Source: a virus. From it: a stretch of 40,979 nt of DNA. The stretch covers positions 1-40,979 of IMG/VR virus record IMGVR_UViG_3300047446_000092. One strand, given 5' to 3'. Below, piece after piece: positions 1 through 40,979 of the stretch. The position numbers were made by a program, and so were the translations under genes. How positions within the stretch are numbered: the first letter of the stretch is position 1; each line of letters begins with the position of its first letter. The notes beneath the pieces were generated by a model. The model was not told where the DNA came from, did not search any database, and saw only the letters and a list, made by a program, of their open reading frames with translations.

Positions 1-142
1 TCAGCTCGGCGACGACTGCGGCGTGCTTCGACAGCGCGTCCATGATGAAGAGCTGGACAATCGCCCCGCGCCTCGAAAATTCCATCAACTCGGCGATCGT
101 CTCAGCGTTCGTCGCGTTACGCATTTGTTGTTTCGTGGCCAT
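1..142 (-). CDS. Hypothetical protein, 3' end outside window
   Basis: Only the first 47 codons are present; the reading frame is open to the left edge. The protein begins MATKQQMRNATNAET and is short-range helical with no signal peptide or recognisable motif. The ATG follows the leader CACCACCAC-AGAGTAAATC, almost identical to the leader of the next gene, with only a weak SD (AGAG). The inverted repeat at 172-185 lies 29 bases upstream. No family is recognised. Confidence 0.6.
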   Translation of the reverse strand, partial: MATKQQMRNATNAETIAELMEFSRRGAIVQLFIMDALSKHAAVVAEL

Positions 143-171
143 GATTTACTCTGTGGTGGTGAGTGAATAAT

Positions 172-185
172 GTGCAGAACTGCAC
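172..185. promoter_or_regulatory. GTGCAG-AA-CTGCAC inverted repeat
   Basis: A perfect 6-bp inverted repeat with a 2-base spacer. It starts two bases after the stop of the 188-514 gene and 29 bases before the start at 142. On the minus strand it is followed by ATTATT, which could be a -10 element. It belongs to the family of eleven such repeats in the left 11.2 kb. Operator, promoter element or intercistronic RNA hairpin are all possible. Confidence 0.6.
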
Positions 186-187
186 TC

Positions 188-514
188 TTACGAGTGCGTC
201 GTGTACTTCGTGCCGTCTTCACGGGCAACCGCGGCCATCGTGAAGCCCTGCTTTTCAGCCGGGGCGTCTGCATCGCGGTAGGTGAAGCAGATCTCGACAT
301 CCGTCATGTCCTTGCCGACGTTGATGCCGCCGTTGACGGTGGAGTCGGTCATCGAGCTGGTCATGCCGTAGAAGACCATGTAGCCGAGCGCTTTAATGAA
401 AGCGTCGTACTGCTCGTTGGAGCGTTGCGCGCCGAGGCGCGTTGAGCTATCGCCGAACACCAGCTTGTCGCTGTCGAAGTGAATCTCAAGAGTGCGTTTA
501 ACGTAAGTGGCCAT
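188..514 (-). CDS. Hypothetical protein (108 aa)
   Basis: Function unknown. The frame is open further upstream, but I place the start at the ATG at 514 (MATYVKRTLEIHF). This ATG stands behind CACCACCACAGAGTAATC, nearly the same leader as the gene at 142, and the shared MAT start supports the choice. The protein is soluble, mixed beta/alpha, with no Cys and no membrane segment. An inverted repeat (547-567) lies upstream and a GTGCAG repeat lies directly downstream, so it may be transcribed as a single-gene unit. Confidence 0.75.
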   Translation of the reverse strand: MATYVKRTLEIHFDSDKLVFGDSSTRLGAQRSNEQYDAFIKALGYMVFYGMTSSMTDSTVNGGINVGKDMTDVEICFTYRDADAPAEKQGFTMAAVAREDGTKYTTHS

Positions 515-546
515 GATTACTCTGTGGTGGTGAGTGAGTGATGATG

Positions 547-567
547 GAATGTTCGCAGTGAACATTC
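547..567. repeat. Inverted repeat GAATGTTC-N5-GAACATTC
   Basis: Perfect 8-bp arms (547-554 and 560-567) separated by GCAGT. It touches the last codon of the 566-799 gene and lies about 33 bases upstream of the ATG at 514. It holds the position that the GTGCAG repeats hold elsewhere but has a different sequence. It may be an operator or an intercistronic hairpin. Confidence 0.5.
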
Positions 568-799
568 AGAAGAGCTGGATTTCAGCTCCGTGCAGCTTGT
601 GGATCAGGCACTGATACGTCGCCCAGCCCTCGACCTCTTCGAGCGTTTCGATGCAGCGGATACGCGTCTCGCGGCAGTAGTCGCGGATGACACCGTCATC
701 GTTCTTGATCTTGAACACGACTTGCCAGTTGGCGTTGGCTTTCCACTTCGACTTGAGATCTATTTCGTCGAAGCGACGGGTGATGACTGGCGTGCTCAT
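566..799 (-). CDS. Hypothetical protein (77 aa)
   Basis: Unknown function. Begins MSTPVITRRFDEIDLKSK. A good SD (GGAGA) lies 7-8 bases before the ATG. The ATG overlaps the stop of the upstream gene (ATGA at 796-799), indicating translational coupling. Two Cys are spaced CRETRIRC; no other motif is seen. Confidence 0.75.
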   Translation of the reverse strand: MSTPVITRRFDEIDLKSKWKANANWQVVFKIKNDDGVIRDYCRETRIRCIETLEEVEGWATYQCLIHKLHGAEIQLF

Positions 800-1047
800 G
801 CTTGCGTCTCCGGTTCAAGTTGCACAGTCAGACATTCGTCGTACTTCTTGCCGAGATAGTGGAATGGTCGGCCTCGCATCCACTTCGTTCGCACACGCCA
901 CCAGCGGCTGTACCACAGCACGAGGTAGTACGGCTCTTCTTGCTCGTCCACGGGCAAGATGTATTGCACCGGGACAGACCGCGTGCAGAAGCTGTCGAAC
1001 GAAGTGCCGTCGAGCGTTCGGCACTTCGTGTGAACCCAGGCTTTCAT
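796..1047 (-). CDS. Hypothetical protein (83 aa)
   Basis: Unknown. Basic, rich in Trp and Tyr, with the segment YYLVLWYSRWWRVRTKWMRG. This could be a small beta domain rather than a membrane span because of its many charges. It overlaps both neighbours by four bases (ATGA), and no independent SD is obvious, so translation probably depends on the gene upstream. Confidence 0.7.
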   Translation of the reverse strand: MKAWVHTKCRTLDGTSFDSFCTRSVPVQYILPVDEQEEPYYLVLWYSRWWRVRTKWMRGRPFHYLGKKYDECLTVQLEPETQA

Positions 1048-1388
1048 GCGCGCACCCAGTACGTTTCGTCGCTGAAGCTGACTTGCTTGTAGTCTTGCTT
1101 CAGCGCGTCGGCCGCTTTAGACCAGTCGATATGGTTGTAGGGCCAGCCGCTGATCGGTCCCATGCCGCCCGCGTAGCTTTCGCACCACTGCTCGAAGTGA
1201 CTGTCGAGGATCAGATGCCAACCCTCCCGGCACCCCGTCGCGCTATCGCCCTCGTCGAGCAGATCCGTCATGTCTTTCAGAAGCTGCGCGTCGTTTCCGT
1301 CGCACGTCACCTTGACCTGATCGGCCTGCTCACCAATCGCGGCGATGATGTCGCTGCGAGTGATGATTCGTTGTCCGGTGTCGATCAT
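1044..1388 (-). CDS. Hypothetical protein (114 aa)
   Basis: Unknown. The start at 1388 (MIDTGQRIITRSDI) is chosen because CTGGAGAA lies just upstream and the ATG overlaps the preceding stop (ATGA). An upstream in-frame alternative start has neither feature. Acidic, with a WHLILDSHFEQW segment rich in aromatics; no catalytic motif recognised. Confidence 0.75.
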   Translation of the reverse strand: MIDTGQRIITRSDIIAAIGEQADQVKVTCDGNDAQLLKDMTDLLDEGDSATGCREGWHLILDSHFEQWCESYAGGMGPISGWPYNHIDWSKAADALKQDYKQVSFSDETYWVRA

Positions 1389-1870
1389 TGTGTTTTCTCC
1401 AGTGCGTCGCCGAGCTTGACGCAAAGCTCGGCGTTGCTCAGGGGTGGCAGTTCTCCAGTCGCGAGCAACGTCACATGTCCATACGCTTCGCGTAGAAGTT
1501 GTTCGAGCTGCCAGATCCGGTAGCGCAGCTGCTCCTTGTCCGACTCTTCGCTTTCGAGCGTGTGGCGAGCGTGCTCAGCCTCTTTCTCGTGCTCGAAGTA
1601 GTCGCTGTAGATGCCCCCGACGACGCGTCGCGTCACGAAATACCGTTTCAGCCTGCCGGGGACGGACAGGTACGCCACCGCAAACGGGTACGCGTTCGGC
1701 GTCGCTTGCACGAGCGATTCGCGGAACTTCCACTCGCGGTGGACCAGCTCGGCGATGTACTTCGCGTCGGCCAGTTCCATGTCGCTCGCGACGAGAGCAT
1801 CGTTCTGGTCGCGCAGCTGGCTGTAGTTGCCCTTCGGCAAAACATTCCAGGGCAGCGGTTTCACTTCCAT
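1385..1870 (-). CDS. Hypothetical protein (161 aa), C-terminal coiled coil
   Basis: Unknown. The N-terminal ~55 residues contain an ELADAKYIAELVH segment resembling small phage proteins that list residue-level modifications, but no family can be named. Residues ~90-135 are charged and helical (heptad-like EHEKEAEHARHTLE) and probably form a coiled coil. The SD GGAGGAG is strong and well spaced. Its stop overlaps the next start. Confidence 0.8.
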   Translation of the reverse strand: MEVKPLPWNVLPKGNYSQLRDQNDALVASDMELADAKYIAELVHREWKFRESLVQATPNAYPFAVAYLSVPGRLKRYFVTRRVVGGIYSDYFEHEKEAEHARHTLESEESDKEQLRYRIWQLEQLLREAYGHVTLLATGELPPLSNAELCVKLGDALEKTQ

Positions 1871-1873
1871 GAT

Positions 1874-2200
1874 TCACTCCTCCTTCAAGATGAAACCGCA
1901 GTAGGCGGTGTCGCCGACGATGATGGCCGGATGGTCGTAGCCGTCGAGTCCGCTGGTGAGCGCTTCGAGGATGTTGCGTTCGCTGCCCCAACGCCTCCAG
2001 CCGGTCAGCTCTTGGGGGTTGAAGTGCTCGTCTTGGTCACCGAATTCGACGGTCAACGTGTGCTTCCACTCGAAGTGGATGACGCCATTGATCTCGAAGG
2101 TCTTGCCTGCCGCAGCTTCGGCGATCTTCGCTTCTTCGTCGGGCGAGAGCAGGCCTTCTGGGTAGGGGTACGGGTAGCCGTTTTGCAGGATCAGTCTCAT
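1874..2200 (-). CDS. Hypothetical protein (108 aa)
   Basis: Unknown. The start at 2200 gives MRLILQNGYPYPYPEG and overlaps the upstream stop (ATGA), with a purine-rich GAGAAG upstream. The Tyr-Pro repeat YPYPYP and the WRRWGSERN patch stand out. Acidic overall, no Cys pair or membrane segment. Confidence 0.75.
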   Translation of the reverse strand: MRLILQNGYPYPYPEGLLSPDEEAKIAEAAAGKTFEINGVIHFEWKHTLTVEFGDQDEHFNPQELTGWRRWGSERNILEALTSGLDGYDHPAIIVGDTAYCGFILKEE

Positions 2201-2817
2201 GATTTGTTCTTCTCTTGATAACGGTTCATCGCTTCGATGAACCACGGTTTGAATGGCTCGCCTACTGATGCGAGGTTGTCGTAGGAACACGAGAAGTCCG
2301 GTTCATCCGACATGTAGTGAAACCTCAGCCCCTGCGGCCAGCTCGCGTGGTAGACCAGGTAGTACGAGATGTTGCCGACCAGTTCGTTGTCGACGACTTC
2401 GAACTTCTTGCCCTTGTATTGGCGGCGGATGTCTTCGTGGTGGTCCCACTCATGCATGTTGCAGCGGCGCTGCGCGTCGCTCTCTTTGTCTTCGAGCCAC
2501 ACCCATGCAGCGACAAAGCAACCATCGTCGCCGCGCGAGACCAGTGCGTTGTCGTCGATCTCGATGTTGTCGCTGCTACCGAGGCAATACTGGTCGCGAG
2601 CGCGGTGGATCTCGTCGATCGTCGCCGGCTCAGGTTCAGGCTGCTGGATGCCGCCGTGCTCGTTCGCGTCGAAGTGCTCGACGCGGCCGAGGTTGGTGAT
2701 GATGGCCAGCTTGTTCTCCTTGCGGAGCAGAAGGCCGTCGATCGCGTAGCCCTGCTCGCCGATCATGAGCAGCGCTTTCTTCAGCGCCATGTTCGAAGGT
2801 TTGGTCTTGTCGGTCAT
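2197..2817 (-). CDS. Hypothetical protein (206 aa)
   Basis: Unknown; one of the larger early genes here. ATG at 2817 is preferred over an in-frame TTG six bases upstream, because GGAG sits 9 bases before it and it overlaps the previous stop (ATGA). The N-terminal half has a small beta-rich domain (AIDGLLLRKENKLAIITN). The C-terminal half is acidic with several Trp and Cys. No family recognised. Confidence 0.75.
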   Translation of the reverse strand: MTDKTKPSNMALKKALLMIGEQGYAIDGLLLRKENKLAIITNLGRVEHFDANEHGGIQQPEPEPATIDEIHRARDQYCLGSSDNIEIDDNALVSRGDDGCFVAAWVWLEDKESDAQRRCNMHEWDHHEDIRRQYKGKKFEVVDNELVGNISYYLVYHASWPQGLRFHYMSDEPDFSCSYDNLASVGEPFKPWFIEAMNRYQEKNKS

Positions 2818-2948
2818 TTCCAAAGACTCCGGAAGCGGCGGTTCTTGCGGGCGATCTTCTCGCGTCGGATCTCGCGCTTCACGAAACCCGTGTTGCCGCC
2901 GTTGAAGTGGTTGCGCATCGTGCGCTGGTAGATGTGGCGAACCTTCAC
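2814..2948 (-). CDS. Small basic protein (44 aa), GTG start
   Basis: Very basic (KREIRREKIARKNRRFR), possibly nucleic-acid binding. A longer reading with a GTG at 3002 is possible. I choose the GTG at 2948 because it overlaps the upstream stop as GTGA, matches the coupling used throughout the cluster, and has AAGGGAGA upstream. Its stop in turn overlaps the next ATG. Confidence 0.6.
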   Translation of the reverse strand: MKVRHIYQRTMRNHFNGGNTGFVKREIRREKIARKNRRFRSLWK

Positions 2949-3181
2949 TGCGGGTCTCCCTTGAGTTCCTTCAGGATTGCGATAGCTTCTGCATCGACCC
3001 ACGCGGCGAACTGGTCTACCGTGGGCATACGACGCTCCATCTCGTCTTCACGGTGGGGGTTATCGCGGAAGAAGTTGCGGATCTCCTTGATGCGTGGGTC
3101 TCGATCCATGCCCATGTCGGCCGCAACGCCGCACAAGATCCTGAACCGGAGGCCGAATGCATCGAGTTCGGCGGTGCTCAA
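2945..3181 (-). CDS. Hypothetical protein (78 aa), TTG start
   Basis: Unknown. The TTG at 3181 is chosen because GAGGAGG lies directly upstream and the TTG overlaps the previous stop (TTGA). The reading upstream of it would lie wholly inside the neighbouring gene. The protein begins with STAELDAFGLRFRI and contains a charged helical middle (DPRIKEIRNFFRDNPHRED). Confidence 0.65.
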   Translation of the reverse strand: MSTAELDAFGLRFRILCGVAADMGMDRDPRIKEIRNFFRDNPHREDEMERRMPTVDQFAAWVDAEAIAILKELKGDPQ

Positions 3182-3414
3182 GCAGCCTCCTCGATAAGTG
3201 CAGGCCTGCACGATTCGACGTGCTCGCTGGTGTGGAAGACGACTTCAACGCGCTGCATGCCGGCGACGAAGTGCTCTTTCTGCACGTAGCCACTGCCGCC
3301 TTCGTTGGCCAGCTGCTTGGCGTGCGAGATTGCGTTCTTCGATGACGCGAACTCACGCGTTCGATATGCGCCCGACTTCGTGGTGATGCGGGTGCGATAG
3401 ATCGGTTTGCTCAC
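3178..3414 (-). CDS. Hypothetical protein (78 aa), GTG start
   Basis: Unknown. The frame is open upstream into the divergent gene at 3460. The GTG at 3414 (M-SKPIYRTRITTKSG) with AGGA 8-9 bases before it gives a compact protein that avoids that overlap. The sequence alternates basic and hydrophobic residues, like a small beta-rich domain. A GTGCAGGCCTGCAC palindrome (3198-3211) lies inside its last codons. Confidence 0.6.
   Translation of the reverse strand: MSKPIYRTRITTKSGAYRTREFASSKNAISHAKQLANEGGSGYVQKEHFVAGMQRVEVVFHTSEHVESCRPALIEEAA
3198..3211. promoter_or_regulatory. GTGCAGGCCTGCAC inverted repeat inside a CDS
   Basis: Perfect palindrome of the GTGCAG family inside the 3' end of the 3178-3414 gene, about 17 bases upstream of the TTG start at 3181. 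An identical 14-mer lies at 8927-8940. Confidence 0.5.
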
Positions 3415-3459
3415 AATTTTTGTCCTATAACTTGGAGATCGAACCTTGAAGGAACGATC
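3415..3459. promoter_or_regulatory. Divergent intergenic spacer, possible promoter
   Basis: A 45-base spacer between divergent starts at 3414 (-) and 3460 (+). It is the only AT-rich stretch nearby. A TATAAC hexamer (plus strand) and TTATAG (minus strand) could serve as -10 elements. No convincing -35 is seen for either direction. Confidence 0.35.
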
Positions 3460-3642
3460 ATGTGGATCTGCATTCGCTGCCATAGGGAAATAGAGTTCCC
3501 CGCTAATCAACCGGAGATTGATAGCTTCGGCATCTGTGTGTGGTGTCCGCATTGCGGCAGACGGAACACGCTCACCAACGTTGGCAAGCGTGGTCGAATT
3601 GCTCTCTCTCAAGCGCCTGAGAGAAAAGCCAGGCGTCAGTGA
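3460..3642 (+). CDS. Small zinc-ribbon protein (60 aa)
   Basis: Begins MWICIRCHREIEFPAN and carries two CxxC knuckles (CIRC at residues 4-7 and CPHC at ~29-32, followed by GRRN), the layout of a rubredoxin-type zinc ribbon. Such small ribbons usually bind nucleic acid or protein partners; the target here is unknown. AAGGA lies six bases before the ATG. It is the only plus-strand gene in the first 11 kb and converges with its neighbour, overlapping by 7 bases. Its basic C-terminus (PERKARRQ) fits nucleic-acid contact. Confidence 0.75.
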   Translation: MWICIRCHREIEFPANQPEIDSFGICVWCPHCGRRNTLTNVGKRGRIALSQAPERKARRQ

Positions 3643-4196
3643 GTGAGGGTGTCGCGCTCAGCCCAGTACCTGGCTTCGATAGCTTCAGCCTCGGCTTCTT
3701 CAGCGTCACGCTTCGCTTCTTCCTTCGCCTGATACTCGCGCTCGCTATCAGCGGCGTGCTCGGCCATGCTGTCCGCACCGTATGCGGCCGACAGCTCGCT
3801 ACCGTAGACGTAGTAGCTGACTTCGCTCGCCATACCCTCGCCCATGCTCCAACCTGCCAGCCAGCCACGGCCATGTGGTAGTGCGAGCACGAGGCCACGG
3901 ATGGTCTGGTCTTGATAGTCGTCGCAGAACCAGCCGGTGTGTTTGATGTGGGTTGCGATGTCATCGCACCACTTCCAGCGCAGCTGAAACGGATTGCCGC
4001 CGCTGTCCGACAGGTAGAAGCCGATACCATCGGTGTTGTTAGGCGTCGGCTTGTGGTAGTAGCCGGAAGTCCAGCGGTTCTTCGCTTCTTTCGCGCGCTT
4101 GGGCAGCGGGCCACGTGGCAACGACCACTGCCACTTCGGGAAATCGAACCCAGCGAACGTGAACTCGGTCTCGAGTTTTCGAGTCATCGACTTCAT
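3636..4196 (-). CDS. Hypothetical protein (186 aa), charged C-terminal helix
   Basis: Unknown. The N-terminal ~135 residues are rich in Trp and Gly (KWQWSLPRGP, GRGWLAGWSMGEGM). The last ~45 residues form a long Glu/Ala helix (EEAKRDAEEAEAEAIEARYW), likely a coiled coil. The ATG overlaps the upstream stop (ATGA). A second in-frame ATG three codons later is possible. It ends convergently with the zinc-ribbon gene. Confidence 0.75.
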   Translation of the reverse strand: MKSMTRKLETEFTFAGFDFPKWQWSLPRGPLPKRAKEAKNRWTSGYYHKPTPNNTDGIGFYLSDSGGNPFQLRWKWCDDIATHIKHTGWFCDDYQDQTIRGLVLALPHGRGWLAGWSMGEGMASEVSYYVYGSELSAAYGADSMAEHAADSEREYQAKEEAKRDAEEAEAEAIEARYWAERDTLTH

Positions 4197-4465
4197 AGCT
4201 TCACCGTCAAGTCGCCGCCATACAGCACGTCATTGCGGGTGTTGAAGCCCGGAGGAACGCGGTCGCCGTGGAACTGCATCGCGAGCATCGCCGCATGGCC
4301 ACGTTCCTCGGCCTTGCTGATCTCTTCGCGCTTGGCGAGCGCGTCGTTGAACGTACCTTCGAACAGGTCGTTGTGGTACGTCTTCGAGCCGAGCGCAATG
4401 CTGTGGAAACCGTTGTCCGCTGACGCGGGGTACAGCGTGATGCGGAATTTGTAGGTCTTAGCCAT
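4193..4465 (-). CDS. Hypothetical protein (90 aa)
   Basis: Unknown. The start at 4465 (MAKTYKFRITLYPAS) is set by a strong GAGGAGA SD. The longer reading would overlap the acidic tail of the gene upstream. Beta-rich N-terminus, then an alanine-rich helix. It overlaps the upstream gene by 8 bases and its stop overlaps the next ATG. Confidence 0.8.
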   Translation of the reverse strand: MAKTYKFRITLYPASADNGFHSIALGSKTYHNDLFEGTFNDALAKREEISKAEERGHAAMLAMQFHGDRVPPGFNTRNDVLYGGDLTVKL

Positions 4466-4835
4466 TCTGGTTCTCCTCTTCTTCTTCATCGTCTTCGTCA
4501 TCCGGAAACTGCACGCCCAGCCGCTTGGCCAGGTTCATTGCCTTCTCGCGGATCTCGACCGTCCCGAGCGGCGCGGTGTAGTTGTTGAACTCGCCGTTGC
4601 GGCTGTAGCAGTCGACCAACTCGGCGAGGAAGTTGGCAACATCGCCGGCCACGTCATCTGCGGTCACGGCCTCGATGTCAGCGATCTTGGCTGTCATCTC
4701 CGCACGCTCTTCGTCGCTGGAGTGGCGACGCCCGTCACCCTCCATGTCGGCCAGGTCGTCGCGCAGTGTGGCCACCAGTTCGTTCTGCATGTACGAATGC
4801 ACATCGGAGATGCTGGCGAAAAATTGCAGGTTCAT
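4458..4835 (-). CDS. Hypothetical acidic protein (125 aa)
   Basis: Unknown. Largely helical with a strongly acidic C-terminus (DDEDDEEEEENQNG). Acidic tails occur in small phage proteins that mimic DNA or bind basic host factors, but nothing here proves that role. The ATG overlaps the preceding stop (ATGA). The codons of the acidic tail also supply the AGGAGA SD of the following gene. Confidence 0.8.
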   Translation of the reverse strand: MNLQFFASISDVHSYMQNELVATLRDDLADMEGDGRRHSSDEERAEMTAKIADIEAVTADDVAGDVANFLAELVDCYSRNGEFNNYTAPLGTVEIREKAMNLAKRLGVQFPDDEDDEEEEENQNG

Positions 4836-4969
4836 GGCTTCGTCCCCGGCCCGAGTTCGGCCCAGTCAGTGATCAGGTGGTAGTTGCACTCGCAGATCCA
4901 GCCTTCGCTGAGCTGCACGCCGCAGGAACAGGTGTTGAACTTCAGCCGTCCTTTTGACAGCTGTCGCAC
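4832..4969 (-). CDS. Small zinc-ribbon-like protein (45 aa)
   Basis: Contains CSCG (residues ~14-17) and CEC (~26-28), a compact four-cysteine site like a minimal zinc knuckle. The frame is open further upstream inside the next gene. A GTG at 4969 gives a 45-residue protein overlapping that gene by 28 bases. A CTG nearer the stop is an alternative. The product could act with the adjacent zinc-ribbon protein (4942-5304). Confidence 0.55.
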   Translation of the reverse strand: MRQLSKGRLKFNTCSCGVQLSEGWICECNYHLITDWAELGPGTKP

Positions 4970-5304
4970 TTCCCGATCTGCGACGGTTCGAGGGTTTCGT
5001 TGCAGGCGTCGCAGTGTTCGAGCGACGAGTCGTCGGAGCCGTACGCCGACTGAATCTTTTCGTTTGAATGAGCGCATGTCAGCTCGTTGTCTTCCCAGTT
5101 AATGTCCATCGCAATCACGAACCAGCCGCTGTGCTTGTCGCGGGTGATGATTGCGTCTCGAATCAAGGCTGCGTTTTCCTGTGCTGCTGCGAACGACAGA
5201 GCTTCACAGTCGTTGCACAGGAAGTAATGCGGGTATCCACCGGGCCATGCATACGGCCCGATGTCTAACGCCTTGTTAAAGTCAAAGACGTGCTTGATGT
5301 TCAT
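4942..5304 (-). CDS. Zinc-ribbon protein (120 aa)
   Basis: Three cysteine pairs are visible: CNDC (30-33), CAH (77-79) and CDAC/CDSC (98-101, 113-116). The last two pairs form a C-terminal ribbon. CAHSNEKIQSAYG resembles a recurrent motif of small phage zinc proteins, though I cannot name the family. A GGAG SD precedes the ATG, which also overlaps the stop of a 39-codon gene upstream. Confidence 0.8.
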   Translation of the reverse strand: MNIKHVFDFNKALDIGPYAWPGGYPHYFLCNDCEALSFAAAQENAALIRDAIITRDKHSGWFVIAMDINWEDNELTCAHSNEKIQSAYGSDDSSLEHCDACNETLEPSQIGKCDSCQKDG

Positions 5305-5420
5305 CTCGTCCTACTCCAGTACGTCCAGCTGTGGCCACGCTGCACACGAACGTGCAGCACGTTTGAAAACCCGCCGTGGTCATAGAACTCGCGGCGGGTA
5401 ATTCGGGTGTAGCCGAGCAT
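5301..5420 (-). CDS. Small hypothetical protein (39 aa)
   Basis: Begins MLGYTRITRREFYDHGG and ends SWTYWSRTR; basic and aromatic. Support comes from position: its ATG shares one base with the upstream stop (TGATG) and its stop overlaps the next start (ATGA). It exactly fills the only gap between the neighbouring genes and carries the downstream gene's SD. An outward pair of GCTGCAC/GTGCAGC half-sites lies inside it (5339-5358). Confidence 0.6.
   Translation of the reverse strand: MLGYTRITRREFYDHGGFSNVLHVRVQRGHSWTYWSRTR
5339..5358. repeat. Inverted GCTGCAC-N6-GTGCAGC
   Basis: Perfect 7-bp arms with a 6-base spacer, inside the 39-aa gene. The half-sites match the GTGCAG family but in the opposite (outward) order, so this may be a chance relative rather than a functional copy. 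Confidence 0.35.
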
Positions 5421-5719
5421 CAGTGGCTGGTGTAGATGATCGAACCTTCGAACTGCGCATCGACAGTCATCTTGCCGGCGTAGTCACGGCGAACGGACCA
5501 GATGGTCGCGCCGGTTTCTTTCTCGAAGTCACTCAGCATGGCTTCCATCTTCAGCGCCAGCAGTTGAGCGATCGTCTTGACTTCACGAGCGTGGTACGGG
5601 GGAGGCGCCGGCTTGTCGTCGTTCTTCACGAGGCTGAGTGCCGGCGTGTTGGTTTCGGAGAGCGCTTCAGCGAGAACTTCAACTGCGGGTTGGCCAGCTT
5701 CGACGGTGGTGGTCGTCAT
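5420..5719 (-). CDS. Hypothetical protein (99 aa)
   Basis: Unknown. Starts MTTTTVEAGQPAVEV, so codons 2-5 are themselves an ACCACCACC run. Disordered, Pro-rich first 45 residues, then a helix (IAQLLALKMEAMLSDFEKE) and a short beta C-terminus. SD GAGGA lies 7-8 bases before the ATG. A GTGCAG repeat (5737-5751) and a CACCACCAC run (5755-5763) lie upstream, so a transcript may begin here. Confidence 0.8.
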   Translation of the reverse strand: MTTTTVEAGQPAVEVLAEALSETNTPALSLVKNDDKPAPPPYHAREVKTIAQLLALKMEAMLSDFEKETGATIWSVRRDYAGKMTVDAQFEGSIIYTSH

Positions 5720-5736
5720 GATTTGATCCTCAAAAT

Positions 5737-5751
5737 GTGCAGCCTCTGCAC
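5737..5751. promoter_or_regulatory. GTGCAG-CCT-CTGCAC inverted repeat
   Basis: Perfect 6-bp arms, spacer 3, 17 bases upstream of the ATG at 5719 and followed on the minus strand by ATTTTGAGGA, which includes the SD. CACCACCAC (5755-5763) abuts its other side. Confidence 0.65.
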
Positions 5752-5779
5752 GTTGTGGTGGTGAGTGGGTGAAACGGTT

Positions 5780-5971
5780 TTAGCCCGGAGCGTTGCTGTA
5801 CTTCTCGAACAGTTCGGGCCAGGTCTGTTCGATCCTGCGACGGTTGGTCGAATCAGCGACTGTGTACATGTCGCCGAGCTTGGAGGAGAAGCCGCTGCCG
5901 TGGCGCATCATCTTGATTGCGATGCTGTGCTTCTCTTCAGCGGTCATGTCATCAACGAAGCGCCGGGTCAT
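5780..5971 (-). CDS. Hypothetical protein (63 aa)
   Basis: Unknown. Begins MTRRFVDDMTAEEKHS; all-helical, no Cys. The ATG overlaps the upstream stop (ATGA). It is the last gene of a three-gene unit (6623 to 5780) that ends just before the repeat at 5737-5751. Confidence 0.75.
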   Translation of the reverse strand: MTRRFVDDMTAEEKHSIAIKMMRHGSGFSSKLGDMYTVADSTNRRRIEQTWPELFEKYSNAPG

Positions 5972-6360
5972 GCCTTGGTCTCCTTGCGCAGCTTGGCTGC
6001 TTTACGTGCGCGCTTGGCTTCAGCTGCGGCCATGCGGTCACGATCTTGTTGAGTGAGTTGCTTCGGCTCGACGTAAGTCGTTGCCTTGATCGAACGGTCG
6101 CGAGGTTTCAGCAGGCGGTCGATGACTGATAGATCCGGTAGCACTAGCGGCATCATTTCGTCGAGCAACACTGCCTTGCCACCTTCGAAGCCGAAGCGCA
6201 CAGCATCGAACGAGCCGTGATACCTCGGACCAGCACCGACGACGATAGGATCGTCACGACGCACAACCTCAACGTCGATACCCTGCGCCTTGAAGTCCTG
6301 CACGAGACCTTCGAAGATCTGTTCCTGATCCGAGAAGATGGCGATTCGTGTTTCGCTCAT
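5968..6360 (-). CDS. Hypothetical protein (130 aa)
   Basis: Unknown. The N-terminus (RIAIFSDQEQIFEGLVQDFK) has an alternating beta-alpha pattern like a small Rossmann-type fold. The C-terminal ~30 residues are a basic helix (DRMAAAEAKRARKAAKLRKE). ATGA overlaps on both sides. Confidence 0.8.
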   Translation of the reverse strand: MSETRIAIFSDQEQIFEGLVQDFKAQGIDVEVVRRDDPIVVGAGPRYHGSFDAVRFGFEGGKAVLLDEMMPLVLPDLSVIDRLLKPRDRSIKATTYVEPKQLTQQDRDRMAAAEAKRARKAAKLRKETKA

Positions 6361-6623
6361 GCCGGCACCGCCTCAGTCACCTGATACGTGTAACGAGCGG
6401 AGCCGAGCTTGCCGTCCATCGTGATGACGATGCCGCATTGCGCAGCCAGGCGGTTGATGAAGTCTTCGAAGCTGTGGAACTGCCGCGTGTCCACGTTCTC
6501 GATCATGAGTTCTTCGAGCACGACATGAATCGCGGGGCCAGCGTAGGAAACGTTCTTCTTCATGTCGGCGAGCATGTCGCCGAAGAAGTGGAAGTAACCG
6601 ATCTTGTTCGTGGTGGTGGGCAC
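6357..6623 (-). CDS. Hypothetical protein (88 aa), GTG start
   Basis: Unknown. GTG at 6623 gives M-PTTTNKIGYFHFFG. It is chosen over a distant upstream start because AGGA lies about 9 bases before it and because a longer reading would run through the repeat at 6644-6657 and another gene. Codons 2-5 contain the CCACCACCACG run. The rest is a small alpha/beta domain. Confidence 0.65.
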   Translation of the reverse strand: MPTTTNKIGYFHFFGDMLADMKKNVSYAGPAIHVVLEELMIENVDTRQFHSFEDFINRLAAQCGIVITMDGKLGSARYTYQVTEAVPA

Positions 6624-6643
6624 GAGTCTTGATCCTTTAAAAC

Positions 6644-6657
6644 GTGCAGCTCTGCAC
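6644..6657. promoter_or_regulatory. GTGCAG-CT-CTGCAC inverted repeat
   Basis: Begins immediately after the stop of the 6658-6969 gene and 20 bases before the GTG at 6623. On the minus strand GTTTTAAAGGATC follows, containing the SD and possibly a -10 or a short U tract. Confidence 0.65.
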
Positions 6658-6969
6658 TTAGTGGTGGGTGATTCGCAGCTTCGGCGTACAGGCATCATTC
6701 GCGGCCGGCACGTCAAATTTTTTCCAGCGCTCAACCTTCGGTATCGGGCAACGTCGCTGCACGACACGAACGATCTTCTCTGCAATCACCCGCTCTTCGG
6801 ATGTGAGTTTGTCGAACCCTTTGCCGGTGCGTACATCGCACATCGCAAGTGGGTAGCTCGTTGGCAACGCATAAAACGCTTGATACAAGACGATGATTTC
6901 AACAGCCATCATCTCTTCCTCAGTCATTCCAAGCACTTTCAACACAAGCTGCGGGATAGGGTTCGCCAT
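6658..6969 (-). CDS. Hypothetical protein (103 aa)
   Basis: Unknown. ATG at 6969 (MANPIPQLVLKVLG) has GAGAGG five bases upstream and is preferred to a GTG two codons earlier. Helical N-terminal half including a moderately hydrophobic stretch (AVEIIVLYQAFYALP), probably buried rather than membrane-spanning. Basic C-terminus ending ITHH. Confidence 0.7.
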   Translation of the reverse strand: MANPIPQLVLKVLGMTEEEMMAVEIIVLYQAFYALPTSYPLAMCDVRTGKGFDKLTSEERVIAEKIVRVVQRRCPIPKVERWKKFDVPAANDACTPKLRITHH

Positions 6970-6999
6970 ACACACCTCTCATTCAGTTTTTGTTCTGAG

Positions 7000-7203
7000 C
7001 TACGAAGCGCGACGCACGACTATGTTCGCGTCGTAGCTGTCGTGCTCTATCAGCGTTTCTCGCACGTATTGAGCCGTGCAGCTCCGGTTGTAGCAGACGG
7101 TGTCGATCTTTCGAGCACCAAGAAACACGTCCCAGCTGATATGTGCAGTCTCTGCACTTATCGGTTGGCGACGTACCAGTTCAAGACTTGCGCGGAGCAT
7201 CAT
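7000..7203 (-). CDS. Hypothetical protein (67 aa)
   Basis: Unknown. Two consecutive ATG codons (7203, 7200) follow GGAGA at a long spacing. A GTGCAGTCTCTGCAC repeat interrupts the frame at 7143-7157, so the true product might instead start further downstream. Two Cys in DTVCYNRSC. Moderate support only. Confidence 0.5.
   Translation of the reverse strand: MMLRASLELVRRQPISAETAHISWDVFLGARKIDTVCYNRSCTAQYVRETLIEHDSYDANIVVRRAS
7143..7157. promoter_or_regulatory. GTGCAG-TCT-CTGCAC inverted repeat inside a CDS
   Basis: Perfect 6-bp arms with spacer 3, inside the 7000-7203 gene. Its presence may mean that the gene starts later than annotated. Confidence 0.5.
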
Positions 7204-7205
7204 GA

Positions 7206-7382
7206 TTAACGGGTCTCCACATAGGAATACGGGTCGAAGCCGGTCACCTGATCCTCGAAGGCGTCGCCGCCCGAGTCAAAGCGCGCCGAGTCCATGTCGG
7301 TCTTCACGAAGAACTCGCCGCAGTCAGGATCGAAAAATCGAGTGCCTACAACGAGGTCGGAGAACATCACGCGTTCAGACAT
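7206..7382 (-). CDS. Hypothetical protein (58 aa)
   Basis: Unknown. MSERVMFSDLVVGTRFFD; the start at 7382 is set by AAGGAG seven bases upstream. The sequence DLVVGTRFFDPDCGEFFVKTD reads like a small beta-barrel fold found in many phage early proteins; no name can be given. Confidence 0.75.
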   Translation of the reverse strand: MSERVMFSDLVVGTRFFDPDCGEFFVKTDMDSARFDSGGDAFEDQVTGFDPYSYVETR

Positions 7383-7392
7383 ACCAGTCTCC

Positions 7393-7683
7393 TTATGCGA
7401 AAAGCGGTTCAAGCGGCATGTGCATCGACGCGTCGCTGAACTGCTTGAGATGACTCATGAGCACGCGGGGATTCTGGCGATTGGCCAGCATCACGCTGCG
7501 TGCAATCTTCTCGATCAGGAGCTGTGTGTCGAGGTCAGGTGAGCCGTGTTCCGCGGCGTAGAGCTTGACCAGCAGTTTGCCCAGCCGAGCGGGGATCGCA
7601 ACTTGGCATTCGTGCGCTGCGCACTTGGCCATCGTGTCGAATTCGAGGCCGTCGCAGGAGCGGTAGCGTTTGAGTTCACGCAT
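7393..7683 (-). CDS. Hypothetical protein (96 aa), paralogue of next gene
   Basis: Unknown. Its first 40 residues (KRYRSCDGLEFDTMAKCAAHE...AIPARLGKLL) align with those of the adjacent gene: both keep KRY, R/CDG, an alanine and HE followed by AIP and two leucines. ATG at 7683 overlaps the upstream gene's end by 8 bases and has GAGG nearby. The pair probably arose by tandem duplication. Confidence 0.75.
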   Translation of the reverse strand: MRELKRYRSCDGLEFDTMAKCAAHECQVAIPARLGKLLVKLYAAEHGSPDLDTQLLIEKIARSVMLANRQNPRVLMSHLKQFSDASMHMPLEPLFA

Positions 7684-8032
7684 CACGGGCCTCGTGCATT
7701 GCGTCCTTCAGCGGGTTGACGCCCTTCTCACGCAGGATGCGTGCAGCCGTCTCGCTTCGTTGGCGATCACGGTCGAACTCGTTCACGACTTCCGCGTTTT
7801 CGAGGTAGTCCGACAGGATGTCGATGACGTTCTGGGCGGTTCCCAGGAGCACATCAACGACAGCTCTGAGGTCATGCTCACGCAGCTCATGAACAGTCTT
7901 CTCCCCGACCAGGGTGCGAAGTTGATAGGGGATCGCGTGGTAGTACTCATGGCGAATCGCCAGCTCATGTTCGTCATGCACGGCGCCATCGCGCGTCTCA
8001 TAGCGCTTGATGGTCTTGAGATGTTGGTTCAT
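7676..8032 (-). CDS. Hypothetical protein (118 aa), paralogue of previous gene
   Basis: Unknown. KRYETRDGAVHDEHELAIRH followed by AIP parallels the N-terminus of the 7393-7683 product. The C-terminal 70 residues are an unshared helical region ending EARDA. AGGA lies about 8 bases before the ATG, which shares one base with the stop of a 36-codon gene upstream (TAATG). Confidence 0.8.
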   Translation of the reverse strand: MNQHLKTIKRYETRDGAVHDEHELAIRHEYYHAIPYQLRTLVGEKTVHELREHDLRAVVDVLLGTAQNVIDILSDYLENAEVVNEFDRDRQRSETAARILREKGVNPLKDAMHEARDA

Positions 8033-8142
8033 TAGTCTTGATCCTGAGATTGGAGTTGGTACAGGAACGGCAGCGAGTCAAGCGACGAATCGAATTCGCG
8101 CAAGTGCTCACCGACCAGTTCGGCCAGTGTTTCAAAGCTCAT
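8032..8142 (-). CDS. Small hypothetical protein (36 aa)
   Basis: Begins MSFETLAELVGEHLREFD, an amphipathic helix, and ends LYQLQSQDQD. There is no SD. The ATG lies nine bases behind CACCACCAC (8152-8160), itself behind the GTGCAG repeat at 8166-8179, so it has the full leader of this phage's units. Its stop shares a base with the next ATG and its last codons hold that gene's SD. Confidence 0.6.
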   Translation of the reverse strand: MSFETLAELVGEHLREFDSSLDSLPFLYQLQSQDQD

Positions 8143-8165
8143 GTGATTTACGTGGTGGTGATTAA

Positions 8166-8179
8166 GTGCAGCGCTGCAC
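8166..8179. promoter_or_regulatory. GTGCAGCGCTGCAC inverted repeat
   Basis: Perfect palindrome 3 bases after the stop at 8183 and 24 bases before the ATG at 8142. Followed on the minus strand by TTAATC and then CACCACCAC. Confidence 0.65.
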
Positions 8180-8182
8180 TAT

Positions 8183-8581
8183 TCAGTGGGCAACCGGCAA
8201 CGACATCGCGTTGTCGAACACGTCATGCAGATAGTTCTTGATCGCGTTGCGATCGCGGCCAGTTATCCGGATGACGTAGCCGTATTCGAGCGACGGCGTG
8301 ATGATGACCTTGTGCTGGGTCCAGCCGTCATACATCCCCACGTCATTCATGTGGTGATAGTCGGCTTGAAACACGAGTTTGTTGCTCTTGCATTCGTGCT
8401 CCAGCAGCTTCGTGCCGGAGTCGATACCAGAGCCACTGGGCAGCAGCTTGAGCATGGCGTCGAGGCGTTCTTCGTGACGCTCCACCCATGACTGCTGCGA
8501 GGAGTTAGCTGAGGGGGACTTGCAACGCTCGATGGTGGACAGCGCAGAGGCTATCGCTTGATAAAGCGGTTTCATAAACAT
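8183..8581 (-). CDS. Hypothetical protein (132 aa)
   Basis: Unknown. ATG at 8581 lies six bases behind CCACCACCACGGAAAC with no SD. A second ATG two codons on (MKPLYQAIAS) is possible. The N-terminal 60 residues are helical. The C-terminal ~65 form an alpha/beta domain (HKVIITPSLEYGYVIRITGRD) that may bind ligand or protein. Confidence 0.75.
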   Translation of the reverse strand: MFMKPLYQAIASALSTIERCKSPSANSSQQSWVERHEERLDAMLKLLPSGSGIDSGTKLLEHECKSNKLVFQADYHHMNDVGMYDGWTQHKVIITPSLEYGYVIRITGRDRNAIKNYLHDVFDNAMSLPVAH

Positions 8582-8701
8582 GTTTCCGTGGTGGTGGAAG
8601 TTTCGATCCAGAGCCTCTTGGCGGGGCTCCTGACACTGCGGTGCTACCTTGGTACTCGTGAGGGCCGGCCAGGGCTCTCAGCGGGCTGTATTCCAGCCCA
8701 A
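8582..8701. other. Short intergenic spacer with hairpin
   Basis: 120 bases between two leftward genes. A hairpin GGGCTG-GAATA-CAGCCC lies just after the stop at 8702 but lacks a U run, so it is a weak terminator candidate. The CACCACCAC leader of the next gene is at its left end. Confidence 0.35.
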
Positions 8702-9163
8702 TCACATCATGAGCTTCAGCAGGACCGTGCCAACGATCCCGGCTACTGCTCCAGTGCCTGCTGCGAACCCGATGATGCGGTCCCAGCGTGCTGCTTTGTG
8801 CTGCTCGGTCAGGCTCAGCTGCACGACGACGCGAGGGCTGTTATTCGCCGTCGCAGTCGCTGTCGTGCGTCGCAGTCGCTGGGGCAAGTAGCTCTCGATC
8901 GTCATTTCCGCGTGGCGCAGGCTTTGGTGCAGGCCTGCACTATTCGCTGTCGCCGTCGCTTGTCGCAGTCGCAGTCGCAGTTGGTCTGCGGTAGGCGGTG
9001 CGGGTGTAGCGCCATACGCAACGACCATGTTCTGGATCGTCGTGTACTGAACCACGGCTTCACGGTTCGCAAGCAACGTCGCGGGAGCTATCCGGAGATC
9101 GCTGGCGGTGACCAGTGGGTTCGAGAGGTGCAAGGATAGCGGTTTACGGAAGGGCTGTGTCAT
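8702..9163 (-). CDS. Hypothetical protein (153 aa) with C-terminal membrane segment
   Basis: Unknown. The last ~24 residues (IIGFAAGTGAVAGIVGTVLL) are a predicted transmembrane helix, so the protein may be tail-anchored in the inner membrane with most of it cytoplasmic. The middle contains two copies of an Ala-Thr run (ATATAN and TATATAN) encoded by arrays of GTCGCA-type microrepeats. There is no SD: ATCACCACCAC abuts the ATG directly. A palindromic AACTATC box lies 13 bases upstream, and a GTGCAG repeat lies inside the gene (8927-8940). Confidence 0.75.
   Translation of the reverse strand: MTQPFRKPLSLHLSNPLVTASDLRIAPATLLANREAVVQYTTIQNMVVAYGATPAPPTADQLRLRLRQATATANSAGLHQSLRHAEMTIESYLPQRLRRTTATATANNSPRVVVQLSLTEQHKAARWDRIIGFAAGTGAVAGIVGTVLLKLMM
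8842..8982. repeat. Two arrays of GTCGCAGTCGC-type microrepeats
   Basis: Arrays at about 8842-8882 and 8941-8982 consist of imperfect tandem GTCGCA/GTCGCT units. Each encodes an R(Q/T)-Ala-Thr run within the 8702-9163 protein, so the two are internal duplicates about 100 bases apart. Confidence 0.5.
8927..8940. promoter_or_regulatory. GTGCAGGCCTGCAC inverted repeat inside a CDS
   Basis: Perfect palindrome in the middle of the 8702-9163 gene, identical to the copy at 3198-3211. Confidence 0.45.
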
Positions 9164-9175
9164 GTGGTGGTGATG

Positions 9176-9190
9176 AACTATCTGATAGTT
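9176..9190. repeat. Palindrome AACTATC-T-GATAGTT, copy 1
   Basis: Perfect 7-bp arms around a central T, 13 bases upstream of the ATG at 9163, so it could control that gene directly. Confidence 0.75.
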
Positions 9191-9276
9191 GTTAAAACGG
9201 GTCGCGGGCCAGCGCGGAACGGGTCAAAAAAGGTGCAGGAATAGACTTCCCATTTCTATTTCTTAAGATCATCTTC

Positions 9277-9291
9277 AACTATCTGATAATT
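9277..9291. repeat. Palindrome AACTATC-T-GATAATT, copy 2
   Basis: One arm position differs from the perfect form (GATAATT). Confidence 0.7.
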
Positions 9292-9350
9292 GAACGCCTC
9301 GCTATGAGATCGAATTTTCATGTCTATTCATGAACCCTCTTTTTCTTCTT

Positions 9351-9384
9351 GGGAAAGGGAAGGAGAAGAAAAAAGAAGAAGAAG
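9351..9384 (+). other. 34-base polypurine tract
   Basis: Entirely A and G on the plus strand, preceded by a pyrimidine run (9335-9350). The CTTTTTCTTCTT and AGAAGAAAAAAG segments are near-perfect inverted arms around a GGGAAAGGGAAGG loop. A DNA-unwinding or structured element of an origin is plausible. Confidence 0.45.
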
Positions 9385-9431
9385 TAATAGGCTAAGTGTT
9401 TGATTTTAAAGACGAAATTCGCCTAATCTCA

Positions 9432-9446
9432 AACTATCAGATAATT
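9432..9446. repeat. Palindrome AACTATC-A-GATAATT, copy 3
   Basis: Same arms as copy 2 with a central A; 155 bases from copy 2. Confidence 0.7.
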
Positions 9447-9512
9447 GTGAGCACGGAGTGCGTTTCTGCCCGTGGTCGACCGTTTCGACCCAATGGCCTG
9501 CCTGCGCCCTCG

Positions 9513-9536
9513 ATGTGTTGTAAAAATACAACACAT
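9513..9536. repeat. Perfect 10-bp inverted repeat with AAAA loop
   Basis: Arms ATGTGTTGTA and TACAACACAT around AAAA. It ends two bases before the DnaA-box match, in the centre of the palindrome cluster. Operator or extruding hairpin. Confidence 0.65.
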
Positions 9537-9538
9537 AG

Positions 9539-9547
9539 TTATCCACA
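9539..9547 (+). promoter_or_regulatory. DnaA-box match TTATCCACA
   Basis: Exact match to the high-affinity bacterial DnaA box TTATNCACA. Only one clear copy is seen. Confidence 0.6.
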
Positions 9548-9648
9548 GGATCGGCCTATCGCGGTTACCCGTTAGACGGAGATTCCACATCATGAAATGC
9601 GCTACCCCTCCTCCGCCCACGCATTTCGACACACATCCGCTCCGCTAC

Positions 9649-9663
9649 AACTATCTGATAGTT
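9649..9663. repeat. Palindrome AACTATC-T-GATAGTT, copy 4
   Basis: Perfect copy, identical to copy 1. Confidence 0.75.
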
Positions 9664-9712
9664 CCGAATCGAACCACGCCAAGGAGCTATAAACACCCCC
9701 ATGTCAACCCAG

Positions 9713-9727
9713 AACTATCCGATAGTT
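9713..9727. repeat. Palindrome AACTATC-C-GATAGTT, copy 5
   Basis: Perfect arms, central C. Its centre is 21 bases (two helical turns) from the centre of copy 6. Confidence 0.75.
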
Positions 9728-9733
9728 GTCCAA

Positions 9734-9748
9734 AACTATCTGATAATT
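9734..9748. repeat. Palindrome AACTATC-T-GATAATT, copy 6
   Basis: Overlaps the last codons and stop of the 9736-10170 gene (its TAG lies inside the palindrome). With copy 5 it forms a same-face pair. Confidence 0.7.
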
Positions 9749-10170
9749 GGAGCGATCTGCACCCGCACGCGAGCGCCCCACTTCTCGGCCAGCTGCCCCA
9801 GCGCCATCCTTACGCCGTCCTTACGGAATGACTCGGCGCGCTCCCGCTCCTGCTCCCGCCGCTCGGCGACCTTTGCGCGCTTTCGCGTCAGCTTCCGCTC
9901 CACATGCGAGCTGAGCCGGTGGTCGGTCGGAGCCGGAGCGGTAGCGGGCGACCATTCGGAGTAACGCGCCCACTGCGGCAGCTCGTCCAGCTCCATGTCG
10001 CCGGCATCCACGCACGCCCAGAGTGACGCCAATGTAGCCAGGCGCTCGGCGCGCTCGCCGTGCTGCATGTCGAAGTCAACATGCACGGCGTAGGCTTTAG
10101 CTGCATCAACCCCGGCAGTAATCGCCTTGGTGTAGTTTGAGATGGTTGGATCGAGATAACGCATGGTCAT
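9736..10170 (-). CDS. Hypothetical protein (144 aa), basic helical
   Basis: Unknown. MTMRYLDPTISNYTKAI; a helical N-terminal half, then a very basic helix (residues ~90-120, HVERKLTRKRAKVAERREQ) suited to nucleic-acid contact. It is the gene next to the palindrome cluster, and its end overlaps copy 6, so a role in binding that region is a reasonable guess without direct proof. SD AGGT is weak; the GTGCAG repeat lies 12 bases before the ATG. Confidence 0.75.
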   Translation of the reverse strand: MTMRYLDPTISNYTKAITAGVDAAKAYAVHVDFDMQHGERAERLATLASLWACVDAGDMELDELPQWARYSEWSPATAPAPTDHRLSSHVERKLTRKRAKVAERREQERERAESFRKDGVRMALGQLAEKWGARVRVQIAPIIR

Positions 10171-10182
10171 TTACCTGAAAAG

Positions 10183-10196
10183 GTGCAGATCTGCAC
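10183..10196. promoter_or_regulatory. GTGCAGATCTGCAC inverted repeat
   Basis: Perfect palindrome only 12 bases upstream of the ATG at 10170, followed on the minus strand by CTTTTCAGG. At this distance a bound protein or hairpin would directly affect transcription start or translation. Confidence 0.65.
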
Positions 10197-10391
10197 ATTG
10201 TCCGGAATCAAATCGGCGCGGCCTATAAGGAGTGCCAGGCAACGCTACTCAACCGCAGCAGCAGGACGCTACAGCGGCACAATCGGGCGCCGCCGCATGA
10301 CGGGGTGGCTGACTCACAATCCGCCGCGGAAAACGCGCCCTTAATACATACGGCGCAACACAACCAGCGCTTTCGCGCTGGTCGCACTCGC
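10197..10391. other. Intergenic spacer
   Basis: About 195 bases between two leftward genes. It contains the terminator candidate at 10363-10382; otherwise GC-rich, with no open frame that fits its neighbours. The promoter of the 10170 gene must lie here, but no clear -35/-10 pair is visible. Confidence 0.4.
10363..10382 (-). terminator. Hairpin terminator candidate
   Basis: CCAGCGC-TTTC-GCGCTGG with flanking A/T pairing, nine bases after the stop of the leftward 10392-11096 gene. Only a loose T-rich tail (TTGTGTTG) follows, so termination may be partial. Confidence 0.55.
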
Positions 10392-11096
10392 TTACGCTGC
10401 GAGGAGTTCCGGCGTAGCCGCCAGTTCCGCCAGTTCGGCGTACATCGCCCGCGCATATTCGCGCCGTTGACCCTCGCTCAACATCTTGAGCATGGCGCGG
10501 GTTTGCATGACGAGATCGGAGACCGTGCCAAGTGCCACGCGCACCGATTCAACCGGCTCGCCTGCGGCGTTCATGGCTTGCTGCGGCGTGCTAACTTGCG
10601 GCTCGCTAGGCGTTTGCGGCGTGGCTTGCTTGGGCTTCTTTTCCGCCGTAGGTTTGCTAAACCCGAATTCAGCGAAAAGCGCGTCCGTGCTATGGCACTT
10701 GAGACCAAAGAGCCACGCCTTAACGATCGCGGCCGCTTCTTTGTCGTCCGCTGCATTCAGCACGTCAAGCATGCTGAGTTGCTTTGCGGCCGCTTGCTTG
10801 CAAATGCCAACGGCTTTTTCGACATAGCGCTTAGCCGTGCCCATGCAGGCGTCCGAACGCGTGGCGCGGTCTGTTTCAGTCAGCGCGTCCCATGCCTTTT
10901 GGCCCTCACGTTGCGCCGCCAGTTCAAACGCAACCGGGCGAACGTTGTTAGCCGCAAAGCCACGTTCTGCAAACGACCCTTGTCGCAAGTAGACCGCGAC
11001 CAATGCAGCGTATGCGCCGCCAACAACCGACTTTTCAGCCGATACGATAGCCTTAACGGCAAACTTGATTTGTTCGAGAGTCGGAACATTAGACAT
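10392..11096 (-). CDS. Hypothetical protein (234 aa)
   Basis: Unknown. MSNVPTLEQIKFAVKAI; alpha-helical N-terminal ~130 residues, a Pro/Thr/Lys-rich linker (~150-180, KKPKQATPQTPSEPQVSTP) and a helical C-terminus. The layout, helical domain plus linker plus helix, fits a DNA-binding or replication accessory factor, but no family is recognised. SD TGGAG lies well placed before the ATG. Two GTGCAG repeats (11153, 11190) lie upstream, the most of any gene here, suggesting tight control. Confidence 0.75.
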   Translation of the reverse strand: MSNVPTLEQIKFAVKAIVSAEKSVVGGAYAALVAVYLRQGSFAERGFAANNVRPVAFELAAQREGQKAWDALTETDRATRSDACMGTAKRYVEKAVGICKQAAAKQLSMLDVLNAADDKEAAAIVKAWLFGLKCHSTDALFAEFGFSKPTAEKKPKQATPQTPSEPQVSTPQQAMNAAGEPVESVRVALGTVSDLVMQTRAMLKMLSEGQRREYARAMYAELAELAATPELLAA

Positions 11097-11152
11097 TGTA
11101 GAAACTCCAGTGATAAGCGCTTTATGTGTGCGCTGATTAGCCAGTATGTAAA

Positions 11153-11166
11153 GTGCAGTTCTGCAC
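11153..11166. promoter_or_regulatory. GTGCAG-TT-CTGCAC inverted repeat
   Basis: Flanked by AA/TT that extend the pairing. On the minus strand CTTTACATACT follows and could hold a -10 (CATACT), so the repeat would lie between -35 and -10 of the 11096 gene. Confidence 0.65.
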
Positions 11167-11189
11167 TTTCTCTTTTCGCTTTGCTAAAA

Positions 11190-11204
11190 GTGCAGACGCT
11201 GCAC
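11190..11204. promoter_or_regulatory. GTGCAG-ACG-CTGCAC inverted repeat
   Basis: The longest member: AAAA and TTTT flanks extend the perfect arms to 10 bp (11186-11208). Centre-to-centre distance to the neighbouring copy is about 37 bases. Confidence 0.65.
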
Positions 11205-11237
11205 TTTTGCGCGGCGTGGACGCACGAATGCATCCAC

Positions 11238-11270
11238 AAGCGAAACCCCTTGTGGTGAGGGGTTCCGCTT
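11238..11270. repeat. Hairpin, possible leader or terminator structure
   Basis: AAGCG and AACCCCT arms pair with AGGGGTT and CGCTT with a single A-C mismatch. The minus-strand loop contains CACCACA. There is no U run on either strand. Confidence 0.4.
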
Positions 11271-11295
11271 CGTTCTCCCTTTCGGGATTAGTAAC

Positions 11296-11392
11296 ACTAT
11301 ACCTAGATTTTATAGGGAGAGGAAGGGGCTGGATGCTGATTACCGCACACCCATTCGTTTTAAAATTTACGATTTTCTAACCTAGGTATAGT
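11296..11392. promoter_or_regulatory. Spaced inverted arms ACTATACCTAG / CTAGGTATAGT
   Basis: Two perfect 11-bp inverted arms about 75 bases apart, upstream of the HNH-like gene. They could be operator half-sites for looping or remnants of insertion ends. Confidence 0.5.
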
Positions 11393-11431
11393 ATTATCTA
11401 ACTATTCAACCACCACTCCCCGATCCAGAAA

Positions 11432-11995
11432 ATGCGAAAAGAAAAATTCACCCGAGACCAGTTCACCATCGAGATAGCGCGAGAGTGGTTTGCATATGAT
11501 GCACATGCGGGATTGGTCATACGAATCAAGAATCCGGCGCGTGGGCCGAAGACGGCCGGCACACGAGCTGGAGCGCTCCACAAACCCAGCGGCATGCGTC
11601 AGGTCATCTTCCAGGGCGTGAGCGTCTACGAGCAGCAGCTGGTCTGGGCGCTAGTCAACGGCGAATGGCCCACTAGCAAGCTCAAATTCAAGGACGGCGA
11701 CACTCAAAACACGCGAATTGAGAACCTGTGTGCGGCTACGAACACGGTAGGCGCTTACGAAACGCTAGAGTCTGGGCCTAAGTCGGGGCAGATCCCGCTC
11801 TCTGGAGTCATTCCTACCGCAAGCGGAAAATTCAAGGCTCAGATTTTCCGAGAGAGGATGATCTATCTGGGGACGTTTGATACCGCAGAATCAGCCAGCT
11901 TGACATACTTGAGGGCCAAGTCAGTCCTTCACTCCCCTCTCAACAAGTCCAAGTCCACGCATGAACTCTTGGAGAACCTGGCAAAGTTTGCTTGA
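11432..11995 (+). CDS. HNH/AP2-type endonuclease-like protein, probably degenerate
   Basis: 187 aa. Residues ~65-105 (QQLVWALVNGEWPTSKLKFK, then DGDTQNTRIENL) match the HNH_3 pattern of phage homing endonucleases, in which WAL..GEWP is followed by an (I/V)DHxDGD block and N..NL. Here the histidine before DGD is replaced (LKFKDGD) and the first histidine of the family is also not evident, so cleavage activity is doubtful. Residues ~125-170 (GKFKAQI...YLGTFDTAESA) form an AP2-type DNA-binding domain. It reads against its neighbours and sits in a CTAG-rich, AT-richer island: a mobile-gene (moron/homing) origin is likely. No SD; ACCACC lies 20 bases upstream. Confidence 0.75.
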   Translation: MRKEKFTRDQFTIEIAREWFAYDAHAGLVIRIKNPARGPKTAGTRAGALHKPSGMRQVIFQGVSVYEQQLVWALVNGEWPTSKLKFKDGDTQNTRIENLCAATNTVGAYETLESGPKSGQIPLSGVIPTASGKFKAQIFRERMIYLGTFDTAESASLTYLRAKSVLHSPLNKSKSTHELLENLAKFA

Positions 11996-12123
11996 GAGTT
12001 CCTGAAGTTATCAATTTGTGATGTTGAATTGCAAATTCCGACCTTGAGAGCTTGCAAAGGTCTAGCGAGATGTTTATAGTTCGGTCTCAAGTGCTGCGTG
12101 ATCTGTGGTGGTGAGCGCAGCAG

Positions 12124-12140
12124 CTAGGACCAAGTCCTAG
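12124..12140. repeat. CTAGGAC-CAA-GTCCTAG inverted repeat
   Basis: Perfect 7-bp arms; a related ACCTAGG half-site follows at 12147-12153. CTAG is otherwise rare in this sequence. Confidence 0.5.
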
Positions 12141-12172
12141 TCAAGACCTAGGGGTGGCCAGCTCCGAAGTCG

Positions 12173-12193
12173 ACCGTCCTAGACGGTAGTTTT
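12173..12193 (+). terminator. Hairpin terminator candidate for the HNH gene
   Basis: ACCGTC-CTA-GACGGT followed by AGTTTTG, about 175 bases after the HNH-like stop. Short loop and short T run; may act with the stronger hairpin at 12212. Confidence 0.45.
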
Positions 12194-12211
12194 GATCCAT
12201 TGTAGAAGCTC

Positions 12212-12248
12212 AAAAAGCCCACTCGACTAGCTATCGAATGGGCTTTTT
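12212..12248. terminator. Bidirectional terminator between convergent genes
   Basis: AAAAAGCCCACTCGA pairs with TCGAATGGGCTTTTT with one mismatch. T runs follow on both strands, as expected for a terminator serving both the rightward HNH gene and the leftward helicase gene. Confidence 0.8.
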
Positions 12249-12288
12249 CCTTTTCAACTCTACAAATATGTCCCTCAAGTGTCCGAAC

Positions 12289-12308
12289 TACTGTGTTTAC
12301 ATACAGTA
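12289..12308. promoter_or_regulatory. LexA-type box TACTGT-N8-ACAGTA
   Basis: Matches the outer positions of the gammaproteobacterial SOS box (CTGT-N8-ACAG, with TA flanks) perfectly; the centre is GTTTACAT. It lies 35 bases past the stop of the helicase gene, in front of no obvious gene. TTGATA on the minus strand could be a -35. Confidence 0.45.
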
Positions 12309-12343
12309 TCAATAGTCGTTCTCTTTGTTGAACACTTGAAGAT

Positions 12344-14863
12344 CTAGGCGGTGACGGGCTGCTCGCCAGAATGGTCCTTCATCGTACTCGACGAGTTCCC
12401 CGCTCCCACAAGAATGAGGTTCTTGTACTCGACGGATTGCCCGCCCATCGGAGTGTGTTCGATCGTAAGTTTGAATCCGAACTCGGTAGCCAATTCCCTC
12501 ATCTTTGCTCTGAACTGAGTCGATCCAACAGGCCGAGCAGACCCCGGCCCGACGCAGAAGGACCAATATGCCTGATAGAGCTTCGTTTCCGTGACGGACG
12601 TGGGGGTCGAAGTCTTCGACCCAGCGGACACCGCTTCTTGGAGAGCGTGAATCCGCACCTTCCCGCTCTCCATGAGAAAAAAACGTACGCTGTTGTTCAG
12701 GTTCGCTACCTCACGCATGATTTGCGTGTGTGATGAAGGAATCGTGAACTCGTTGACCATCTTCAGTCGTGACATCGACTGCACCGCCCACGCAACGATG
12801 GCCTCGCGCTCCTCAACCACGATCGCGTCACCGAGATCCAGGCGTCGCTCGGATGCCTTCACCGGACGATTGAACTGGAACACGAGCCAGCGACGATTGA
12901 AACCCTCGGACGTGTCTTCCGTTCGGGGGTAGTGATTCGATGCGAACCAGTGCGTGCAGATAGGGTTGAAGCGGAAAATCTGACCCCCCTTGAGCTGGCC
13001 AGACATCTCAGCCCCATCAATGATGTCCTTGAACTTCTGACCATCGACGGTCTTCTTCTCGGACAGCTCACCAGCCACGTTGATGATCTTTTCAAACATC
13101 TGCGTGGGCAAAAACTTGTCGCTCCACTCGTTTGGAGGGACCGCCGAACGGGCTGAGTCTGGTACAAGAGCCTGAGCAATCTTCAAAAGCTGTGATTTAC
13201 CAGACTTTGGGGCACCTTGGAGCAAAACAGCACGTTGATAACGCGGTCCAAGACCGAAAAGCGTGACTGCCAATGCTTCCTGAATAGCATCGACCTTTTG
13301 GAGATAATCGTCGTCTTCACCCCAGCTTTTGTGAAGAAAGTCGAAAAACATGGACGATTTACCCGCTGCTTCCGGCAAATAACGGAACGGAAGCGTGTAT
13401 GTCATGCCATAACCGAGGTTATGCGGCATCAATTTGAGGTCTTCCGTGAGAAAACCATTGGCGAAGTTGACGCCCTTGATGTCCATCGTCTTGATACCCT
13501 GGGCCATGAGCATTTTCATGACCTGAAACACGCCCCGGATGTCGTTGAACTTCTTGCATGCCGCTAGATGGCCATAGTCCGAGCTGATCTTGGACATGAT
13601 GTACGTCTCGTCCACCTTCTCCCAGTGCGAGCCCGCCCACTTCCAGACGAAGCCGTTATGCGAGCGCACCTGGAACAGCTGCTCCAGATCCTTGATCACT
13701 GCGCGCGCGACCTCCGACTGGTCCTGGCCCTTGATGTCCCCCATGCGCAGCTCTTTGATGCGCGCTTTCAAACTCGAGACTTTGACTCCGAGGCCAGAGG
13801 TCATCGCGATGAACTCAAGCAGGCGATCCTCTTCGAGCTTATTCAGCCCACTGGTCGTGGCCACCTTCTGCAATGCCTTGTCGACCGACCCAGCACGACC
13901 TGGTGACTCCTTCGGAAAACGCTCAAACTCGTCGATCAGGAACTGCTTCAGGTCGTCGAACGTCCACTCTTCCTGCTCCTTCGTGATCTCAAGCCCCCAC
14001 GACTCCTTCTCTTCCGGGGACATGCCCTCGTCCCAGCCGGTCGGCAGTACCTTCTGCTTCTCGAACACGTCGCGTTGCAGGAACTTGATCATGTTGCGGA
14101 CGTGCTTGTCCACGTCGATCGGGTCGCCCGCCACGTTCTCGACGAAGTCGGCCGCGTACGCCTGAAGCATGCCGATGGCTTCCTTCAGGCTGCGGTCACC
14201 GCGGATCACCGCGTACGCGAAGAGGCCTGCGCGCTCGGTCAGCGACGTGTCGCGGGAGCCTGCCGACGCGTAGTCGATCACTCGTGTCCAACCGGAGTGC
14301 GACAGCTCGACGCCGGCCTCAGTGAGCGCGGCGCGCAGCAGCGTCTCGATGCTCTCGTCGAGCGGCACCAGATTCTTGTGAACGTCCACGAGGTCGCAGT
14401 TCGCCTGGTACGGCTGCTGGGTATCCGGGTGGATCGACGGAGGCAGCACCGACTGCGTGCGCGCGGACAGCATTTCACAGATCGTCTCGCCGCTCGTGTT
14501 CTTAATCCGGAAAGTCTTCAGGCCAGAGTAGCGGTAGGCGAGCATGACGCCCTTCTTGCCGATACGGCGCCACGGCGTCGGCGGCAACAGCTGCTCGATT
14601 ACGTTCATCAACCGGACATCTTCCGTGTCGATGTCCATCATGACGATGCCCGACTGCGGTCCGAGCACGATACCGATGTTCGAGTCGCGACACTGCTCGA
14701 TCCAGCTGGCCTGCTGCTCAGGTTCCACCGGGTGATCGAAGTAACGCGACCAGTCATTCGGGATCGGCTTCTTCTCGCGCGGATAGAGCGGGATGACCGG
14801 CAAGCCAGCGGCGTAGTAGCGCGGCGCGGTCTGGGCGAAGATTGGTTGACGTTCGGTCTTCAT
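12344..14863 (-). CDS. Bifunctional primase-polymerase / SF3 helicase
   Basis: 839 aa. Residues ~10-180 match the Prim-Pol (AEP-type) domain of phage and plasmid primases: an N-terminal GLPVIPLYPREKKP motif and the catalytic DxD in MMDIDTED (Asp77, Asp79). After a helical linker with a D5_N-like region (~430-520), the C-terminal helicase has a Walker A GAPKSGKS (Lys556), an AGELSEKK acidic segment (Walker B-like) and the SF3 arginine-finger region (GFNRRWLVF). It would synthesise primers and unwind DNA at the phage origin. Translation is coupled to the gene upstream by ATGA; GAAGAG is the SD. It ends at the bidirectional terminator. Confidence 0.9.
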   Translation of the reverse strand: MKTERQPIFAQTAPRYYAAGLPVIPLYPREKKPIPNDWSRYFDHPVEPEQQASWIEQCRDSNIGIVLGPQSGIVMMDIDTEDVRLMNVIEQLLPPTPWRRIGKKGVMLAYRYSGLKTFRIKNTSGETICEMLSARTQSVLPPSIHPDTQQPYQANCDLVDVHKNLVPLDESIETLLRAALTEAGVELSHSGWTRVIDYASAGSRDTSLTERAGLFAYAVIRGDRSLKEAIGMLQAYAADFVENVAGDPIDVDKHVRNMIKFLQRDVFEKQKVLPTGWDEGMSPEEKESWGLEITKEQEEWTFDDLKQFLIDEFERFPKESPGRAGSVDKALQKVATTSGLNKLEEDRLLEFIAMTSGLGVKVSSLKARIKELRMGDIKGQDQSEVARAVIKDLEQLFQVRSHNGFVWKWAGSHWEKVDETYIMSKISSDYGHLAACKKFNDIRGVFQVMKMLMAQGIKTMDIKGVNFANGFLTEDLKLMPHNLGYGMTYTLPFRYLPEAAGKSSMFFDFLHKSWGEDDDYLQKVDAIQEALAVTLFGLGPRYQRAVLLQGAPKSGKSQLLKIAQALVPDSARSAVPPNEWSDKFLPTQMFEKIINVAGELSEKKTVDGQKFKDIIDGAEMSGQLKGGQIFRFNPICTHWFASNHYPRTEDTSEGFNRRWLVFQFNRPVKASERRLDLGDAIVVEEREAIVAWAVQSMSRLKMVNEFTIPSSHTQIMREVANLNNSVRFFLMESGKVRIHALQEAVSAGSKTSTPTSVTETKLYQAYWSFCVGPGSARPVGSTQFRAKMRELATEFGFKLTIEHTPMGGQSVEYKNLILVGAGNSSSTMKDHSGEQPVTA

Positions 14864-15417
14864 GCGTTCTCTTCTGTGGTGGGGTCAGTCGCGTCATCGT
14901 CAGCTGCTGCTGAACGGGCCAGGACGCTTCTGAGTCGATCCATAACGTCCGTACGCTGGTCAGGCGACAGGACTTCTTCCATGATCGTGAGCACGGTGTC
15001 CTGGAAGTCTTTTATCTGCTTGACTCCCAGCGCGCGCTCACGAGCATTAACAAGGCGTTCCAACAAGCTGGTCGCGGTGCGGAAATACGCCATACGCTCG
15101 GTTTGATCTGATGCTGCGATGCCCTTTCCGTAGTCCTTCAGCTCCCTGAAGACACTGTGAAGGTCACTAGCCAGCGTGCTGTCGATTTCATCCTCCGAAA
15201 CCGGGGTTGACGGCTGCTTCTCCTCAGTTGGCTTCTCGGCCATCACTTGCCAACCCTGCCTGAAGGAGACGACTTCATTGACGAACTGCTTCGTCTTCGG
15301 GTCGTACGGACACTCCGGGTCGGTGAGGTATTCGCGGTCCTCGATAGTCAGCGTGACGGCGGTGTGCAACGCCCATCCAACGAGGGCATCAATGTAGGGG
15401 TAGTGGCGTTCGCTCAT
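14860..15417 (-). CDS. Hypothetical protein, possible small terminase subunit
   Basis: 185 aa, start MSERHYPYIDALVGWAL at 15417. A longer start is possible but would overlap the small membrane-peptide gene. The N-terminal ~75 residues are compact. Residues ~100-165 are helical (DSTLASDLHSVFRELKDYGKG...LLERLVNARERALG), and the tail is acidic (ADDDATDPTTEENA). Helical oligomerisation regions of this kind and the position beside the large terminase suggest a TerS-like role, but orientation is opposite and no helix-turn-helix is evident. A helicase partner is the alternative. Confidence 0.7.
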   Translation of the reverse strand: MSERHYPYIDALVGWALHTAVTLTIEDREYLTDPECPYDPKTKQFVNEVVSFRQGWQVMAEKPTEEKQPSTPVSEDEIDSTLASDLHSVFRELKDYGKGIAASDQTERMAYFRTATSLLERLVNARERALGVKQIKDFQDTVLTIMEEVLSPDQRTDVMDRLRSVLARSAAADDDATDPTTEENA

Positions 15418-15530
15418 GATTGATCCATTGAAGAAGTGCGAGAATATTCGGTTCCGCACATAAGGAAAATGAAAATCAGCGCGACTATCAGATAGAAACG
15501 CATAACTATCGTCTGGTTGCGCACATACAT
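15414..15530 (-). CDS. Small single-pass membrane peptide (38 aa)
   Basis: MYVRNQTIVMRFYLIVALIF..., with hydrophobic residues ~12-23 (YLIVALIFIFLM) forming one membrane helix and a polar tail. Its stop overlaps the next ATG (ATGA), the pattern of genuine genes here. A second ATG ten codons later gives a 29-aa version. There is only a weak purine-rich SD. The frame runs through the AACTATC-like box at 15484-15495. A small membrane protein could affect the host envelope; that is a guess. Confidence 0.45.
   Translation of the reverse strand: MYVRNQTIVMRFYLIVALIFIFLMCGTEYSRTSSMDQS
15484..15495. repeat. Partial AACTATC-type palindrome
   Basis: ACTATC-A-GATAGA matches 5-6 bp of each arm of the 9.2-9.7 kb palindrome. 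A further half-site AACTATC lies at 15503-15509. Between divergent transcription units, so it may be a weak operator for the same protein. Confidence 0.4.
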
Positions 15531-15591
15531 TTTTTCTTTGTGTTGTTCCGAAGCCTCACTGAGAATAGCGCCTGTTCCAAAGGTCTCCTCA
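15531..15591. promoter_or_regulatory. Divergent spacer before the terminase gene
   Basis: 61 bases upstream of the terminase GTG. GAGAAT at ~15561 is a possible -10 without a good -35. AAAGG before the GTG is the likely SD. Confidence 0.3.
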
Positions 15592-17367
15592 GTGAATAAC
15601 CAGTACCTACAAACTCTCCTCGATCGCGCGGCGAACCGCTGGTCCACCGACCGGGCGACGATGACCTATGGGGACTGGATGTGCGAGAACACGCACCTGA
15701 AAGACAAGCCGTTCAGCTTCAAGCGCTACCCGTTCCAGAAGCAGATCGCCGACGACATGAGCCAGTCGCTCGACTGCATCAAGCCCTCGCAGGTTGGTCT
15801 GACGGAGCTTCAGATCCGCAAGGTGCTGGCCTTCATCGCGCGCACACGCGGCGTGAAGGTCATCTACACGCTGCCCGACGAGAAGATGATGGAGCGGATC
15901 TCCACGAGCCGGATCAGGCCCATCGTGGACGAGGAGAAAGCGTTCAACCTGGAGTCCATCGGCGGAGGCAAGCCGACGCGCACGAAGGAAATCATCCAGG
16001 TCGGCAAGAGCTTCATGTACGTCACCGCAGCCGGTGAAGGCGCGGCGACCTCGATCGACGCGGACATGGTCGTCAACGACGAAGTGGACCTAACCGACCA
16101 GGCGATCCTCGCCCTGTTCTCGTCGCGTCTGCAAGGCTCGGACTACCGCATCGCGCACCGTTTCTCGACGCCGACGCACACCGACTTCGGCATCGACCAG
16201 ACGTTCAAGATCACCGACCAGCATGAATACATGCTGAAGTGCTCGCATTGCAACCACTGGCAAACGCCCGACTTCGACAAGAAGTTCGTCCATCTTCCTG
16301 GCCTTGGCGACAAGGACTTCGAGGAGATCGACCAGTCGATGATCGACGCGGGCACGATCGACCTCGACCTCGCCTCGATCTGCTGCGAACACTGTGGCGG
16401 GCTGCTCGATCTCGGCAACCACGCGCGCCGCGAGTGGGTGGCGAAATACCCGAACCGCAAGGACCGGCGTGGCTACCGCGTCCGTCCGTTCTCAACCGAG
16501 CGGCTGGACGTTAAGTACATCATCAACCAGCTGTTCGACTACAAGCGGCTGAACTTTATCCGCGGCTGGTACAACACCGTGCTCGGCCGCTCGCACACGG
16601 GCGGCGACCAGCGCCTGTCCGAAGCTGACATCCAGAAGGCCTTTACGGGCGACGCACTCAAGCGCCCTCCTCTCGTCGGCCTGCCGGCCTGGATCGGCAT
16701 CGACGTGGGCCAAACCTGCCACATCGTGGTCGGCCAAGGCTATGACGTGAACTCGATCCACGTCCGCGAGTTCCTGACCGTCCCAGTCGGGCGCCTGCTC
16801 GAAGAGTTGCAGAGGATCTGCGCCGAATACCGGGTCGTCGCTGGCTCGTGCGACCGCCACCCGTACACGCCGACCGCTGAGGCTGCGCGCGACGTGACCT
16901 ATGGCCGCGTCCTGCCTAACGAGTATCGCGGCCAGAAGGAAGTGAACCTGATCAAAGACGCGGCGGGCGAAGTCCGCTACATGCAGTCCAACCGGACGAT
17001 GTTGCTGGACGAAGTCGCTCGCGTCGTGCGCCTGGGCCGCATCAAGTTCTCTGGCTACGGCACTCAGCAGGCTGTGATCGCCGAGCATCTGAAAGACATG
17101 GTTCGGAACGAGGAACCGGAGAAGGAAGCTGAGTGGCAGAAGTTGAACGGCAACGACCACTACTTCCACGCTCTCGGCTTCATGTTGAGTGCAGTGAAAC
17201 TGCACACGACCAACGCCTCGTCGCTGTTCAACACCGAAACTCGCAGTGTCATCGCCATCGCGGGCGCGGACATCGGCTTTAATCAGTCGGTCGGCCTCTC
17301 CCAGTCCAAACATACTACGAAGACCCATCTCTATGGCCAAGGCTCCGGCAACATCATCCACTTCTAA
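15592..17367 (+). CDS. Terminase large subunit (GpA family)
   Basis: 591 aa from a GTG (M-NNQYLQTLLDRAANRW); AAAGG lies about 10 bases upstream. It is the packaging motor and nuclease that fills the capsid with DNA. The ATPase P-loop is the divergent GpA form SQVGLTE (~66-72), Walker B is MVVNDEVD (~157-164). CSHC (~220) and CCEHCGG (~265) form the zinc-binding insert seen in this family. The nuclease domain starts with the Asp of GIDVGQT (~370) and ends with NDHYFHALGF (~522-531). This places the phage with lambda-type (cos-like) GpA terminases, although no cos site was identified. The frame overlaps the portal start by 35 bases. Confidence 0.92.
   Translation: MNNQYLQTLLDRAANRWSTDRATMTYGDWMCENTHLKDKPFSFKRYPFQKQIADDMSQSLDCIKPSQVGLTELQIRKVLAFIARTRGVKVIYTLPDEKMMERISTSRIRPIVDEEKAFNLESIGGGKPTRTKEIIQVGKSFMYVTAAGEGAATSIDADMVVNDEVDLTDQAILALFSSRLQGSDYRIAHRFSTPTHTDFGIDQTFKITDQHEYMLKCSHCNHWQTPDFDKKFVHLPGLGDKDFEEIDQSMIDAGTIDLDLASICCEHCGGLLDLGNHARREWVAKYPNRKDRRGYRVRPFSTERLDVKYIINQLFDYKRLNFIRGWYNTVLGRSHTGGDQRLSEADIQKAFTGDALKRPPLVGLPAWIGIDVGQTCHIVVGQGYDVNSIHVREFLTVPVGRLLEELQRICAEYRVVAGSCDRHPYTPTAEAARDVTYGRVLPNEYRGQKEVNLIKDAAGEVRYMQSNRTMLLDEVARVVRLGRIKFSGYGTQQAVIAEHLKDMVRNEEPEKEAEWQKLNGNDHYFHALGFMLSAVKLHTTNASSLFNTETRSVIAIAGADIGFNQSVGLSQSKHTTKTHLYGQGSGNIIHF
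17189..17205. repeat. GTGCAG-TGAAA-CTGCAC, wide-spaced copy
   Basis: Same arms as the left-arm repeats but with a 5-base spacer, inside the terminase gene. Possibly coincidental. Confidence 0.3.
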
Positions 17368-18931
17368 GGGCGTCGGTGGAGCCATCGGCTCCGCTCTTGC
17401 GGTCCTCCTGCCTCGAAGCAAGGCTGGCGGCAAGGGTTCTTCGATGCCGGGGACATTCAACCCCGCCTCGCCCCAGCAGATCCTCACGCTGCCGACTTAT
17501 CGCGAGCACCTGACCGACATCTTCGCGTCGCGCACCGCTAACGACTCGCGGGCACTGATCAAGACCCTGTTCGTGCAGGATCCTGACGTGTCGGCCGCAG
17601 TCAACGCGTACCTGACCGTGGCCAACACGGAGATGGTTGCGGTCGTCAAGGACGTGAACAAGCAGATCGACCGCGACGGCCAGAAGATCCTGAACGCGGT
17701 CATGGAAGCCTACGACACGCGCTTTGACTACACGAAGGGCTTTGACTTCCGCCCCTCGTGGAAGGAGCTGGCCGAGAACTTCCGCTACATGCTGCTCGCG
17801 ACCGGCTCCCTGCCAGTCGAGCTGGTGCTGTCGAAGACCTTCGCGCCGCAGGAGTTCCGGATGGTGGACCCCCAGACGCTGAACTGGAAGGAGACCCAGC
17901 CCGGTGTCAAGCAGCCGATCCAGAAGACCAGCGACGGCAAGCAGATCCAGCTCGACATCCCGACCTTCTTCGTCAAGTTCTTCCGGCGCGACCCGACGAC
18001 CCTTTACACGTACTCGCCGTTCGTCTCGACCATCAACACGGTCGCCGCGCGCCAACAGGTCATTAACGACCTGTACCGGATCATGCAGCTGACCGGCTAC
18101 CCGCGCATGGAAGTGAAGGTGGTCGAGGAAGTCGTCGTCAAGAACGCTCCGCTCGATGTCAAGGCAGATCCGGAGAAGCTGAAGGCCTACGTCGCACAGG
18201 TGCTCGGCGCGATCAGTTCCAACATCTCCAACATCCGGCCCGACCAGGCGTTCGTCCACACGGACGCGTCCGAGATCAAGATGATCAACGACAAGAACCC
18301 CGGCATGGCGCTCGACATCTCGAAGATCATCGACACGCTCAACTCGCAGAACCAGGCCGGTCTGCGGATCATGGGCACGATCATCGGGCGAGGCAACGCC
18401 GGCGTGAACACAGCCTCGGTCGAGGCGCGCATCTTCAGCATGATCGCTGAAGAGCTGAACCAGCCGATCGCTGACATCTTCGCTGACATGCTGACGCTGG
18501 CCATTCGCCTGCAAGGCTCGATGTCGAGCGTCGAAGTGAAGTTCCGACCGGTCGAACTGCGCCCTCTCACAGAACTCGAACCTCAGCTCACGATGCGCGC
18601 GGCGCGACTGAAGGCTGACCTGTCGCTGGGCATCATCGACGACGACGAGTATCACCTTGAGATGTACGGTCGCATCCGTCCGGACTCCGCACCAATTCTC
18701 ACGGGCACGAACTTCATGCCGGGTACGAACGTTCAGGTATTGACCGCACAGGACGCGCTTGTTCAGCCGAATACCACCGGCAACACAGACCAGACGAACT
18801 CGAACAGCAAGACGAACAAGAGCGATCCGAACAGCAGCGCGAAGAAGGTTTCGCCGAACTCTGATCCGCTCGGAAAGAGTCTTGCGCCAAAGGGCGGCAA
18901 GGCAGCGGGCGGCAATAACGTAAAACCTTGA
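17333..18931 (+). CDS. Portal protein
   Basis: 532 aa from ATG at 17333 (MAKAPATSSTSKGVGG). An earlier in-frame start would lie deep inside the terminase gene, and a later ATG at 17444 (MPGTFNPAS) is the alternative; neither has a clear SD. The portal is the dodecameric ring at the capsid vertex, through which DNA enters. The family pattern is visible: an N-terminal RTANDSRALIKTLFVQDPDV block, a wing domain, a clip-like helical region, and a C-terminal stretch with GNAGVNTASVEARIFSMIAEELNQP. The last ~70 residues are a low-complexity Asn/Ser/Thr/Lys tail. Position directly after the terminase confirms the assignment. Confidence 0.85.
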   Translation: MAKAPATSSTSKGVGGAIGSALAVLLPRSKAGGKGSSMPGTFNPASPQQILTLPTYREHLTDIFASRTANDSRALIKTLFVQDPDVSAAVNAYLTVANTEMVAVVKDVNKQIDRDGQKILNAVMEAYDTRFDYTKGFDFRPSWKELAENFRYMLLATGSLPVELVLSKTFAPQEFRMVDPQTLNWKETQPGVKQPIQKTSDGKQIQLDIPTFFVKFFRRDPTTLYTYSPFVSTINTVAARQQVINDLYRIMQLTGYPRMEVKVVEEVVVKNAPLDVKADPEKLKAYVAQVLGAISSNISNIRPDQAFVHTDASEIKMINDKNPGMALDISKIIDTLNSQNQAGLRIMGTIIGRGNAGVNTASVEARIFSMIAEELNQPIADIFADMLTLAIRLQGSMSSVEVKFRPVELRPLTELEPQLTMRAARLKADLSLGIIDDDEYHLEMYGRIRPDSAPILTGTNFMPGTNVQVLTAQDALVQPNTTGNTDQTNSNSKTNKSDPNSSAKKVSPNSDPLGKSLAPKGGKAAGGNNVKP

Positions 18932-18940
18932 AGAAAATCT

Positions 18941-18969
18941 TTGACTCCTAATTAGCCCGTCGAAATAAT
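18941..18969 (+). promoter_or_regulatory. Sigma70-type promoter
   Basis: TTGACT (18941-18946), 17-base spacer, AATAAT (18964-18969): each hexamer matches consensus at five of six positions. Transcription would start near 18976 and serve the protease-scaffold-capsid genes. It overlaps a hairpin (18954-18976), which could modulate it. Confidence 0.65.
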
Positions 18970-18976
18970 ACGGGCT
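18954..18976 (+). terminator. Weak hairpin terminator candidate after portal
   Basis: AGCCCGT-N9-ACGGGCT, followed by ACTTT. A weak attenuator between portal and protease, overlapping the promoter. Confidence 0.4.
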
Positions 18977-19013
18977 ACTTTCACCGGGCAGTCATTTACG
19001 CACCACACTGGTT

Positions 19014-20135
19014 ATGCCGAAGAGCGTTCCTATCACACCGCGGATTCAAAACCTGATCACCAAGAACAACGGTGGTGAGGCGGTGGACTACGGCAATATC
19101 GTCGTCTTCGAAGCGTCGGTGCTGAACACTCGCCCGTTGACGAAACCCGGCTCGATCTTCGATCAGGGCCGCGTCTCGGATGACACGCTCAAGCAGATGG
19201 CGACGTACCTGAACAGCGGCGGTTTCGTGCCGCTTCAGACGTTGCATCCGAACGGTGACGAGCTGCCGCTCGGCCGCTTCTTCTATGGCGAAGTGCTGCC
19301 TTCGACGCTGGGTGATGGGTCGAGCGAGCTGGTCTGCCTCTTCTACCTGCCGCGCACGGACGACAACGTCCAGAAGCTGGAGAACGGGATCATCGACGAA
19401 GTCAGCGTGGGCTTCGTCGGCCAACAGCTGCTCTGCTCGCAATGCGGCTGGGACTATCGCAGTCCGGACGCAACGCTGGTCAACTTCTTCGACCGTATCT
19501 GCGAAAACGAGCACACGCTCGGCACCGATGGCACGTATCTGAAGATCAACGGTCTCGACCGCTGGACCGAAACGTCGCTGGTGTCGAAGGGCGCCGCCCA
19601 CAACGCAAAGATCATGGGCCGCACTAAACAGCGGCTCGGCCAGGATTATGAACGCCTGGCAGCTTCGGGTATCGCCCCCGAGCAAATTTTGTTGACTGCC
19701 ACCACCACCGATACCCGGAGTAAGAAAACGATGGATAAGGAACTGATCGAGATGGTCAATCAGCTCGCTGAGCTGAAGGCCGACGCCAAGCATCACAACA
19801 TCGCGGTGACGGCGAAGGACGGCGAGATCGCCACCCTCAAGGCTTCCGTCGAAGCGAAGGATGCTGAAATCGCAAAGCTGAAGGAAGGCACGGAGCTGAA
19901 GGAAGCGACGACCAAGCTGACGGCAGCTGAAGCGCAAGTCACGGAGCTGACGGCTTCGAAAACGACTGTCGACACCGAGCTGGCTGAAGTCAAAGCCAAG
20001 CTCGAAACGGCTGAAACGCAAATCGCCACGCTTCAGGCGGGCGCCGGCAACGGTGGCCGTTCCCAAGGCGCGGGCGGTGGCAAAGAAACCGGCTCTGCTG
20101 CGGCGCCCTCGGCGTTCAAGGCAGCTCCGCGTTAA
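19014..20135 (+). CDS. Head maturation protease fused to scaffold domain
   Basis: 373 aa. Residues ~25-145 resemble a prohead serine protease: a His in LHPNGDELPLGRFF (His78) and a Ser in GIIDEVSVGF (Ser131), the two conserved blocks of U35-type proteases. A Cys-containing segment (CSQCGWDYRS...CENE) follows. From ~240 a long coiled coil rich in Lys/Glu/Ala (KDGEIATLKASVEAKDAEI) forms the scaffold part, ending in a Gly/Ser-rich tail. The protease would cut the scaffold and capsid proteins during head maturation. CACCACAC precedes the ATG, with no SD. An internal ATG starts the nested scaffold. Confidence 0.85.
   Translation: MPKSVPITPRIQNLITKNNGGEAVDYGNIVVFEASVLNTRPLTKPGSIFDQGRVSDDTLKQMATYLNSGGFVPLQTLHPNGDELPLGRFFYGEVLPSTLGDGSSELVCLFYLPRTDDNVQKLENGIIDEVSVGFVGQQLLCSQCGWDYRSPDATLVNFFDRICENEHTLGTDGTYLKINGLDRWTETSLVSKGAAHNAKIMGRTKQRLGQDYERLAASGIAPEQILLTATTTDTRSKKTMDKELIEMVNQLAELKADAKHHNIAVTAKDGEIATLKASVEAKDAEIAKLKEGTELKEATTKLTAAEAQVTELTASKTTVDTELAEVKAKLETAETQIATLQAGAGNGGRSQGAGGGKETGSAAAPSAFKAAPR
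19731..20135 (+). CDS. Nested scaffolding protein (134 aa), internal start
   Basis: The same frame as the protease, starting at the internal ATG MDKELIEMVNQLAEL. It has CACCACCAC (19700-19708) and a GGAG SD nine bases before the ATG, a real start signal in the middle of a gene. The product is almost entirely coiled coil followed by a Gly/Ala tail, as expected for a scaffold that fills the procapsid and is later cut out. Lambda C/Nu3 has the same nested arrangement. Expression from this start is inferred. Confidence 0.65.
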   Translation: MDKELIEMVNQLAELKADAKHHNIAVTAKDGEIATLKASVEAKDAEIAKLKEGTELKEATTKLTAAEAQVTELTASKTTVDTELAEVKAKLETAETQIATLQAGAGNGGRSQGAGGGKETGSAAAPSAFKAAPR

Positions 20136-20159
20136 TCACTGGCAACCCGAGAGGAAACA

Positions 20160-20567
20160 ATGAGCAACGTAATTGGTAATGGCGTCTCGCTTCGTGGTCT
20201 TTACCACGACGACTTCCAATACCCGTTCCTGCTCGCCGCTGGTATCACCATTGCCGATCAAGGCAAAGCTGTCACTCTCGATGCGAGTGCAGCTAACACG
20301 GTGAAACTGGCTGGCGACGGCGACCGGATTATTGGCCGACTGGAAGTGGTTGAAATCCGCGTCCAGGAAGGCATCAACATCGGCACGGTGTCGATCATGG
20401 GTGGCCTCGACTTCCCGGCGAAGGCAGGTTACGTCGCAGCATCGGGCGACAACCTGGTCGGCGCGGCGGGCGGCTTGGTCAACAAGGGCGGCGTAGGCGC
20501 GTACTCCGCGTGGGTCGCGAGCGGCGAGTTCGGCCCGACCGGCAACCCGGTAGCAATTCGCGTGTAA
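20160..20567 (+). CDS. Capsid decoration protein-like (135 aa)
   Basis: MSNVIGNGVSLRGLY; beta-rich with Gly and Ala, like the small proteins that stabilise capsids after expansion (gpD/DUF2190 class). GAGAGG SD. Its place between the protease/scaffold and the major capsid gene is the usual one for decoration proteins; the sequence alone is not decisive. Confidence 0.65.
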   Translation: MSNVIGNGVSLRGLYHDDFQYPFLLAAGITIADQGKAVTLDASAANTVKLAGDGDRIIGRLEVVEIRVQEGINIGTVSIMGGLDFPAKAGYVAASGDNLVGAAGGLVNKGGVGAYSAWVASGEFGPTGNPVAIRV

Positions 20568-20680
20568 GCCCAGCGGGTTCCCGCCCACCACCGGGATCCA
20601 GCTGTTGAGATTCAAAACGTTGTCAGTTCCGTCCACCACCGGGCTGACAGCGTCTTCAAAACACTACAACGGATCAAAAC
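20568..20680. other. Spacer with two CCACCACCGGG direct repeats
   Basis: About 113 bases before the capsid gene. CCACCACCGGG occurs at 20582-20592 and 20632-20642, 50 bases apart. The capsid ATG lacks a strong SD (CGGATCAAAAC), so this leader may matter for its translation. Confidence 0.45.
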
Positions 20681-21868
20681 ATGCCCGATCTGATCGACAT
20701 CAAACGCGAAGCGCCCGAGACGGTGCTGAGCAATCTGCGTCCGCAAGACGCGAGCGACCAAGGCAAGTCGGTTGACGCCGGCAAGCGCCTGATTCGCCTC
20801 GCAGCTGACACTGGCCTGAACCTGCGTGACTACCTCACGCTCGCGATCGACCCGCGCAAGTCGAGCGAACCGGCACGCTACGAAGGCCTGAACGGCTACG
20901 AAGCCTCGCTGGCGTACCTCAACCTGCCGGTTCGTCAAGACCTGGAAAACGGCGTGCTGCTGCAAGCCGCGAGCGAAACTTTCCAGACGTATCCGGGCAC
21001 GCGTGCGATGTTCCCGGAAGTGATGGATGACGTGCTGCGCTGGCGCAACCGTCAAGACCAGCTCGAATCGGTCGCCCCGCTGCTCGCGCAATCGCGCACG
21101 ATCAACGGCACCGAGATGATCTCGACGTTCGTCGACGACGACAGCGCAGAACGCGCGACCTCGTCGGTTGCTGAATTCGGCCGCGTGCCGGTTCGCACGA
21201 TCCGCACGTCGCAACAAACCGTGGGTATCTTCAAGCACGGCTCTGGCTACCGTACCTCGTACGAGTTCAACCGCCGCGCTTCGCTCGACATCATGACGCC
21301 GTTCGCGTCGCGTGTCGGCCGCGAGCTGGAGATCTCGAAGGTGCGCGCCGCAACCGGCATCCTGATCAACGGCGACGGCGTCAACGGCGCAGCTCCGGTG
21401 GTCAAGTCCAGCGACTTCGGCGCTGACGGCAGCAAGCCGTTCTCGACCAACTACAAGGCGCTCGCCAAGTGGTTGATGGCTCGTGCAAAGGCCGGCTACC
21501 CGATCGACACGATCCTCGGCAACTACGACATGTTCGTCGAGCTGCTGTTCATGTTCCAGCCGGTCCTGAACCTGGGCACGACGACCGACATCGAGCAGCT
21601 GGTGGCACACGGCGCACCGAAGGTCAACACCAACCTGCCGATCCTGAACAAGTCGGTGAACTTCGCGCTGTCGAGCGGCGTGCCGGAAGGCCAGCTGGTC
21701 GGCTTCACGAAGGGCGAAACGCTGGAAGAGCTGGTCGAAGCCGGTTCGAACATCTCGGAAAACGAGCGTTCGATCATCAACCAGTCGATCACGTACGTGC
21801 GTACCGAAAACACGGGCTACAAGCTCGCATTCGGCGACACGCGTCAGATCCTCGACACGACGCAGTAA
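20681..21868 (+). CDS. Major capsid protein
   Basis: 395 aa, MPDLIDIKREAPETVL. The length, the position after the protease and decoration genes, the mixed alpha/beta composition and the strong terminator just after its stop all fit a major capsid protein of the HK97/lambda E fold. The N-terminal ~95 residues are helical and may act as a delta-type domain removed by the protease. The C-terminal part contains HGAPKVNTNLPIL and SNISENERSI segments. It is probably the most abundant virion protein, and its transcription ends at 21887-21917. It assembles the capsid shell around the scaffold. Confidence 0.8.
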   Translation: MPDLIDIKREAPETVLSNLRPQDASDQGKSVDAGKRLIRLAADTGLNLRDYLTLAIDPRKSSEPARYEGLNGYEASLAYLNLPVRQDLENGVLLQAASETFQTYPGTRAMFPEVMDDVLRWRNRQDQLESVAPLLAQSRTINGTEMISTFVDDDSAERATSSVAEFGRVPVRTIRTSQQTVGIFKHGSGYRTSYEFNRRASLDIMTPFASRVGRELEISKVRAATGILINGDGVNGAAPVVKSSDFGADGSKPFSTNYKALAKWLMARAKAGYPIDTILGNYDMFVELLFMFQPVLNLGTTTDIEQLVAHGAPKVNTNLPILNKSVNFALSSGVPEGQLVGFTKGETLEELVEAGSNISENERSIINQSITYVRTENTGYKLAFGDTRQILDTTQ

Positions 21869-21886
21869 GTCGTAGGGGTTGAAGGA

Positions 21887-21917
21887 AAAGGCCCGCCCTC
21901 TCGGGCGGGCCTTTTTT
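21887..21917 (+). terminator. Strong rho-independent terminator after capsid gene
   Basis: GGCCCGCC-CTCTC-GGGCGGGCC followed by six T. Long GC-rich stem and clean T run. It would sharply reduce transcription into the neck genes, raising the capsid to tail ratio. Confidence 0.9.
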
Positions 21918-21940
21918 CATGTCAACACGGACCACACACA

Positions 21941-22270
21941 ATGAAAGTCATCGCACATACCACCGGCAGTTTTCAGCTCATTGACAACCTCAGTGGCGAC
22001 CTGGTCTCCGCGCACCGCCCTTCGGTCGTGTCACGGACCTCGTTCATCACGGCCCGCCTGGCTATCGGCCAGCTCGCGATCCTGACGGAAGTCCCCGACG
22101 CCGCCAAGGACGAAGAGTTCGCCAAGCACTGGAAGGAATCGGACGGCGACATGGAGCTGGCCGTCCAGTCGTTCATCTCGACCTTCGAGCAGGCGGAAGA
22201 CGACGCTCCGGAAACGCCGCGCGCCCCTGCTCGTGGTGGCAAGAAGCAAACCCCCGCCGCTACCGAATAA
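21941..22270 (+). CDS. Hypothetical neck-region protein (109 aa)
   Basis: MKVIAHTTGSFQLIDNLSGD; a beta-rich first half, acidic helical second half (EFAKHWKESDGDMELAVQSF) and a short basic tail. It lies where lambda FI-type or head-completion accessory genes are found. No SD; ACCACACACA precedes the ATG. Confidence 0.65.
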   Translation: MKVIAHTTGSFQLIDNLSGDLVSAHRPSVVSRTSFITARLAIGQLAILTEVPDAAKDEEFAKHWKESDGDMELAVQSFISTFEQAEDDAPETPRAPARGGKKQTPAATE

Positions 22271-22279
22271 GGACGCGCG

Positions 22280-23005
22280 ATGCTGAAATGGTTCCAGGCT
22301 GGTGAAGACCTCACCTTTGACATCGAGCTGATCGTCGGCGGCGTCCCCGCGCAGCCAGACGCTGGCACGACCTCGGTCACCGTACGCGACCAGAGCGGGC
22401 AGGTACTCGCCGACCTGGACCATAAGCCGATCACTGTGCCGGGGACGACCGCGTCGATCTCCGTGCCGGCCGGCGAAAACCAGATTGCGGCAGGCAGCGA
22501 TACCGAGACGCGGTACGTGACCCTGTCGTACATCTCGGGCGGTCAGAGCCGCCAGCAGACAGCAGCCTATGGTCTGCACCCTTTCCTCCCCATCGAAGCC
22601 TCCCAGGACGCTGTGCGCAGCCTGCTCGGGGTCGCTTCGGACGAGCTGCCTGACGACGACATCGAGCTGGTCCCCGCTTACTACGACCTGGTGGCCGACA
22701 ACGGTGACGCGTTCAAGAACGCGTTCACGACCGGCAACCGGCAACGACAGCAGGCGAACCGGGCACTCGCGCTGCGCGCGGCGCTCGACGCCCTGCCCTC
22801 GTTGCAGCTGCGCGTATTCCAGGCGCGCACGAGCGAGAACAACTCCTTCGGTCGTTTCCAGACCGTTGACTTCCAGCAGTTGCGCGCTGACCTCACGGAC
22901 CAGCTCGCCGCGGCCCTGAACATTGCAGTCGCCTCGACAGTGGCGGTCTCTGTGCCGACGCTGTTCGTGGTGTCCACTCCAACCGACCCGGTGACGAACA
23001 CCTAA
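22280..23005 (+). CDS. Head-tail connector (adaptor-like) protein (241 aa)
   Basis: Two parts: an N-terminal ~95-residue beta domain (LTFDIELIVGGVPAQPD) and a C-terminal helical region (~100-220: SQDAVRSLLGVASDELPDDDIEL, ANRALALRAALDALPSLQ) that matches the helical fold of gp6/gp15-type adaptors binding under the portal. The extra N-terminal domain is unusual for adaptors. It ends with TAATG overlap with the next gene. Confidence 0.65.
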   Translation: MLKWFQAGEDLTFDIELIVGGVPAQPDAGTTSVTVRDQSGQVLADLDHKPITVPGTTASISVPAGENQIAAGSDTETRYVTLSYISGGQSRQQTAAYGLHPFLPIEASQDAVRSLLGVASDELPDDDIELVPAYYDLVADNGDAFKNAFTTGNRQRQQANRALALRAALDALPSLQLRVFQARTSENNSFGRFQTVDFQQLRADLTDQLAAALNIAVASTVAVSVPTLFVVSTPTDPVTNT

Positions 23006-23520
23006 TGTCCGCGCTCCCGTCTCTCACACGCGTCCTGATCAACCTGACGCGAGGCAACTCCAAGGTCTACGGCATCGTCAACCTGCCGAAAGGCAGCGCG
23101 ACCGGCGCCCTGGACTTCAGCCCTGTCGGAAAGACGTTGCTGACGCGCCGAGGATCGATCGCGGAGCCCGGCGACACGGTCCTCGACCTGGGCGATCGCT
23201 ACGTGCTCGGATACTTCAGCACGGGCGTGAACGACAGCATCTTCCGGATGTTCCGCACACCAAACACGGGTGTCGTGACGCGCATGCTGACCGGCAAAGA
23301 CCCGGTGACCCAGCTCGACCGTGCGGGCCGACCGACGACCGTGGGCCTGTGCTCGTTCGACCGAAGCACCACCGGCATGACGGCCGACTTCGGCGGGCAC
23401 AAGCGCCGCAGCTATCGGATCATCACGGGCTTCCCGCTGGAGATCAACGACATGCTTGGGGATCTCAAGATCACTGCCGTTCGCAGTGAGCAAGGCGTGA
23501 CGATCGCAGAGGCTGAATAA
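23005..23520 (+). CDS. Head-closure/stopper-like protein (171 aa)
   Basis: MSALPSLTRVLINLTRGN; beta-rich throughout (DTVLDLGDRYVLGYF, RSYRIITGFPLEIND), as in gp16/FII-type stopper proteins, between the adaptor-like gene and the tail-completion gene. It overlaps both neighbours by one base. Assignment by position and composition. Confidence 0.6.
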   Translation: MSALPSLTRVLINLTRGNSKVYGIVNLPKGSATGALDFSPVGKTLLTRRGSIAEPGDTVLDLGDRYVLGYFSTGVNDSIFRMFRTPNTGVVTRMLTGKDPVTQLDRAGRPTTVGLCSFDRSTTGMTADFGGHKRRSYRIITGFPLEINDMLGDLKITAVRSEQGVTIAEAE

Positions 23521-24368
23521 TGCCGACCCTCCAACAGACCTGGTCTGAACTGGAGGCCTACGTCGAGCAGATCTTCTTTTCTCAGCTCACGGACAAGGTC
23601 GCCGGCTACGCCGACGATCTCGCCCAGCAGATCGAAAAGGACATCAACTCCGCGCTGAACACGTTCTTCAAAGACCTGGCGGGCATGATCCAGCCGGGGC
23701 TTAACGCCATGCCCGACGAGCTTCAGCTCTACTCGAACGGCTCGTGGCCCGAGCTGAGCGAGCGCTACTACTACTGGAAGAACCCGTCTAACAAGGGTCG
23801 CCAGCACGAGAGCAGCGACTTCTTCATGCTGAGCGAGCTGCCGCGCATCAAGCGCAACTCGACGAAGTCCAAGCAGCAGTGGCGTCAGAAGAGAGTCAAG
23901 ACCCTCAAAGAGCTGAAGGCTAACCCGAGCTTGCGCATGCGCCTCGCCAAGCTCGCCAACCCGAGCGCCTACTACGGGAAGGTGGCCGTCACCATCGAGT
24001 CGCACACGAAGGTCAACCGGGGTGGCCGTCGCCAGTACAAGGCCGGCACCTTCCGCCAGGGCGTCAACGTGGGCGGGCAGACCATCAAGTCGGCGAGCGA
24101 CTACGTGACGTTGACTGTGAACTGGCTCCCGGCGATCAGTGGCCTGGACCCTGACCGGCGCGGCGTCACCGAGAACCCTCAACCGCGCAGCGAAGCGCAA
24201 GGCCTCCAGCAGCTCCCGGAGGACGTGAAGACCAAGCTGCTCAACCACGAGCACAACGAGATGGGCACGGCATATCGCCCGCTGCTCGGCCCGTACATGC
24301 TGTGGTATCAGGACACGGTGATCCGCAGGATCGTCAAGTCCGCGATCTCCACCTATGGACCAACGTAA
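23520..24368 (+). CDS. Tail completion / neck protein (282 aa)
   Basis: MPTLQQTWSELEAYVEQIFF; helical N-terminal half with a Tyr-rich turn (SERYYYWKNPSNKG), basic middle, and a C-terminal segment ending QDTVIRRIVKSAIS. It resembles the HK97-gp10-like family that joins the neck to the tail. Larger than typical (~130-200 aa). TAATG overlaps on both sides. Confidence 0.6.
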   Translation: MPTLQQTWSELEAYVEQIFFSQLTDKVAGYADDLAQQIEKDINSALNTFFKDLAGMIQPGLNAMPDELQLYSNGSWPELSERYYYWKNPSNKGRQHESSDFFMLSELPRIKRNSTKSKQQWRQKRVKTLKELKANPSLRMRLAKLANPSAYYGKVAVTIESHTKVNRGGRRQYKAGTFRQGVNVGGQTIKSASDYVTLTVNWLPAISGLDPDRRGVTENPQPRSEAQGLQQLPEDVKTKLLNHEHNEMGTAYRPLLGPYMLWYQDTVIRRIVKSAISTYGPT

Positions 24369-24829
24369 TGATCACGACCAACGCCTACGGCGACCACCTG
24401 TCCAGCCTGCTCAAATTCTGTGGGGACTTCGCAGAAGAGATCAACGTGCCGGGGCAACCCAAGTTCCAGACCGTCTACCTCGACGCGTACGAGGACTATG
24501 AATCGCTGCCGGCCGGGTCTCTGATCGGCGTCGCGGGCTATACGATCGGCATCGACGAGCACCTGGCCCACGTCACGCTGATGATCGGCCTGGCGACCGA
24601 GAACGATGCGAACGAGTTCCGCTTGACTGCTGCAATGGGGAAGTTGCTCAATCGTCTGCTGCCCACCAAGCGGATCGACGTGGTCGATTCGGAGACTGGT
24701 GAGCAGCTAGGTCAGATGACAATTGAAAACGGCATCAGAACGATGCCGTCGAGTGGGGCGATGGGAAGAGCCATGAAGTATGTCGCTTTCACGGCGTCGT
24801 CCGATGTTACCGTGGACCTGAGTTCGTGA
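24368..24829 (+). CDS. Tail terminator-like protein (153 aa)
   Basis: Start MITTNAYGDHLSSLLKFCGD at 24368, sharing one base with the upstream stop. Alpha/beta pattern (FRLTAAMGKLLNRLLPTKRIDVVDS...IENGIRTMPS) like lambda U-type terminators that cap the finished tail tube. It lies directly before the tail-tube gene on the sense strand. Its last 23 bases overlap the antisense Arc-type gene tail to tail. Confidence 0.65.
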   Translation: MITTNAYGDHLSSLLKFCGDFAEEINVPGQPKFQTVYLDAYEDYESLPAGSLIGVAGYTIGIDEHLAHVTLMIGLATENDANEFRLTAAMGKLLNRLLPTKRIDVVDSETGEQLGQMTIENGIRTMPSSGAMGRAMKYVAFTASSDVTVDLSS

Positions 24830-25001
24830 GCGAGCGGATCAACTCGACATCGGACTTCGTGCCTGCGTCGAGACCCGCTTCGATCAACGTGATCAGCTCC
24901 GCATTCTTGGTGCGCCGGTTGACCTTTGCACGCGCAATAACCTGCTCGTGAACTTCGGGGGGGAGTCGCAACGTTGATGCGACCATATCTTGAACGTCCA
25001 T
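24807..25001 (-). CDS. Arc-type ribbon-helix-helix repressor (64 aa), antisense
   Basis: MDVQDMVASTLRLPPEVHEQVIARAKVNRRTKNAELITLIEAGL: a beta strand (TLRLP), helix, turn with a NRRTKNAE motif and a second helix, exactly the Arc/MetJ ribbon-helix-helix layout. AAGGAG seven bases before the ATG sets the start. It would bind DNA as a dimer of dimers. It is the only leftward gene among the virion genes and converges with the tail terminator. The palindrome 25045-25071 upstream is its natural operator candidate; it would repress itself and possibly the tail-tube gene. Confidence 0.85.
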   Translation of the reverse strand: MDVQDMVASTLRLPPEVHEQVIARAKVNRRTKNAELITLIEAGLDAGTKSDVELIRSLTNSGPR

Positions 25002-25044
25002 ACCTGGTTCTCCTTTAAACCAATAAAAACCTTTGATTCGCGAC

Positions 25045-25071
25045 GGTAGCACACGTAGCATCCGTGCTACC
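25045..25071. promoter_or_regulatory. Operator candidate GGTAGCAC-N11-GTGCTACC
   Basis: Perfect 8-bp inverted arms, with a third GTAGCA half-site in the middle (25055-25060). It lies between the divergent Arc-type and tail-tube genes. On the minus strand TTGAAA (25082-25077) could be a -35 of the Arc promoter overlapping the operator. Multi-half-site, 27-bp organisation fits a tetrameric ribbon-helix-helix repressor. Confidence 0.65.
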
Positions 25072-25096
25072 AGAATTTTCAACCGGAGAACTAACG

Positions 25097-25888
25097 ATGG
25101 CTGGTGAAGCAAAGTCAAATAAGTTCATGCTTGGCGCGGCCACCGTGATGATCGGCCCGCAAGCAGAGCTGTTCAACCTGAACCCCGACGAACACTCGAT
25201 CGGTCTCGTCAAGAACTTCTCGATCAGCGGACAGCCGGCATACACCGAACTGACGCAGGGCGTGAAGAACTCGGTGGTGTATTCGGTCATGACCGGCAAC
25301 CCGGTCACGGCGACGATGGAAGTCTACGAGCACACGTCGAAGAACCTGGCCTACGGCCTGGGTCTGGACGGCTCCGCGATGGACCCGATCGCAACGAAGA
25401 CCACGACCAACGCGGATGTCCCGGCGAGCGTGGCCGGCACGAAGTTGATCCCGCTCGCCTCGGTGACGGACCTGGTGGAAGGCGACTGGATTCAGGCAGC
25501 AGCCCCCGGCACGACCGACAAGCTGCTGGTCGCTCGCGTGACGGATGTCGATGCGGTCGCGAAGACGGTCACGATCGCCGACGAGCAGTCGTTCTCGTAC
25601 GCTCTGCCGATCGGCACGACTGTGCAGAAGGTCAACGTGGTCGGTATCGGCTCGAAGTCGGATCAGCCGTTCCTGTCGGCCAAGATCGTCGGCAACCTCG
25701 CGGACGGCACGCCGGTCGCGCTGCTGATCCCGAAGATCCGCATCACGGGTGGCTTCACGCTGGCGTTCAAGACGGACTCGTTCGGCAACCTGCCGTACAA
25801 GTTCCAGCCGTATGACCTGGTCTCCGCCGACCCGTTCTACGACACCTTCCTGCCGTTCGGCCAGGCGATGCTCGCCGCAGCGAACTAA
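25097..25888 (+). CDS. Major tail tube protein
   Basis: 263 aa from MAGEAKSNKFMLGAATVM; CCGGAGA SD nine bases upstream. An upstream in-frame start would cut through the operator. The N-terminal ~80 residues and the C-terminal part (ITGGFTLAFKTDSFGNLPYKF) are beta-sandwich-like. The middle (ADVPASVAGTKLIPLASVTD) adds an insertion domain of ~75 residues that might be exposed on the tail surface. It is the building block of the tail tube between terminator and chaperones. A strong terminator follows. Confidence 0.75.
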   Translation: MAGEAKSNKFMLGAATVMIGPQAELFNLNPDEHSIGLVKNFSISGQPAYTELTQGVKNSVVYSVMTGNPVTATMEVYEHTSKNLAYGLGLDGSAMDPIATKTTTNADVPASVAGTKLIPLASVTDLVEGDWIQAAAPGTTDKLLVARVTDVDAVAKTVTIADEQSFSYALPIGTTVQKVNVVGIGSKSDQPFLSAKIVGNLADGTPVALLIPKIRITGGFTLAFKTDSFGNLPYKFQPYDLVSADPFYDTFLPFGQAMLAAAN

Positions 25889-25924
25889 GGTTCTTCGCGG
25901 TACTAAAAAGTTCCTTGCTGCACC

Positions 25925-25958
25925 AAGCCTCACGACTGTAAAGTCGTGAGGCTTTTTC
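25925..25958 (+). terminator. Strong rho-independent terminator after tail tube gene
   Basis: AAGCCTCACGAC pairs perfectly with GTCGTGAGGCTT (12 bp) around TGTAAA, followed by TTTCTTT. It would lower transcription of the downstream tail genes relative to the tube protein. Confidence 0.9.
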
Positions 25959-25977
25959 TTTGGATACCACCACCACT

Positions 25978-26409
25978 ATGACCGAACAGCAAAAACGCAA
26001 AGCGCCAGAGCCGCGCTTCAAAGTCAAGGTCAACGGCGAAGAGCAAACGCTCTTCATGTCGTTCGGCTTGCTCAACGAGATCTGCCGCGCGATCGGTGGC
26101 CTCGAAGCCGCCATCCAGATCCCGGTCGACAACGAGCTGCGCGACTACGCGCTGCTGGCCGTGCTGTCGAAGCGCGATGAAGAAGGCGCGGTTGCCGAAG
26201 GCGGGGCGATCAACCTACGCACGCTGGACATGACGACCGACGACGCCGAAGAGCTGCTGGCCTGGATCACCGATCACGTCACCGATTTTTTTCTGAGGAC
26301 GATGGAGAGAGTCGTCACGGGGCAGAAGAAGAACGCGGATCGGTTCAAGGCTCTGGCAAAAAGCAAGCCGGAAAGCTCACCGCCTACACCGACTGGTTCC
26401 GCGGCCTGA
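25978..26409 (+). CDS. Tail assembly chaperone G
   Basis: 143 aa from MTEQQKRKAPEPRFK; ACCACCACCACT stands right before the ATG and there is no SD. An in-frame TTG at 25960 is the other option. It resembles the short product of the lambda G-type gene that coats the tape measure until tube assembly. A -1 frameshift within the gene continues into an extension that lacks its own start. Confidence 0.75.
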   Translation: MTEQQKRKAPEPRFKVKVNGEEQTLFMSFGLLNEICRAIGGLEAAIQIPVDNELRDYALLAVLSKRDEEGAVAEGGAINLRTLDMTTDDAEELLAWITDHVTDFFLRTMERVVTGQKKNADRFKALAKSKPESSPPTPTGSAA

Positions 26410-26696
26410 GTTTTATCGAGGGGCTGTGCTGGGCGTTCGACACGGTCCCCTCCGCGACGGCCGGAATTATCTGGAAGTACACGCGCGAGGACATTAAAAT
26501 TCGCACACGCTTGCGCTTGGGTGAAACCCAGGCGCAGCACATGCAGGAATATCAGACGTTCGCTACCCTTCTCTCCGGAGTCCTCGGCACAAAAGAAGAC
26601 GACTCAACTCCCGAATCGGACGAGTCATCTTCAGGAGTACCCAGTAACTTCGCGGATGCGCAGCGTCAACTCGCAGCAGTCTTCGGGAAATCTTAG
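25978..26696 (+). CDS. Tail assembly chaperone GT (-1 frameshift product)
   Basis: The -1 frame is open without a stop from 26292 through 26696 and encodes residues such as LTAYTDWFRGLSFIEGLCWAFD and YTREDIKIRTRLRLGETQA; it has no start codon and no SD of its own. Two slip sites precede it. U UUU UUU (26286-26292) is the textbook X XXY YYZ heptamer but removes ~38 residues of the 0-frame end. GCA AAA AGC (26358-26362) is non-canonical but sits near the end of G, where slips normally lie. A fused chaperone GT is standard in tailed phages. Frameshift and site are inferred. Confidence 0.75.
26286..26292 (+). promoter_or_regulatory. Canonical slippery heptamer U UUU UUU
   Basis: In the G frame, codons GAT TTT TTT; after a -1 slip both Phe-tRNAs re-pair fully. 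Transcriptional slippage on the seven T is also possible. Confidence 0.5.
26358..26362 (+). promoter_or_regulatory. Alternative slip run (five A)
   Basis: Codons GCA AAA AGC; a -1 slip at the Lys codon re-pairs in the P site only. Position near the G terminus (about 15 codons from the stop) favours it. Confidence 0.45.
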
Positions 26697-26698
26697 GC

Positions 26699-29600
26699 AT
26701 GGCCAATCAAGAGCAGGTAAAGAACTTTGAAGTGGGTCTCGGCCTCACTGAAGACACCCTTCGTCAGTATTCGCAGCTGAAGGATGTCCTTGGTGTCATC
26801 TATGGTCAGCTGACCAAGGTGAAGCAGGCTGCTGCCGAGATCCAGATCAGCGGCGTCGGCGCACGCGGACCCAATGACCCTGCTCTTTCCCAGCAGCTCG
26901 CTGCCCTGCAGGCCGAGCTGCGCACCCTCCTTGGCTCCATCCGCTCCGGTGGCCCGAACGCTCAGCTGAACTCAGCCATCATCTCTGGCCAGCAGCAGCA
27001 GAAGCAGTTCTCAGACGGTCGCCTCGACCTCGAATCGGCTCGCGTCGCAAACGCGCAAGCTGAGCGTCGCGTGATGCTCGCCAAGCAGGAAAACATCGCT
27101 GCTGAAGCGAAACGCCAATACAACGCCGAAGAGATCGGCATGACGCGCGAGATCGAGCAGGCAACGCTGCGCGTTGCTGCCGCGCAGCGCGCGCTCACGC
27201 AAGCCAGGCTCGAGGAGGACACCATCGCGGAAGGCGCGTCCAAGCGCGCTATCCGCGATTCGCAACAGCGTCTGCAACAGATCCGTGAGGAGCTGGAGCT
27301 GCGTGAGCGCGGCGCCCGCGTGCGCCTTGGCAACTCCCTCGACAGTGGCAGTGACGCATCGAGCGCGCAGGCCCAGCTCAAGGCCGTGCAGGAAGCGCGC
27401 GCCTCGCTCTCGGACTCCATCCGCAACGCAGCCGGTGCGATCCGTACAGCCGAAAACGAAGCGAACCGCGCTACCGCCCAGAAGGCCGCGCCGGTCAGCA
27501 CCGCGCATTCCGCCGCGCTCCGTGAGGACCGCACTCGGGACTATCAGGCCCAGCTCAGCGAAGCCGATGTCGGCCCACCCGTTGATCTCTACTACAAGGA
27601 GCTTCAGCGTCAGGCGCGCGCACGCGAGGCTGCGGCTGAGAAGGCGCAGGCTGAAGAGCGCGCCGCGTTCGAACGTATCCAGAGCCAGATCCGGCCGGCA
27701 CAGGTCGAAGACCGTCGCCGTCAGCAGGAGGCTGAAGAGCTGGCCGCGCAGATCGGCCCGCCTGTTGACCTCTTCTACAAGGAACTTCAACGCCGCTCGC
27801 GTGAGCTGACCGCTGCTGCCCAAAAGGCCAAGCAGCTGGAGCAGGCCGAGTTCAACCGGCAACAGAGCCAGATCCGTCCCGCGCAGCTGGAAGACCGTAA
27901 GCGTCAGGATCAAGCCGAGCAGATGGCCGCTCAGATCGGCCCGCCTGTCGAGCTGTTTTATGCCGAGCTTCAGAAGCGCGTGAAGGAGCTGGAAGCTGCT
28001 CGCGTGAAGGCTGAGCAGGAGATGCAGAAGCAGCAGGAGGCGTTCAACAAGGCCGGTGCGAAGTACGGGCCTGACCGCAACCAGCTCCTGAAACTGCGCG
28101 ACGCGCAGATGGCCAAGGAGCAGCAACAGCAGGAGTCGAACTCCGACATCCGCCAGCGCCGACACGACCTGACGCTCGGCGACGGCGGCGCTTCGATCGC
28201 CATGACGCAGGCCGCGCTGACCACGAACTACTTCGTGACGCAGGGCATCGTGCAGGCGTTCAAGTCGGCCATCCAGTTCACGGTCGAATACGAGGAAGCT
28301 CTCGCCCACCTGAAGACGATCGCTGGTGCGACCGAAGGCCAGCTCGGGGATCTGCGCGCCACGGTCGAAGGTGTGTCGAACGTGACGCGTTACGGCGCGG
28401 TGGATCTGACGAAAGCCGCAGCGGCCCTGTCGGAAACAGGCGTCACGGTGAGCCAGATGGGTGTCGCCCTCAAGGGCGTCGCCGACCTGGCCACGGCCAC
28501 GGGCGAAGACTTCAACAAGACGGTAGACACCGTCACGGGCGCGCTCGGCGCGTTCAAGCTGTCGGCTACCGACACGGTCGACATCACGAACATGATCGCC
28601 CAGGCGGTCAACTCGTCGCGCCTGACGATGGACAAGCTGAAAACGTCCATCGAAACGGCTGGGGAAACCGCAAGCGAAGCCGGCGTCTCGTTCAAGGAAA
28701 TGCTGGCCGCGAACGTGGCCATCACGAACACTGGCACGGCCTCGGGCGCGACGCTCGGGGGCGGGCTGCGCTCGCTCCTGACGGACCTTGAAAAACCGAG
28801 CGACAAGTTCAAGGCCACGCTCGAACGCGTCGGCCTGACCGAAGACGACATCAACGTCAAGACGCAAGGCCTGTATGGCGCGATGTCCAACCTGCACGAC
28901 GCCGGCTTCGATGCTGCTGACGCGATGCAGTCGTTCGATGCGCGCGCCGCGTCGGCGTTCACTGCCCTCTCGGGCAACCTGAAGGCCTTCGCGGAGTTCG
29001 AGACGGGCCTGAACTCGACGGACGCTGCGGCGCGCGCCAACGCCGACCAGATGAAGACGCTGGGGGCGCAGTACGACCGCTTCAAGAACCAGACCAGCCT
29101 GCTGGTCGGTGAAGGCTTTAAGCCCCTGCTGGACGGCTTCAAAAGCGTCGTGTCGCTTACGGCGGATGCCGAAACCAGCATCCGCAGCATGAGCTTTGCA
29201 GTAGAAGCGGCCGGCACGGTCCTGGGAGGCGCTACGATCGCCCTGGGCGCCCAGTACGTAGGCAAGCTCGGGGGCGGGCTTATCGGCCTCGCCACGGGCG
29301 GTTTCGCGGCTGCTGAGGGCATGGCTGCTATCGGGGCTTCGCTCGGCCTCTGGGTCGGGGTCGCGGCGGCTGCTGCGGCTGGTGTAGCGTTCCTGATCAA
29401 CCGGCTCGGAGATTCGAAGAAGGCCTTCGAAGACCAGATGACCGCCGTCAACACGGCCAAGGACACGCTCACCGAGTCGAAGCAAGCCTACGACAGCATC
29501 GGTACGACGATTGAAACGCTCACGGACAAGATGGATGCGCTCAACAAGCATCCGGAGATGCTGAAGCGCGAGATCGATGATGTGGGTAAGCAATTTGAGA

Positions 29601-32600
29601 AGTACGGCGAGCAGCTGGACAAGAGCGCGATCCAGAAGACCGAAGACCTGATCACGGTCCTCAAGAAGCTGCACGACCAGCTCGGCCAGAAGTACGAGCT
29701 GAGCACGGTCATGCTCGGCCAGCAGCTCGACCTGATGACGGTGCAGGCCCAGCAAAAGGTGCAGGAGACGAACTCGCAGTTCGGGCGCAACGCCTTCAAC
29801 GGCGCAACCGACAAGGTCGACCGCGTGCGTCCTGCGAGAAGCACGGAATACGTGGAAGGCACGGTCGGTGGCCTGGCAGGAGACGACTCGACGTACAGCC
29901 TCCTACCCAATGGCAAGCAGTCCAAGGGCTTCGCGGATCTCGGCACAGGCCTGAACAGCGCCAACCTGGCGCCGTTCGTCCAGCTGCTCGGGGACGTAGG
30001 CGTCAAGGAACTCGACAAGGTCACGGCGGGCTTCAAGGCAGCGCTCGATCCGAACGCAACGGCAGACGTAGGCAACGACCCGGAGAAAGCACAGGCATAC
30101 CTGAACCTGCTGGGCCAGGCCAATACCGGCCTGACCGCCGCACAGATCAAGCTCGGGCAGCAGCGCAACGCAGTCGGCACGGACGACGCGACCAAGGCGC
30201 GCATCGACGCACTGGTACAGATCTTCGGCAACGCAGCAGAACAGCTGAAGAAGTCTGTCGAGGCGGGGCAAACCCTGGCTGGAAACCTCAGCCAGAAGGC
30301 AGTCACGTCTGCGGATGTTGCAAACATCCAGTATGAGAACAACAACCCTGGCGCCGTCGCACGTCGCACCGAGATCGAGAAGATCATCCAGCGCTCGGTC
30401 GGGTTGCGCACGGCTGGTTTCAGTAGCAACCGGGACATCGACGATATCTGGGCCGCGCAGATCCAGGCGGAGAGCCGGGGCAAACAGTTCGACGCCAACG
30501 GCAGGACACTGACCTCCAGCAAGGGCGCGATGGGCGTCGCTCAAGTCCGTCTTTCGACCGGGCCTGAAGCTGCACGTCTGGCGGGTGAGGACTGGAACGA
30601 GAACAAGTTCCGAAACGATGCAGCCTACAACGAGAAGCTGGGCAAGGCCTACATGTCGCACATGCTCGACCTGTATGGCGGAAACAACACGCTCGCACTG
30701 GCGGGTTACAACTGGGGTCAGGGCAACGTCAACAATCTGCTCAAGCAGAAGAACCCCGATAAAACGACGAACGACTTCCGCGTCCTGTCGAACAACCTGA
30801 CCGAATCCGACTTCATCGACAAACTGCCTCCTGAGACTCAGCGCTACATCGCGCGTATCGGCGGAAGCGGTGCAGGTAACGTAGGCCGTTTCGAGCGACT
30901 GAACAGCAACATCGGCGTTGCGTCGCAAGTGCGTGACCTGAACGACCTGGTCCAGAGCCTGACCGCACAACGCGACGCGAACAAGGGCAACGCTCCGGAA
31001 GTCGCATCGATCGAGAAGCAGATCGTCGCTGCCAAGACGGAGCTGGCAGCATGGGAAAAGAAGTTCGACGACGCTCGCGTTTCCGCCGCACCGGCTCTGA
31101 AGAAAGCGTCCTCAGCCGACGAGGCTGCGCTGAACGCTCGGGTCAAGGCGCTTGACGCCCAAGCCGGCAACTCGCGCAACATCGACGAAGTACAGGAGAT
31201 CGGCAAGCAGGCCGATGACACGATCGCGGCAGTGTATGGACGCAAGATCGACACGCTTCGCGCGATCAGCCCGAAGGTCAAGACGGCAGATGGCACGCTC
31301 GACTACACGTCTGAAGTGCGTCAGCAGATCGAATCGCTCCAAAACGAGCGTGACGAAAAGCTGAAGGCGCAGGACGAGGCGATCAAGAAGCACATCACGT
31401 CGATCAAGGATGCGCTGGACAAGGCCGAGCTGAAGAAGAACCTCGAAGCCGAAGCTCAGACGTTCAAGGACGAGATGTCGGACCTGAAGCAGCGTCAAGC
31501 TACGGAGTCTACGGCACACAGCATCTCTCTGAAGCAGGCTGCACAGCCCCTGAAGAACGACCAGTCGCAAGCCTCGTATATGTCGGATCCGCGCTATTCC
31601 GCGCGCTTCAGCCAGGTACAACGCACTGCCCTGTCGTTCCAGACGGCTGCTGATAGCGATCTGAAGGATCAAGCCACGCTGGCCGAGGACCGTCGCCACC
31701 AACTGCAACTACAAGCTGAGGAAGAACAGGCAAAGGCTGCGTTCTCGCGCACTGGTTCCAAGTTGACGGATCGGCAGGACGCGCTGGCTCAGTCGAGCGA
31801 CGACAAGGAGCAGGCGCGGGTTCAGCAGCAGATCAACCAGCTGCTCGACGAACAACGCACTCAGGAAGAGAAGGTCACGGCAGCATCCGACAAGCGCAAG
31901 AAGAACGCCGAAGACATCCTGGAGCTGGAAGAGAAGATCAAGTCCAAGAACGCCGCCCCGATGGGGCTGATGGACGGCATCAACGCAGCGAACGCGAACT
32001 TCCTGCAACAGCACGACCTGATGGCCAACGCGATCGACGGCTACAACAGCCTGCTCGGCTCGGCGACGAACTCGTTCGCGCAGTTCTTCGACGACATCGT
32101 AACCGGCTCGAAGTCCGCAGGTCAGGCGATCGGCGACTTCGCACGGTCGTTCCTGAAGGCGATGTTGCAGATCCTCGAACAACAGGCCGCGCTCGCCACG
32201 GTGAAGGCGATCATCTCCGCGTTCGGCGGCGCCTTCGGGCCGTCAGCCACCCCCGCAGCTGGCTCTGGCTCGGCCCCGGTGGCAACCGGGGGCTTCGACT
32301 CAGCCGGCACGGCCTTCGCTATTCAGGGCGGCTCGGTCGGTAACGGCATCGTGACGCGCGGCGGGGGCTTCACCCGCTTCGCGGGCGGCGGCTCGGTCAA
32401 CGGCTCGATGACGACCCGTGACTCGGTCAACGCCCTGCTGAAACCCGGTGAGTACGTGCTGAACTCGGATGCAACCGACATGGTTGGTACGGACTTCCTC
32501 GACGGCCTCAACTCGAAGGGCAACCGGATGATCTCGAAGAGCACCCCGGCTCCGCTGCCGAAGCGCGACACAAAGCCCTCCTTCACGAACGTCTGGGTCG

Positions 32601-32719
32601 TGGCACCGGACCAGAAGCCGCAGATGGGGCCGAGCGACGTGGTCGCCATCATGAGCGACGACATCATGCGCGGCGGCACCACGAAGCAACTGATCAAGCA
32701 AGTAGCGATGGGACAATAA
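26699..32719 (+). CDS. Tape measure protein with lytic transglycosylase domain
   Basis: 2006 aa. It follows the chaperone stop by two bases and sets tail length. Residues ~1-500 are coiled coil. A 61-residue unit starts at 291, 352 and 413 (each opens with VGPPV/IGPPV-DLFY-KELQ) with an exact 183-bp period. Residues ~505-720 match the phage tail tape-measure core (EALAHLKTIAGATEGQLGDL, SETGVTVSQMGVALKGVAD). A hydrophobic patch (~840-900) could cross the membrane. Residues ~1245-1365 are an SLT-type transglycosylase: catalytic Glu1258 (QAESRG), GAMGVAQV, ALAGYNWG. The C-terminus is coiled coil plus a Gly/Ser tail. It would cross the periplasm at infection. A long tail (~300 nm, scaling from lambda) is predicted. 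Confidence 0.92.
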   Translation: MANQEQVKNFEVGLGLTEDTLRQYSQLKDVLGVIYGQLTKVKQAAAEIQISGVGARGPNDPALSQQLAALQAELRTLLGSIRSGGPNAQLNSAIISGQQQQKQFSDGRLDLESARVANAQAERRVMLAKQENIAAEAKRQYNAEEIGMTREIEQATLRVAAAQRALTQARLEEDTIAEGASKRAIRDSQQRLQQIREELELRERGARVRLGNSLDSGSDASSAQAQLKAVQEARASLSDSIRNAAGAIRTAENEANRATAQKAAPVSTAHSAALREDRTRDYQAQLSEADVGPPVDLYYKELQRQARAREAAAEKAQAEERAAFERIQSQIRPAQVEDRRRQQEAEELAAQIGPPVDLFYKELQRRSRELTAAAQKAKQLEQAEFNRQQSQIRPAQLEDRKRQDQAEQMAAQIGPPVELFYAELQKRVKELEAARVKAEQEMQKQQEAFNKAGAKYGPDRNQLLKLRDAQMAKEQQQQESNSDIRQRRHDLTLGDGGASIAMTQAALTTNYFVTQGIVQAFKSAIQFTVEYEEALAHLKTIAGATEGQLGDLRATVEGVSNVTRYGAVDLTKAAAALSETGVTVSQMGVALKGVADLATATGEDFNKTVDTVTGALGAFKLSATDTVDITNMIAQAVNSSRLTMDKLKTSIETAGETASEAGVSFKEMLAANVAITNTGTASGATLGGGLRSLLTDLEKPSDKFKATLERVGLTEDDINVKTQGLYGAMSNLHDAGFDAADAMQSFDARAASAFTALSGNLKAFAEFETGLNSTDAAARANADQMKTLGAQYDRFKNQTSLLVGEGFKPLLDGFKSVVSLTADAETSIRSMSFAVEAAGTVLGGATIALGAQYVGKLGGGLIGLATGGFAAAEGMAAIGASLGLWVGVAAAAAAGVAFLINRLGDSKKAFEDQMTAVNTAKDTLTESKQAYDSIGTTIETLTDKMDALNKHPEMLKREIDDVGKQFEKYGEQLDKSAIQKTEDLITVLKKLHDQLGQKYELSTVMLGQQLDLMTVQAQQKVQETNSQFGRNAFNGATDKVDRVRPARSTEYVEGTVGGLAGDDSTYSLLPNGKQSKGFADLGTGLNSANLAPFVQLLGDVGVKELDKVTAGFKAALDPNATADVGNDPEKAQAYLNLLGQANTGLTAAQIKLGQQRNAVGTDDATKARIDALVQIFGNAAEQLKKSVEAGQTLAGNLSQKAVTSADVANIQYENNNPGAVARRTEIEKIIQRSVGLRTAGFSSNRDIDDIWAAQIQAESRGKQFDANGRTLTSSKGAMGVAQVRLSTGPEAARLAGEDWNENKFRNDAAYNEKLGKAYMSHMLDLYGGNNTLALAGYNWGQGNVNNLLKQKNPDKTTNDFRVLSNNLTESDFIDKLPPETQRYIARIGGSGAGNVGRFERLNSNIGVASQVRDLNDLVQSLTAQRDANKGNAPEVASIEKQIVAAKTELAAWEKKFDDARVSAAPALKKASSADEAALNARVKALDAQAGNSRNIDEVQEIGKQADDTIAAVYGRKIDTLRAISPKVKTADGTLDYTSEVRQQIESLQNERDEKLKAQDEAIKKHITSIKDALDKAELKKNLEAEAQTFKDEMSDLKQRQATESTAHSISLKQAAQPLKNDQSQASYMSDPRYSARFSQVQRTALSFQTAADSDLKDQATLAEDRRHQLQLQAEEEQAKAAFSRTGSKLTDRQDALAQSSDDKEQARVQQQINQLLDEQRTQEEKVTAASDKRKKNAEDILELEEKIKSKNAAPMGLMDGINAANANFLQQHDLMANAIDGYNSLLGSATNSFAQFFDDIVTGSKSAGQAIGDFARSFLKAMLQILEQQAALATVKAIISAFGGAFGPSATPAAGSGSAPVATGGFDSAGTAFAIQGGSVGNGIVTRGGGFTRFAGGGSVNGSMTTRDSVNALLKPGEYVLNSDATDMVGTDFLDGLNSKGNRMISKSTPAPLPKRDTKPSFTNVWVVAPDQKPQMGPSDVVAIMSDDIMRGGTTKQLIKQVAMGQ
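27569..28080 (+). repeat. Three 183-bp (61-residue) repeats in the tape measure
   Basis: Units begin at 27569, 27752 and 27935, in register at both DNA and protein level (GPPV(D/E)L(Y/F)Y(K/A)ELQ). The third copy is diverged after ~30 residues. The first two are the most similar. Confidence 0.85.
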
Positions 32720-33115
32720 ATGACCGCAACACTCCCGACCTTCGAGTTCCCGAACCATATGGTTCGGGAGACCTACCCAGACCCCGGCACGACGCTCCAA
32801 TTGGGGAACTCGTACCGCTTCGCGACGCCGCCGACCTCGCCGGATCAGCGGGTCTTCACCTTGAGTTTCCAGTCAACCTGGCGCGGTATCAAAGCGGACG
32901 GCACGATGGACGCCGACACGTTCTACGACAACAACGCCGCGCGTCTGCTCCAGTTCTACGAGGCGCACAAACTGCACAAGACCTTCCAGTACAAGCACAA
33001 CTGGCTGGGGATGCTTAACGTGCGCTTCAACAAGCCTCTGGAACTTCCAAACCCCATCAAGGGCGGGGATGGCTGGACTGAAGACTTCAGCGTCGAATTC
33101 ATCGAGATGCCATGA
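32720..33115 (+). CDS. Minor tail protein, gpM-like (131 aa)
   Basis: MTATLPTFEFPNHMVRETY; the FEFP and FGDGY-type pattern (here LQLGNSYRF) and the C-terminal WTEDFSVEFIE fit the lambda M/tail tip family. It lies right after the tape measure in lambda order, and its stop overlaps the L-like start (ATGA). It carries a 22-bp perfect DNA palindrome early in the gene. Confidence 0.75.
   Translation: MTATLPTFEFPNHMVRETYPDPGTTLQLGNSYRFATPPTSPDQRVFTLSFQSTWRGIKADGTMDADTFYDNNAARLLQFYEAHKLHKTFQYKHNWLGMLNVRFNKPLELPNPIKGGDGWTEDFSVEFIEMP
32748..32769. repeat. Perfect 22-bp palindrome
   Basis: Arms TCCCGAACCAT and ATGGTTCGGGA with no spacer, starting 28 bases after the gpM-like ATG. In mRNA it would form a hairpin next to the start. 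Confidence 0.6.
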
Positions 33116-33606
33116 TCGACAACCTACCAGCTTCGCATATTGCGGAGGCGTATGAGCTTGATGCCGACGCCAAGGTTGATCTGTTCAAGATCGCGCTAAA
33201 CCAACTGTCTGGAAGCACGATCGTCGGCATGACATCGAGAAAGGACGTGGTCTGGCAGGGAATGACTTTCGAGTCAATCCCGATCTCCCTTTCGGGCGAG
33301 GGTGTCAACACGACCGGCGAGTGGAAACGGCCGAAGCTCACTATCGCCAACCCTGACGGCATCTGGTCAGCTTTCATTGCGCAGGGAAAGATGGACGGCG
33401 CGCAGATCACTCGCTTCCGCGTGTCCCTCAACGACCTCAACGCCAACGCAGCGATCTACCAGATGAACATCTGGCGCGTGTCGAAGCCGCTGTCAGTGAA
33501 CAAACAGATGGCTGTGTTCGAGCTGCGGTCACCCCTCGATGGTCAGCAGTTCCTGCTCCCTGGTCGAGCCTTCTACCCCCCGGAGTATCCGCATGTCTCT
33601 CTATGA
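33112..33606 (+). CDS. Minor tail protein, gpL-like, short form (164 aa)
   Basis: MIDNLPASHIAEAYEL; residues ~25-110 (VDLFKIALNQLSGSTIVGM...ISLSGEGVNTTGEWKRPKLTI) fit the lambda L / DUF1833 beta domain. Lambda L has 232 residues and a C-terminal [4Fe-4S] cysteine domain; this protein ends at ...GRAFYPPEYPHVSL, just where that domain would begin, and contains no Cys. The stop overlaps the following start region by 14 bases. Confidence 0.75.
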   Translation: MIDNLPASHIAEAYELDADAKVDLFKIALNQLSGSTIVGMTSRKDVVWQGMTFESIPISLSGEGVNTTGEWKRPKLTIANPDGIWSAFIAQGKMDGAQITRFRVSLNDLNANAAIYQMNIWRVSKPLSVNKQMAVFELRSPLDGQQFLLPGRAFYPPEYPHVSL

Positions 33607-34111
33607 CAAGTTCACAAAAGGCTATGAGGACATTCCGTACGTGGTCGGCAAGGACGACTGCTACGGTCTCGTGCGGCGTTGGCTGAAAGACAAGTTCGAG
33701 CTGAACCTGACGAACTACGCGCGCCCCTTCGGCTTCGATGACCAAGGTCTCAACCTGCTGACGGACTTCTTCAGCCGGGAAGGTTTTCAGATTGTCAGCG
33801 TCCCCACCAACAAGTTGGAGATAGGTGATCTTCTGCTGATGCGCCTGGCTAATCGTAGCGGCTATGCCAACCACATCGGCATCTATGTTGGCAACGGGTA
33901 TCTGCTTCACCACCTGTTCGCGGCTAAGTCGAAAGCCGACCCGCTTTCCAAGCAATGGACCTCTCGCATCATTGATGTCATCCGGCATCCGGACGTGACT
34001 GAGAAGAACAAAGAGTTGATCGAGAAAGTCGATCTGATGAACTTCCTGCCCCCGCACTTGAAGGCACGATATGAACGACTTGCTGCTGGCACATTGGAAT
34101 CCGCAAGCTGA
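33593..34111 (+). CDS. NlpC/P60 tail peptidase (172 aa)
   Basis: Start MSLYDKFTKGYEDIPYV at 33593 with GGAG nine bases upstream. Catalytic Cys23 in GKDDCYGLVRRW and His94 in YANHIGIYVGNG, with a third polar residue His106, form the NlpC/P60 papain-like triad. In lambda the domain is the C-terminal half of gpK; here it is a separate gene, and it precedes the JAB gene. It would cleave cell-wall peptides or process tail components. It overlaps the JAB gene by 41 bases. Confidence 0.88.
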   Translation: MSLYDKFTKGYEDIPYVVGKDDCYGLVRRWLKDKFELNLTNYARPFGFDDQGLNLLTDFFSREGFQIVSVPTNKLEIGDLLLMRLANRSGYANHIGIYVGNGYLLHHLFAAKSKADPLSKQWTSRIIDVIRHPDVTEKNKELIEKVDLMNFLPPHLKARYERLAAGTLESAS

Positions 34112-34430
34112 GCGCTGTGGCTTCGTGCTTAACGACGACACCATCGTTGAGTGTCCTAACGTTCACGAGAACCCTGAGAAATTCTTTGAAATCAGCCTTG
34201 AGTCCATCGGACAATACCGGGACCGCGTGGTCGCCACCTGGCACACGCACCCTACGACCGGGCCGAATCTATCGGCTGAGGACTACCGAGCATTCCAGAA
34301 CTACCCCGAGTGGTTTCACTACATCATCAGTGAACGCGAGGTCTGGTGCTATTACGTCCGCAACAAGGCGGTGATTCTCGTCGATGAAAACGATCTATCT
34401 GCATGGCTCCCTGACGGAGCGACACCCTGA
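34071..34430 (+). CDS. JAB/MPN (Mov34-type) tail protein (119 aa)
   Basis: MNDLLLAHWNPQAERCG; the JAMM zinc motif is complete: Glu14, then HTHP (His58, His60), PNLSAEDYRAF with Ser68 and Asp71 (HxHP-x6-SxxD). In lambda this domain is fused before NlpC in gpK; here the two are separate and in reversed order. It probably acts in tail tip assembly as a metallo-isopeptidase-like factor. It overlaps its neighbours by 41 and 47 bases. Confidence 0.85.
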   Translation: MNDLLLAHWNPQAERCGFVLNDDTIVECPNVHENPEKFFEISLESIGQYRDRVVATWHTHPTTGPNLSAEDYRAFQNYPEWFHYIISEREVWCYYVRNKAVILVDENDLSAWLPDGATP

Positions 34431-35025
34431 GCCGATCCGCGTCCATGCCACAACGGTCGCGGAGGCGCTGACGTACCTGAAGCAACTCCCAGGCTTCGAC
34501 GTGGAAAATCCCGTGCCGATCAAGGTCAAGGGGTTTGAATGCCGGGACGCGATCTTCGCCGCGACCGACGAGACAGAACTGCACATCTACCCCGCGCTCT
34601 CCGGCGCGGGCGGTAACGGGGGCATGCTCCAAACGATCATCGGCGCGGTCATTTTCGTCGTGGGTATCGTCGTGGGCGTGCTGACCTCGTGGACCGGCGT
34701 TGGTGGCGCAGCCGGCTTCAGCATGGCGATGTCTGGCGCAATGATGATGCTCGGTGGCATTCTCGCCATGCTTGCGCCGACACCCAAGGCCGGCAACGCC
34801 GGCAGTCAGTCGCTGTATATCCCGTCGAACCAGAACACCACAAAGATCGGCACCCGAATACCGCTGCTGTATGGTCGCATCCGCCACTTTGGCCACTACC
34901 TGTCGTTCAACGTTGACGCGCGCAAGCTAGACGACAGCAAGATGAACCTCGCCGGCTACTGCTCCGGCAAGACCGACTCGAATGGCGTCCGCTACTCCTA
35001 CGGCACAACCTGCCTGATCGCCTGA
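34384..35025 (+). CDS. Tail assembly protein, gpI-like (213 aa)
   Basis: MKTIYLHGSLTERHPE; an N-terminal ubiquitin/beta-grasp-like domain (~1-80: PIRVHATTVAEALTYLKQL). Two hydrophobic helices (~86-110, IIGAVIFVVGIVVGVL, and ~118-138), as in lambda I. A C-terminal segment (YIPSNQNTTKIGTRIPLLYGRIR) follows. In lambda I is needed for tail tip assembly but is not found in the virion. Overlaps JAB by 47 bases and J by one base (TGATG). Confidence 0.85.
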   Translation: MKTIYLHGSLTERHPEPIRVHATTVAEALTYLKQLPGFDVENPVPIKVKGFECRDAIFAATDETELHIYPALSGAGGNGGMLQTIIGAVIFVVGIVVGVLTSWTGVGGAAGFSMAMSGAMMMLGGILAMLAPTPKAGNAGSQSLYIPSNQNTTKIGTRIPLLYGRIRHFGHYLSFNVDARKLDDSKMNLAGYCSGKTDSNGVRYSYGTTCLIA

Positions 35026-38000
35026 TGAAACTTGACAAGGACACCCAAGGCCTGCGCGGCGCGGGCGGCGGCTCAAGCGGCCCGCACCGCACCGACGACA
35101 ACCTCTTCTCGCGAGACGTGGTCGAGATGGTGCTCGCGCTCGGCGAAGGTCCGATCCGCGGCCTCACGAACGGCATGAAGTCGTTTTATGTAGGAGGCAC
35201 GCCGCTTCAATCCGAAGACGGCTCGGTCAACTTCGAGTCGTTCAACCTCGGGGTCATGCGCGGCCACGTTGGTGACCCGCCTGTCAACTACCAGCTCGGC
35301 GGCGAAACCTCGAACACCGCCGTTGGCGTGCGACTGTTCCAGGGCACTTGGGTCACGCGCCAGACCGACAGCTCACTGGTCAATGTCGTCGACCAGCTCC
35401 AGGTGCGGATCCAGTTCTCCCAGCTGTACGTGCAGAACAACGATGGCTCGTACAACAACACGGCGCAGTTCGACATCCAGTATCGGCAGTCGTCGAGCAA
35501 CGGGGCGTGGGCCGCGTACAGCGGAAACACCGTATCCGTTGAGGGCAAGACCTCGGCAGGCTACGTGGTCGACTACTGCTGGGATGTACCGCGCGTCAAC
35601 GACACCTGGGACATCCGCGTCCGCAAGCTCAATCCGGATAGCTCGAACACCGACTTCTGTGACTTGAGCTGGGAAAGTTTCCAGATGGTCACGAAGGGCA
35701 ACCGGACGTACGACCGCGTCGCCCTCATGCACCTGGTCGCCCTGGCCACGAGTCAGTTCACGTCGATCCCGGACTTCGGCGTGGACGTGGACGGCCTTGA
35801 GATCCTGATCCCGACGAACTACAACGGTGACACCCATACCTACGACCTGTCGGTCCCGACCTGGGATGGCTCGTTCAAGCAGGCATGGTGCAACAACCCG
35901 GCGTGGATTCTGTACGACCTTTTGATGAACCCAAGCTACGGCTTGAGGAAATACTACCCGTGGTTGACGTGCAACCGCTTCGACTTCTACGACGCGGCGC
36001 AGTGGTGTGACACACCTGTTCCTGACGGCAAAGGGGGCACGCAGCCTCGCTACACGTTCAACATGGCGATCAAGGACCAGCAGTCCGGTCTCGACATGCT
36101 GCAATACGTGGCAGGCTCCTTCGGCGCGGTGATCTTCGATGACGCCACGGGCAGCGTCCATCTTCGCGTGGATAAGTGGGAAGAGCCGCAGCTGCTCTTC
36201 AGTCCCGAGAACGTGACGCCGGATGGCTTCACGTACACGTACACGGACATGACAACCCGGTACAACGATCTCGAAGTCAACTTCGTGAACCCGGATCTCG
36301 ACTGGCAGAAGGATATGCGGCCGGCTCAAGATCCGGACCACATCGCACTCAACGGGCACATCCCCTCAACGTTCGAAGCGATCGGCTGCACCGACGAGCA
36401 TGAAGCGCTCCGACGCGCGTACTACCGCCTGATCACGGCAACGACCGAGTGCGCAACCGTGAGCTTCATCGTAGCGCGCCTCGGAGCTATCGTAGATCCG
36501 TACAGGCCGATCTACGTCGCGGACCCGACATCCGGCTTCTCGATGCCCGGTCGAGTCAAGTCGATCTTCAATGGTGTGATCTTCCTCCGTGATCCGATTT
36601 ACTTCACGAACGTCCAGAACTACACGCTGAAGCTGCAAACTCGTATTGGCCTAGTTCCTCTCGTGGTTCGTCCAGCAGCTATCGGCGCGATCTATGAGTT
36701 GACGATCGTCTCAGGCATCGTGCCGCCGAACGCTGTCCCCGACCGCACGGTCTTTACCATTGAGGACAACGGCAGCTTTGGCATCGCGAAACCGTTCCGG
36801 GCAGTCGCTGTCGAGCCGGTAGACAACAACCCGAACTCGTTCAAGATCACAGCGATCGAGATCAACGTCAACAAACAGTGGGCGGCGGATAACTGCGTGC
36901 CGATCGGCAGCGTCCCCTACTCGTTCAAGAACCCGTTGATTCCCCCACCGCCGACGAAGATGGTGCTGGCCTCTGGCACCAACGAGATGATCATCGGTCA
37001 GGACGGGTCGATCATGGCTCGGATCTTCGCATCCTGGGACGCACCGGGCAGCGCGCTGATCGACCACTACGATGTGGCGTGGAAGCCGTCGAACCAGTCA
37101 ACCTGGACCTACACGACCAGCTCGGGCGAGAGCATCTTCCTCGCGCCGTGTGTCACGCGTCAGCTCTACGACATCACAGTCTGGGCTGTGAATGCCTTTG
37201 GCAACCGCAGCGCGCAGCTGTCGGTGTGGGGTTATAAGTGCGTCGGCAAGGATGACCCCCCCAGCAACGTCGAGAACTTCACGATCCAGCGACGACAGAA
37301 CGACGTTCTGCTGAAGTGGGATGCAATCAAGGATCTGGACCGCGCCGGTTATGAGATCCGCCTCGGCACGAGCTGGGATACCGCGACCGTCCTGGTGACC
37401 GACTACCAGGCGACGCAGTTCGCATGGACGACCGACACGGGCGGCGTCTACACGTTCCTGATCCGCGCGATCGACAGCAGCGGCAACCAGTCACAGCTGG
37501 CCACCAAGCAGCAGATCAACCTGCAAGGCCCATCACCTGTGAAGGGCGTCATCGCCATCCAGTCGGGCAACCGCATCGAGTTCCGCTGGACGCCGAACCC
37601 CGAAAACAACATCCTCCAGTACGAGATCCGGGAGGGCGACACTTGGGCCACGGCGGTGTTCGTTGCCCAGACGAAGGCGACCACATTCGGCCTCACAGCT
37701 GGCGCGGCCGGCACGCGCAAGTTCTGGATCAAGGCAATCGGCTCACCGGGCATCTACTCGGATAAGGCGACGTTCGTCACGACCGATGTCGCGCAGAGCG
37801 ACAGCACGAACATCATCTACACGAGCGACGAGCTGGCCAACGGCTTCCAGGGCACGCGCTACAACATGATCCCGTACGGCAACACGCTGCGGATGGATGA
37901 CGGAAAGGCGAAGGCCGAATACATCTTCAGCGTGAACCTGCCGACCGACTTCCGCGCGCAGAACACGCTGTTCGTCGGCCTCGACGCGATCGTGGACTTC

Positions 38001-38627
38001 TCAACCAAGTGGTCTGAAGGCACGTACGCGTGGAACGACCCGAAAGCGCAAGCACCGTGGGCCGCACAGGGCGACATCTCGTCGATCAACTACCTGGCCG
38101 AGATCTCGATGCTGCGCACGCTGAGCACCGACCTGCTCTACGCGTGGAAGCTCGACAACGACCTGACCTACGCCGGCCCCGGCGAGGACGGCGAAGTCAT
38201 GGAGCAGCAGAACGTCAGCTACAAACCTGGCAAGTTCGGCTCGGGCCTGTTTGTCCAGACTCCCCCGCTTCAACCGACTCCGACGCGCGTCACGTTCAGC
38301 ACGAACATCCCGAACAACTTCAGCACGCGTCAGTGGATCGTGCCGATGGATTTGCTCGACGACACCTGGTTCAGCTGCTGTGGCCGCAATGGGCGCCAGA
38401 TCACTGTCGGCTACGAGGCATCGATCCAGAGCGTCTACGCGATCGATGATCAGGGCGCAAAGATCTCGATCCCCATCGGGCTTGAAGTCGGCGAGCGCTA
38501 CTTCATCGCACTGTCGCAGGACACGACCACGCGCACTCTGTTCGTCGGCAAGGAAGACGGCTCGACGTACAGCGGCATGATCAAGGTCGGCGGCATCGGC
38601 GCAACCATCAACTACGCACTCTACTGA
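35025..38627 (+). CDS. Tail tip / host-specificity protein, gpJ-like (1200 aa)
   Basis: MKLDKDTQGLRGAGGGSSG with the typical start LALGEGPIRGLTNGMKSFYVGG of lambda J. The N-terminal ~600 residues are the hub. Residues ~645-930 form three fibronectin type III-like repeats (WDAPGSALIDHYDVAW, LLKWDAIKDLDRAGYEIR, FRWTPNPENNILQYEIREG). From ~1035 there is a LamG/concanavalin-like domain (LLYAWKLDNDLT, KPGKFGSGLFV). The J protein forms the tail tip and contacts the host receptor; the LamG-like C-terminus differs from lambda J and is the likely receptor or glycan-binding module. Confidence 0.88.
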   Translation: MKLDKDTQGLRGAGGGSSGPHRTDDNLFSRDVVEMVLALGEGPIRGLTNGMKSFYVGGTPLQSEDGSVNFESFNLGVMRGHVGDPPVNYQLGGETSNTAVGVRLFQGTWVTRQTDSSLVNVVDQLQVRIQFSQLYVQNNDGSYNNTAQFDIQYRQSSSNGAWAAYSGNTVSVEGKTSAGYVVDYCWDVPRVNDTWDIRVRKLNPDSSNTDFCDLSWESFQMVTKGNRTYDRVALMHLVALATSQFTSIPDFGVDVDGLEILIPTNYNGDTHTYDLSVPTWDGSFKQAWCNNPAWILYDLLMNPSYGLRKYYPWLTCNRFDFYDAAQWCDTPVPDGKGGTQPRYTFNMAIKDQQSGLDMLQYVAGSFGAVIFDDATGSVHLRVDKWEEPQLLFSPENVTPDGFTYTYTDMTTRYNDLEVNFVNPDLDWQKDMRPAQDPDHIALNGHIPSTFEAIGCTDEHEALRRAYYRLITATTECATVSFIVARLGAIVDPYRPIYVADPTSGFSMPGRVKSIFNGVIFLRDPIYFTNVQNYTLKLQTRIGLVPLVVRPAAIGAIYELTIVSGIVPPNAVPDRTVFTIEDNGSFGIAKPFRAVAVEPVDNNPNSFKITAIEINVNKQWAADNCVPIGSVPYSFKNPLIPPPPTKMVLASGTNEMIIGQDGSIMARIFASWDAPGSALIDHYDVAWKPSNQSTWTYTTSSGESIFLAPCVTRQLYDITVWAVNAFGNRSAQLSVWGYKCVGKDDPPSNVENFTIQRRQNDVLLKWDAIKDLDRAGYEIRLGTSWDTATVLVTDYQATQFAWTTDTGGVYTFLIRAIDSSGNQSQLATKQQINLQGPSPVKGVIAIQSGNRIEFRWTPNPENNILQYEIREGDTWATAVFVAQTKATTFGLTAGAAGTRKFWIKAIGSPGIYSDKATFVTTDVAQSDSTNIIYTSDELANGFQGTRYNMIPYGNTLRMDDGKAKAEYIFSVNLPTDFRAQNTLFVGLDAIVDFSTKWSEGTYAWNDPKAQAPWAAQGDISSINYLAEISMLRTLSTDLLYAWKLDNDLTYAGPGEDGEVMEQQNVSYKPGKFGSGLFVQTPPLQPTPTRVTFSTNIPNNFSTRQWIVPMDLLDDTWFSCCGRNGRQITVGYEASIQSVYAIDDQGAKISIPIGLEVGERYFIALSQDTTTRTLFVGKEDGSTYSGMIKVGGIGATINYALY

Positions 38628-38628
38628 C

Positions 38629-39090
38629 ATGGCACACGTAATCTCTGACATTGGCGTGTCGACCACGGTATTGAGCGCCGATGACTTCTACGACGAACTG
38701 ATGTCGGACGCCCCGATTGGCTACGCGCCTTTTCAACCGTTCGTGCAGGGGGACTATGACTATCAGTCGGCGTTGTTCCGGATCTCGATGCACTCGGAGA
38801 ACGGCGACCGGGGGGTCATCAACAAGCTGAACGTCACGGTGGACGTGCCCGACATGTTCGACCGTGGCGACCAGATCATCTCCGACACGACCGCGCCCAC
38901 GCGCATCCACTTCGCCCGGCCGTTCCACATTCCACCTGTCGTCGTGGTTGCGGTGCAGAGCGCGAGCGACCCCTGCGTGGCCAAGCTGTACGGCAGTCCC
39001 ACCCGTCAATACTTCGACATGATTCTTGAGCGCATATCCGACAAGGCGATCATCGACGGCGCAGCAACATGGGCAGCGCACGCCTACTGA
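38629..39090 (+). CDS. Tail-tip-associated protein, possible lectin-like (153 aa)
   Basis: MAHVISDIGVSTTVLSAD, one base after the J stop. A segment IHFARPFHIPPVVVVAVQSA resembles the H-type lectin pattern (F..PF..PP.V.V). A receptor-binding accessory is possible, with low certainty. No coiled coil or membrane segment. Confidence 0.6.
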   Translation: MAHVISDIGVSTTVLSADDFYDELMSDAPIGYAPFQPFVQGDYDYQSALFRISMHSENGDRGVINKLNVTVDVPDMFDRGDQIISDTTAPTRIHFARPFHIPPVVVVAVQSASDPCVAKLYGSPTRQYFDMILERISDKAIIDGAATWAAHAY

Positions 39091-39151
39091 AACTCCTTTG
39101 GCGCACTGGCCTGCGTCGTTAAAATTCGGATAGCGAAAGGACACCACCACG
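39091..39151. promoter_or_regulatory. Fibre-gene leader
   Basis: 61-base gap. AAAGGA (SD) is followed by CACCACCAC (39142-39150) one base before the ATG. AT-rich TTAAAATTCGG is the only possible promoter element. Confidence 0.45.
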
Positions 39152-40606
39152 ATGCAAGCATATCAACAGATACCAGACAGCCAGCGGATCTCCGATTCGC
39201 TCGCGCCGCTGCTGAACAACGACCTCACCGCGATCTCGCGCAACGCGGGTCAGGCCTACCCGACTGCCGGTCTCGTCGTCGGGATGCCCTTCTTCAACTC
39301 CACCGAGAAGAAGCTGTACCGGCTTGACAGCCTGTCGCCTATCACCTGGACGTTGGAGATCGACTTCAACCGCGCCTTCGCCTATGCGGACGATGTGGCC
39401 GCGGCGGTCGCCAACGCCAACGGGCGTGTGTCGAAGGCCGGCGACACGATGCTTGGCTACCTGACCCTGAACGGCGACCCGAACCAGGCGCTACACGCCG
39501 CGCCGAAGCGCTACGTGGATGCGCAGCGCGACGCCGCGATCGCGATCGCTAATCAGGCGGTGCAGCGCGGCGGTTCGACGATGATCGGCCCGCTGCTGCT
39601 GGCCAGCGACCCGACGCAGCCCGCGCAGGCCTCGACGAAGAACTACACCGACTACCTCTACAACGCGCTGAACAACGCGAAGCTGAACCGCAGCGGGGAC
39701 ACGCTCAACGAGGTCTATAACAACGGCTGGTATCGCTCCAACGGTGCAGTGGGCTGGTACAACCAGACGTTTGGCGGTGGCATCCATATGCAGGACGGCT
39801 CGTACGTGCGCGTCTACGGTGGCAAGGGCTTCCAGACCGACACGCACACGCTGGAGCAAGGCACGGGCGGTATCTGGACCGCACGCTACGGCTGGCTGGA
39901 GAATTACTTCGCGCGGGCGGATTCGAACGGCGCGCTGACCTCAGTCGGCACGGTGAACAGCAGCAACCTGCCGTATGTACAGGCCGACCAGTTCTACCTC
40001 CAGCAGAGCGGCCGGCAAGTGCAGCTCGTGCGCGTCTTCGCGAACTGCAACTGCAACTGCGCCTGCACATGCTTCCCCGCTGGCACGCGCATCCTGATGG
40101 CTGATCGCTCGTGGAAGAACGTCGAGGACATCCTCGTCGGCGACGTGCTCATGACGCCCCTCGGACCCGAAGTCGTGCTCGATGTCGAGACGCCGATCCT
40201 CGGCGACCGCCGCATGATCGGCTTCGACGACCTGTCGCTGTTGTGGACCGACGACCACGGCTTCTGGACGCGCCGCGACGGCAAGCAAGCCTTTGGCGTG
40301 TACGACAAGCAGTCGTGGCTGCGAGGCGTGGAGCTGGGCGTGGTCAAGGGTCTGCCGAACAACGATGATGTGCGGCTTCTGGACGACCGTCACGACGAGT
40401 TCGCACACATGGACGGCTGGGTTCAACGTAACACCGTGGTCGCGAGCAGCCGTCAGTTCCCGCCCGAGACGAAGGTCTATCTGCCGATCGTCGGCGGTTG
40501 CCACATGATCATCGCTGAGGGTTACGTGGTCTCTGCTGGCGCGAACGGCTTCGACTTCGACTACGACACATTCAACTGGGAAGGCCTGAAAGATGCTGCT
40601 GCATAA
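39152..40606 (+). CDS. Tail fibre with C-terminal Hint (hedgehog/intein) domain
   Basis: 484 aa. The N-terminal region attaches the fibre (MQAYQQIPDSQRISDS). Two phage-tail-repeat units (GDTMLGYLTLNGDPNQALHAAPKRYVD and GSTMIGPLLLASDPTQPAQASTKNY at ~98-160) are followed by a fibre section. Residues 298-307 are a Cys ladder (NCNCNCACTC). From Cys307 a Hint domain begins: CFPAGTRILMADRSW (nucleophile block), TDDH (366-369, block B) and HMIIAEGYVVSAG (~448). Hint domains cut or splice at the first Cys. There is no C-terminal extein and no terminal HN pair, so N-terminal cleavage or attachment is more likely than splicing. The stop overlaps the next gene. Confidence 0.85.
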   Translation: MQAYQQIPDSQRISDSLAPLLNNDLTAISRNAGQAYPTAGLVVGMPFFNSTEKKLYRLDSLSPITWTLEIDFNRAFAYADDVAAAVANANGRVSKAGDTMLGYLTLNGDPNQALHAAPKRYVDAQRDAAIAIANQAVQRGGSTMIGPLLLASDPTQPAQASTKNYTDYLYNALNNAKLNRSGDTLNEVYNNGWYRSNGAVGWYNQTFGGGIHMQDGSYVRVYGGKGFQTDTHTLEQGTGGIWTARYGWLENYFARADSNGALTSVGTVNSSNLPYVQADQFYLQQSGRQVQLVRVFANCNCNCACTCFPAGTRILMADRSWKNVEDILVGDVLMTPLGPEVVLDVETPILGDRRMIGFDDLSLLWTDDHGFWTRRDGKQAFGVYDKQSWLRGVELGVVKGLPNNDDVRLLDDRHDEFAHMDGWVQRNTVVASSRQFPPETKVYLPIVGGCHMIIAEGYVVSAGANGFDFDYDTFNWEGLKDAAA

Positions 40607-40979
40607 GTCCCTTATCCCGCTCGACCTGGACGAGAAACAGCTGGCCGCGATCGGCCCGATCGCTACGGTGATCGCGACGCCCACCGGCTTCGTAATCAGC
40701 TCCAAGGAGCGCTCGCTCTACTGGCAGTTCGATCTGACCAAGGTCGAGTTCGGCCTCGATGTCCTACACCTGGTGAAGAACCGGGCTGGTCAGTATGTGC
40801 CCGTCTGGGGAAGCGATCTGCACGAGTCGAAAGACAGCTGGTCAAGCTGCATGTTCCGCAAGAACATCGACTCGTTCCAACCGCTGTGCGTCATCGGGGT
40901 GTCAGCGGACAAGAAGAGCTTCACCGCAGTCTTCTTCATCAGCACGCAGGAGCCGAACAACCTGGACACTCAGGAAGAC
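40593..40979 (+). CDS. Hypothetical fibre-linked protein, 3' end outside window
   Basis: 129 codons present, open to the right edge. The ATG at 40593 overlaps the Hint-gene stop by 14 bases, with GAAGG eight bases upstream. Begins MLLHKSLIPLDLDEKQLAA; acidic, alpha/beta, with two isolated Cys. It may be a fibre assembly factor or partner of the Hint domain because of the tight coupling. No family recognised. Confidence 0.65.
   Translation, partial: MLLHKSLIPLDLDEKQLAAIGPIATVIATPTGFVISSKERSLYWQFDLTKVEFGLDVLHLVKNRAGQYVPVWGSDLHESKDSWSSCMFRKNIDSFQPLCVIGVSADKKSFTAVFFISTQEPNNLDTQED

Follow-up and report, generated by a model that had tools for sequence, protein, structure and literature searches.

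Dispersed palindromes in the early arm of a JWF/Seuss-group siphovirus as putative operators of a phage-encoded regulator

The DNA analysed here, a stretch of 40,979 bases that we call the window, is about half of the genome of an approximately 82-kb siphovirus belonging to the group of Achromobacter phage JWF and Caulobacter phage Seuss. Its left part carries a leftward early gene block starting with gp2 and interspersed with copies of the palindrome GTGCAG-N2/3-CTGCAC, and a small ribbon-helix-helix (RHH) protein is encoded antisense among the late genes (Table 1). A megablast comparison of the left 12 kb with phage records gave no useful match.

Table 1. Palindromes, look-alike sequences and candidate regulator genes in the window.
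Feature	Position	Strand	Remarks
Operator-like palindrome GTGCAG-AA-CTGCAC	172–185		Between the stop of a minus-strand gene and the next start (142)
Operator-like palindrome GTGCAG-GC-CTGCAC	3198–3211		Orthologs in G008 and G001 with changed spacer
Outward variant CTGCAC-N6-GTGCAG	5340–5357	-	Coding, 39-codon frame 5301–5420
Operator-like palindrome, spacer 3	5737–5751		ATG at 5719, 18 nt away; orthologs in G008 (one arm mismatch) and G001
Operator-like palindrome	6644–6657		Followed by AAGGA and a probable GTG start; ortholog in G008
Operator-like palindrome, spacer 3	7143–7157		Orthologs in G008 and G001
Operator-like palindrome	8166–8179		ATG at 8142, 24 nt away; orthologs in G008 and G001
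Operator-like palindrome	8927–8940		Ortholog in G001
Second palindrome AACTATC-N-GATA(G/A)TT	9176–9748		Six copies, outside the operator family
Operator-like palindrome	10183–10196		Gap between gp2 and the next gene
gp2	10392–11096	-	PHROG 33934; opens the leftward early block; hypervariable and helical
Operator-like palindrome at the block head, proximal copy of the tandem pair	11153–11166		57 nt ahead of gp2
Operator-like palindrome at the block head, distal copy, spacer 3	11190–11204		Spacer kept in G001 and G008
Wide-spaced match, spacer 5	17189–17205	+	Inside terminase open frame 15517–17367
Arc/Mnt-like RHH protein, 64 aa	24807–25001	-	Antisense among late genes

A pattern scan of the window for GTGCAG and CTGCAC separated by 1 to 5 bases returned 11 matches, against a mean of 0.09 and a maximum of 1 in 100 dinucleotide shuffles. 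Ten of them are perfect copies with a spacer of 2 or 3, all lie within the first 11.2 kb at exactly the start positions given in the preliminary description, and they form a real family far above chance. To their right only the wide-spaced match at 17189 occurs, as already reported there; it has a similar counterpart at 46554 of relative G008 and was rejected as an operator for being terminase coding sequence. The preliminary description had spoken of a family of eleven by including an outward-facing copy (placed at 5339), which we count as coding and dropped: G008 and G001 have the same arms with a different 6-base spacer between them, and the minus-strand frame spanning this copy, read by hand, keeps the motif LHxRVQ in the window, G008 and G001. 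The unrelated AACTATC palindrome served as a non-diversified comparison. The claim of confinement to the left arm has to be corrected, since the window is a half-genome; two relatives of about 82 kb each hold ten GTGCAG copies, all in the early arm (29.9–40.6 kb in G008, 55.3–71.4 kb in G001).

Reading the window sequence, we found minus-strand start codons about 13–57 nt after the sites at 172, 5737, 8166, 10183 and 11153, and for 6644 if a GTG start is used; the T-rich DNA said to follow the sites is, by eye, not general across the palindrome families. In annotated relatives, an annotated start follows within 60 nt of the site in 11 of 12 cases in JWF, 6 of 11 in phage 2-1 and 8 of 9 in Seuss, compared with 15 %, 15 % and 11 % of random positions, respectively; four sites per phage in these counts are two copies each of terminal-repeat sites. 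Two of the JWF sites, three of those in phage 2-1 and two in Seuss fall wholly inside an annotated gene, so that most sites, though not all, occupy short intergenic spaces.

The relatives carry palindrome families of their own. GTGCAG is shared by the window, G001 and G008, while the arm is GTGCGA in G003 and G007, GTTCAA in G002, G005 and G006, GTTCAC in G004, GTTCGT in JWF, phage 2-1 and G038, TTACTA in Lumi and TTTACC in Seuss, and more distant phages have further kinds. Some of these types meet at corresponding positions: single linkage of flank matches groups site 172 with a GTGCAG site of G008, with GTTCGACCGTCGCAC (two copies in G003), GTTCAGCGTGAAC (G004) and GTGCGACGGTCGCAC (G007), and the gap orthologous to site 10183 carries GTGCAAGTTGAAC in G002, G005 and G006. 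Altogether, operator types are mixed in 4 of the 29 site groups joined by flank similarity, two of the four being clearly orthologous by eye. The arms are kept within the close group and exchanged as a set beyond it. The preliminary description had regarded arms not conserved in related phages as evidence against the family; conservation indeed ends outside the close group, and there the arms are replaced as a set, which supports function. A search with an extended motif brought up 11 other viral records that hold a single copy of the window's motif, so a solitary copy means little. The families of G005, G053, G064 and several short records did not exceed resampled controls, and that of G005 (exact count 4) was accepted as real solely via orthology. 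For G049, with a head family of 3–4 copies, a larger ATTTCCGGAAAT family was set aside by judgement as a different element, and for the Methylobacterium-type relatives, which show two competing families, one was chosen for G050.

When the window is compared with the two relatives closest to it, 1 of 204 arm positions and 19 of 40 spacer positions differ. Against G008 (9 sites) the differences amount to 1/108 in arms, 9/21 in spacers and 30/180 in flanks, against G001 (8 sites) to 0/96, 10/19 and 32/160. Sense-strand RNA pairing would break in 28 of 33 single-mismatch sites from 14 phages (5 G-U, 6 A-C and 22 other combinations, G-U not being favoured). Across families the arms are separated by 0 to 4 bases, a better fit to DNA dyads than to hairpin loops. 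Fixed arms, drifting spacers and mismatches that break pairing make DNA operators the most likely identity of the palindromes, rather than hairpins or terminators, and they are probably landing sites for one phage-made regulator. Together with the concerted arm change, this favours the first of the two earlier hypotheses, operators of an early-gene regulator.

Several features of the relatives point to a temperate lifestyle. An integrase match was obtained in 9 of 20 records, and one relative lies within a larger contig of Burkholderia paludis MSh1, where it appears to be integrated as a prophage, with a putative 16-bp att repeat whose copies are spaced by 78,925 bp. The preliminary description had named background frequency in host DNA as a refuting condition; in this one host, an 8.6-Mb assembly, the prophage's own palindrome occurs five times, always within the prophage, and among the five other bacterial assemblies searched, one held a single match. 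For JWF, turbid plaques and re-induction by UV are described in PMC3899368. Given the integrases, the integrated relative and the UV-inducible JWF, an immunity circuit resembling the stoperators of mycobacteriophages appears to be the best reading.

We therefore consider it probable, at somewhat better than an even chance, that this siphovirus is temperate and encodes a sequence-specific regulator for which the dispersed palindromes are the DNA operators, and that this regulator silences the leftward early genes, most likely in the lysogen. Such a regulator would bind some ten sites, two of which (11153 and 11190) head the early block. The remainder lie mostly where a short gap separates a stop codon from the ribosome-binding site that follows; protein bound there would act as a roadblock to transcribing RNA polymerase, in a stoperator-like fashion. 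Regulator and sites would switch specificity jointly between phages and thereby create immunity groups. A more specific version, which we regard as a possible but tentative one, has a single antisense Arc/Mnt-like protein of the late region silence about ten early-gene gaps in each phage, with around a dozen specificities having arisen by concerted change of beta-strand and site across a wide group of siphoviruses.

The leading candidate for the regulator is this RHH protein, whose case we judge to be about evenly balanced. All 13 RHH proteins matched Pfam Arc at E≤0.01, that of the window with 26.6 bits at a cut-off of 20.4, and the closest solved chains are Mnt (1mnt, E 1.7e-5) and AmrZ. Of the 17 proteins that could be tested over 17 to 22 phages, this one gave the highest partial correlation with the sequence of the operator (r 0.32, p 0.002, uncorrected for 17 tests and based on hand-chosen operator strings). 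Across the 11 closest genomes it ranked 8th of 43 conserved proteins (partial r 0.19); the tape measure protein, which cannot be the regulator, ranked 1st (0.59), so this tracking test is weak. The two correlation tests disagree, one favouring the RHH protein and the other not. Its 16-residue windows are unexceptional in separating the operator types, as 38 % of all windows were equal or better by gap score and 10 % by mean separation, and the strand STLRLP is common to the RHH proteins of the GTGCAG and GTGCGA groups. In 27 of 50 records no such protein could be detected; some of these are fragments or bacterial assemblies, but they also include G055, G059, G061, G067, G073 and G074, which were retested and whose palindrome families were called without a shuffle control. 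No family site was found beside the RHH gene itself, and a literature search combining RHH proteins with palindromes in phages found no relevant paper.

Next in line as candidate is gp2, to which we assign a clearly lower probability. In the corresponding rival reading, which seems rather doubtful to us, the same operators would belong to an autoregulated early-gene switch, with gp2 bound to the sites at its own head and in the gaps further downstream. The gene stands directly behind the head sites, and 7 of 9 distant phages examined (G042, G045, G049, G050, G053, G056 and G065) show a palindrome of the phage's own family followed by a frame of 225–307 residues, mostly alanine-rich. Furthermore, in the 11 closest genomes gp2 came 2nd of 43 proteins in following the operator type (partial r 0.57), its windows are in the top 0.2 % for separating operator types, and JWF and phage 2-1 carry it twice, in their terminal repeats. 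However, gp2 gave no Pfam match and no PDB match at E≤0.001, and an upstream site is no special sign, as most early genes have one. The head genes of distant groups share no detectable homology, with nothing above probability 20 in pairwise profile comparison; in G043 the frame precedes the first site that was detected, and a link to a palindrome is not evident in G054. The structure model of gp2 is of middling confidence (pLDDT 75.6) and found one match at E≤0.001 in a viral library, A0A0B5A005, which is nameless there; that of a distant head gene is poor (pLDDT 50.2).

A conserved two-domain HTH protein (51581–51985 in G001, a region that falls outside the window) was found in all 12 complete records compared and in 14 of a set of 30 records; its HTH_31 match scores under the curated cut-off. 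It ranked 7th of 43 in the 11 closest genomes (0.22), one place above the RHH protein. We consider it unlikely to be the regulator, since its helices, compared by eye, hardly differ between phages whose operators do, it was not found in the family-bearing G042, G050, G056, G065 and G072, and its partial correlation over 17 phages is -0.08.

Somewhat less probable than the gp2 switch is that the same operators serve lytic timing, shutting off early genes at the onset of late ones and not in lysogeny. This would suit JWF, 2-1, Lumi, Seuss, G038, G045, G056 and G065, which have sites without a tyrosine integrase or CbiA/ParA match, yet JWF is reported to be re-inducible and integrase matches occur in 9 of the 20 records. 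The second earlier hypothesis, that the sites form intercistronic RNA hairpins with a role in processing, attenuation or weak termination, agrees with the intercistronic position of most sites, but we hold it to be highly improbable and rejected it: arms are fixed by sequence and change as a set between phage groups, the mismatches disrupt pairing without G-U preference, the arms are 0–4 bases apart, and none of the 12 JWF sites coincides with a terminator annotated in the JWF record. The arm and mismatch comparison likewise did not reveal conservation of pairing in place of sequence. Centromere-like or packaging/condensation sites, for which one could invoke that dispersed palindromes can serve partition and that ParA-like (CbiA) matches occur in G003, G004 and G007, are the least probable of all and were rejected, as the CbiA model exceeded its cut-off in these 3 of 20 records, the integrase phages G001, G002, G005, G006 and G008 share the site kind with no CbiA match over the cut-off, and the sites concentrate near start codons.

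The preferred reading, an operator-based silencing of early genes, finds its closest parallel in the cluster A mycobacteriophages (L5, Bxb1, TipsytheTRex), which, according to PMC6550527 and PMC9283540, carry many copies of their stoperators in short intergenic spaces of their own genomes, vary the site between subclusters along with the repressor, and differ among relatives in integrase versus partition genes. Here, too, most of the one-motif sites are in short intergenic spaces and integrase or ParA-like genes are present; the motif differs between phage groups, its link to a regulator being correlative, with two disagreeing tests. In these sources, L5-type sites are 13-mers that lack symmetry and follow the direction of transcription, and the solved stoperator repressor binds as a monomer via an HTH and a stoperator domain, whereas our sites are unoriented palindromes of 13–18 bp, with an RHH protein as the candidate. 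The Bacillus phage SPbeta also has a repeated intergenic element within one prophage, the 15-bp SPBRE, bound by its master repressor MrpR (PMC10516654), which is tyrosine-recombinase-like in contrast to the RHH candidate.

Were the preferred reading true, the genome sequence by itself would suffice to assign these phages to superinfection immunity groups, and a mostly unannotated 64-residue protein would gain a testable role. Joint change of regulator and operator specificity is known mainly from cluster A mycobacteriophages; the matched sites and candidate regulators would offer a test set for such change and for a regulator with at least ten dispersed operators, and the more specific RHH version would add a natural series of matched protein–DNA pairs with their immunity groups. 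Conserved inverted repeats of the early region are also bound by the phage repressor in Streptomyces phage phiC31. By its matches to Pfam Arc and the Mnt chain, the RHH candidate resembles Mnt and Arc of phage P22, which act at few promoter sites in contrast to the ten or so dispersed sites here. The Mnt operator half-site is GGTCCAC, and GGTTCAC, found at two G004 sites, resembles it.

The window, a virus record of 40,979 bases, carries genes for primase, terminase, portal, capsid and tape measure, and its gene content together with a tblastn search of the primase places it with the Achromobacter phages JWF and 2-1, the Xylophilus phage Lumi and the Caulobacter phage Seuss, whose records span 81.5-85.1 kb, so that the window represents about half of a genome. 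Small minus-strand genes fill its left 11 kb, and the late genes run rightward. The palindrome family reported in the preliminary description is real: its ten copies with a spacer of 2 or 3 were recovered where it had placed them, and GTGCAG-N1..5-CTGCAC matched 11 times in the window, where chance would give 0.09 matches. Among viral contigs we found 12 loci with a close primase, eight of them on records of 78-83 kb (G001-G008); of these, G001 and G008 hold ten copies each of the exact motif, all in the early arm, and G002-G007 hold none. Two copies were found in the 6.3-kb fragment G014 and one copy in each of 11 other viral records chosen only for an extended form of the motif, so that a lone copy means little.

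Counting palindromes free of any preset motif (arms of 6, spacer 0-4) revealed that the relatives have families of their own. The largest is GTTCAA in G002 and G006, GTGCGA in G003 and G007, GTTCAC in G004, GTTCGT in JWF and 2-1, TTACTA in Lumi and TTTACC in Seuss, all exceeding the largest chance family in five first-order resamples per record; in G005, GTTCAA is tied with CGCTGG at four copies each and does not exceed that control. Among more distant primase-matching records, further families are GTCCCG-N4 in G045 (15 copies), CTGCCA in G056 (12), TCCCCG in G065 (9), CCATAT in G050 (9) and TGCGCA in G042 (5), and no family rose above the controls in others, including G039, G040, G041, G044, G046, G047, G053 and G064. 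Three records, G072 (L216), L082 and L083, show the families CCATAT-N3 and GGTACG-N3 side by side.

The different arms can occupy the same places. Single-linkage grouping by flank matches, applied to the sites of 12 phages, gave 29 groups, of which 25 joined phages of one operator type and four mixed types; two of the mixed groups are clear by eye and two rely on weaker flank matches. Ahead of the gene that begins ATGCGTTATCTCGATCC in the window, the gap carries GTGCAG palindromes (window, G001, G008); in G002, G005 and G006 the corresponding gene is preceded by GTGCAAGTTGAAC. Likewise, at the gap of site 172, where the leader (CACCACCAC) and the start are shared, GTGCAG stands in the window and in G008, GTTCGACCGTCGCAC in G003, GTTCAGCGTGAAC in G004 and GTGCGACGGTCGCAC in G007. 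Between phages of one type the arms hardly change: the window and G008 (9 sites) differ at 1/108 arm, 9/21 spacer and 30/180 flank positions, the window and G001 (8 sites) at 0/96, 10/19 and 32/160. A second palindrome of the early arm has the core CTATCNGATAG unchanged in the window and in G001, G002, G004, G005, G006 and G008 despite their differing operator arms, so palindromes of this region do not generally change their arms; the cluster of this second palindrome is possibly a replication origin. Copies of the leader repeat often stand directly before a start codon or adjoin a palindrome.

Coordinates of features discussed in the text
Feature	Record	Position	Strand	Remark
AACTATC-N-GATA(G/A)TT, six copies	window	9176-9748		poorly coding stretch downstream of gp2
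GTGGTGGTG (CACCACCAC in early-gene sense)	window	153, 524, 5755, 6610, 8152, 8588, 9164		leader repeat
gp2	window	10392-11096	minus	first gene of leftward early block
RHH	window	24807-25001	minus	Arc/Mnt-like ribbon-helix-helix protein
RHH	Lumi	14955-15218	minus	no annotated feature
RHH	Seuss	15171-15563	minus	no annotated feature
HTH protein	G001	51581-51985		conserved two-domain protein

An annotated start follows within 60 nt downstream of 11/12 sites in JWF, 6/11 in 2-1 and 8/9 in Seuss, four sites per phage being paired terminal-repeat copies that make the independent numbers smaller; two, three and two sites, respectively, fall wholly within an annotated gene. Two or three sites, spaced by about 25-40 bp, mark the head of the early block in the window and G001-G008, and Lumi has a pair so spaced before Lumi_002. 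At the ends of JWF and 2-1, gp2 with its head site is present twice, once per terminal repeat. Inspection by eye revealed no sigma-70-like promoter over the sites.

In their proposed function the sites resemble stoperators. The L5 repressor is described as predicted to bind more than 20 asymmetric 13-mers located in promoters or in short gaps between genes, oriented with transcription (PMC9283540), and stoperator motifs are reported to differ from phage to phage together with the repressor (PMC6550527). The present sites, however, fail the test of asymmetry and orientation and are therefore not classed as stoperators. SPBRE of SPbeta, described as bound by MrpR (PMC10516654), is another dispersed prophage element. 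The open-access literature searched yielded no paper on these palindromic sites, and the string 'palindrom' is absent from the text of the Lumi paper (PMC9959647).

Conservation of an RNA-level structure should favour G-U over A-C mismatches. Exactly one arm mismatch was present at 33 early-arm sites (14 phages, orthologous and terminal-repeat copies counted separately); of these, 5 keep a G-U pair on the sense strand, 6 have A-C and 22 another mismatch, and the gap between arms varies by phage from 0 to 4 bases. We take the sites to be probable DNA dyads and not RNA structures. The operator hypothesis of the preliminary description is strengthened and extends to the phage group; how silencing would work, and through which regulator, we infer.

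We give roughly even credence to RHH as this regulator. This 64-residue protein, whose gene lies between late genes but on the minus strand, occurs in the window and in each of the 12 phages compared, close relatives and outgroups alike; the JWF record calls it Arc-like and the 2-1 record hypothetical, and the frame in Seuss appears to contain two RHH repeats. All 13 proteins match Pfam Arc, and only Mnt and AmrZ were matched among solved chains. In a table of 22 phages, confounded by relatedness, the strand motif AFT accompanies the half-site GTTC in 9/9 phages (G002, G004, G005, G006, JWF, 2-1, G038, G049, G053; operators of G049 and G053 from three or four copies), AST or PST accompanies GTGC in 5/5 and N-x-SFM accompanies TTT(A/C)CC in 2/2. 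After removal of the mean distance over primase, terminase, portal and capsid, RHH gave the largest partial correlation with the operator among the 17 proteins tested (19 tried; r 0.32, p 0.002 uncorrected), followed by a protein at 0.20 (p 0.026).

That gp2 is the regulator appears possible, if doubtful. Ranked by partial correlation with the operator among 43 conserved proteins of the 11 closest genomes, the tape measure protein came first (0.59), gp2 second (0.57), the HTH protein seventh (0.22) and RHH eighth (0.19), and 16-residue windows favour gp2 (top 0.2% vs 38% and 10% for the best of RHH by two scores); we count both results against RHH. A search of 50 records detected RHH in 23; of the negative remainder, 14 were tested further with the Pfam model and none matched, and six of these 14 have palindrome families, counted without control. 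Matches to gp2 itself were confined to the close group. In seven of nine distant phages inspected at places chosen for their sites (G042, G045, G049, G050, G053, G056 and G065; not G043, unclear in G054), a family palindrome is followed by an unrelated-looking, mostly alanine-rich frame of 225-307 residues.

A tyrosine integrase match exceeded the cut-off in 9 of 20 records (G001, G002, G005, G006, G008, G042, G043, G049, G053), a CbiA/ParA match did so in G003, G004 and G007 and stayed below it in G008, and neither was found in JWF, 2-1, Lumi, Seuss, G038, G045, G056 and G065. Close relatives are split between ParA-like genes (G003, G004, G007) and tyrosine integrases (G001, G002, G005, G006, G008), as if prophage maintenance modules had been swapped. 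The literature gives JWF as temperate, noting turbid plaques and re-induction (PMC3899368). The assembly of Burkholderia paludis MSh1 contains a relative embedded in a 290-kb contig. A putative att pair there, chosen from 11 shared words of at least 16 bases, is a 16-bp repeat whose copies are separated by 78,925 bp; one of them is near the integrase, and the repeat also occurs near one end of G002. GTTCAA-N1/2-TTGAAC occurs five times in the 8.6-Mb MSh1 assembly, always at 209.7-219.9 kb of the 290-kb contig, and has a single match in one of five other bacterial assemblies searched.

Follow-up and report, generated by a model that had tools for sequence, protein, structure and literature searches.

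An antisense ribbon-helix-helix gene beside the phage tail-tube gene probably encodes a dedicated repressor of a one-gene transcription unit

What is a gene for a small DNA-binding protein doing on the opposite strand of a phage tail gene block? The question was raised by a window of 40,979 nucleotides, a 41-kb fragment of the virus record IMGVR_UViG_3300047446_000092, in which a first-pass annotation had described an antisense ribbon-helix-helix (RHH) open reading frame overlapping the 3' end of a tail gene. We found the frame, its antisense position and the overlap exactly as described. The RHH gene (MDVQDMVASTLRLPPEVHEQ...) occupies positions 24807–25001 of the minus strand, stop included, and has 64 codons for a protein of 64 amino acids. 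Its start codon is the ATG at 25001, which has a Shine-Dalgarno-like AAAGGAG at 25010–25016 (CTCCTTT on the plus strand); a longer, TTG-started version was rejected as a mechanical extension only. The gene converges on the upstream tail gene (24368–24829, plus strand), and the two 3' ends overlap by 23 bp, with the RHH stop at 24807–24809 and the TGA of the tail gene at 24827–24829. The upstream gene had no PHROG match and is a probable tail terminator by position, a call made from synteny only.

In the other direction, the RHH gene is divergent from the gene for the major tail (tube) protein at 25097–25888 on the plus strand, with a 95-bp spacer between them. The tail-tube gene belongs to phrog_28493, has a distant match to the major tail protein family phrog_807, carries a Shine-Dalgarno-like GGAG at 25085–25088, and is followed directly by the tape-measure chaperone, an order shared with Achromobacter phages JWF and 2-1. 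The tape-measure protein itself (26699–32719, 2006 amino acids) contains what looks by eye like a lytic-transglycosylase-like stretch (IWAAQIQAESRGKQFDANG...). A strong intrinsic terminator follows the tail-tube gene at 25925–25954 on the plus strand. Such a terminator was found within 120 nucleotides after the tail-tube gene in 41 of 71 relatives, when 0.95 would be expected from shuffled sequences, and the records of JWF and Seuss also annotate one there. Judged from its sequence signals, the tail-tube gene appears to be a one-gene transcription unit, with its own promoter at 25033–25061 and its own terminator at 25925–25954. Elsewhere in the window, a hairpin that is terminator-like on both strands lies right after the major head protein gene (21891–21906), and the head protein may be a further unit with a dosage of its own.

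The RHH protein matched the Pfam Arc profile (PF03869) with 26.6 bits against a curated cut-off of 20.4 (E = 5.4e-6), and AmrZ (2e-6), Arc and Mnt were top-ranked in a profile search against solved structures. An AlphaFold (AF2) model, built as a monomer in which the beta-strand is not formed, reached a pLDDT of 91.6 with helices at residues 15–27 and 32–60. Its top solved folds were AmrZ and Arc, with probabilities of 0.98–1.00 and E-values of ~0.05 for this very short chain. Aligned with Arc (Q9, N11, R13), the contact positions of the window protein are A8, T10 and R12. The gene is under purifying selection, with a dN/dS of 0.07–0.20 in nine close pairs and of 0.08–0.16 within the trio formed by the window and its two closest relatives. 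The pair L097/L100, the tenth, was ignored because unequal N-termini caused misalignment. The window gene is thus a real Arc-like RHH gene by profile and model, and its product is predicted to dimerise and bind DNA. These observations also bear on a reading in which antisense or colliding transcription is what counts, lowering expression of the upstream late genes, with the protein itself of lesser importance. The 23-bp convergent overlap and the antisense orientation in nearly all relatives would suit that reading, but strong selection on the protein, together with RHH folds that persist among relatives at 30% identity or less, makes it very improbable.

To place the gene in a wider context, we searched the tail-tube alignment against viral and genome contigs, which together with phage records gave 71 distinct loci. 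An HMM profile detected the RHH gene at 55 of these. At eight further loci (L058, L067, L078, L079, L080, L082, L084 and L087) the same slot holds an antisense protein of ~110 amino acids, which had no Pfam match; its model (pLDDT 88.8) repeats a strand-helix-helix (beta-alpha-alpha) unit twice, making it a tandem RHH protein. With the truncated contigs L064 and L092 left out, the RHH gene is present at 63 of 69 evaluable loci and in the same antisense slot at 62, the sole displaced case lying ~1 kb further upstream of the tail-tube gene (L046, 2758–3024). The gene was undetected at six tail-tube loci (L005, L006, L007, L023, L074 and L088), and its presence or absence requires four changes on the tail-tube tree, a count that predates the assignment of L087 as RHH-bearing. 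The slot is annotated in JWF, where gp17 is named Arc-like, and in phage 2-1, where the coding sequence is called hypothetical; Caulobacter phage Seuss and Xylophilus phage Lumi have an unannotated RHH frame there. In L003, L090, L093, L094 and L096 the antisense counterparts are ~120–150 amino acids long, with a C-terminal extension that is maybe a second RHH domain. The first-pass annotation had proposed looking for the same arrangement in relatives, where it proved to be the rule. Its suggestion of a moron lost support for the same reason, and at nearly all loci scanned among the relatives no terminator was found 3' of the RHH gene.

The tandem form also bears on a possible role in DNA architecture (packaging, partition, or a TraY-like accessory function), for which the spacer would be a mere binding site. 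The nearest solved structures of the tandem protein were F-plasmid relaxosome chains, which we take to be TraY, and the tandem clade (L067–L087) is predicted to have the same double fold. Moreover, the PHROG matches of the window protein include families named 'partition protein ATPase' next to several Arc-like families. However, the gene has a fixed link to the tail-tube promoter and none to the packaging end or the replication origin, and TraY, which acts at oriT and a transfer promoter, is itself also a regulator. No conjugation genes were seen near the RHH locus. We consider a primarily architectural role highly unlikely.

The spacer contains an exact 8-11-8 palindrome, GGTAGCAC-N11-GTGCTACC, over 27 bp at 25045–25071 (plus-strand arms at 25045–25052 and 25064–25071). 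A third half-site, GTAGCA at 25055–25060 on the same strand, starts nine bases after the GTAGCA at 25046 and overlaps the -10 element of the tail-tube promoter. The first-pass annotation had offered these elements as the operator, and all are present exactly where it placed them. Shuffles of the 95-bp spacer gave a perfect inverted repeat of at least 8 bp with a loop of at most 20 in 2.1% of cases, so the palindrome by itself is suggestive only; it stands above chance because of its conserved setting. Of 12 close relatives, 4 keep complete 8-bp arms; the palindrome is perfect only in the window type and L029, being reduced in other close relatives to GGT...ACC, the conserved parts of the left and right arms. 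Across 24 RHH-bearing clusters, inverted repeats were not enriched relative to shuffles (Fisher p = 0.14). We therefore rejected the exact palindrome as a conserved operator. The palindrome is also unlikely to form a hairpin or act as a terminator in the leader RNA of the tail-tube gene, because it spans the -10 and the predicted transcription start sits inside the right arm. Judged by the refuting criterion of the first-pass annotation, a site missing from relatives that have the gene, the palindrome as written fails in part; the shorter boxes pass within the same lineage.

The conserved element is a promoter combined with short ACC and GGT boxes. The tail-tube promoter reads TTGATT-17-TAGCAT on the plus strand, with the -35-like hexamer at 25033–25038, the -10-like hexamer at 25056–25061, and a transcription start predicted near 25068. 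A strict-rule sigma-70 scan of 20–27 kb of the window returned no promoter, and the call is accordingly based on conservation, not score. All 12 close relatives have a spacer with ACC-N7-ACC including AACCTTTG, TTG-N-TT at the -35, a 17-bp gap and TA..AT at the -10, and in all 12 a GGT and an ACC flank the -10. The constant core can be written ACC-N7-AACCTTTG-N9/10-GGT-N9-TA. In the window, the first ACC box (25019–25021, plus strand) lies 10 bp before the second (25029–25031, within AAAACCTTTG) across an A/T-rich linker, ACC-AATAAAA-ACC. Both putative binding boxes are invariant among the close relatives, and the first also persists in the more distant group II. Counted from the inferred start, the boxes fall at about -48, -38, -22 and +2. 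The more distant L036–L060 group, whose RHH proteins are 30–42% identical to that of the window, keeps ACC...AACCTT...GGT. Distant relatives have a -10 some 30–44 nucleotides ahead of the start codon in modest excess only. Overall, the spacer is more conserved than neighbouring silent sites, with pairwise identities of 0.62–0.97 compared to 0.47–0.77 at fourfold sites of the tail-tube gene and 0.29–0.56 at those of the RHH gene. On the minus strand, a promoter for the RHH gene is clear in L004, L052, L071/L073 and L091 and weak in the window type.

Scanning close relatives with complete genomes placed the operator core at the tail-tube locus, plus one 3-mismatch match elsewhere in G004. Its confinement essentially to the tail-tube locus in these window-type relatives fits a local regulator. 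G001 and G004 each have one copy of AACCTTTG, which is repeated before lysis genes only in Achromobacter-type phages: JWF, 2-1 and L034 have AAAACCTTTGGG with a TAGAAT -10 also ahead of lysis genes, and AAAACCTTTG likewise precedes lysis genes in Achromobacter phages. The recurrence of AACCTTTG in these three phages implies that part of the footprint, possibly including the second ACC box, may be a general late-promoter element. A role as global late regulator was rejected, as the operator core is essentially single-copy and AACCTTTG is rare in the window type. In JWF (L105, 33549–33640) and phage 2-1 (L147, 3690–3775), the AAAACCTTTGGG...TAGAAT promoter-like element lies directly 3' of a terminator and before the endolysin gene; its resemblance to the tail-tube promoter could reflect shared regulation or a common late-promoter element. 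Another promoter-like sequence, GAAACTCCTTTGGCGC-TAAAAT, precedes a tail-fibre gene in the window (39091–39152) and also occurs in G001 and G005, which suggests several single-gene late promoters.

We also compared the boxes with the protein. ACC-N7-ACC accompanies 22 of the 25 loci whose RHH protein has a contact triplet of A, G or S, then T or S, then R, and 1 of the 29 loci with other triplets, the one being a near copy of the window; these counts are dominated by closely related sequences from very few independent lineages. A phylogenetic test of contact residues against boxes had too few independent pairs to give support.

Taken together, we consider it probable, from the sequence and the model, that the RHH protein is dedicated to repressing the one-gene tail-tube transcription unit and probably limits itself as well. 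RHH dimers would occupy the short ACC and GGT boxes (25019–25071) that surround the -35 and -10, keeping RNA polymerase from using the tail-tube promoter. Since the 95-bp spacer is also where the RHH gene starts, they would curb their own production too. In this way, the tail tube, among the most abundant virion proteins, could be delayed or held at the right dose until late infection. The first-pass annotation had likewise proposed control of tail-tube expression, and the RHH fold, the divergent placement, the promoter under operator-like boxes and their conservation all point that way, even though the exact palindrome it relied on is not the conserved element.

The same boxes could instead serve activation, or activation and repression both as with AmrZ: protein on the upstream ACC boxes (about -38 and -48) would recruit RNA polymerase to a weak tail-tube promoter, and at a higher level it would repress its own gene. 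AmrZ, the nearest solved relative, both activates and represses, reading a pair of half-sites joined by an A/T-rich linker (PMC3325190). In the window, AATAAAA lies between two ACC boxes ahead of the -35, and the -35 and -10 of the tail-tube promoter are moderate rather than strong. Yet other conserved boxes, the GGT at 25045 inside the promoter spacer and the ACC at 25069 at the start site, are placed so that a bound protein should block transcription, and Acinetobacter relatives lacking the RHH gene keep the tail-tube promoter with a full TATAAT, implying that no activator is needed there. We regard activation or dual control as unlikely.

Repression might alternatively be mainly a device of lysogeny that silences the tail-tube promoter in the prophage. 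Of 21 complete relatives, 15 have a tyrosine integrase, mostly near a genome end, and one relative is embedded in a 290-kb Burkholderia paludis contig. Among the 21, none was detected in JWF, 2-1, Seuss, Lumi, G007 or a Methylobacterium plasmid-borne relative, but all six keep the RHH gene, which makes prophage silencing unlikely as its only role. Furthermore, silencing would reach just one late gene, because the operator core was not found at other promoters. We thus judge a main role in lysogeny to be rather unlikely, and the purely lysogenic switch raised by the first-pass annotation does not sit well with a gene kept in JWF, 2-1, Seuss and Lumi. JWF has been called temperate on the basis of relatives in Burkholderia (PMC9959647), which means that the plaque isolates are not proven virulent. 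A ParA search was positive in 3 of the 21 complete relatives, so life as a phage-plasmid is not general. The Methylobacterium aquaticum plasmid pMaq22A_3p (NZ_AP014707.1; L107, L108), a complete relative of 85,702 bp, is likely a phage-plasmid; it has a partial ParA-like match, no integrase was found in it, and its RHH gene is an unnamed coding sequence at 35474–35710.

Known systems offer partial parallels to the proposed repressor. Arc and Mnt of the temperate phage P22 are small RHH proteins matched by the same family profile, and their operators overlap a promoter beside which the protein is encoded. However, they reside in immI and control the antirepressor gene ant, whereas the partner here is a structural late gene, and the ACC/GGT boxes and A-T-R triplet differ from the Arc operator and its Q-N-R. 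Aca (anti-CRISPR-associated) autorepressors are small regulators that self-limit a strong phage promoter and are comparable in mode of action only, being co-transcribed with a different partner gene; the window RHH gene is divergent, with no anti-CRISPR seen. AmrZ of Pseudomonas, nearest by profile and fold, shares the arginine of the contact triplet and the layout of two short half-sites around an A/T-rich linker, which in the window are putative sites. It recognises GGC half-sites through Lys18/Val20/Arg22 (PMC3325190) and is a chromosomal global regulator, unlike the phage-borne and apparently single-locus RHH protein. The positional counterpart is gp17 of Achromobacter phage JWF ('Arc-like DNA binding domain protein', YP_009224023), which is on the same strand with the same boxes, is about 33% identical to the window protein, and is annotated by domain only. 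No function or operator for gp17 was described in the literature searched.

Likewise, no tail-tube RHH regulator was described in that literature, and the genome paper on JWF (Arch Virol 2017) may already contain a remark on it. The components are of known kinds; what appears undescribed in the literature searched is their antisense placement beside the tail-tube gene, for one gene only and throughout the lineage. A bolder version would have siphoviruses of ~80 kb, both temperate and plaque-isolated, use across their whole lineage a one-gene tail-tube rheostat whose regulator targets only the tail-tube promoter, with specificity and boxes drifting together and possibly a feedback in which free tail-tube or assembly protein releases the repressor. 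We believe this full picture to be unlikely.

Read-through, terminators and translation are usually credited with setting the dose and timing of single structural proteins within a late block. In this family, a small regulator is seemingly dedicated to one structural gene and occupies the same slot across tail-tube proteins down to ~33% identity, with many of its copies in the antisense slot unannotated. Its RHH proteins and their operators form a natural series of pairs in which to follow changes in DNA recognition by the beta-ribbon, and the family makes possible a simple reporter test of gene-specific transcriptional control over virion stoichiometry.

What the first reader, a model, noticed from the sequence alone, without database searches (positions are those of the whole stretch)
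39152..40606. Tail fibre that ends in a Hint (hedgehog/intein) domain
CFPAGTRI at Cys307, TDDH and a C-terminal beta region complete a Hint fold of 178 residues at the end of a fibre. A fibre that cleaves itself could be activated late, attach a ligand to the new end, or release its own tip.
Basis: partly seen in the sequence, partly recalled or inferred. Interest (0 to 1): 0.7.

Follow-up and report, generated by a model that had tools for sequence, protein, structure and literature searches.

The report
Self-cleaving cap on cysteine-tailed phage fibre
This phage tail fibre ends in a self-cutting (Hint) domain placed directly behind a run of alternating cysteines that, across many uncultured phages, travels with a radical-SAM modifying enzyme, so the cap probably cuts itself off to bare a chemically modified fibre tip, which I have not found described before.

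Summary
ORF 39152-40606 (484 aa) is a tail fibre whose last 178 residues form a Hint domain: AlphaFold pLDDT about 90, best solved match Z 17.5 (BIL2), Hedgehog Z 13.3, Cys307 on intein residue 1, T366-D-D-H369 as block B, S461-A462 where inteins have His-Asn. It should cut only at its N-side. Residue -1 is Thr/Ser in 32 of 34 relatives, though the proteins in front of it are unrelated.

The four cysteines there are the only ones before the Hint. The 99%-identical contig that runs past the window end continues into a gene of unknown function and a radical SAM/SPASM enzyme. In IMG/VR this enzyme family and (N/D/A)-Cys repeat proteins occur together: a CNCNCNC pattern in frame goes with the enzyme in 37 of 49 records, out of frame in 0 of 31 (p 1e-12). 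Of 103 distinct repeat proteins, 71 end within 13 residues of the repeat; the other 32 carry a further domain: Hint, S74 autoprotease, or an unknown domain.

Best reading: a removable autoproteolytic cap on a fibre tip modified by a radical SAM maturase. Both chemistries are inferred.

The parts
39152..40606 (+). Tail fibre gene with C-terminal Hint domain (484 aa)
   Evidence: full-length relatives in Achromobacter phages 2-1 and JWF (51.5%, 49.9%)
40043..40069 (+). Alternating-cysteine repeat N298-C-N-C-N-C-A-C-T306, proposed mature C-terminus and radical SAM substrate; the four cysteines are the only ones in residues 1-306
   Evidence: conserved as NCNCNCACT / NCNCDCNCS in all relatives of this clade; linked to radical SAM enzyme
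40067..40072 (+). Proposed scissile bond Thr306|Cys307 (Cys307 = Hint residue 1)
   Evidence: T/S at -1 in 32 of 34 family members (C in 2); Cys307 aligns with intein residue 1
40070..40546 (+). Hint fold, residues 307-465
40247..40258 (+). Block B motif T366-D-D-H369 (TxxH)
   Evidence: His369 invariant in 29 sequences, T/S at the T position in all but one
40532..40537 (+). S461-A462 in place of the intein His-Asn: no C-side cleavage expected
40547..40603 (+). Short conserved tail after the Hint fold (GFDFDYDTFNWEGLKDAAA; the Tyr and Trp are conserved across the family)
40593..40979 (+). Next gene (cut by the window end), overlaps the fibre stop by 14 bases; unknown fold; lies between fibre and radical SAM gene in the relatives
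35025..38627 (+). TipJ/central fibre protein; marks the tail-tip operon

Best explanation
The gene makes a tail fibre with two C-terminal modules. (1) A tip of alternating cysteines (NCNCNCACT), the likely substrate of a phage-encoded radical SAM/SPASM maturase of the thioether-forming kind encoded just downstream. (2) A Hint domain that acts as a removable cap: Cys307 attacks the Thr306 carbonyl (N-S acyl shift helped by T366/H369) and the thioester is then hydrolysed or passed to a nucleophile, releasing the 178-residue cap. The mature fibre then ends in the cysteine repeat, as the repeat fibres of most other phages with this enzyme end by translation alone. Shown here: the Hint fold and its N-side active site, the repeat, the linkage of repeat and enzyme, and the interchangeability of 'ends at the repeat' and 'repeat + autoproteolytic cap'. 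Inferred: that cleavage happens, that the enzyme modifies the cysteines, and what the modified tip does (a hardened or metal-binding tip, or receptor contact).
For: Hint fold, Cys1 and TxxH. -1 residue T/S in 32/34 while -2 to -6 vary, also in members whose upstream protein is unrelated. Enzyme directly downstream in the 99%-identical contig (L005) and in every full-length relative whose flank is held. Linkage: of the 80 best enzyme loci, 66 have a Cys-repeat or NC-rich ORF (56 by a stricter rule) against 0 of 89 control loci without the enzyme (stricter rule); DNA pattern CNCNCNC in frame 37/49 records with the enzyme, out of frame 0/31, p 1e-12; all 120 pattern loci, deduplicated, 36/61 versus 0/47, p 1.5e-12. 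In this Hint family members with the repeat have the enzyme, and 11 records without the repeat have none; one record is an exception. Repeat position is bimodal: 71 of 103 end within 13 residues, 32 have more than 60 residues after it, none between. Peptidase_S74 follows the repeat in L128 with the S..K dyad spacing (MyRF paper PMC8326128). L099 holds a paralogue pair with and without a Hint. Hint presence changes about 8 times on the enzyme tree, at least 6 forced by supported branches. 109 of 109 distinct long enzymes keep CxxxCxxC and the SPASM pattern. Nearest solved/annotated relatives include PapB, geopeptide and SCIFF maturases, CteB and anSME.
Against: No biochemical evidence for cleavage or modification. 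The enzyme is outside the window (contig end), so its presence in this very phage rests on the 99%-identical contig and relatives. The family passes no NCBIfam equivalog cut-off (best 59-84 bits against cut-offs of about 340 or more), so its chemistry is not set by homology. About a third of the capped repeat proteins carry an 'SKIIC-x-KL' domain not known to be autoproteolytic. L168/L169 carry distant enzymes and a Hint without a repeat. Free alternating cysteines could bind metal without modification.
Confidence: 0.64

Rival explanations
1. Metal tip: the alternating cysteines of three fibre chains point to the trimer axis and bind iron or zinc (like the HxH sites of T4 gp37 or P2 gpV, from memory); the radical SAM enzyme has another role and the Hint only matures the end.
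For: Strict alternation CxCxC suits a strand in an intertwined trimer; inter-cysteine residues are small or polar (N 299, A 77, D 34).
Against: Does not explain the tight linkage to a SPASM radical SAM enzyme. Extended NC-rich proteins such as L085 or L115 do not look like simple trimer needles.
Confidence: 0.2
2. Hedgehog-like transfer: the Hint thioester is attacked by an outside nucleophile (lipid, sugar, lysine of another virion protein), so the fibre end becomes conjugated, not merely free.
For: N-side-only Hint architecture, as in Hedgehog and B-type BILs; T/S at -1.
Against: No sterol-recognition-like region; only about 20 residues follow the fold. S74, which hydrolyses, can take the same place, suggesting that removal is what matters.
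Confidence: 0.15
3. The Hint is a dead remnant or stable structural domain; the fibre stays uncut.
For: Scores below every Pfam gathering cut-off; no demonstrated activity.
Against: Cys1, His and the -1 Thr/Ser are conserved across members only 29-40% identical to the window; decay would lose them.
Confidence: 0.08
4. The Hint is a follower-type recognition domain for the radical SAM enzyme rather than a protease.
For: Lies next to the substrate repeat.
Against: Most repeat proteins have no Hint yet have the enzyme, and 10 viral contigs plus a Providencia phage have the Hint but neither repeat nor enzyme.
Confidence: 0.05

Closest known systems
Achromobacter phage JWF gp28 (AJD82922, 'Hom_end-associated Hint family protein') and phage 2-1 homologue
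   Same: Full-length homologues, 50-52% identity, same Cys repeat, same gene order with radical SAM enzyme
   Different: Annotated only by a Pfam name or as hypothetical; I found no text linking the repeat, the Hint and the enzyme in the two papers opened that discuss JWF
Hedgehog Hog / B-type bacterial intein-like (BIL) domains
   Same: Hint fold, Cys1, TxxH, N-side cleavage without C-terminal His-Asn
   Different: Sits on a virion fibre behind a Cys repeat; no sterol region; close relatives found only in viruses
[quoted passage not shown]
   Same: C-terminal autoproteolytic domain removed from a fibre; found at the same place after the repeat in L128
   Different: Unrelated fold and Ser-Lys mechanism; acts after trimerisation
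Radical SAM RiPP maturases (PapB ranthipeptides, CteB/SCIFF, geopeptide, anSME)
   Same: Radical SAM + SPASM enzyme next to a Cys-repeat substrate
   Different: Proposed substrate is a virion fibre, not a small peptide; substrate motif is every-second-cysteine; scores far below every equivalog cut-off

Membership tests
Hint superfamily | Horseshoe all-beta Hint fold | tested here: met
   (Z 17.5 to BIL2, 13.3 to Hedgehog)
Hint superfamily | Cys/Ser at position 1 and TxxH block | tested here: met
   Cys307, T366-D-D-H369; Cys1 and His invariant in 29 sequences
Intein / A-type BIL | C-terminal His-Asn (and, for inteins, a C-extein) | tested here: not met
   S461-A462 at that place; only about 20 residues follow
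Hedgehog Hog | Sterol-recognition region after the Hint | tested here: not met
   fold ends about residue 465 of 484
B-type BIL | Intein motifs except the C-terminal one; N-side cleavage | tested here: inconclusive
   motif pattern fits; no B-type BIL profile was compared and cleavage was not tested
Autocleaving domain | Actual self-cleavage at T306|C307 | not testable with these tools
   needs expression and mass spectrometry
Radical SAM/SPASM peptide maturase (neighbour gene in relatives) | CxxxCxxC and full SPASM cysteine pattern | tested here: met
   109 of 109 distinct long members
Named RiPP maturase families (PapB, SCIFF, nif11, anSME and others) | NCBIfam equivalog cut-off | tested here: not met
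   best 59-84 bits against cut-offs of about 340 or more
RiPP-like system | Genetic linkage of modifying enzyme and substrate motif | tested here: met
RiPP-like system | Post-translational modification of the motif | not testable with these tools
   no mass data

The most novel reading that the evidence does not exclude
A widespread, so far unnamed phage system in which a virus-encoded radical SAM/SPASM maturase modifies the alternating-cysteine C-terminal tip of tail fibres, RiPP chemistry on a virion protein, with interchangeable autoproteolytic caps (Hint or S74) that bare the tip.
Probability: 0.6. Interest if true: 0.9.

Novelty: new variant of a known kind. Interest (0 to 1): 0.78.

Why it matters
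If true, some tailed phages build fibre tips with radical chemistry seen until now in small modified peptides and a few enzymes, and use a Hedgehog-like self-cutting domain as a throw-away cap. That would add a new layer to how phages make host-binding or cell-piercing tips, give a function to a radical SAM family that PHROGs lists only as a 'radical SAM domain-containing protein' (phrog_1802), and offer enzymes acting on the C-terminus of large proteins. It is testable now in a cultured phage (JWF) and in E. coli.

Tried and rejected
Intein: rejected, no His-Asn and no C-extein. Ordinary fibre with a chance Hint-like motif: rejected by fold. Hint as follower peptide for the enzyme: rejected, both occur without each other. 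anSME-type formylglycine motif C-x-[P/A]-x-R around Cys307 (motif from memory): CFPAGT lacks the Arg. Function of the gene between fibre and enzyme: no Pfam or NCBIfam hit and no solved fold; one weak viral match to an uncharacterised podovirus protein. Cultured phages beyond JWF and 2-1 with the enzyme: none at E 1e-10 with a divergent query; with JWF itself three fecal contigs at about 23-27%; none in plasmids. Close cellular relatives of the Hint: none, best E 2e-14 at 31% identity. Literature on phage-tail radical SAM modification in the held library: none relevant.

Full report
What is there. The ORF at 39152-40606 encodes 484 residues. It follows a TipJ-like gene (35025-38627) and a small gene (38629-39090). 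Its first 300 residues look like a tail fibre (tail-fibre PHROG E 2e-7, Shufflon_N E 4e-6). From Cys307 to the end lie 178 residues with a weak Hint match in Pfam. With 29 related sequences AlphaFold folds this part at pLDDT about 90, while most of the fibre part is below 60. Foldseek and VIA-align place residues 302-465 on inteins, BIL domains and Hedgehog (best 6y75, Z 17.5, rmsd 2.2 A, 142 residues; Hedgehog 1at0 Z 13.3), with Cys307 on intein residue 1.

What kind of Hint. Cys307 and His369 are invariant in 29 aligned members; the block-B position T366 is Thr or Ser in all but one. Where inteins and A-type BILs end in His-Asn, this family has SA, GA, TA and the like, and in this protein only about 20 further residues. 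So it should do the first Hint step (N-S acyl shift at residue 1; see the Hedgehog review PMC9163320) but not C-side cleavage. An independent sign of a used scissile bond is the residue just before Cys1: Thr or Ser in 32 and Cys in 2 of 34 members, with positions -2 to -6 variable, and Thr/Ser in all 13 members whose upstream sequence has no alternating-cysteine repeat immediately before Cys1 (three further proteins with HN-K before the Cys were set aside as a different type).

The Hint is preceded by A-N-C-N-C-N-C-A-C-T. The fibre has only six cysteines: 299, 301, 303, 305, 307 and 450. Phages JWF, 2-1 and the viral contigs keep the repeat (NCNCDCNCS, NCNCNCACT; JWF one unit longer). In each of them whose flank is held, the fibre gene is followed by a gene of unknown fold and then a radical SAM/SPASM enzyme. 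The window stops inside the first of these; the contig that matches it at 99.0% over 8.8 kb (L005) continues into the enzyme. The enzyme is nearest to RiPP maturases that make thioethers (PapB, geopeptide, nif11, SCIFF/CteB 5wgg; the CteB and PapB chemistry is known work, PapB PMC9413430) and to anSME, but passes no equivalog cut-off. All 109 distinct long copies keep the radical SAM and SPASM cysteines.

Is the linkage real? Two opposite searches agree. From the enzyme side, 66 of the 80 best loci carry an NC-repeat or NC-rich ORF within the fetched stretch (56 by a stricter rule), and most of the rest are contigs cut within 2.4 kb upstream of the enzyme; by the stricter rule 0 of 89 control loci without the enzyme do. 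From the repeat side, the DNA pattern for CNCNCNC was scanned without regard to frame. Where it is encoded in frame, 33 of 49 loci have the enzyme in the fetched stretch and 37 of 49 when the whole record is searched; where it falls out of frame, 0 of 31 (Fisher p 1e-12). Using all 120 pattern loci, deduplicated, it is 36/61 against 0/47 (p 1.5e-12). Some of the in-frame cases without the enzyme are short chance ORFs or short contigs. Within this Hint family, members with the repeat have the enzyme and 11 records without the repeat have none; L168/L169 (distant enzymes, no repeat) is the one exception.

Where the repeat sits. Of 103 distinct repeat proteins near the enzyme, 71 end within 13 residues after the repeat (67 within 6), 32 have more than 60 residues after it, and none lies between. 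So the repeat is a C-terminal tip. What follows it in the other 32 is a Hint, a Peptidase_S74 domain (L128 and its near copy L133), or an 'SKIIC-x-KL' domain of unknown activity; one (L106) is undefined. S74/ICA cuts just before its Ser in trimeric fibres; in the homologue MyRF this is P586-S587 with the catalytic Lys at +5 (PMC8326128), and L128 has SDDTLK, with the same spacing, two residues after the repeat. L099 has a paralogue pair, one ending in the repeat and one with repeat-GGG-Hint. On the enzyme tree the Hint state changes about 8 times, at least 6 of them forced by supported branches (a quick tree with some long branches, and one Hint locus, L163, was scored as unknown). Autoproteolytic domains of unrelated fold thus come and go at the same place, where self-cutting would leave the repeat at the end.

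How it most likely works. Shown: fold, active-site residues, repeat, linkage, interchangeability. Inferred: (i) the Hint cuts at T306|C307 and leaves; (ii) the radical SAM enzyme modifies the cysteines, most likely to thioethers, since its nearest relatives do that and PapB tolerates many spacings (PMC9413430); (iii) the modified tip serves receptor contact or stability. Asn is the commonest residue between the cysteines (299) but Ala (77) and Asp (34) are common too, so a strict Cys-Asn cross-link is not implied. The Hint is not needed by the enzyme, nor the enzyme by the Hint, so these are two modules. A metal-binding tip remains the main rival.

What is known. JWF gp28 is already annotated as Hom_end-associated Hint, so 'a fibre with a Hint' exists in a database record. 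I found nothing in the held open-access library that connects phage fibres, cysteine repeats and radical SAM enzymes; subscription papers are mostly not held. Among annotated phages, strong matches to the enzyme are only JWF and 2-1; nearly all examples are uncultured viral contigs. I rate the Hint as a new variant (N-cleaving, viral) and the repeat-enzyme pairing as the surprising part. Classed strictly, it is RiPP-like chemistry proposed for a new kind of substrate.

Noticed in passing
L137: One 14 kb viral stretch carries two radical SAM enzymes of this family, each with its own Cys-repeat protein.
   Followed up: partly
L159, L161, L162, L164, L167, L170-L173, L175: The same Hint subfamily ends structural proteins without Cys repeat or radical SAM enzyme, several on very large contigs (190-285 kb), so the cap has a wider use.
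   Followed up: partly
L003 8001-8501 (Providencia phage PSTNGR1): A podovirus has a small tail-type protein ending in the same Hint type (31% identity), Ser at -1, no repeat, no radical SAM enzyme.
   Followed up: partly
L109, L115, L119, L142 and others: Repeat proteins followed by a conserved 'SKIIC-x-KL...ADQ.(F/Y)G' domain of about 170 residues; unknown whether it is autoproteolytic. No Pfam hit for L109.
   Followed up: no
L230, L236, L245: Short proteins ending in CNCNCNC next to several distant radical SAM enzymes (20-153 bits), perhaps a second, related system.
   Followed up: no
L168/L169: Hint-ended protein without the repeat, but the record has three distant radical SAM enzymes: exception to the rule.
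   Followed up: partly
L022 6353-6736: An aspartate decarboxylase gene (Pfam E 4e-25) lies between the Hint fibre and the radical SAM gene.
   Followed up: no
window 38629-39090: Small gene between TipJ and the fibre with a weak H-type lectin match (E 0.012, below cut-off).
   Followed up: no
window 12344-14863 (-): Prim-Pol primase/polymerase gene with DUF5906, opposite strand to the structural genes.
   Followed up: no
window 26699-32719: Tape measure protein of 2006 aa with an internal stretch (about 1249-1389) similar to a PHROG endolysin family.
   Followed up: no
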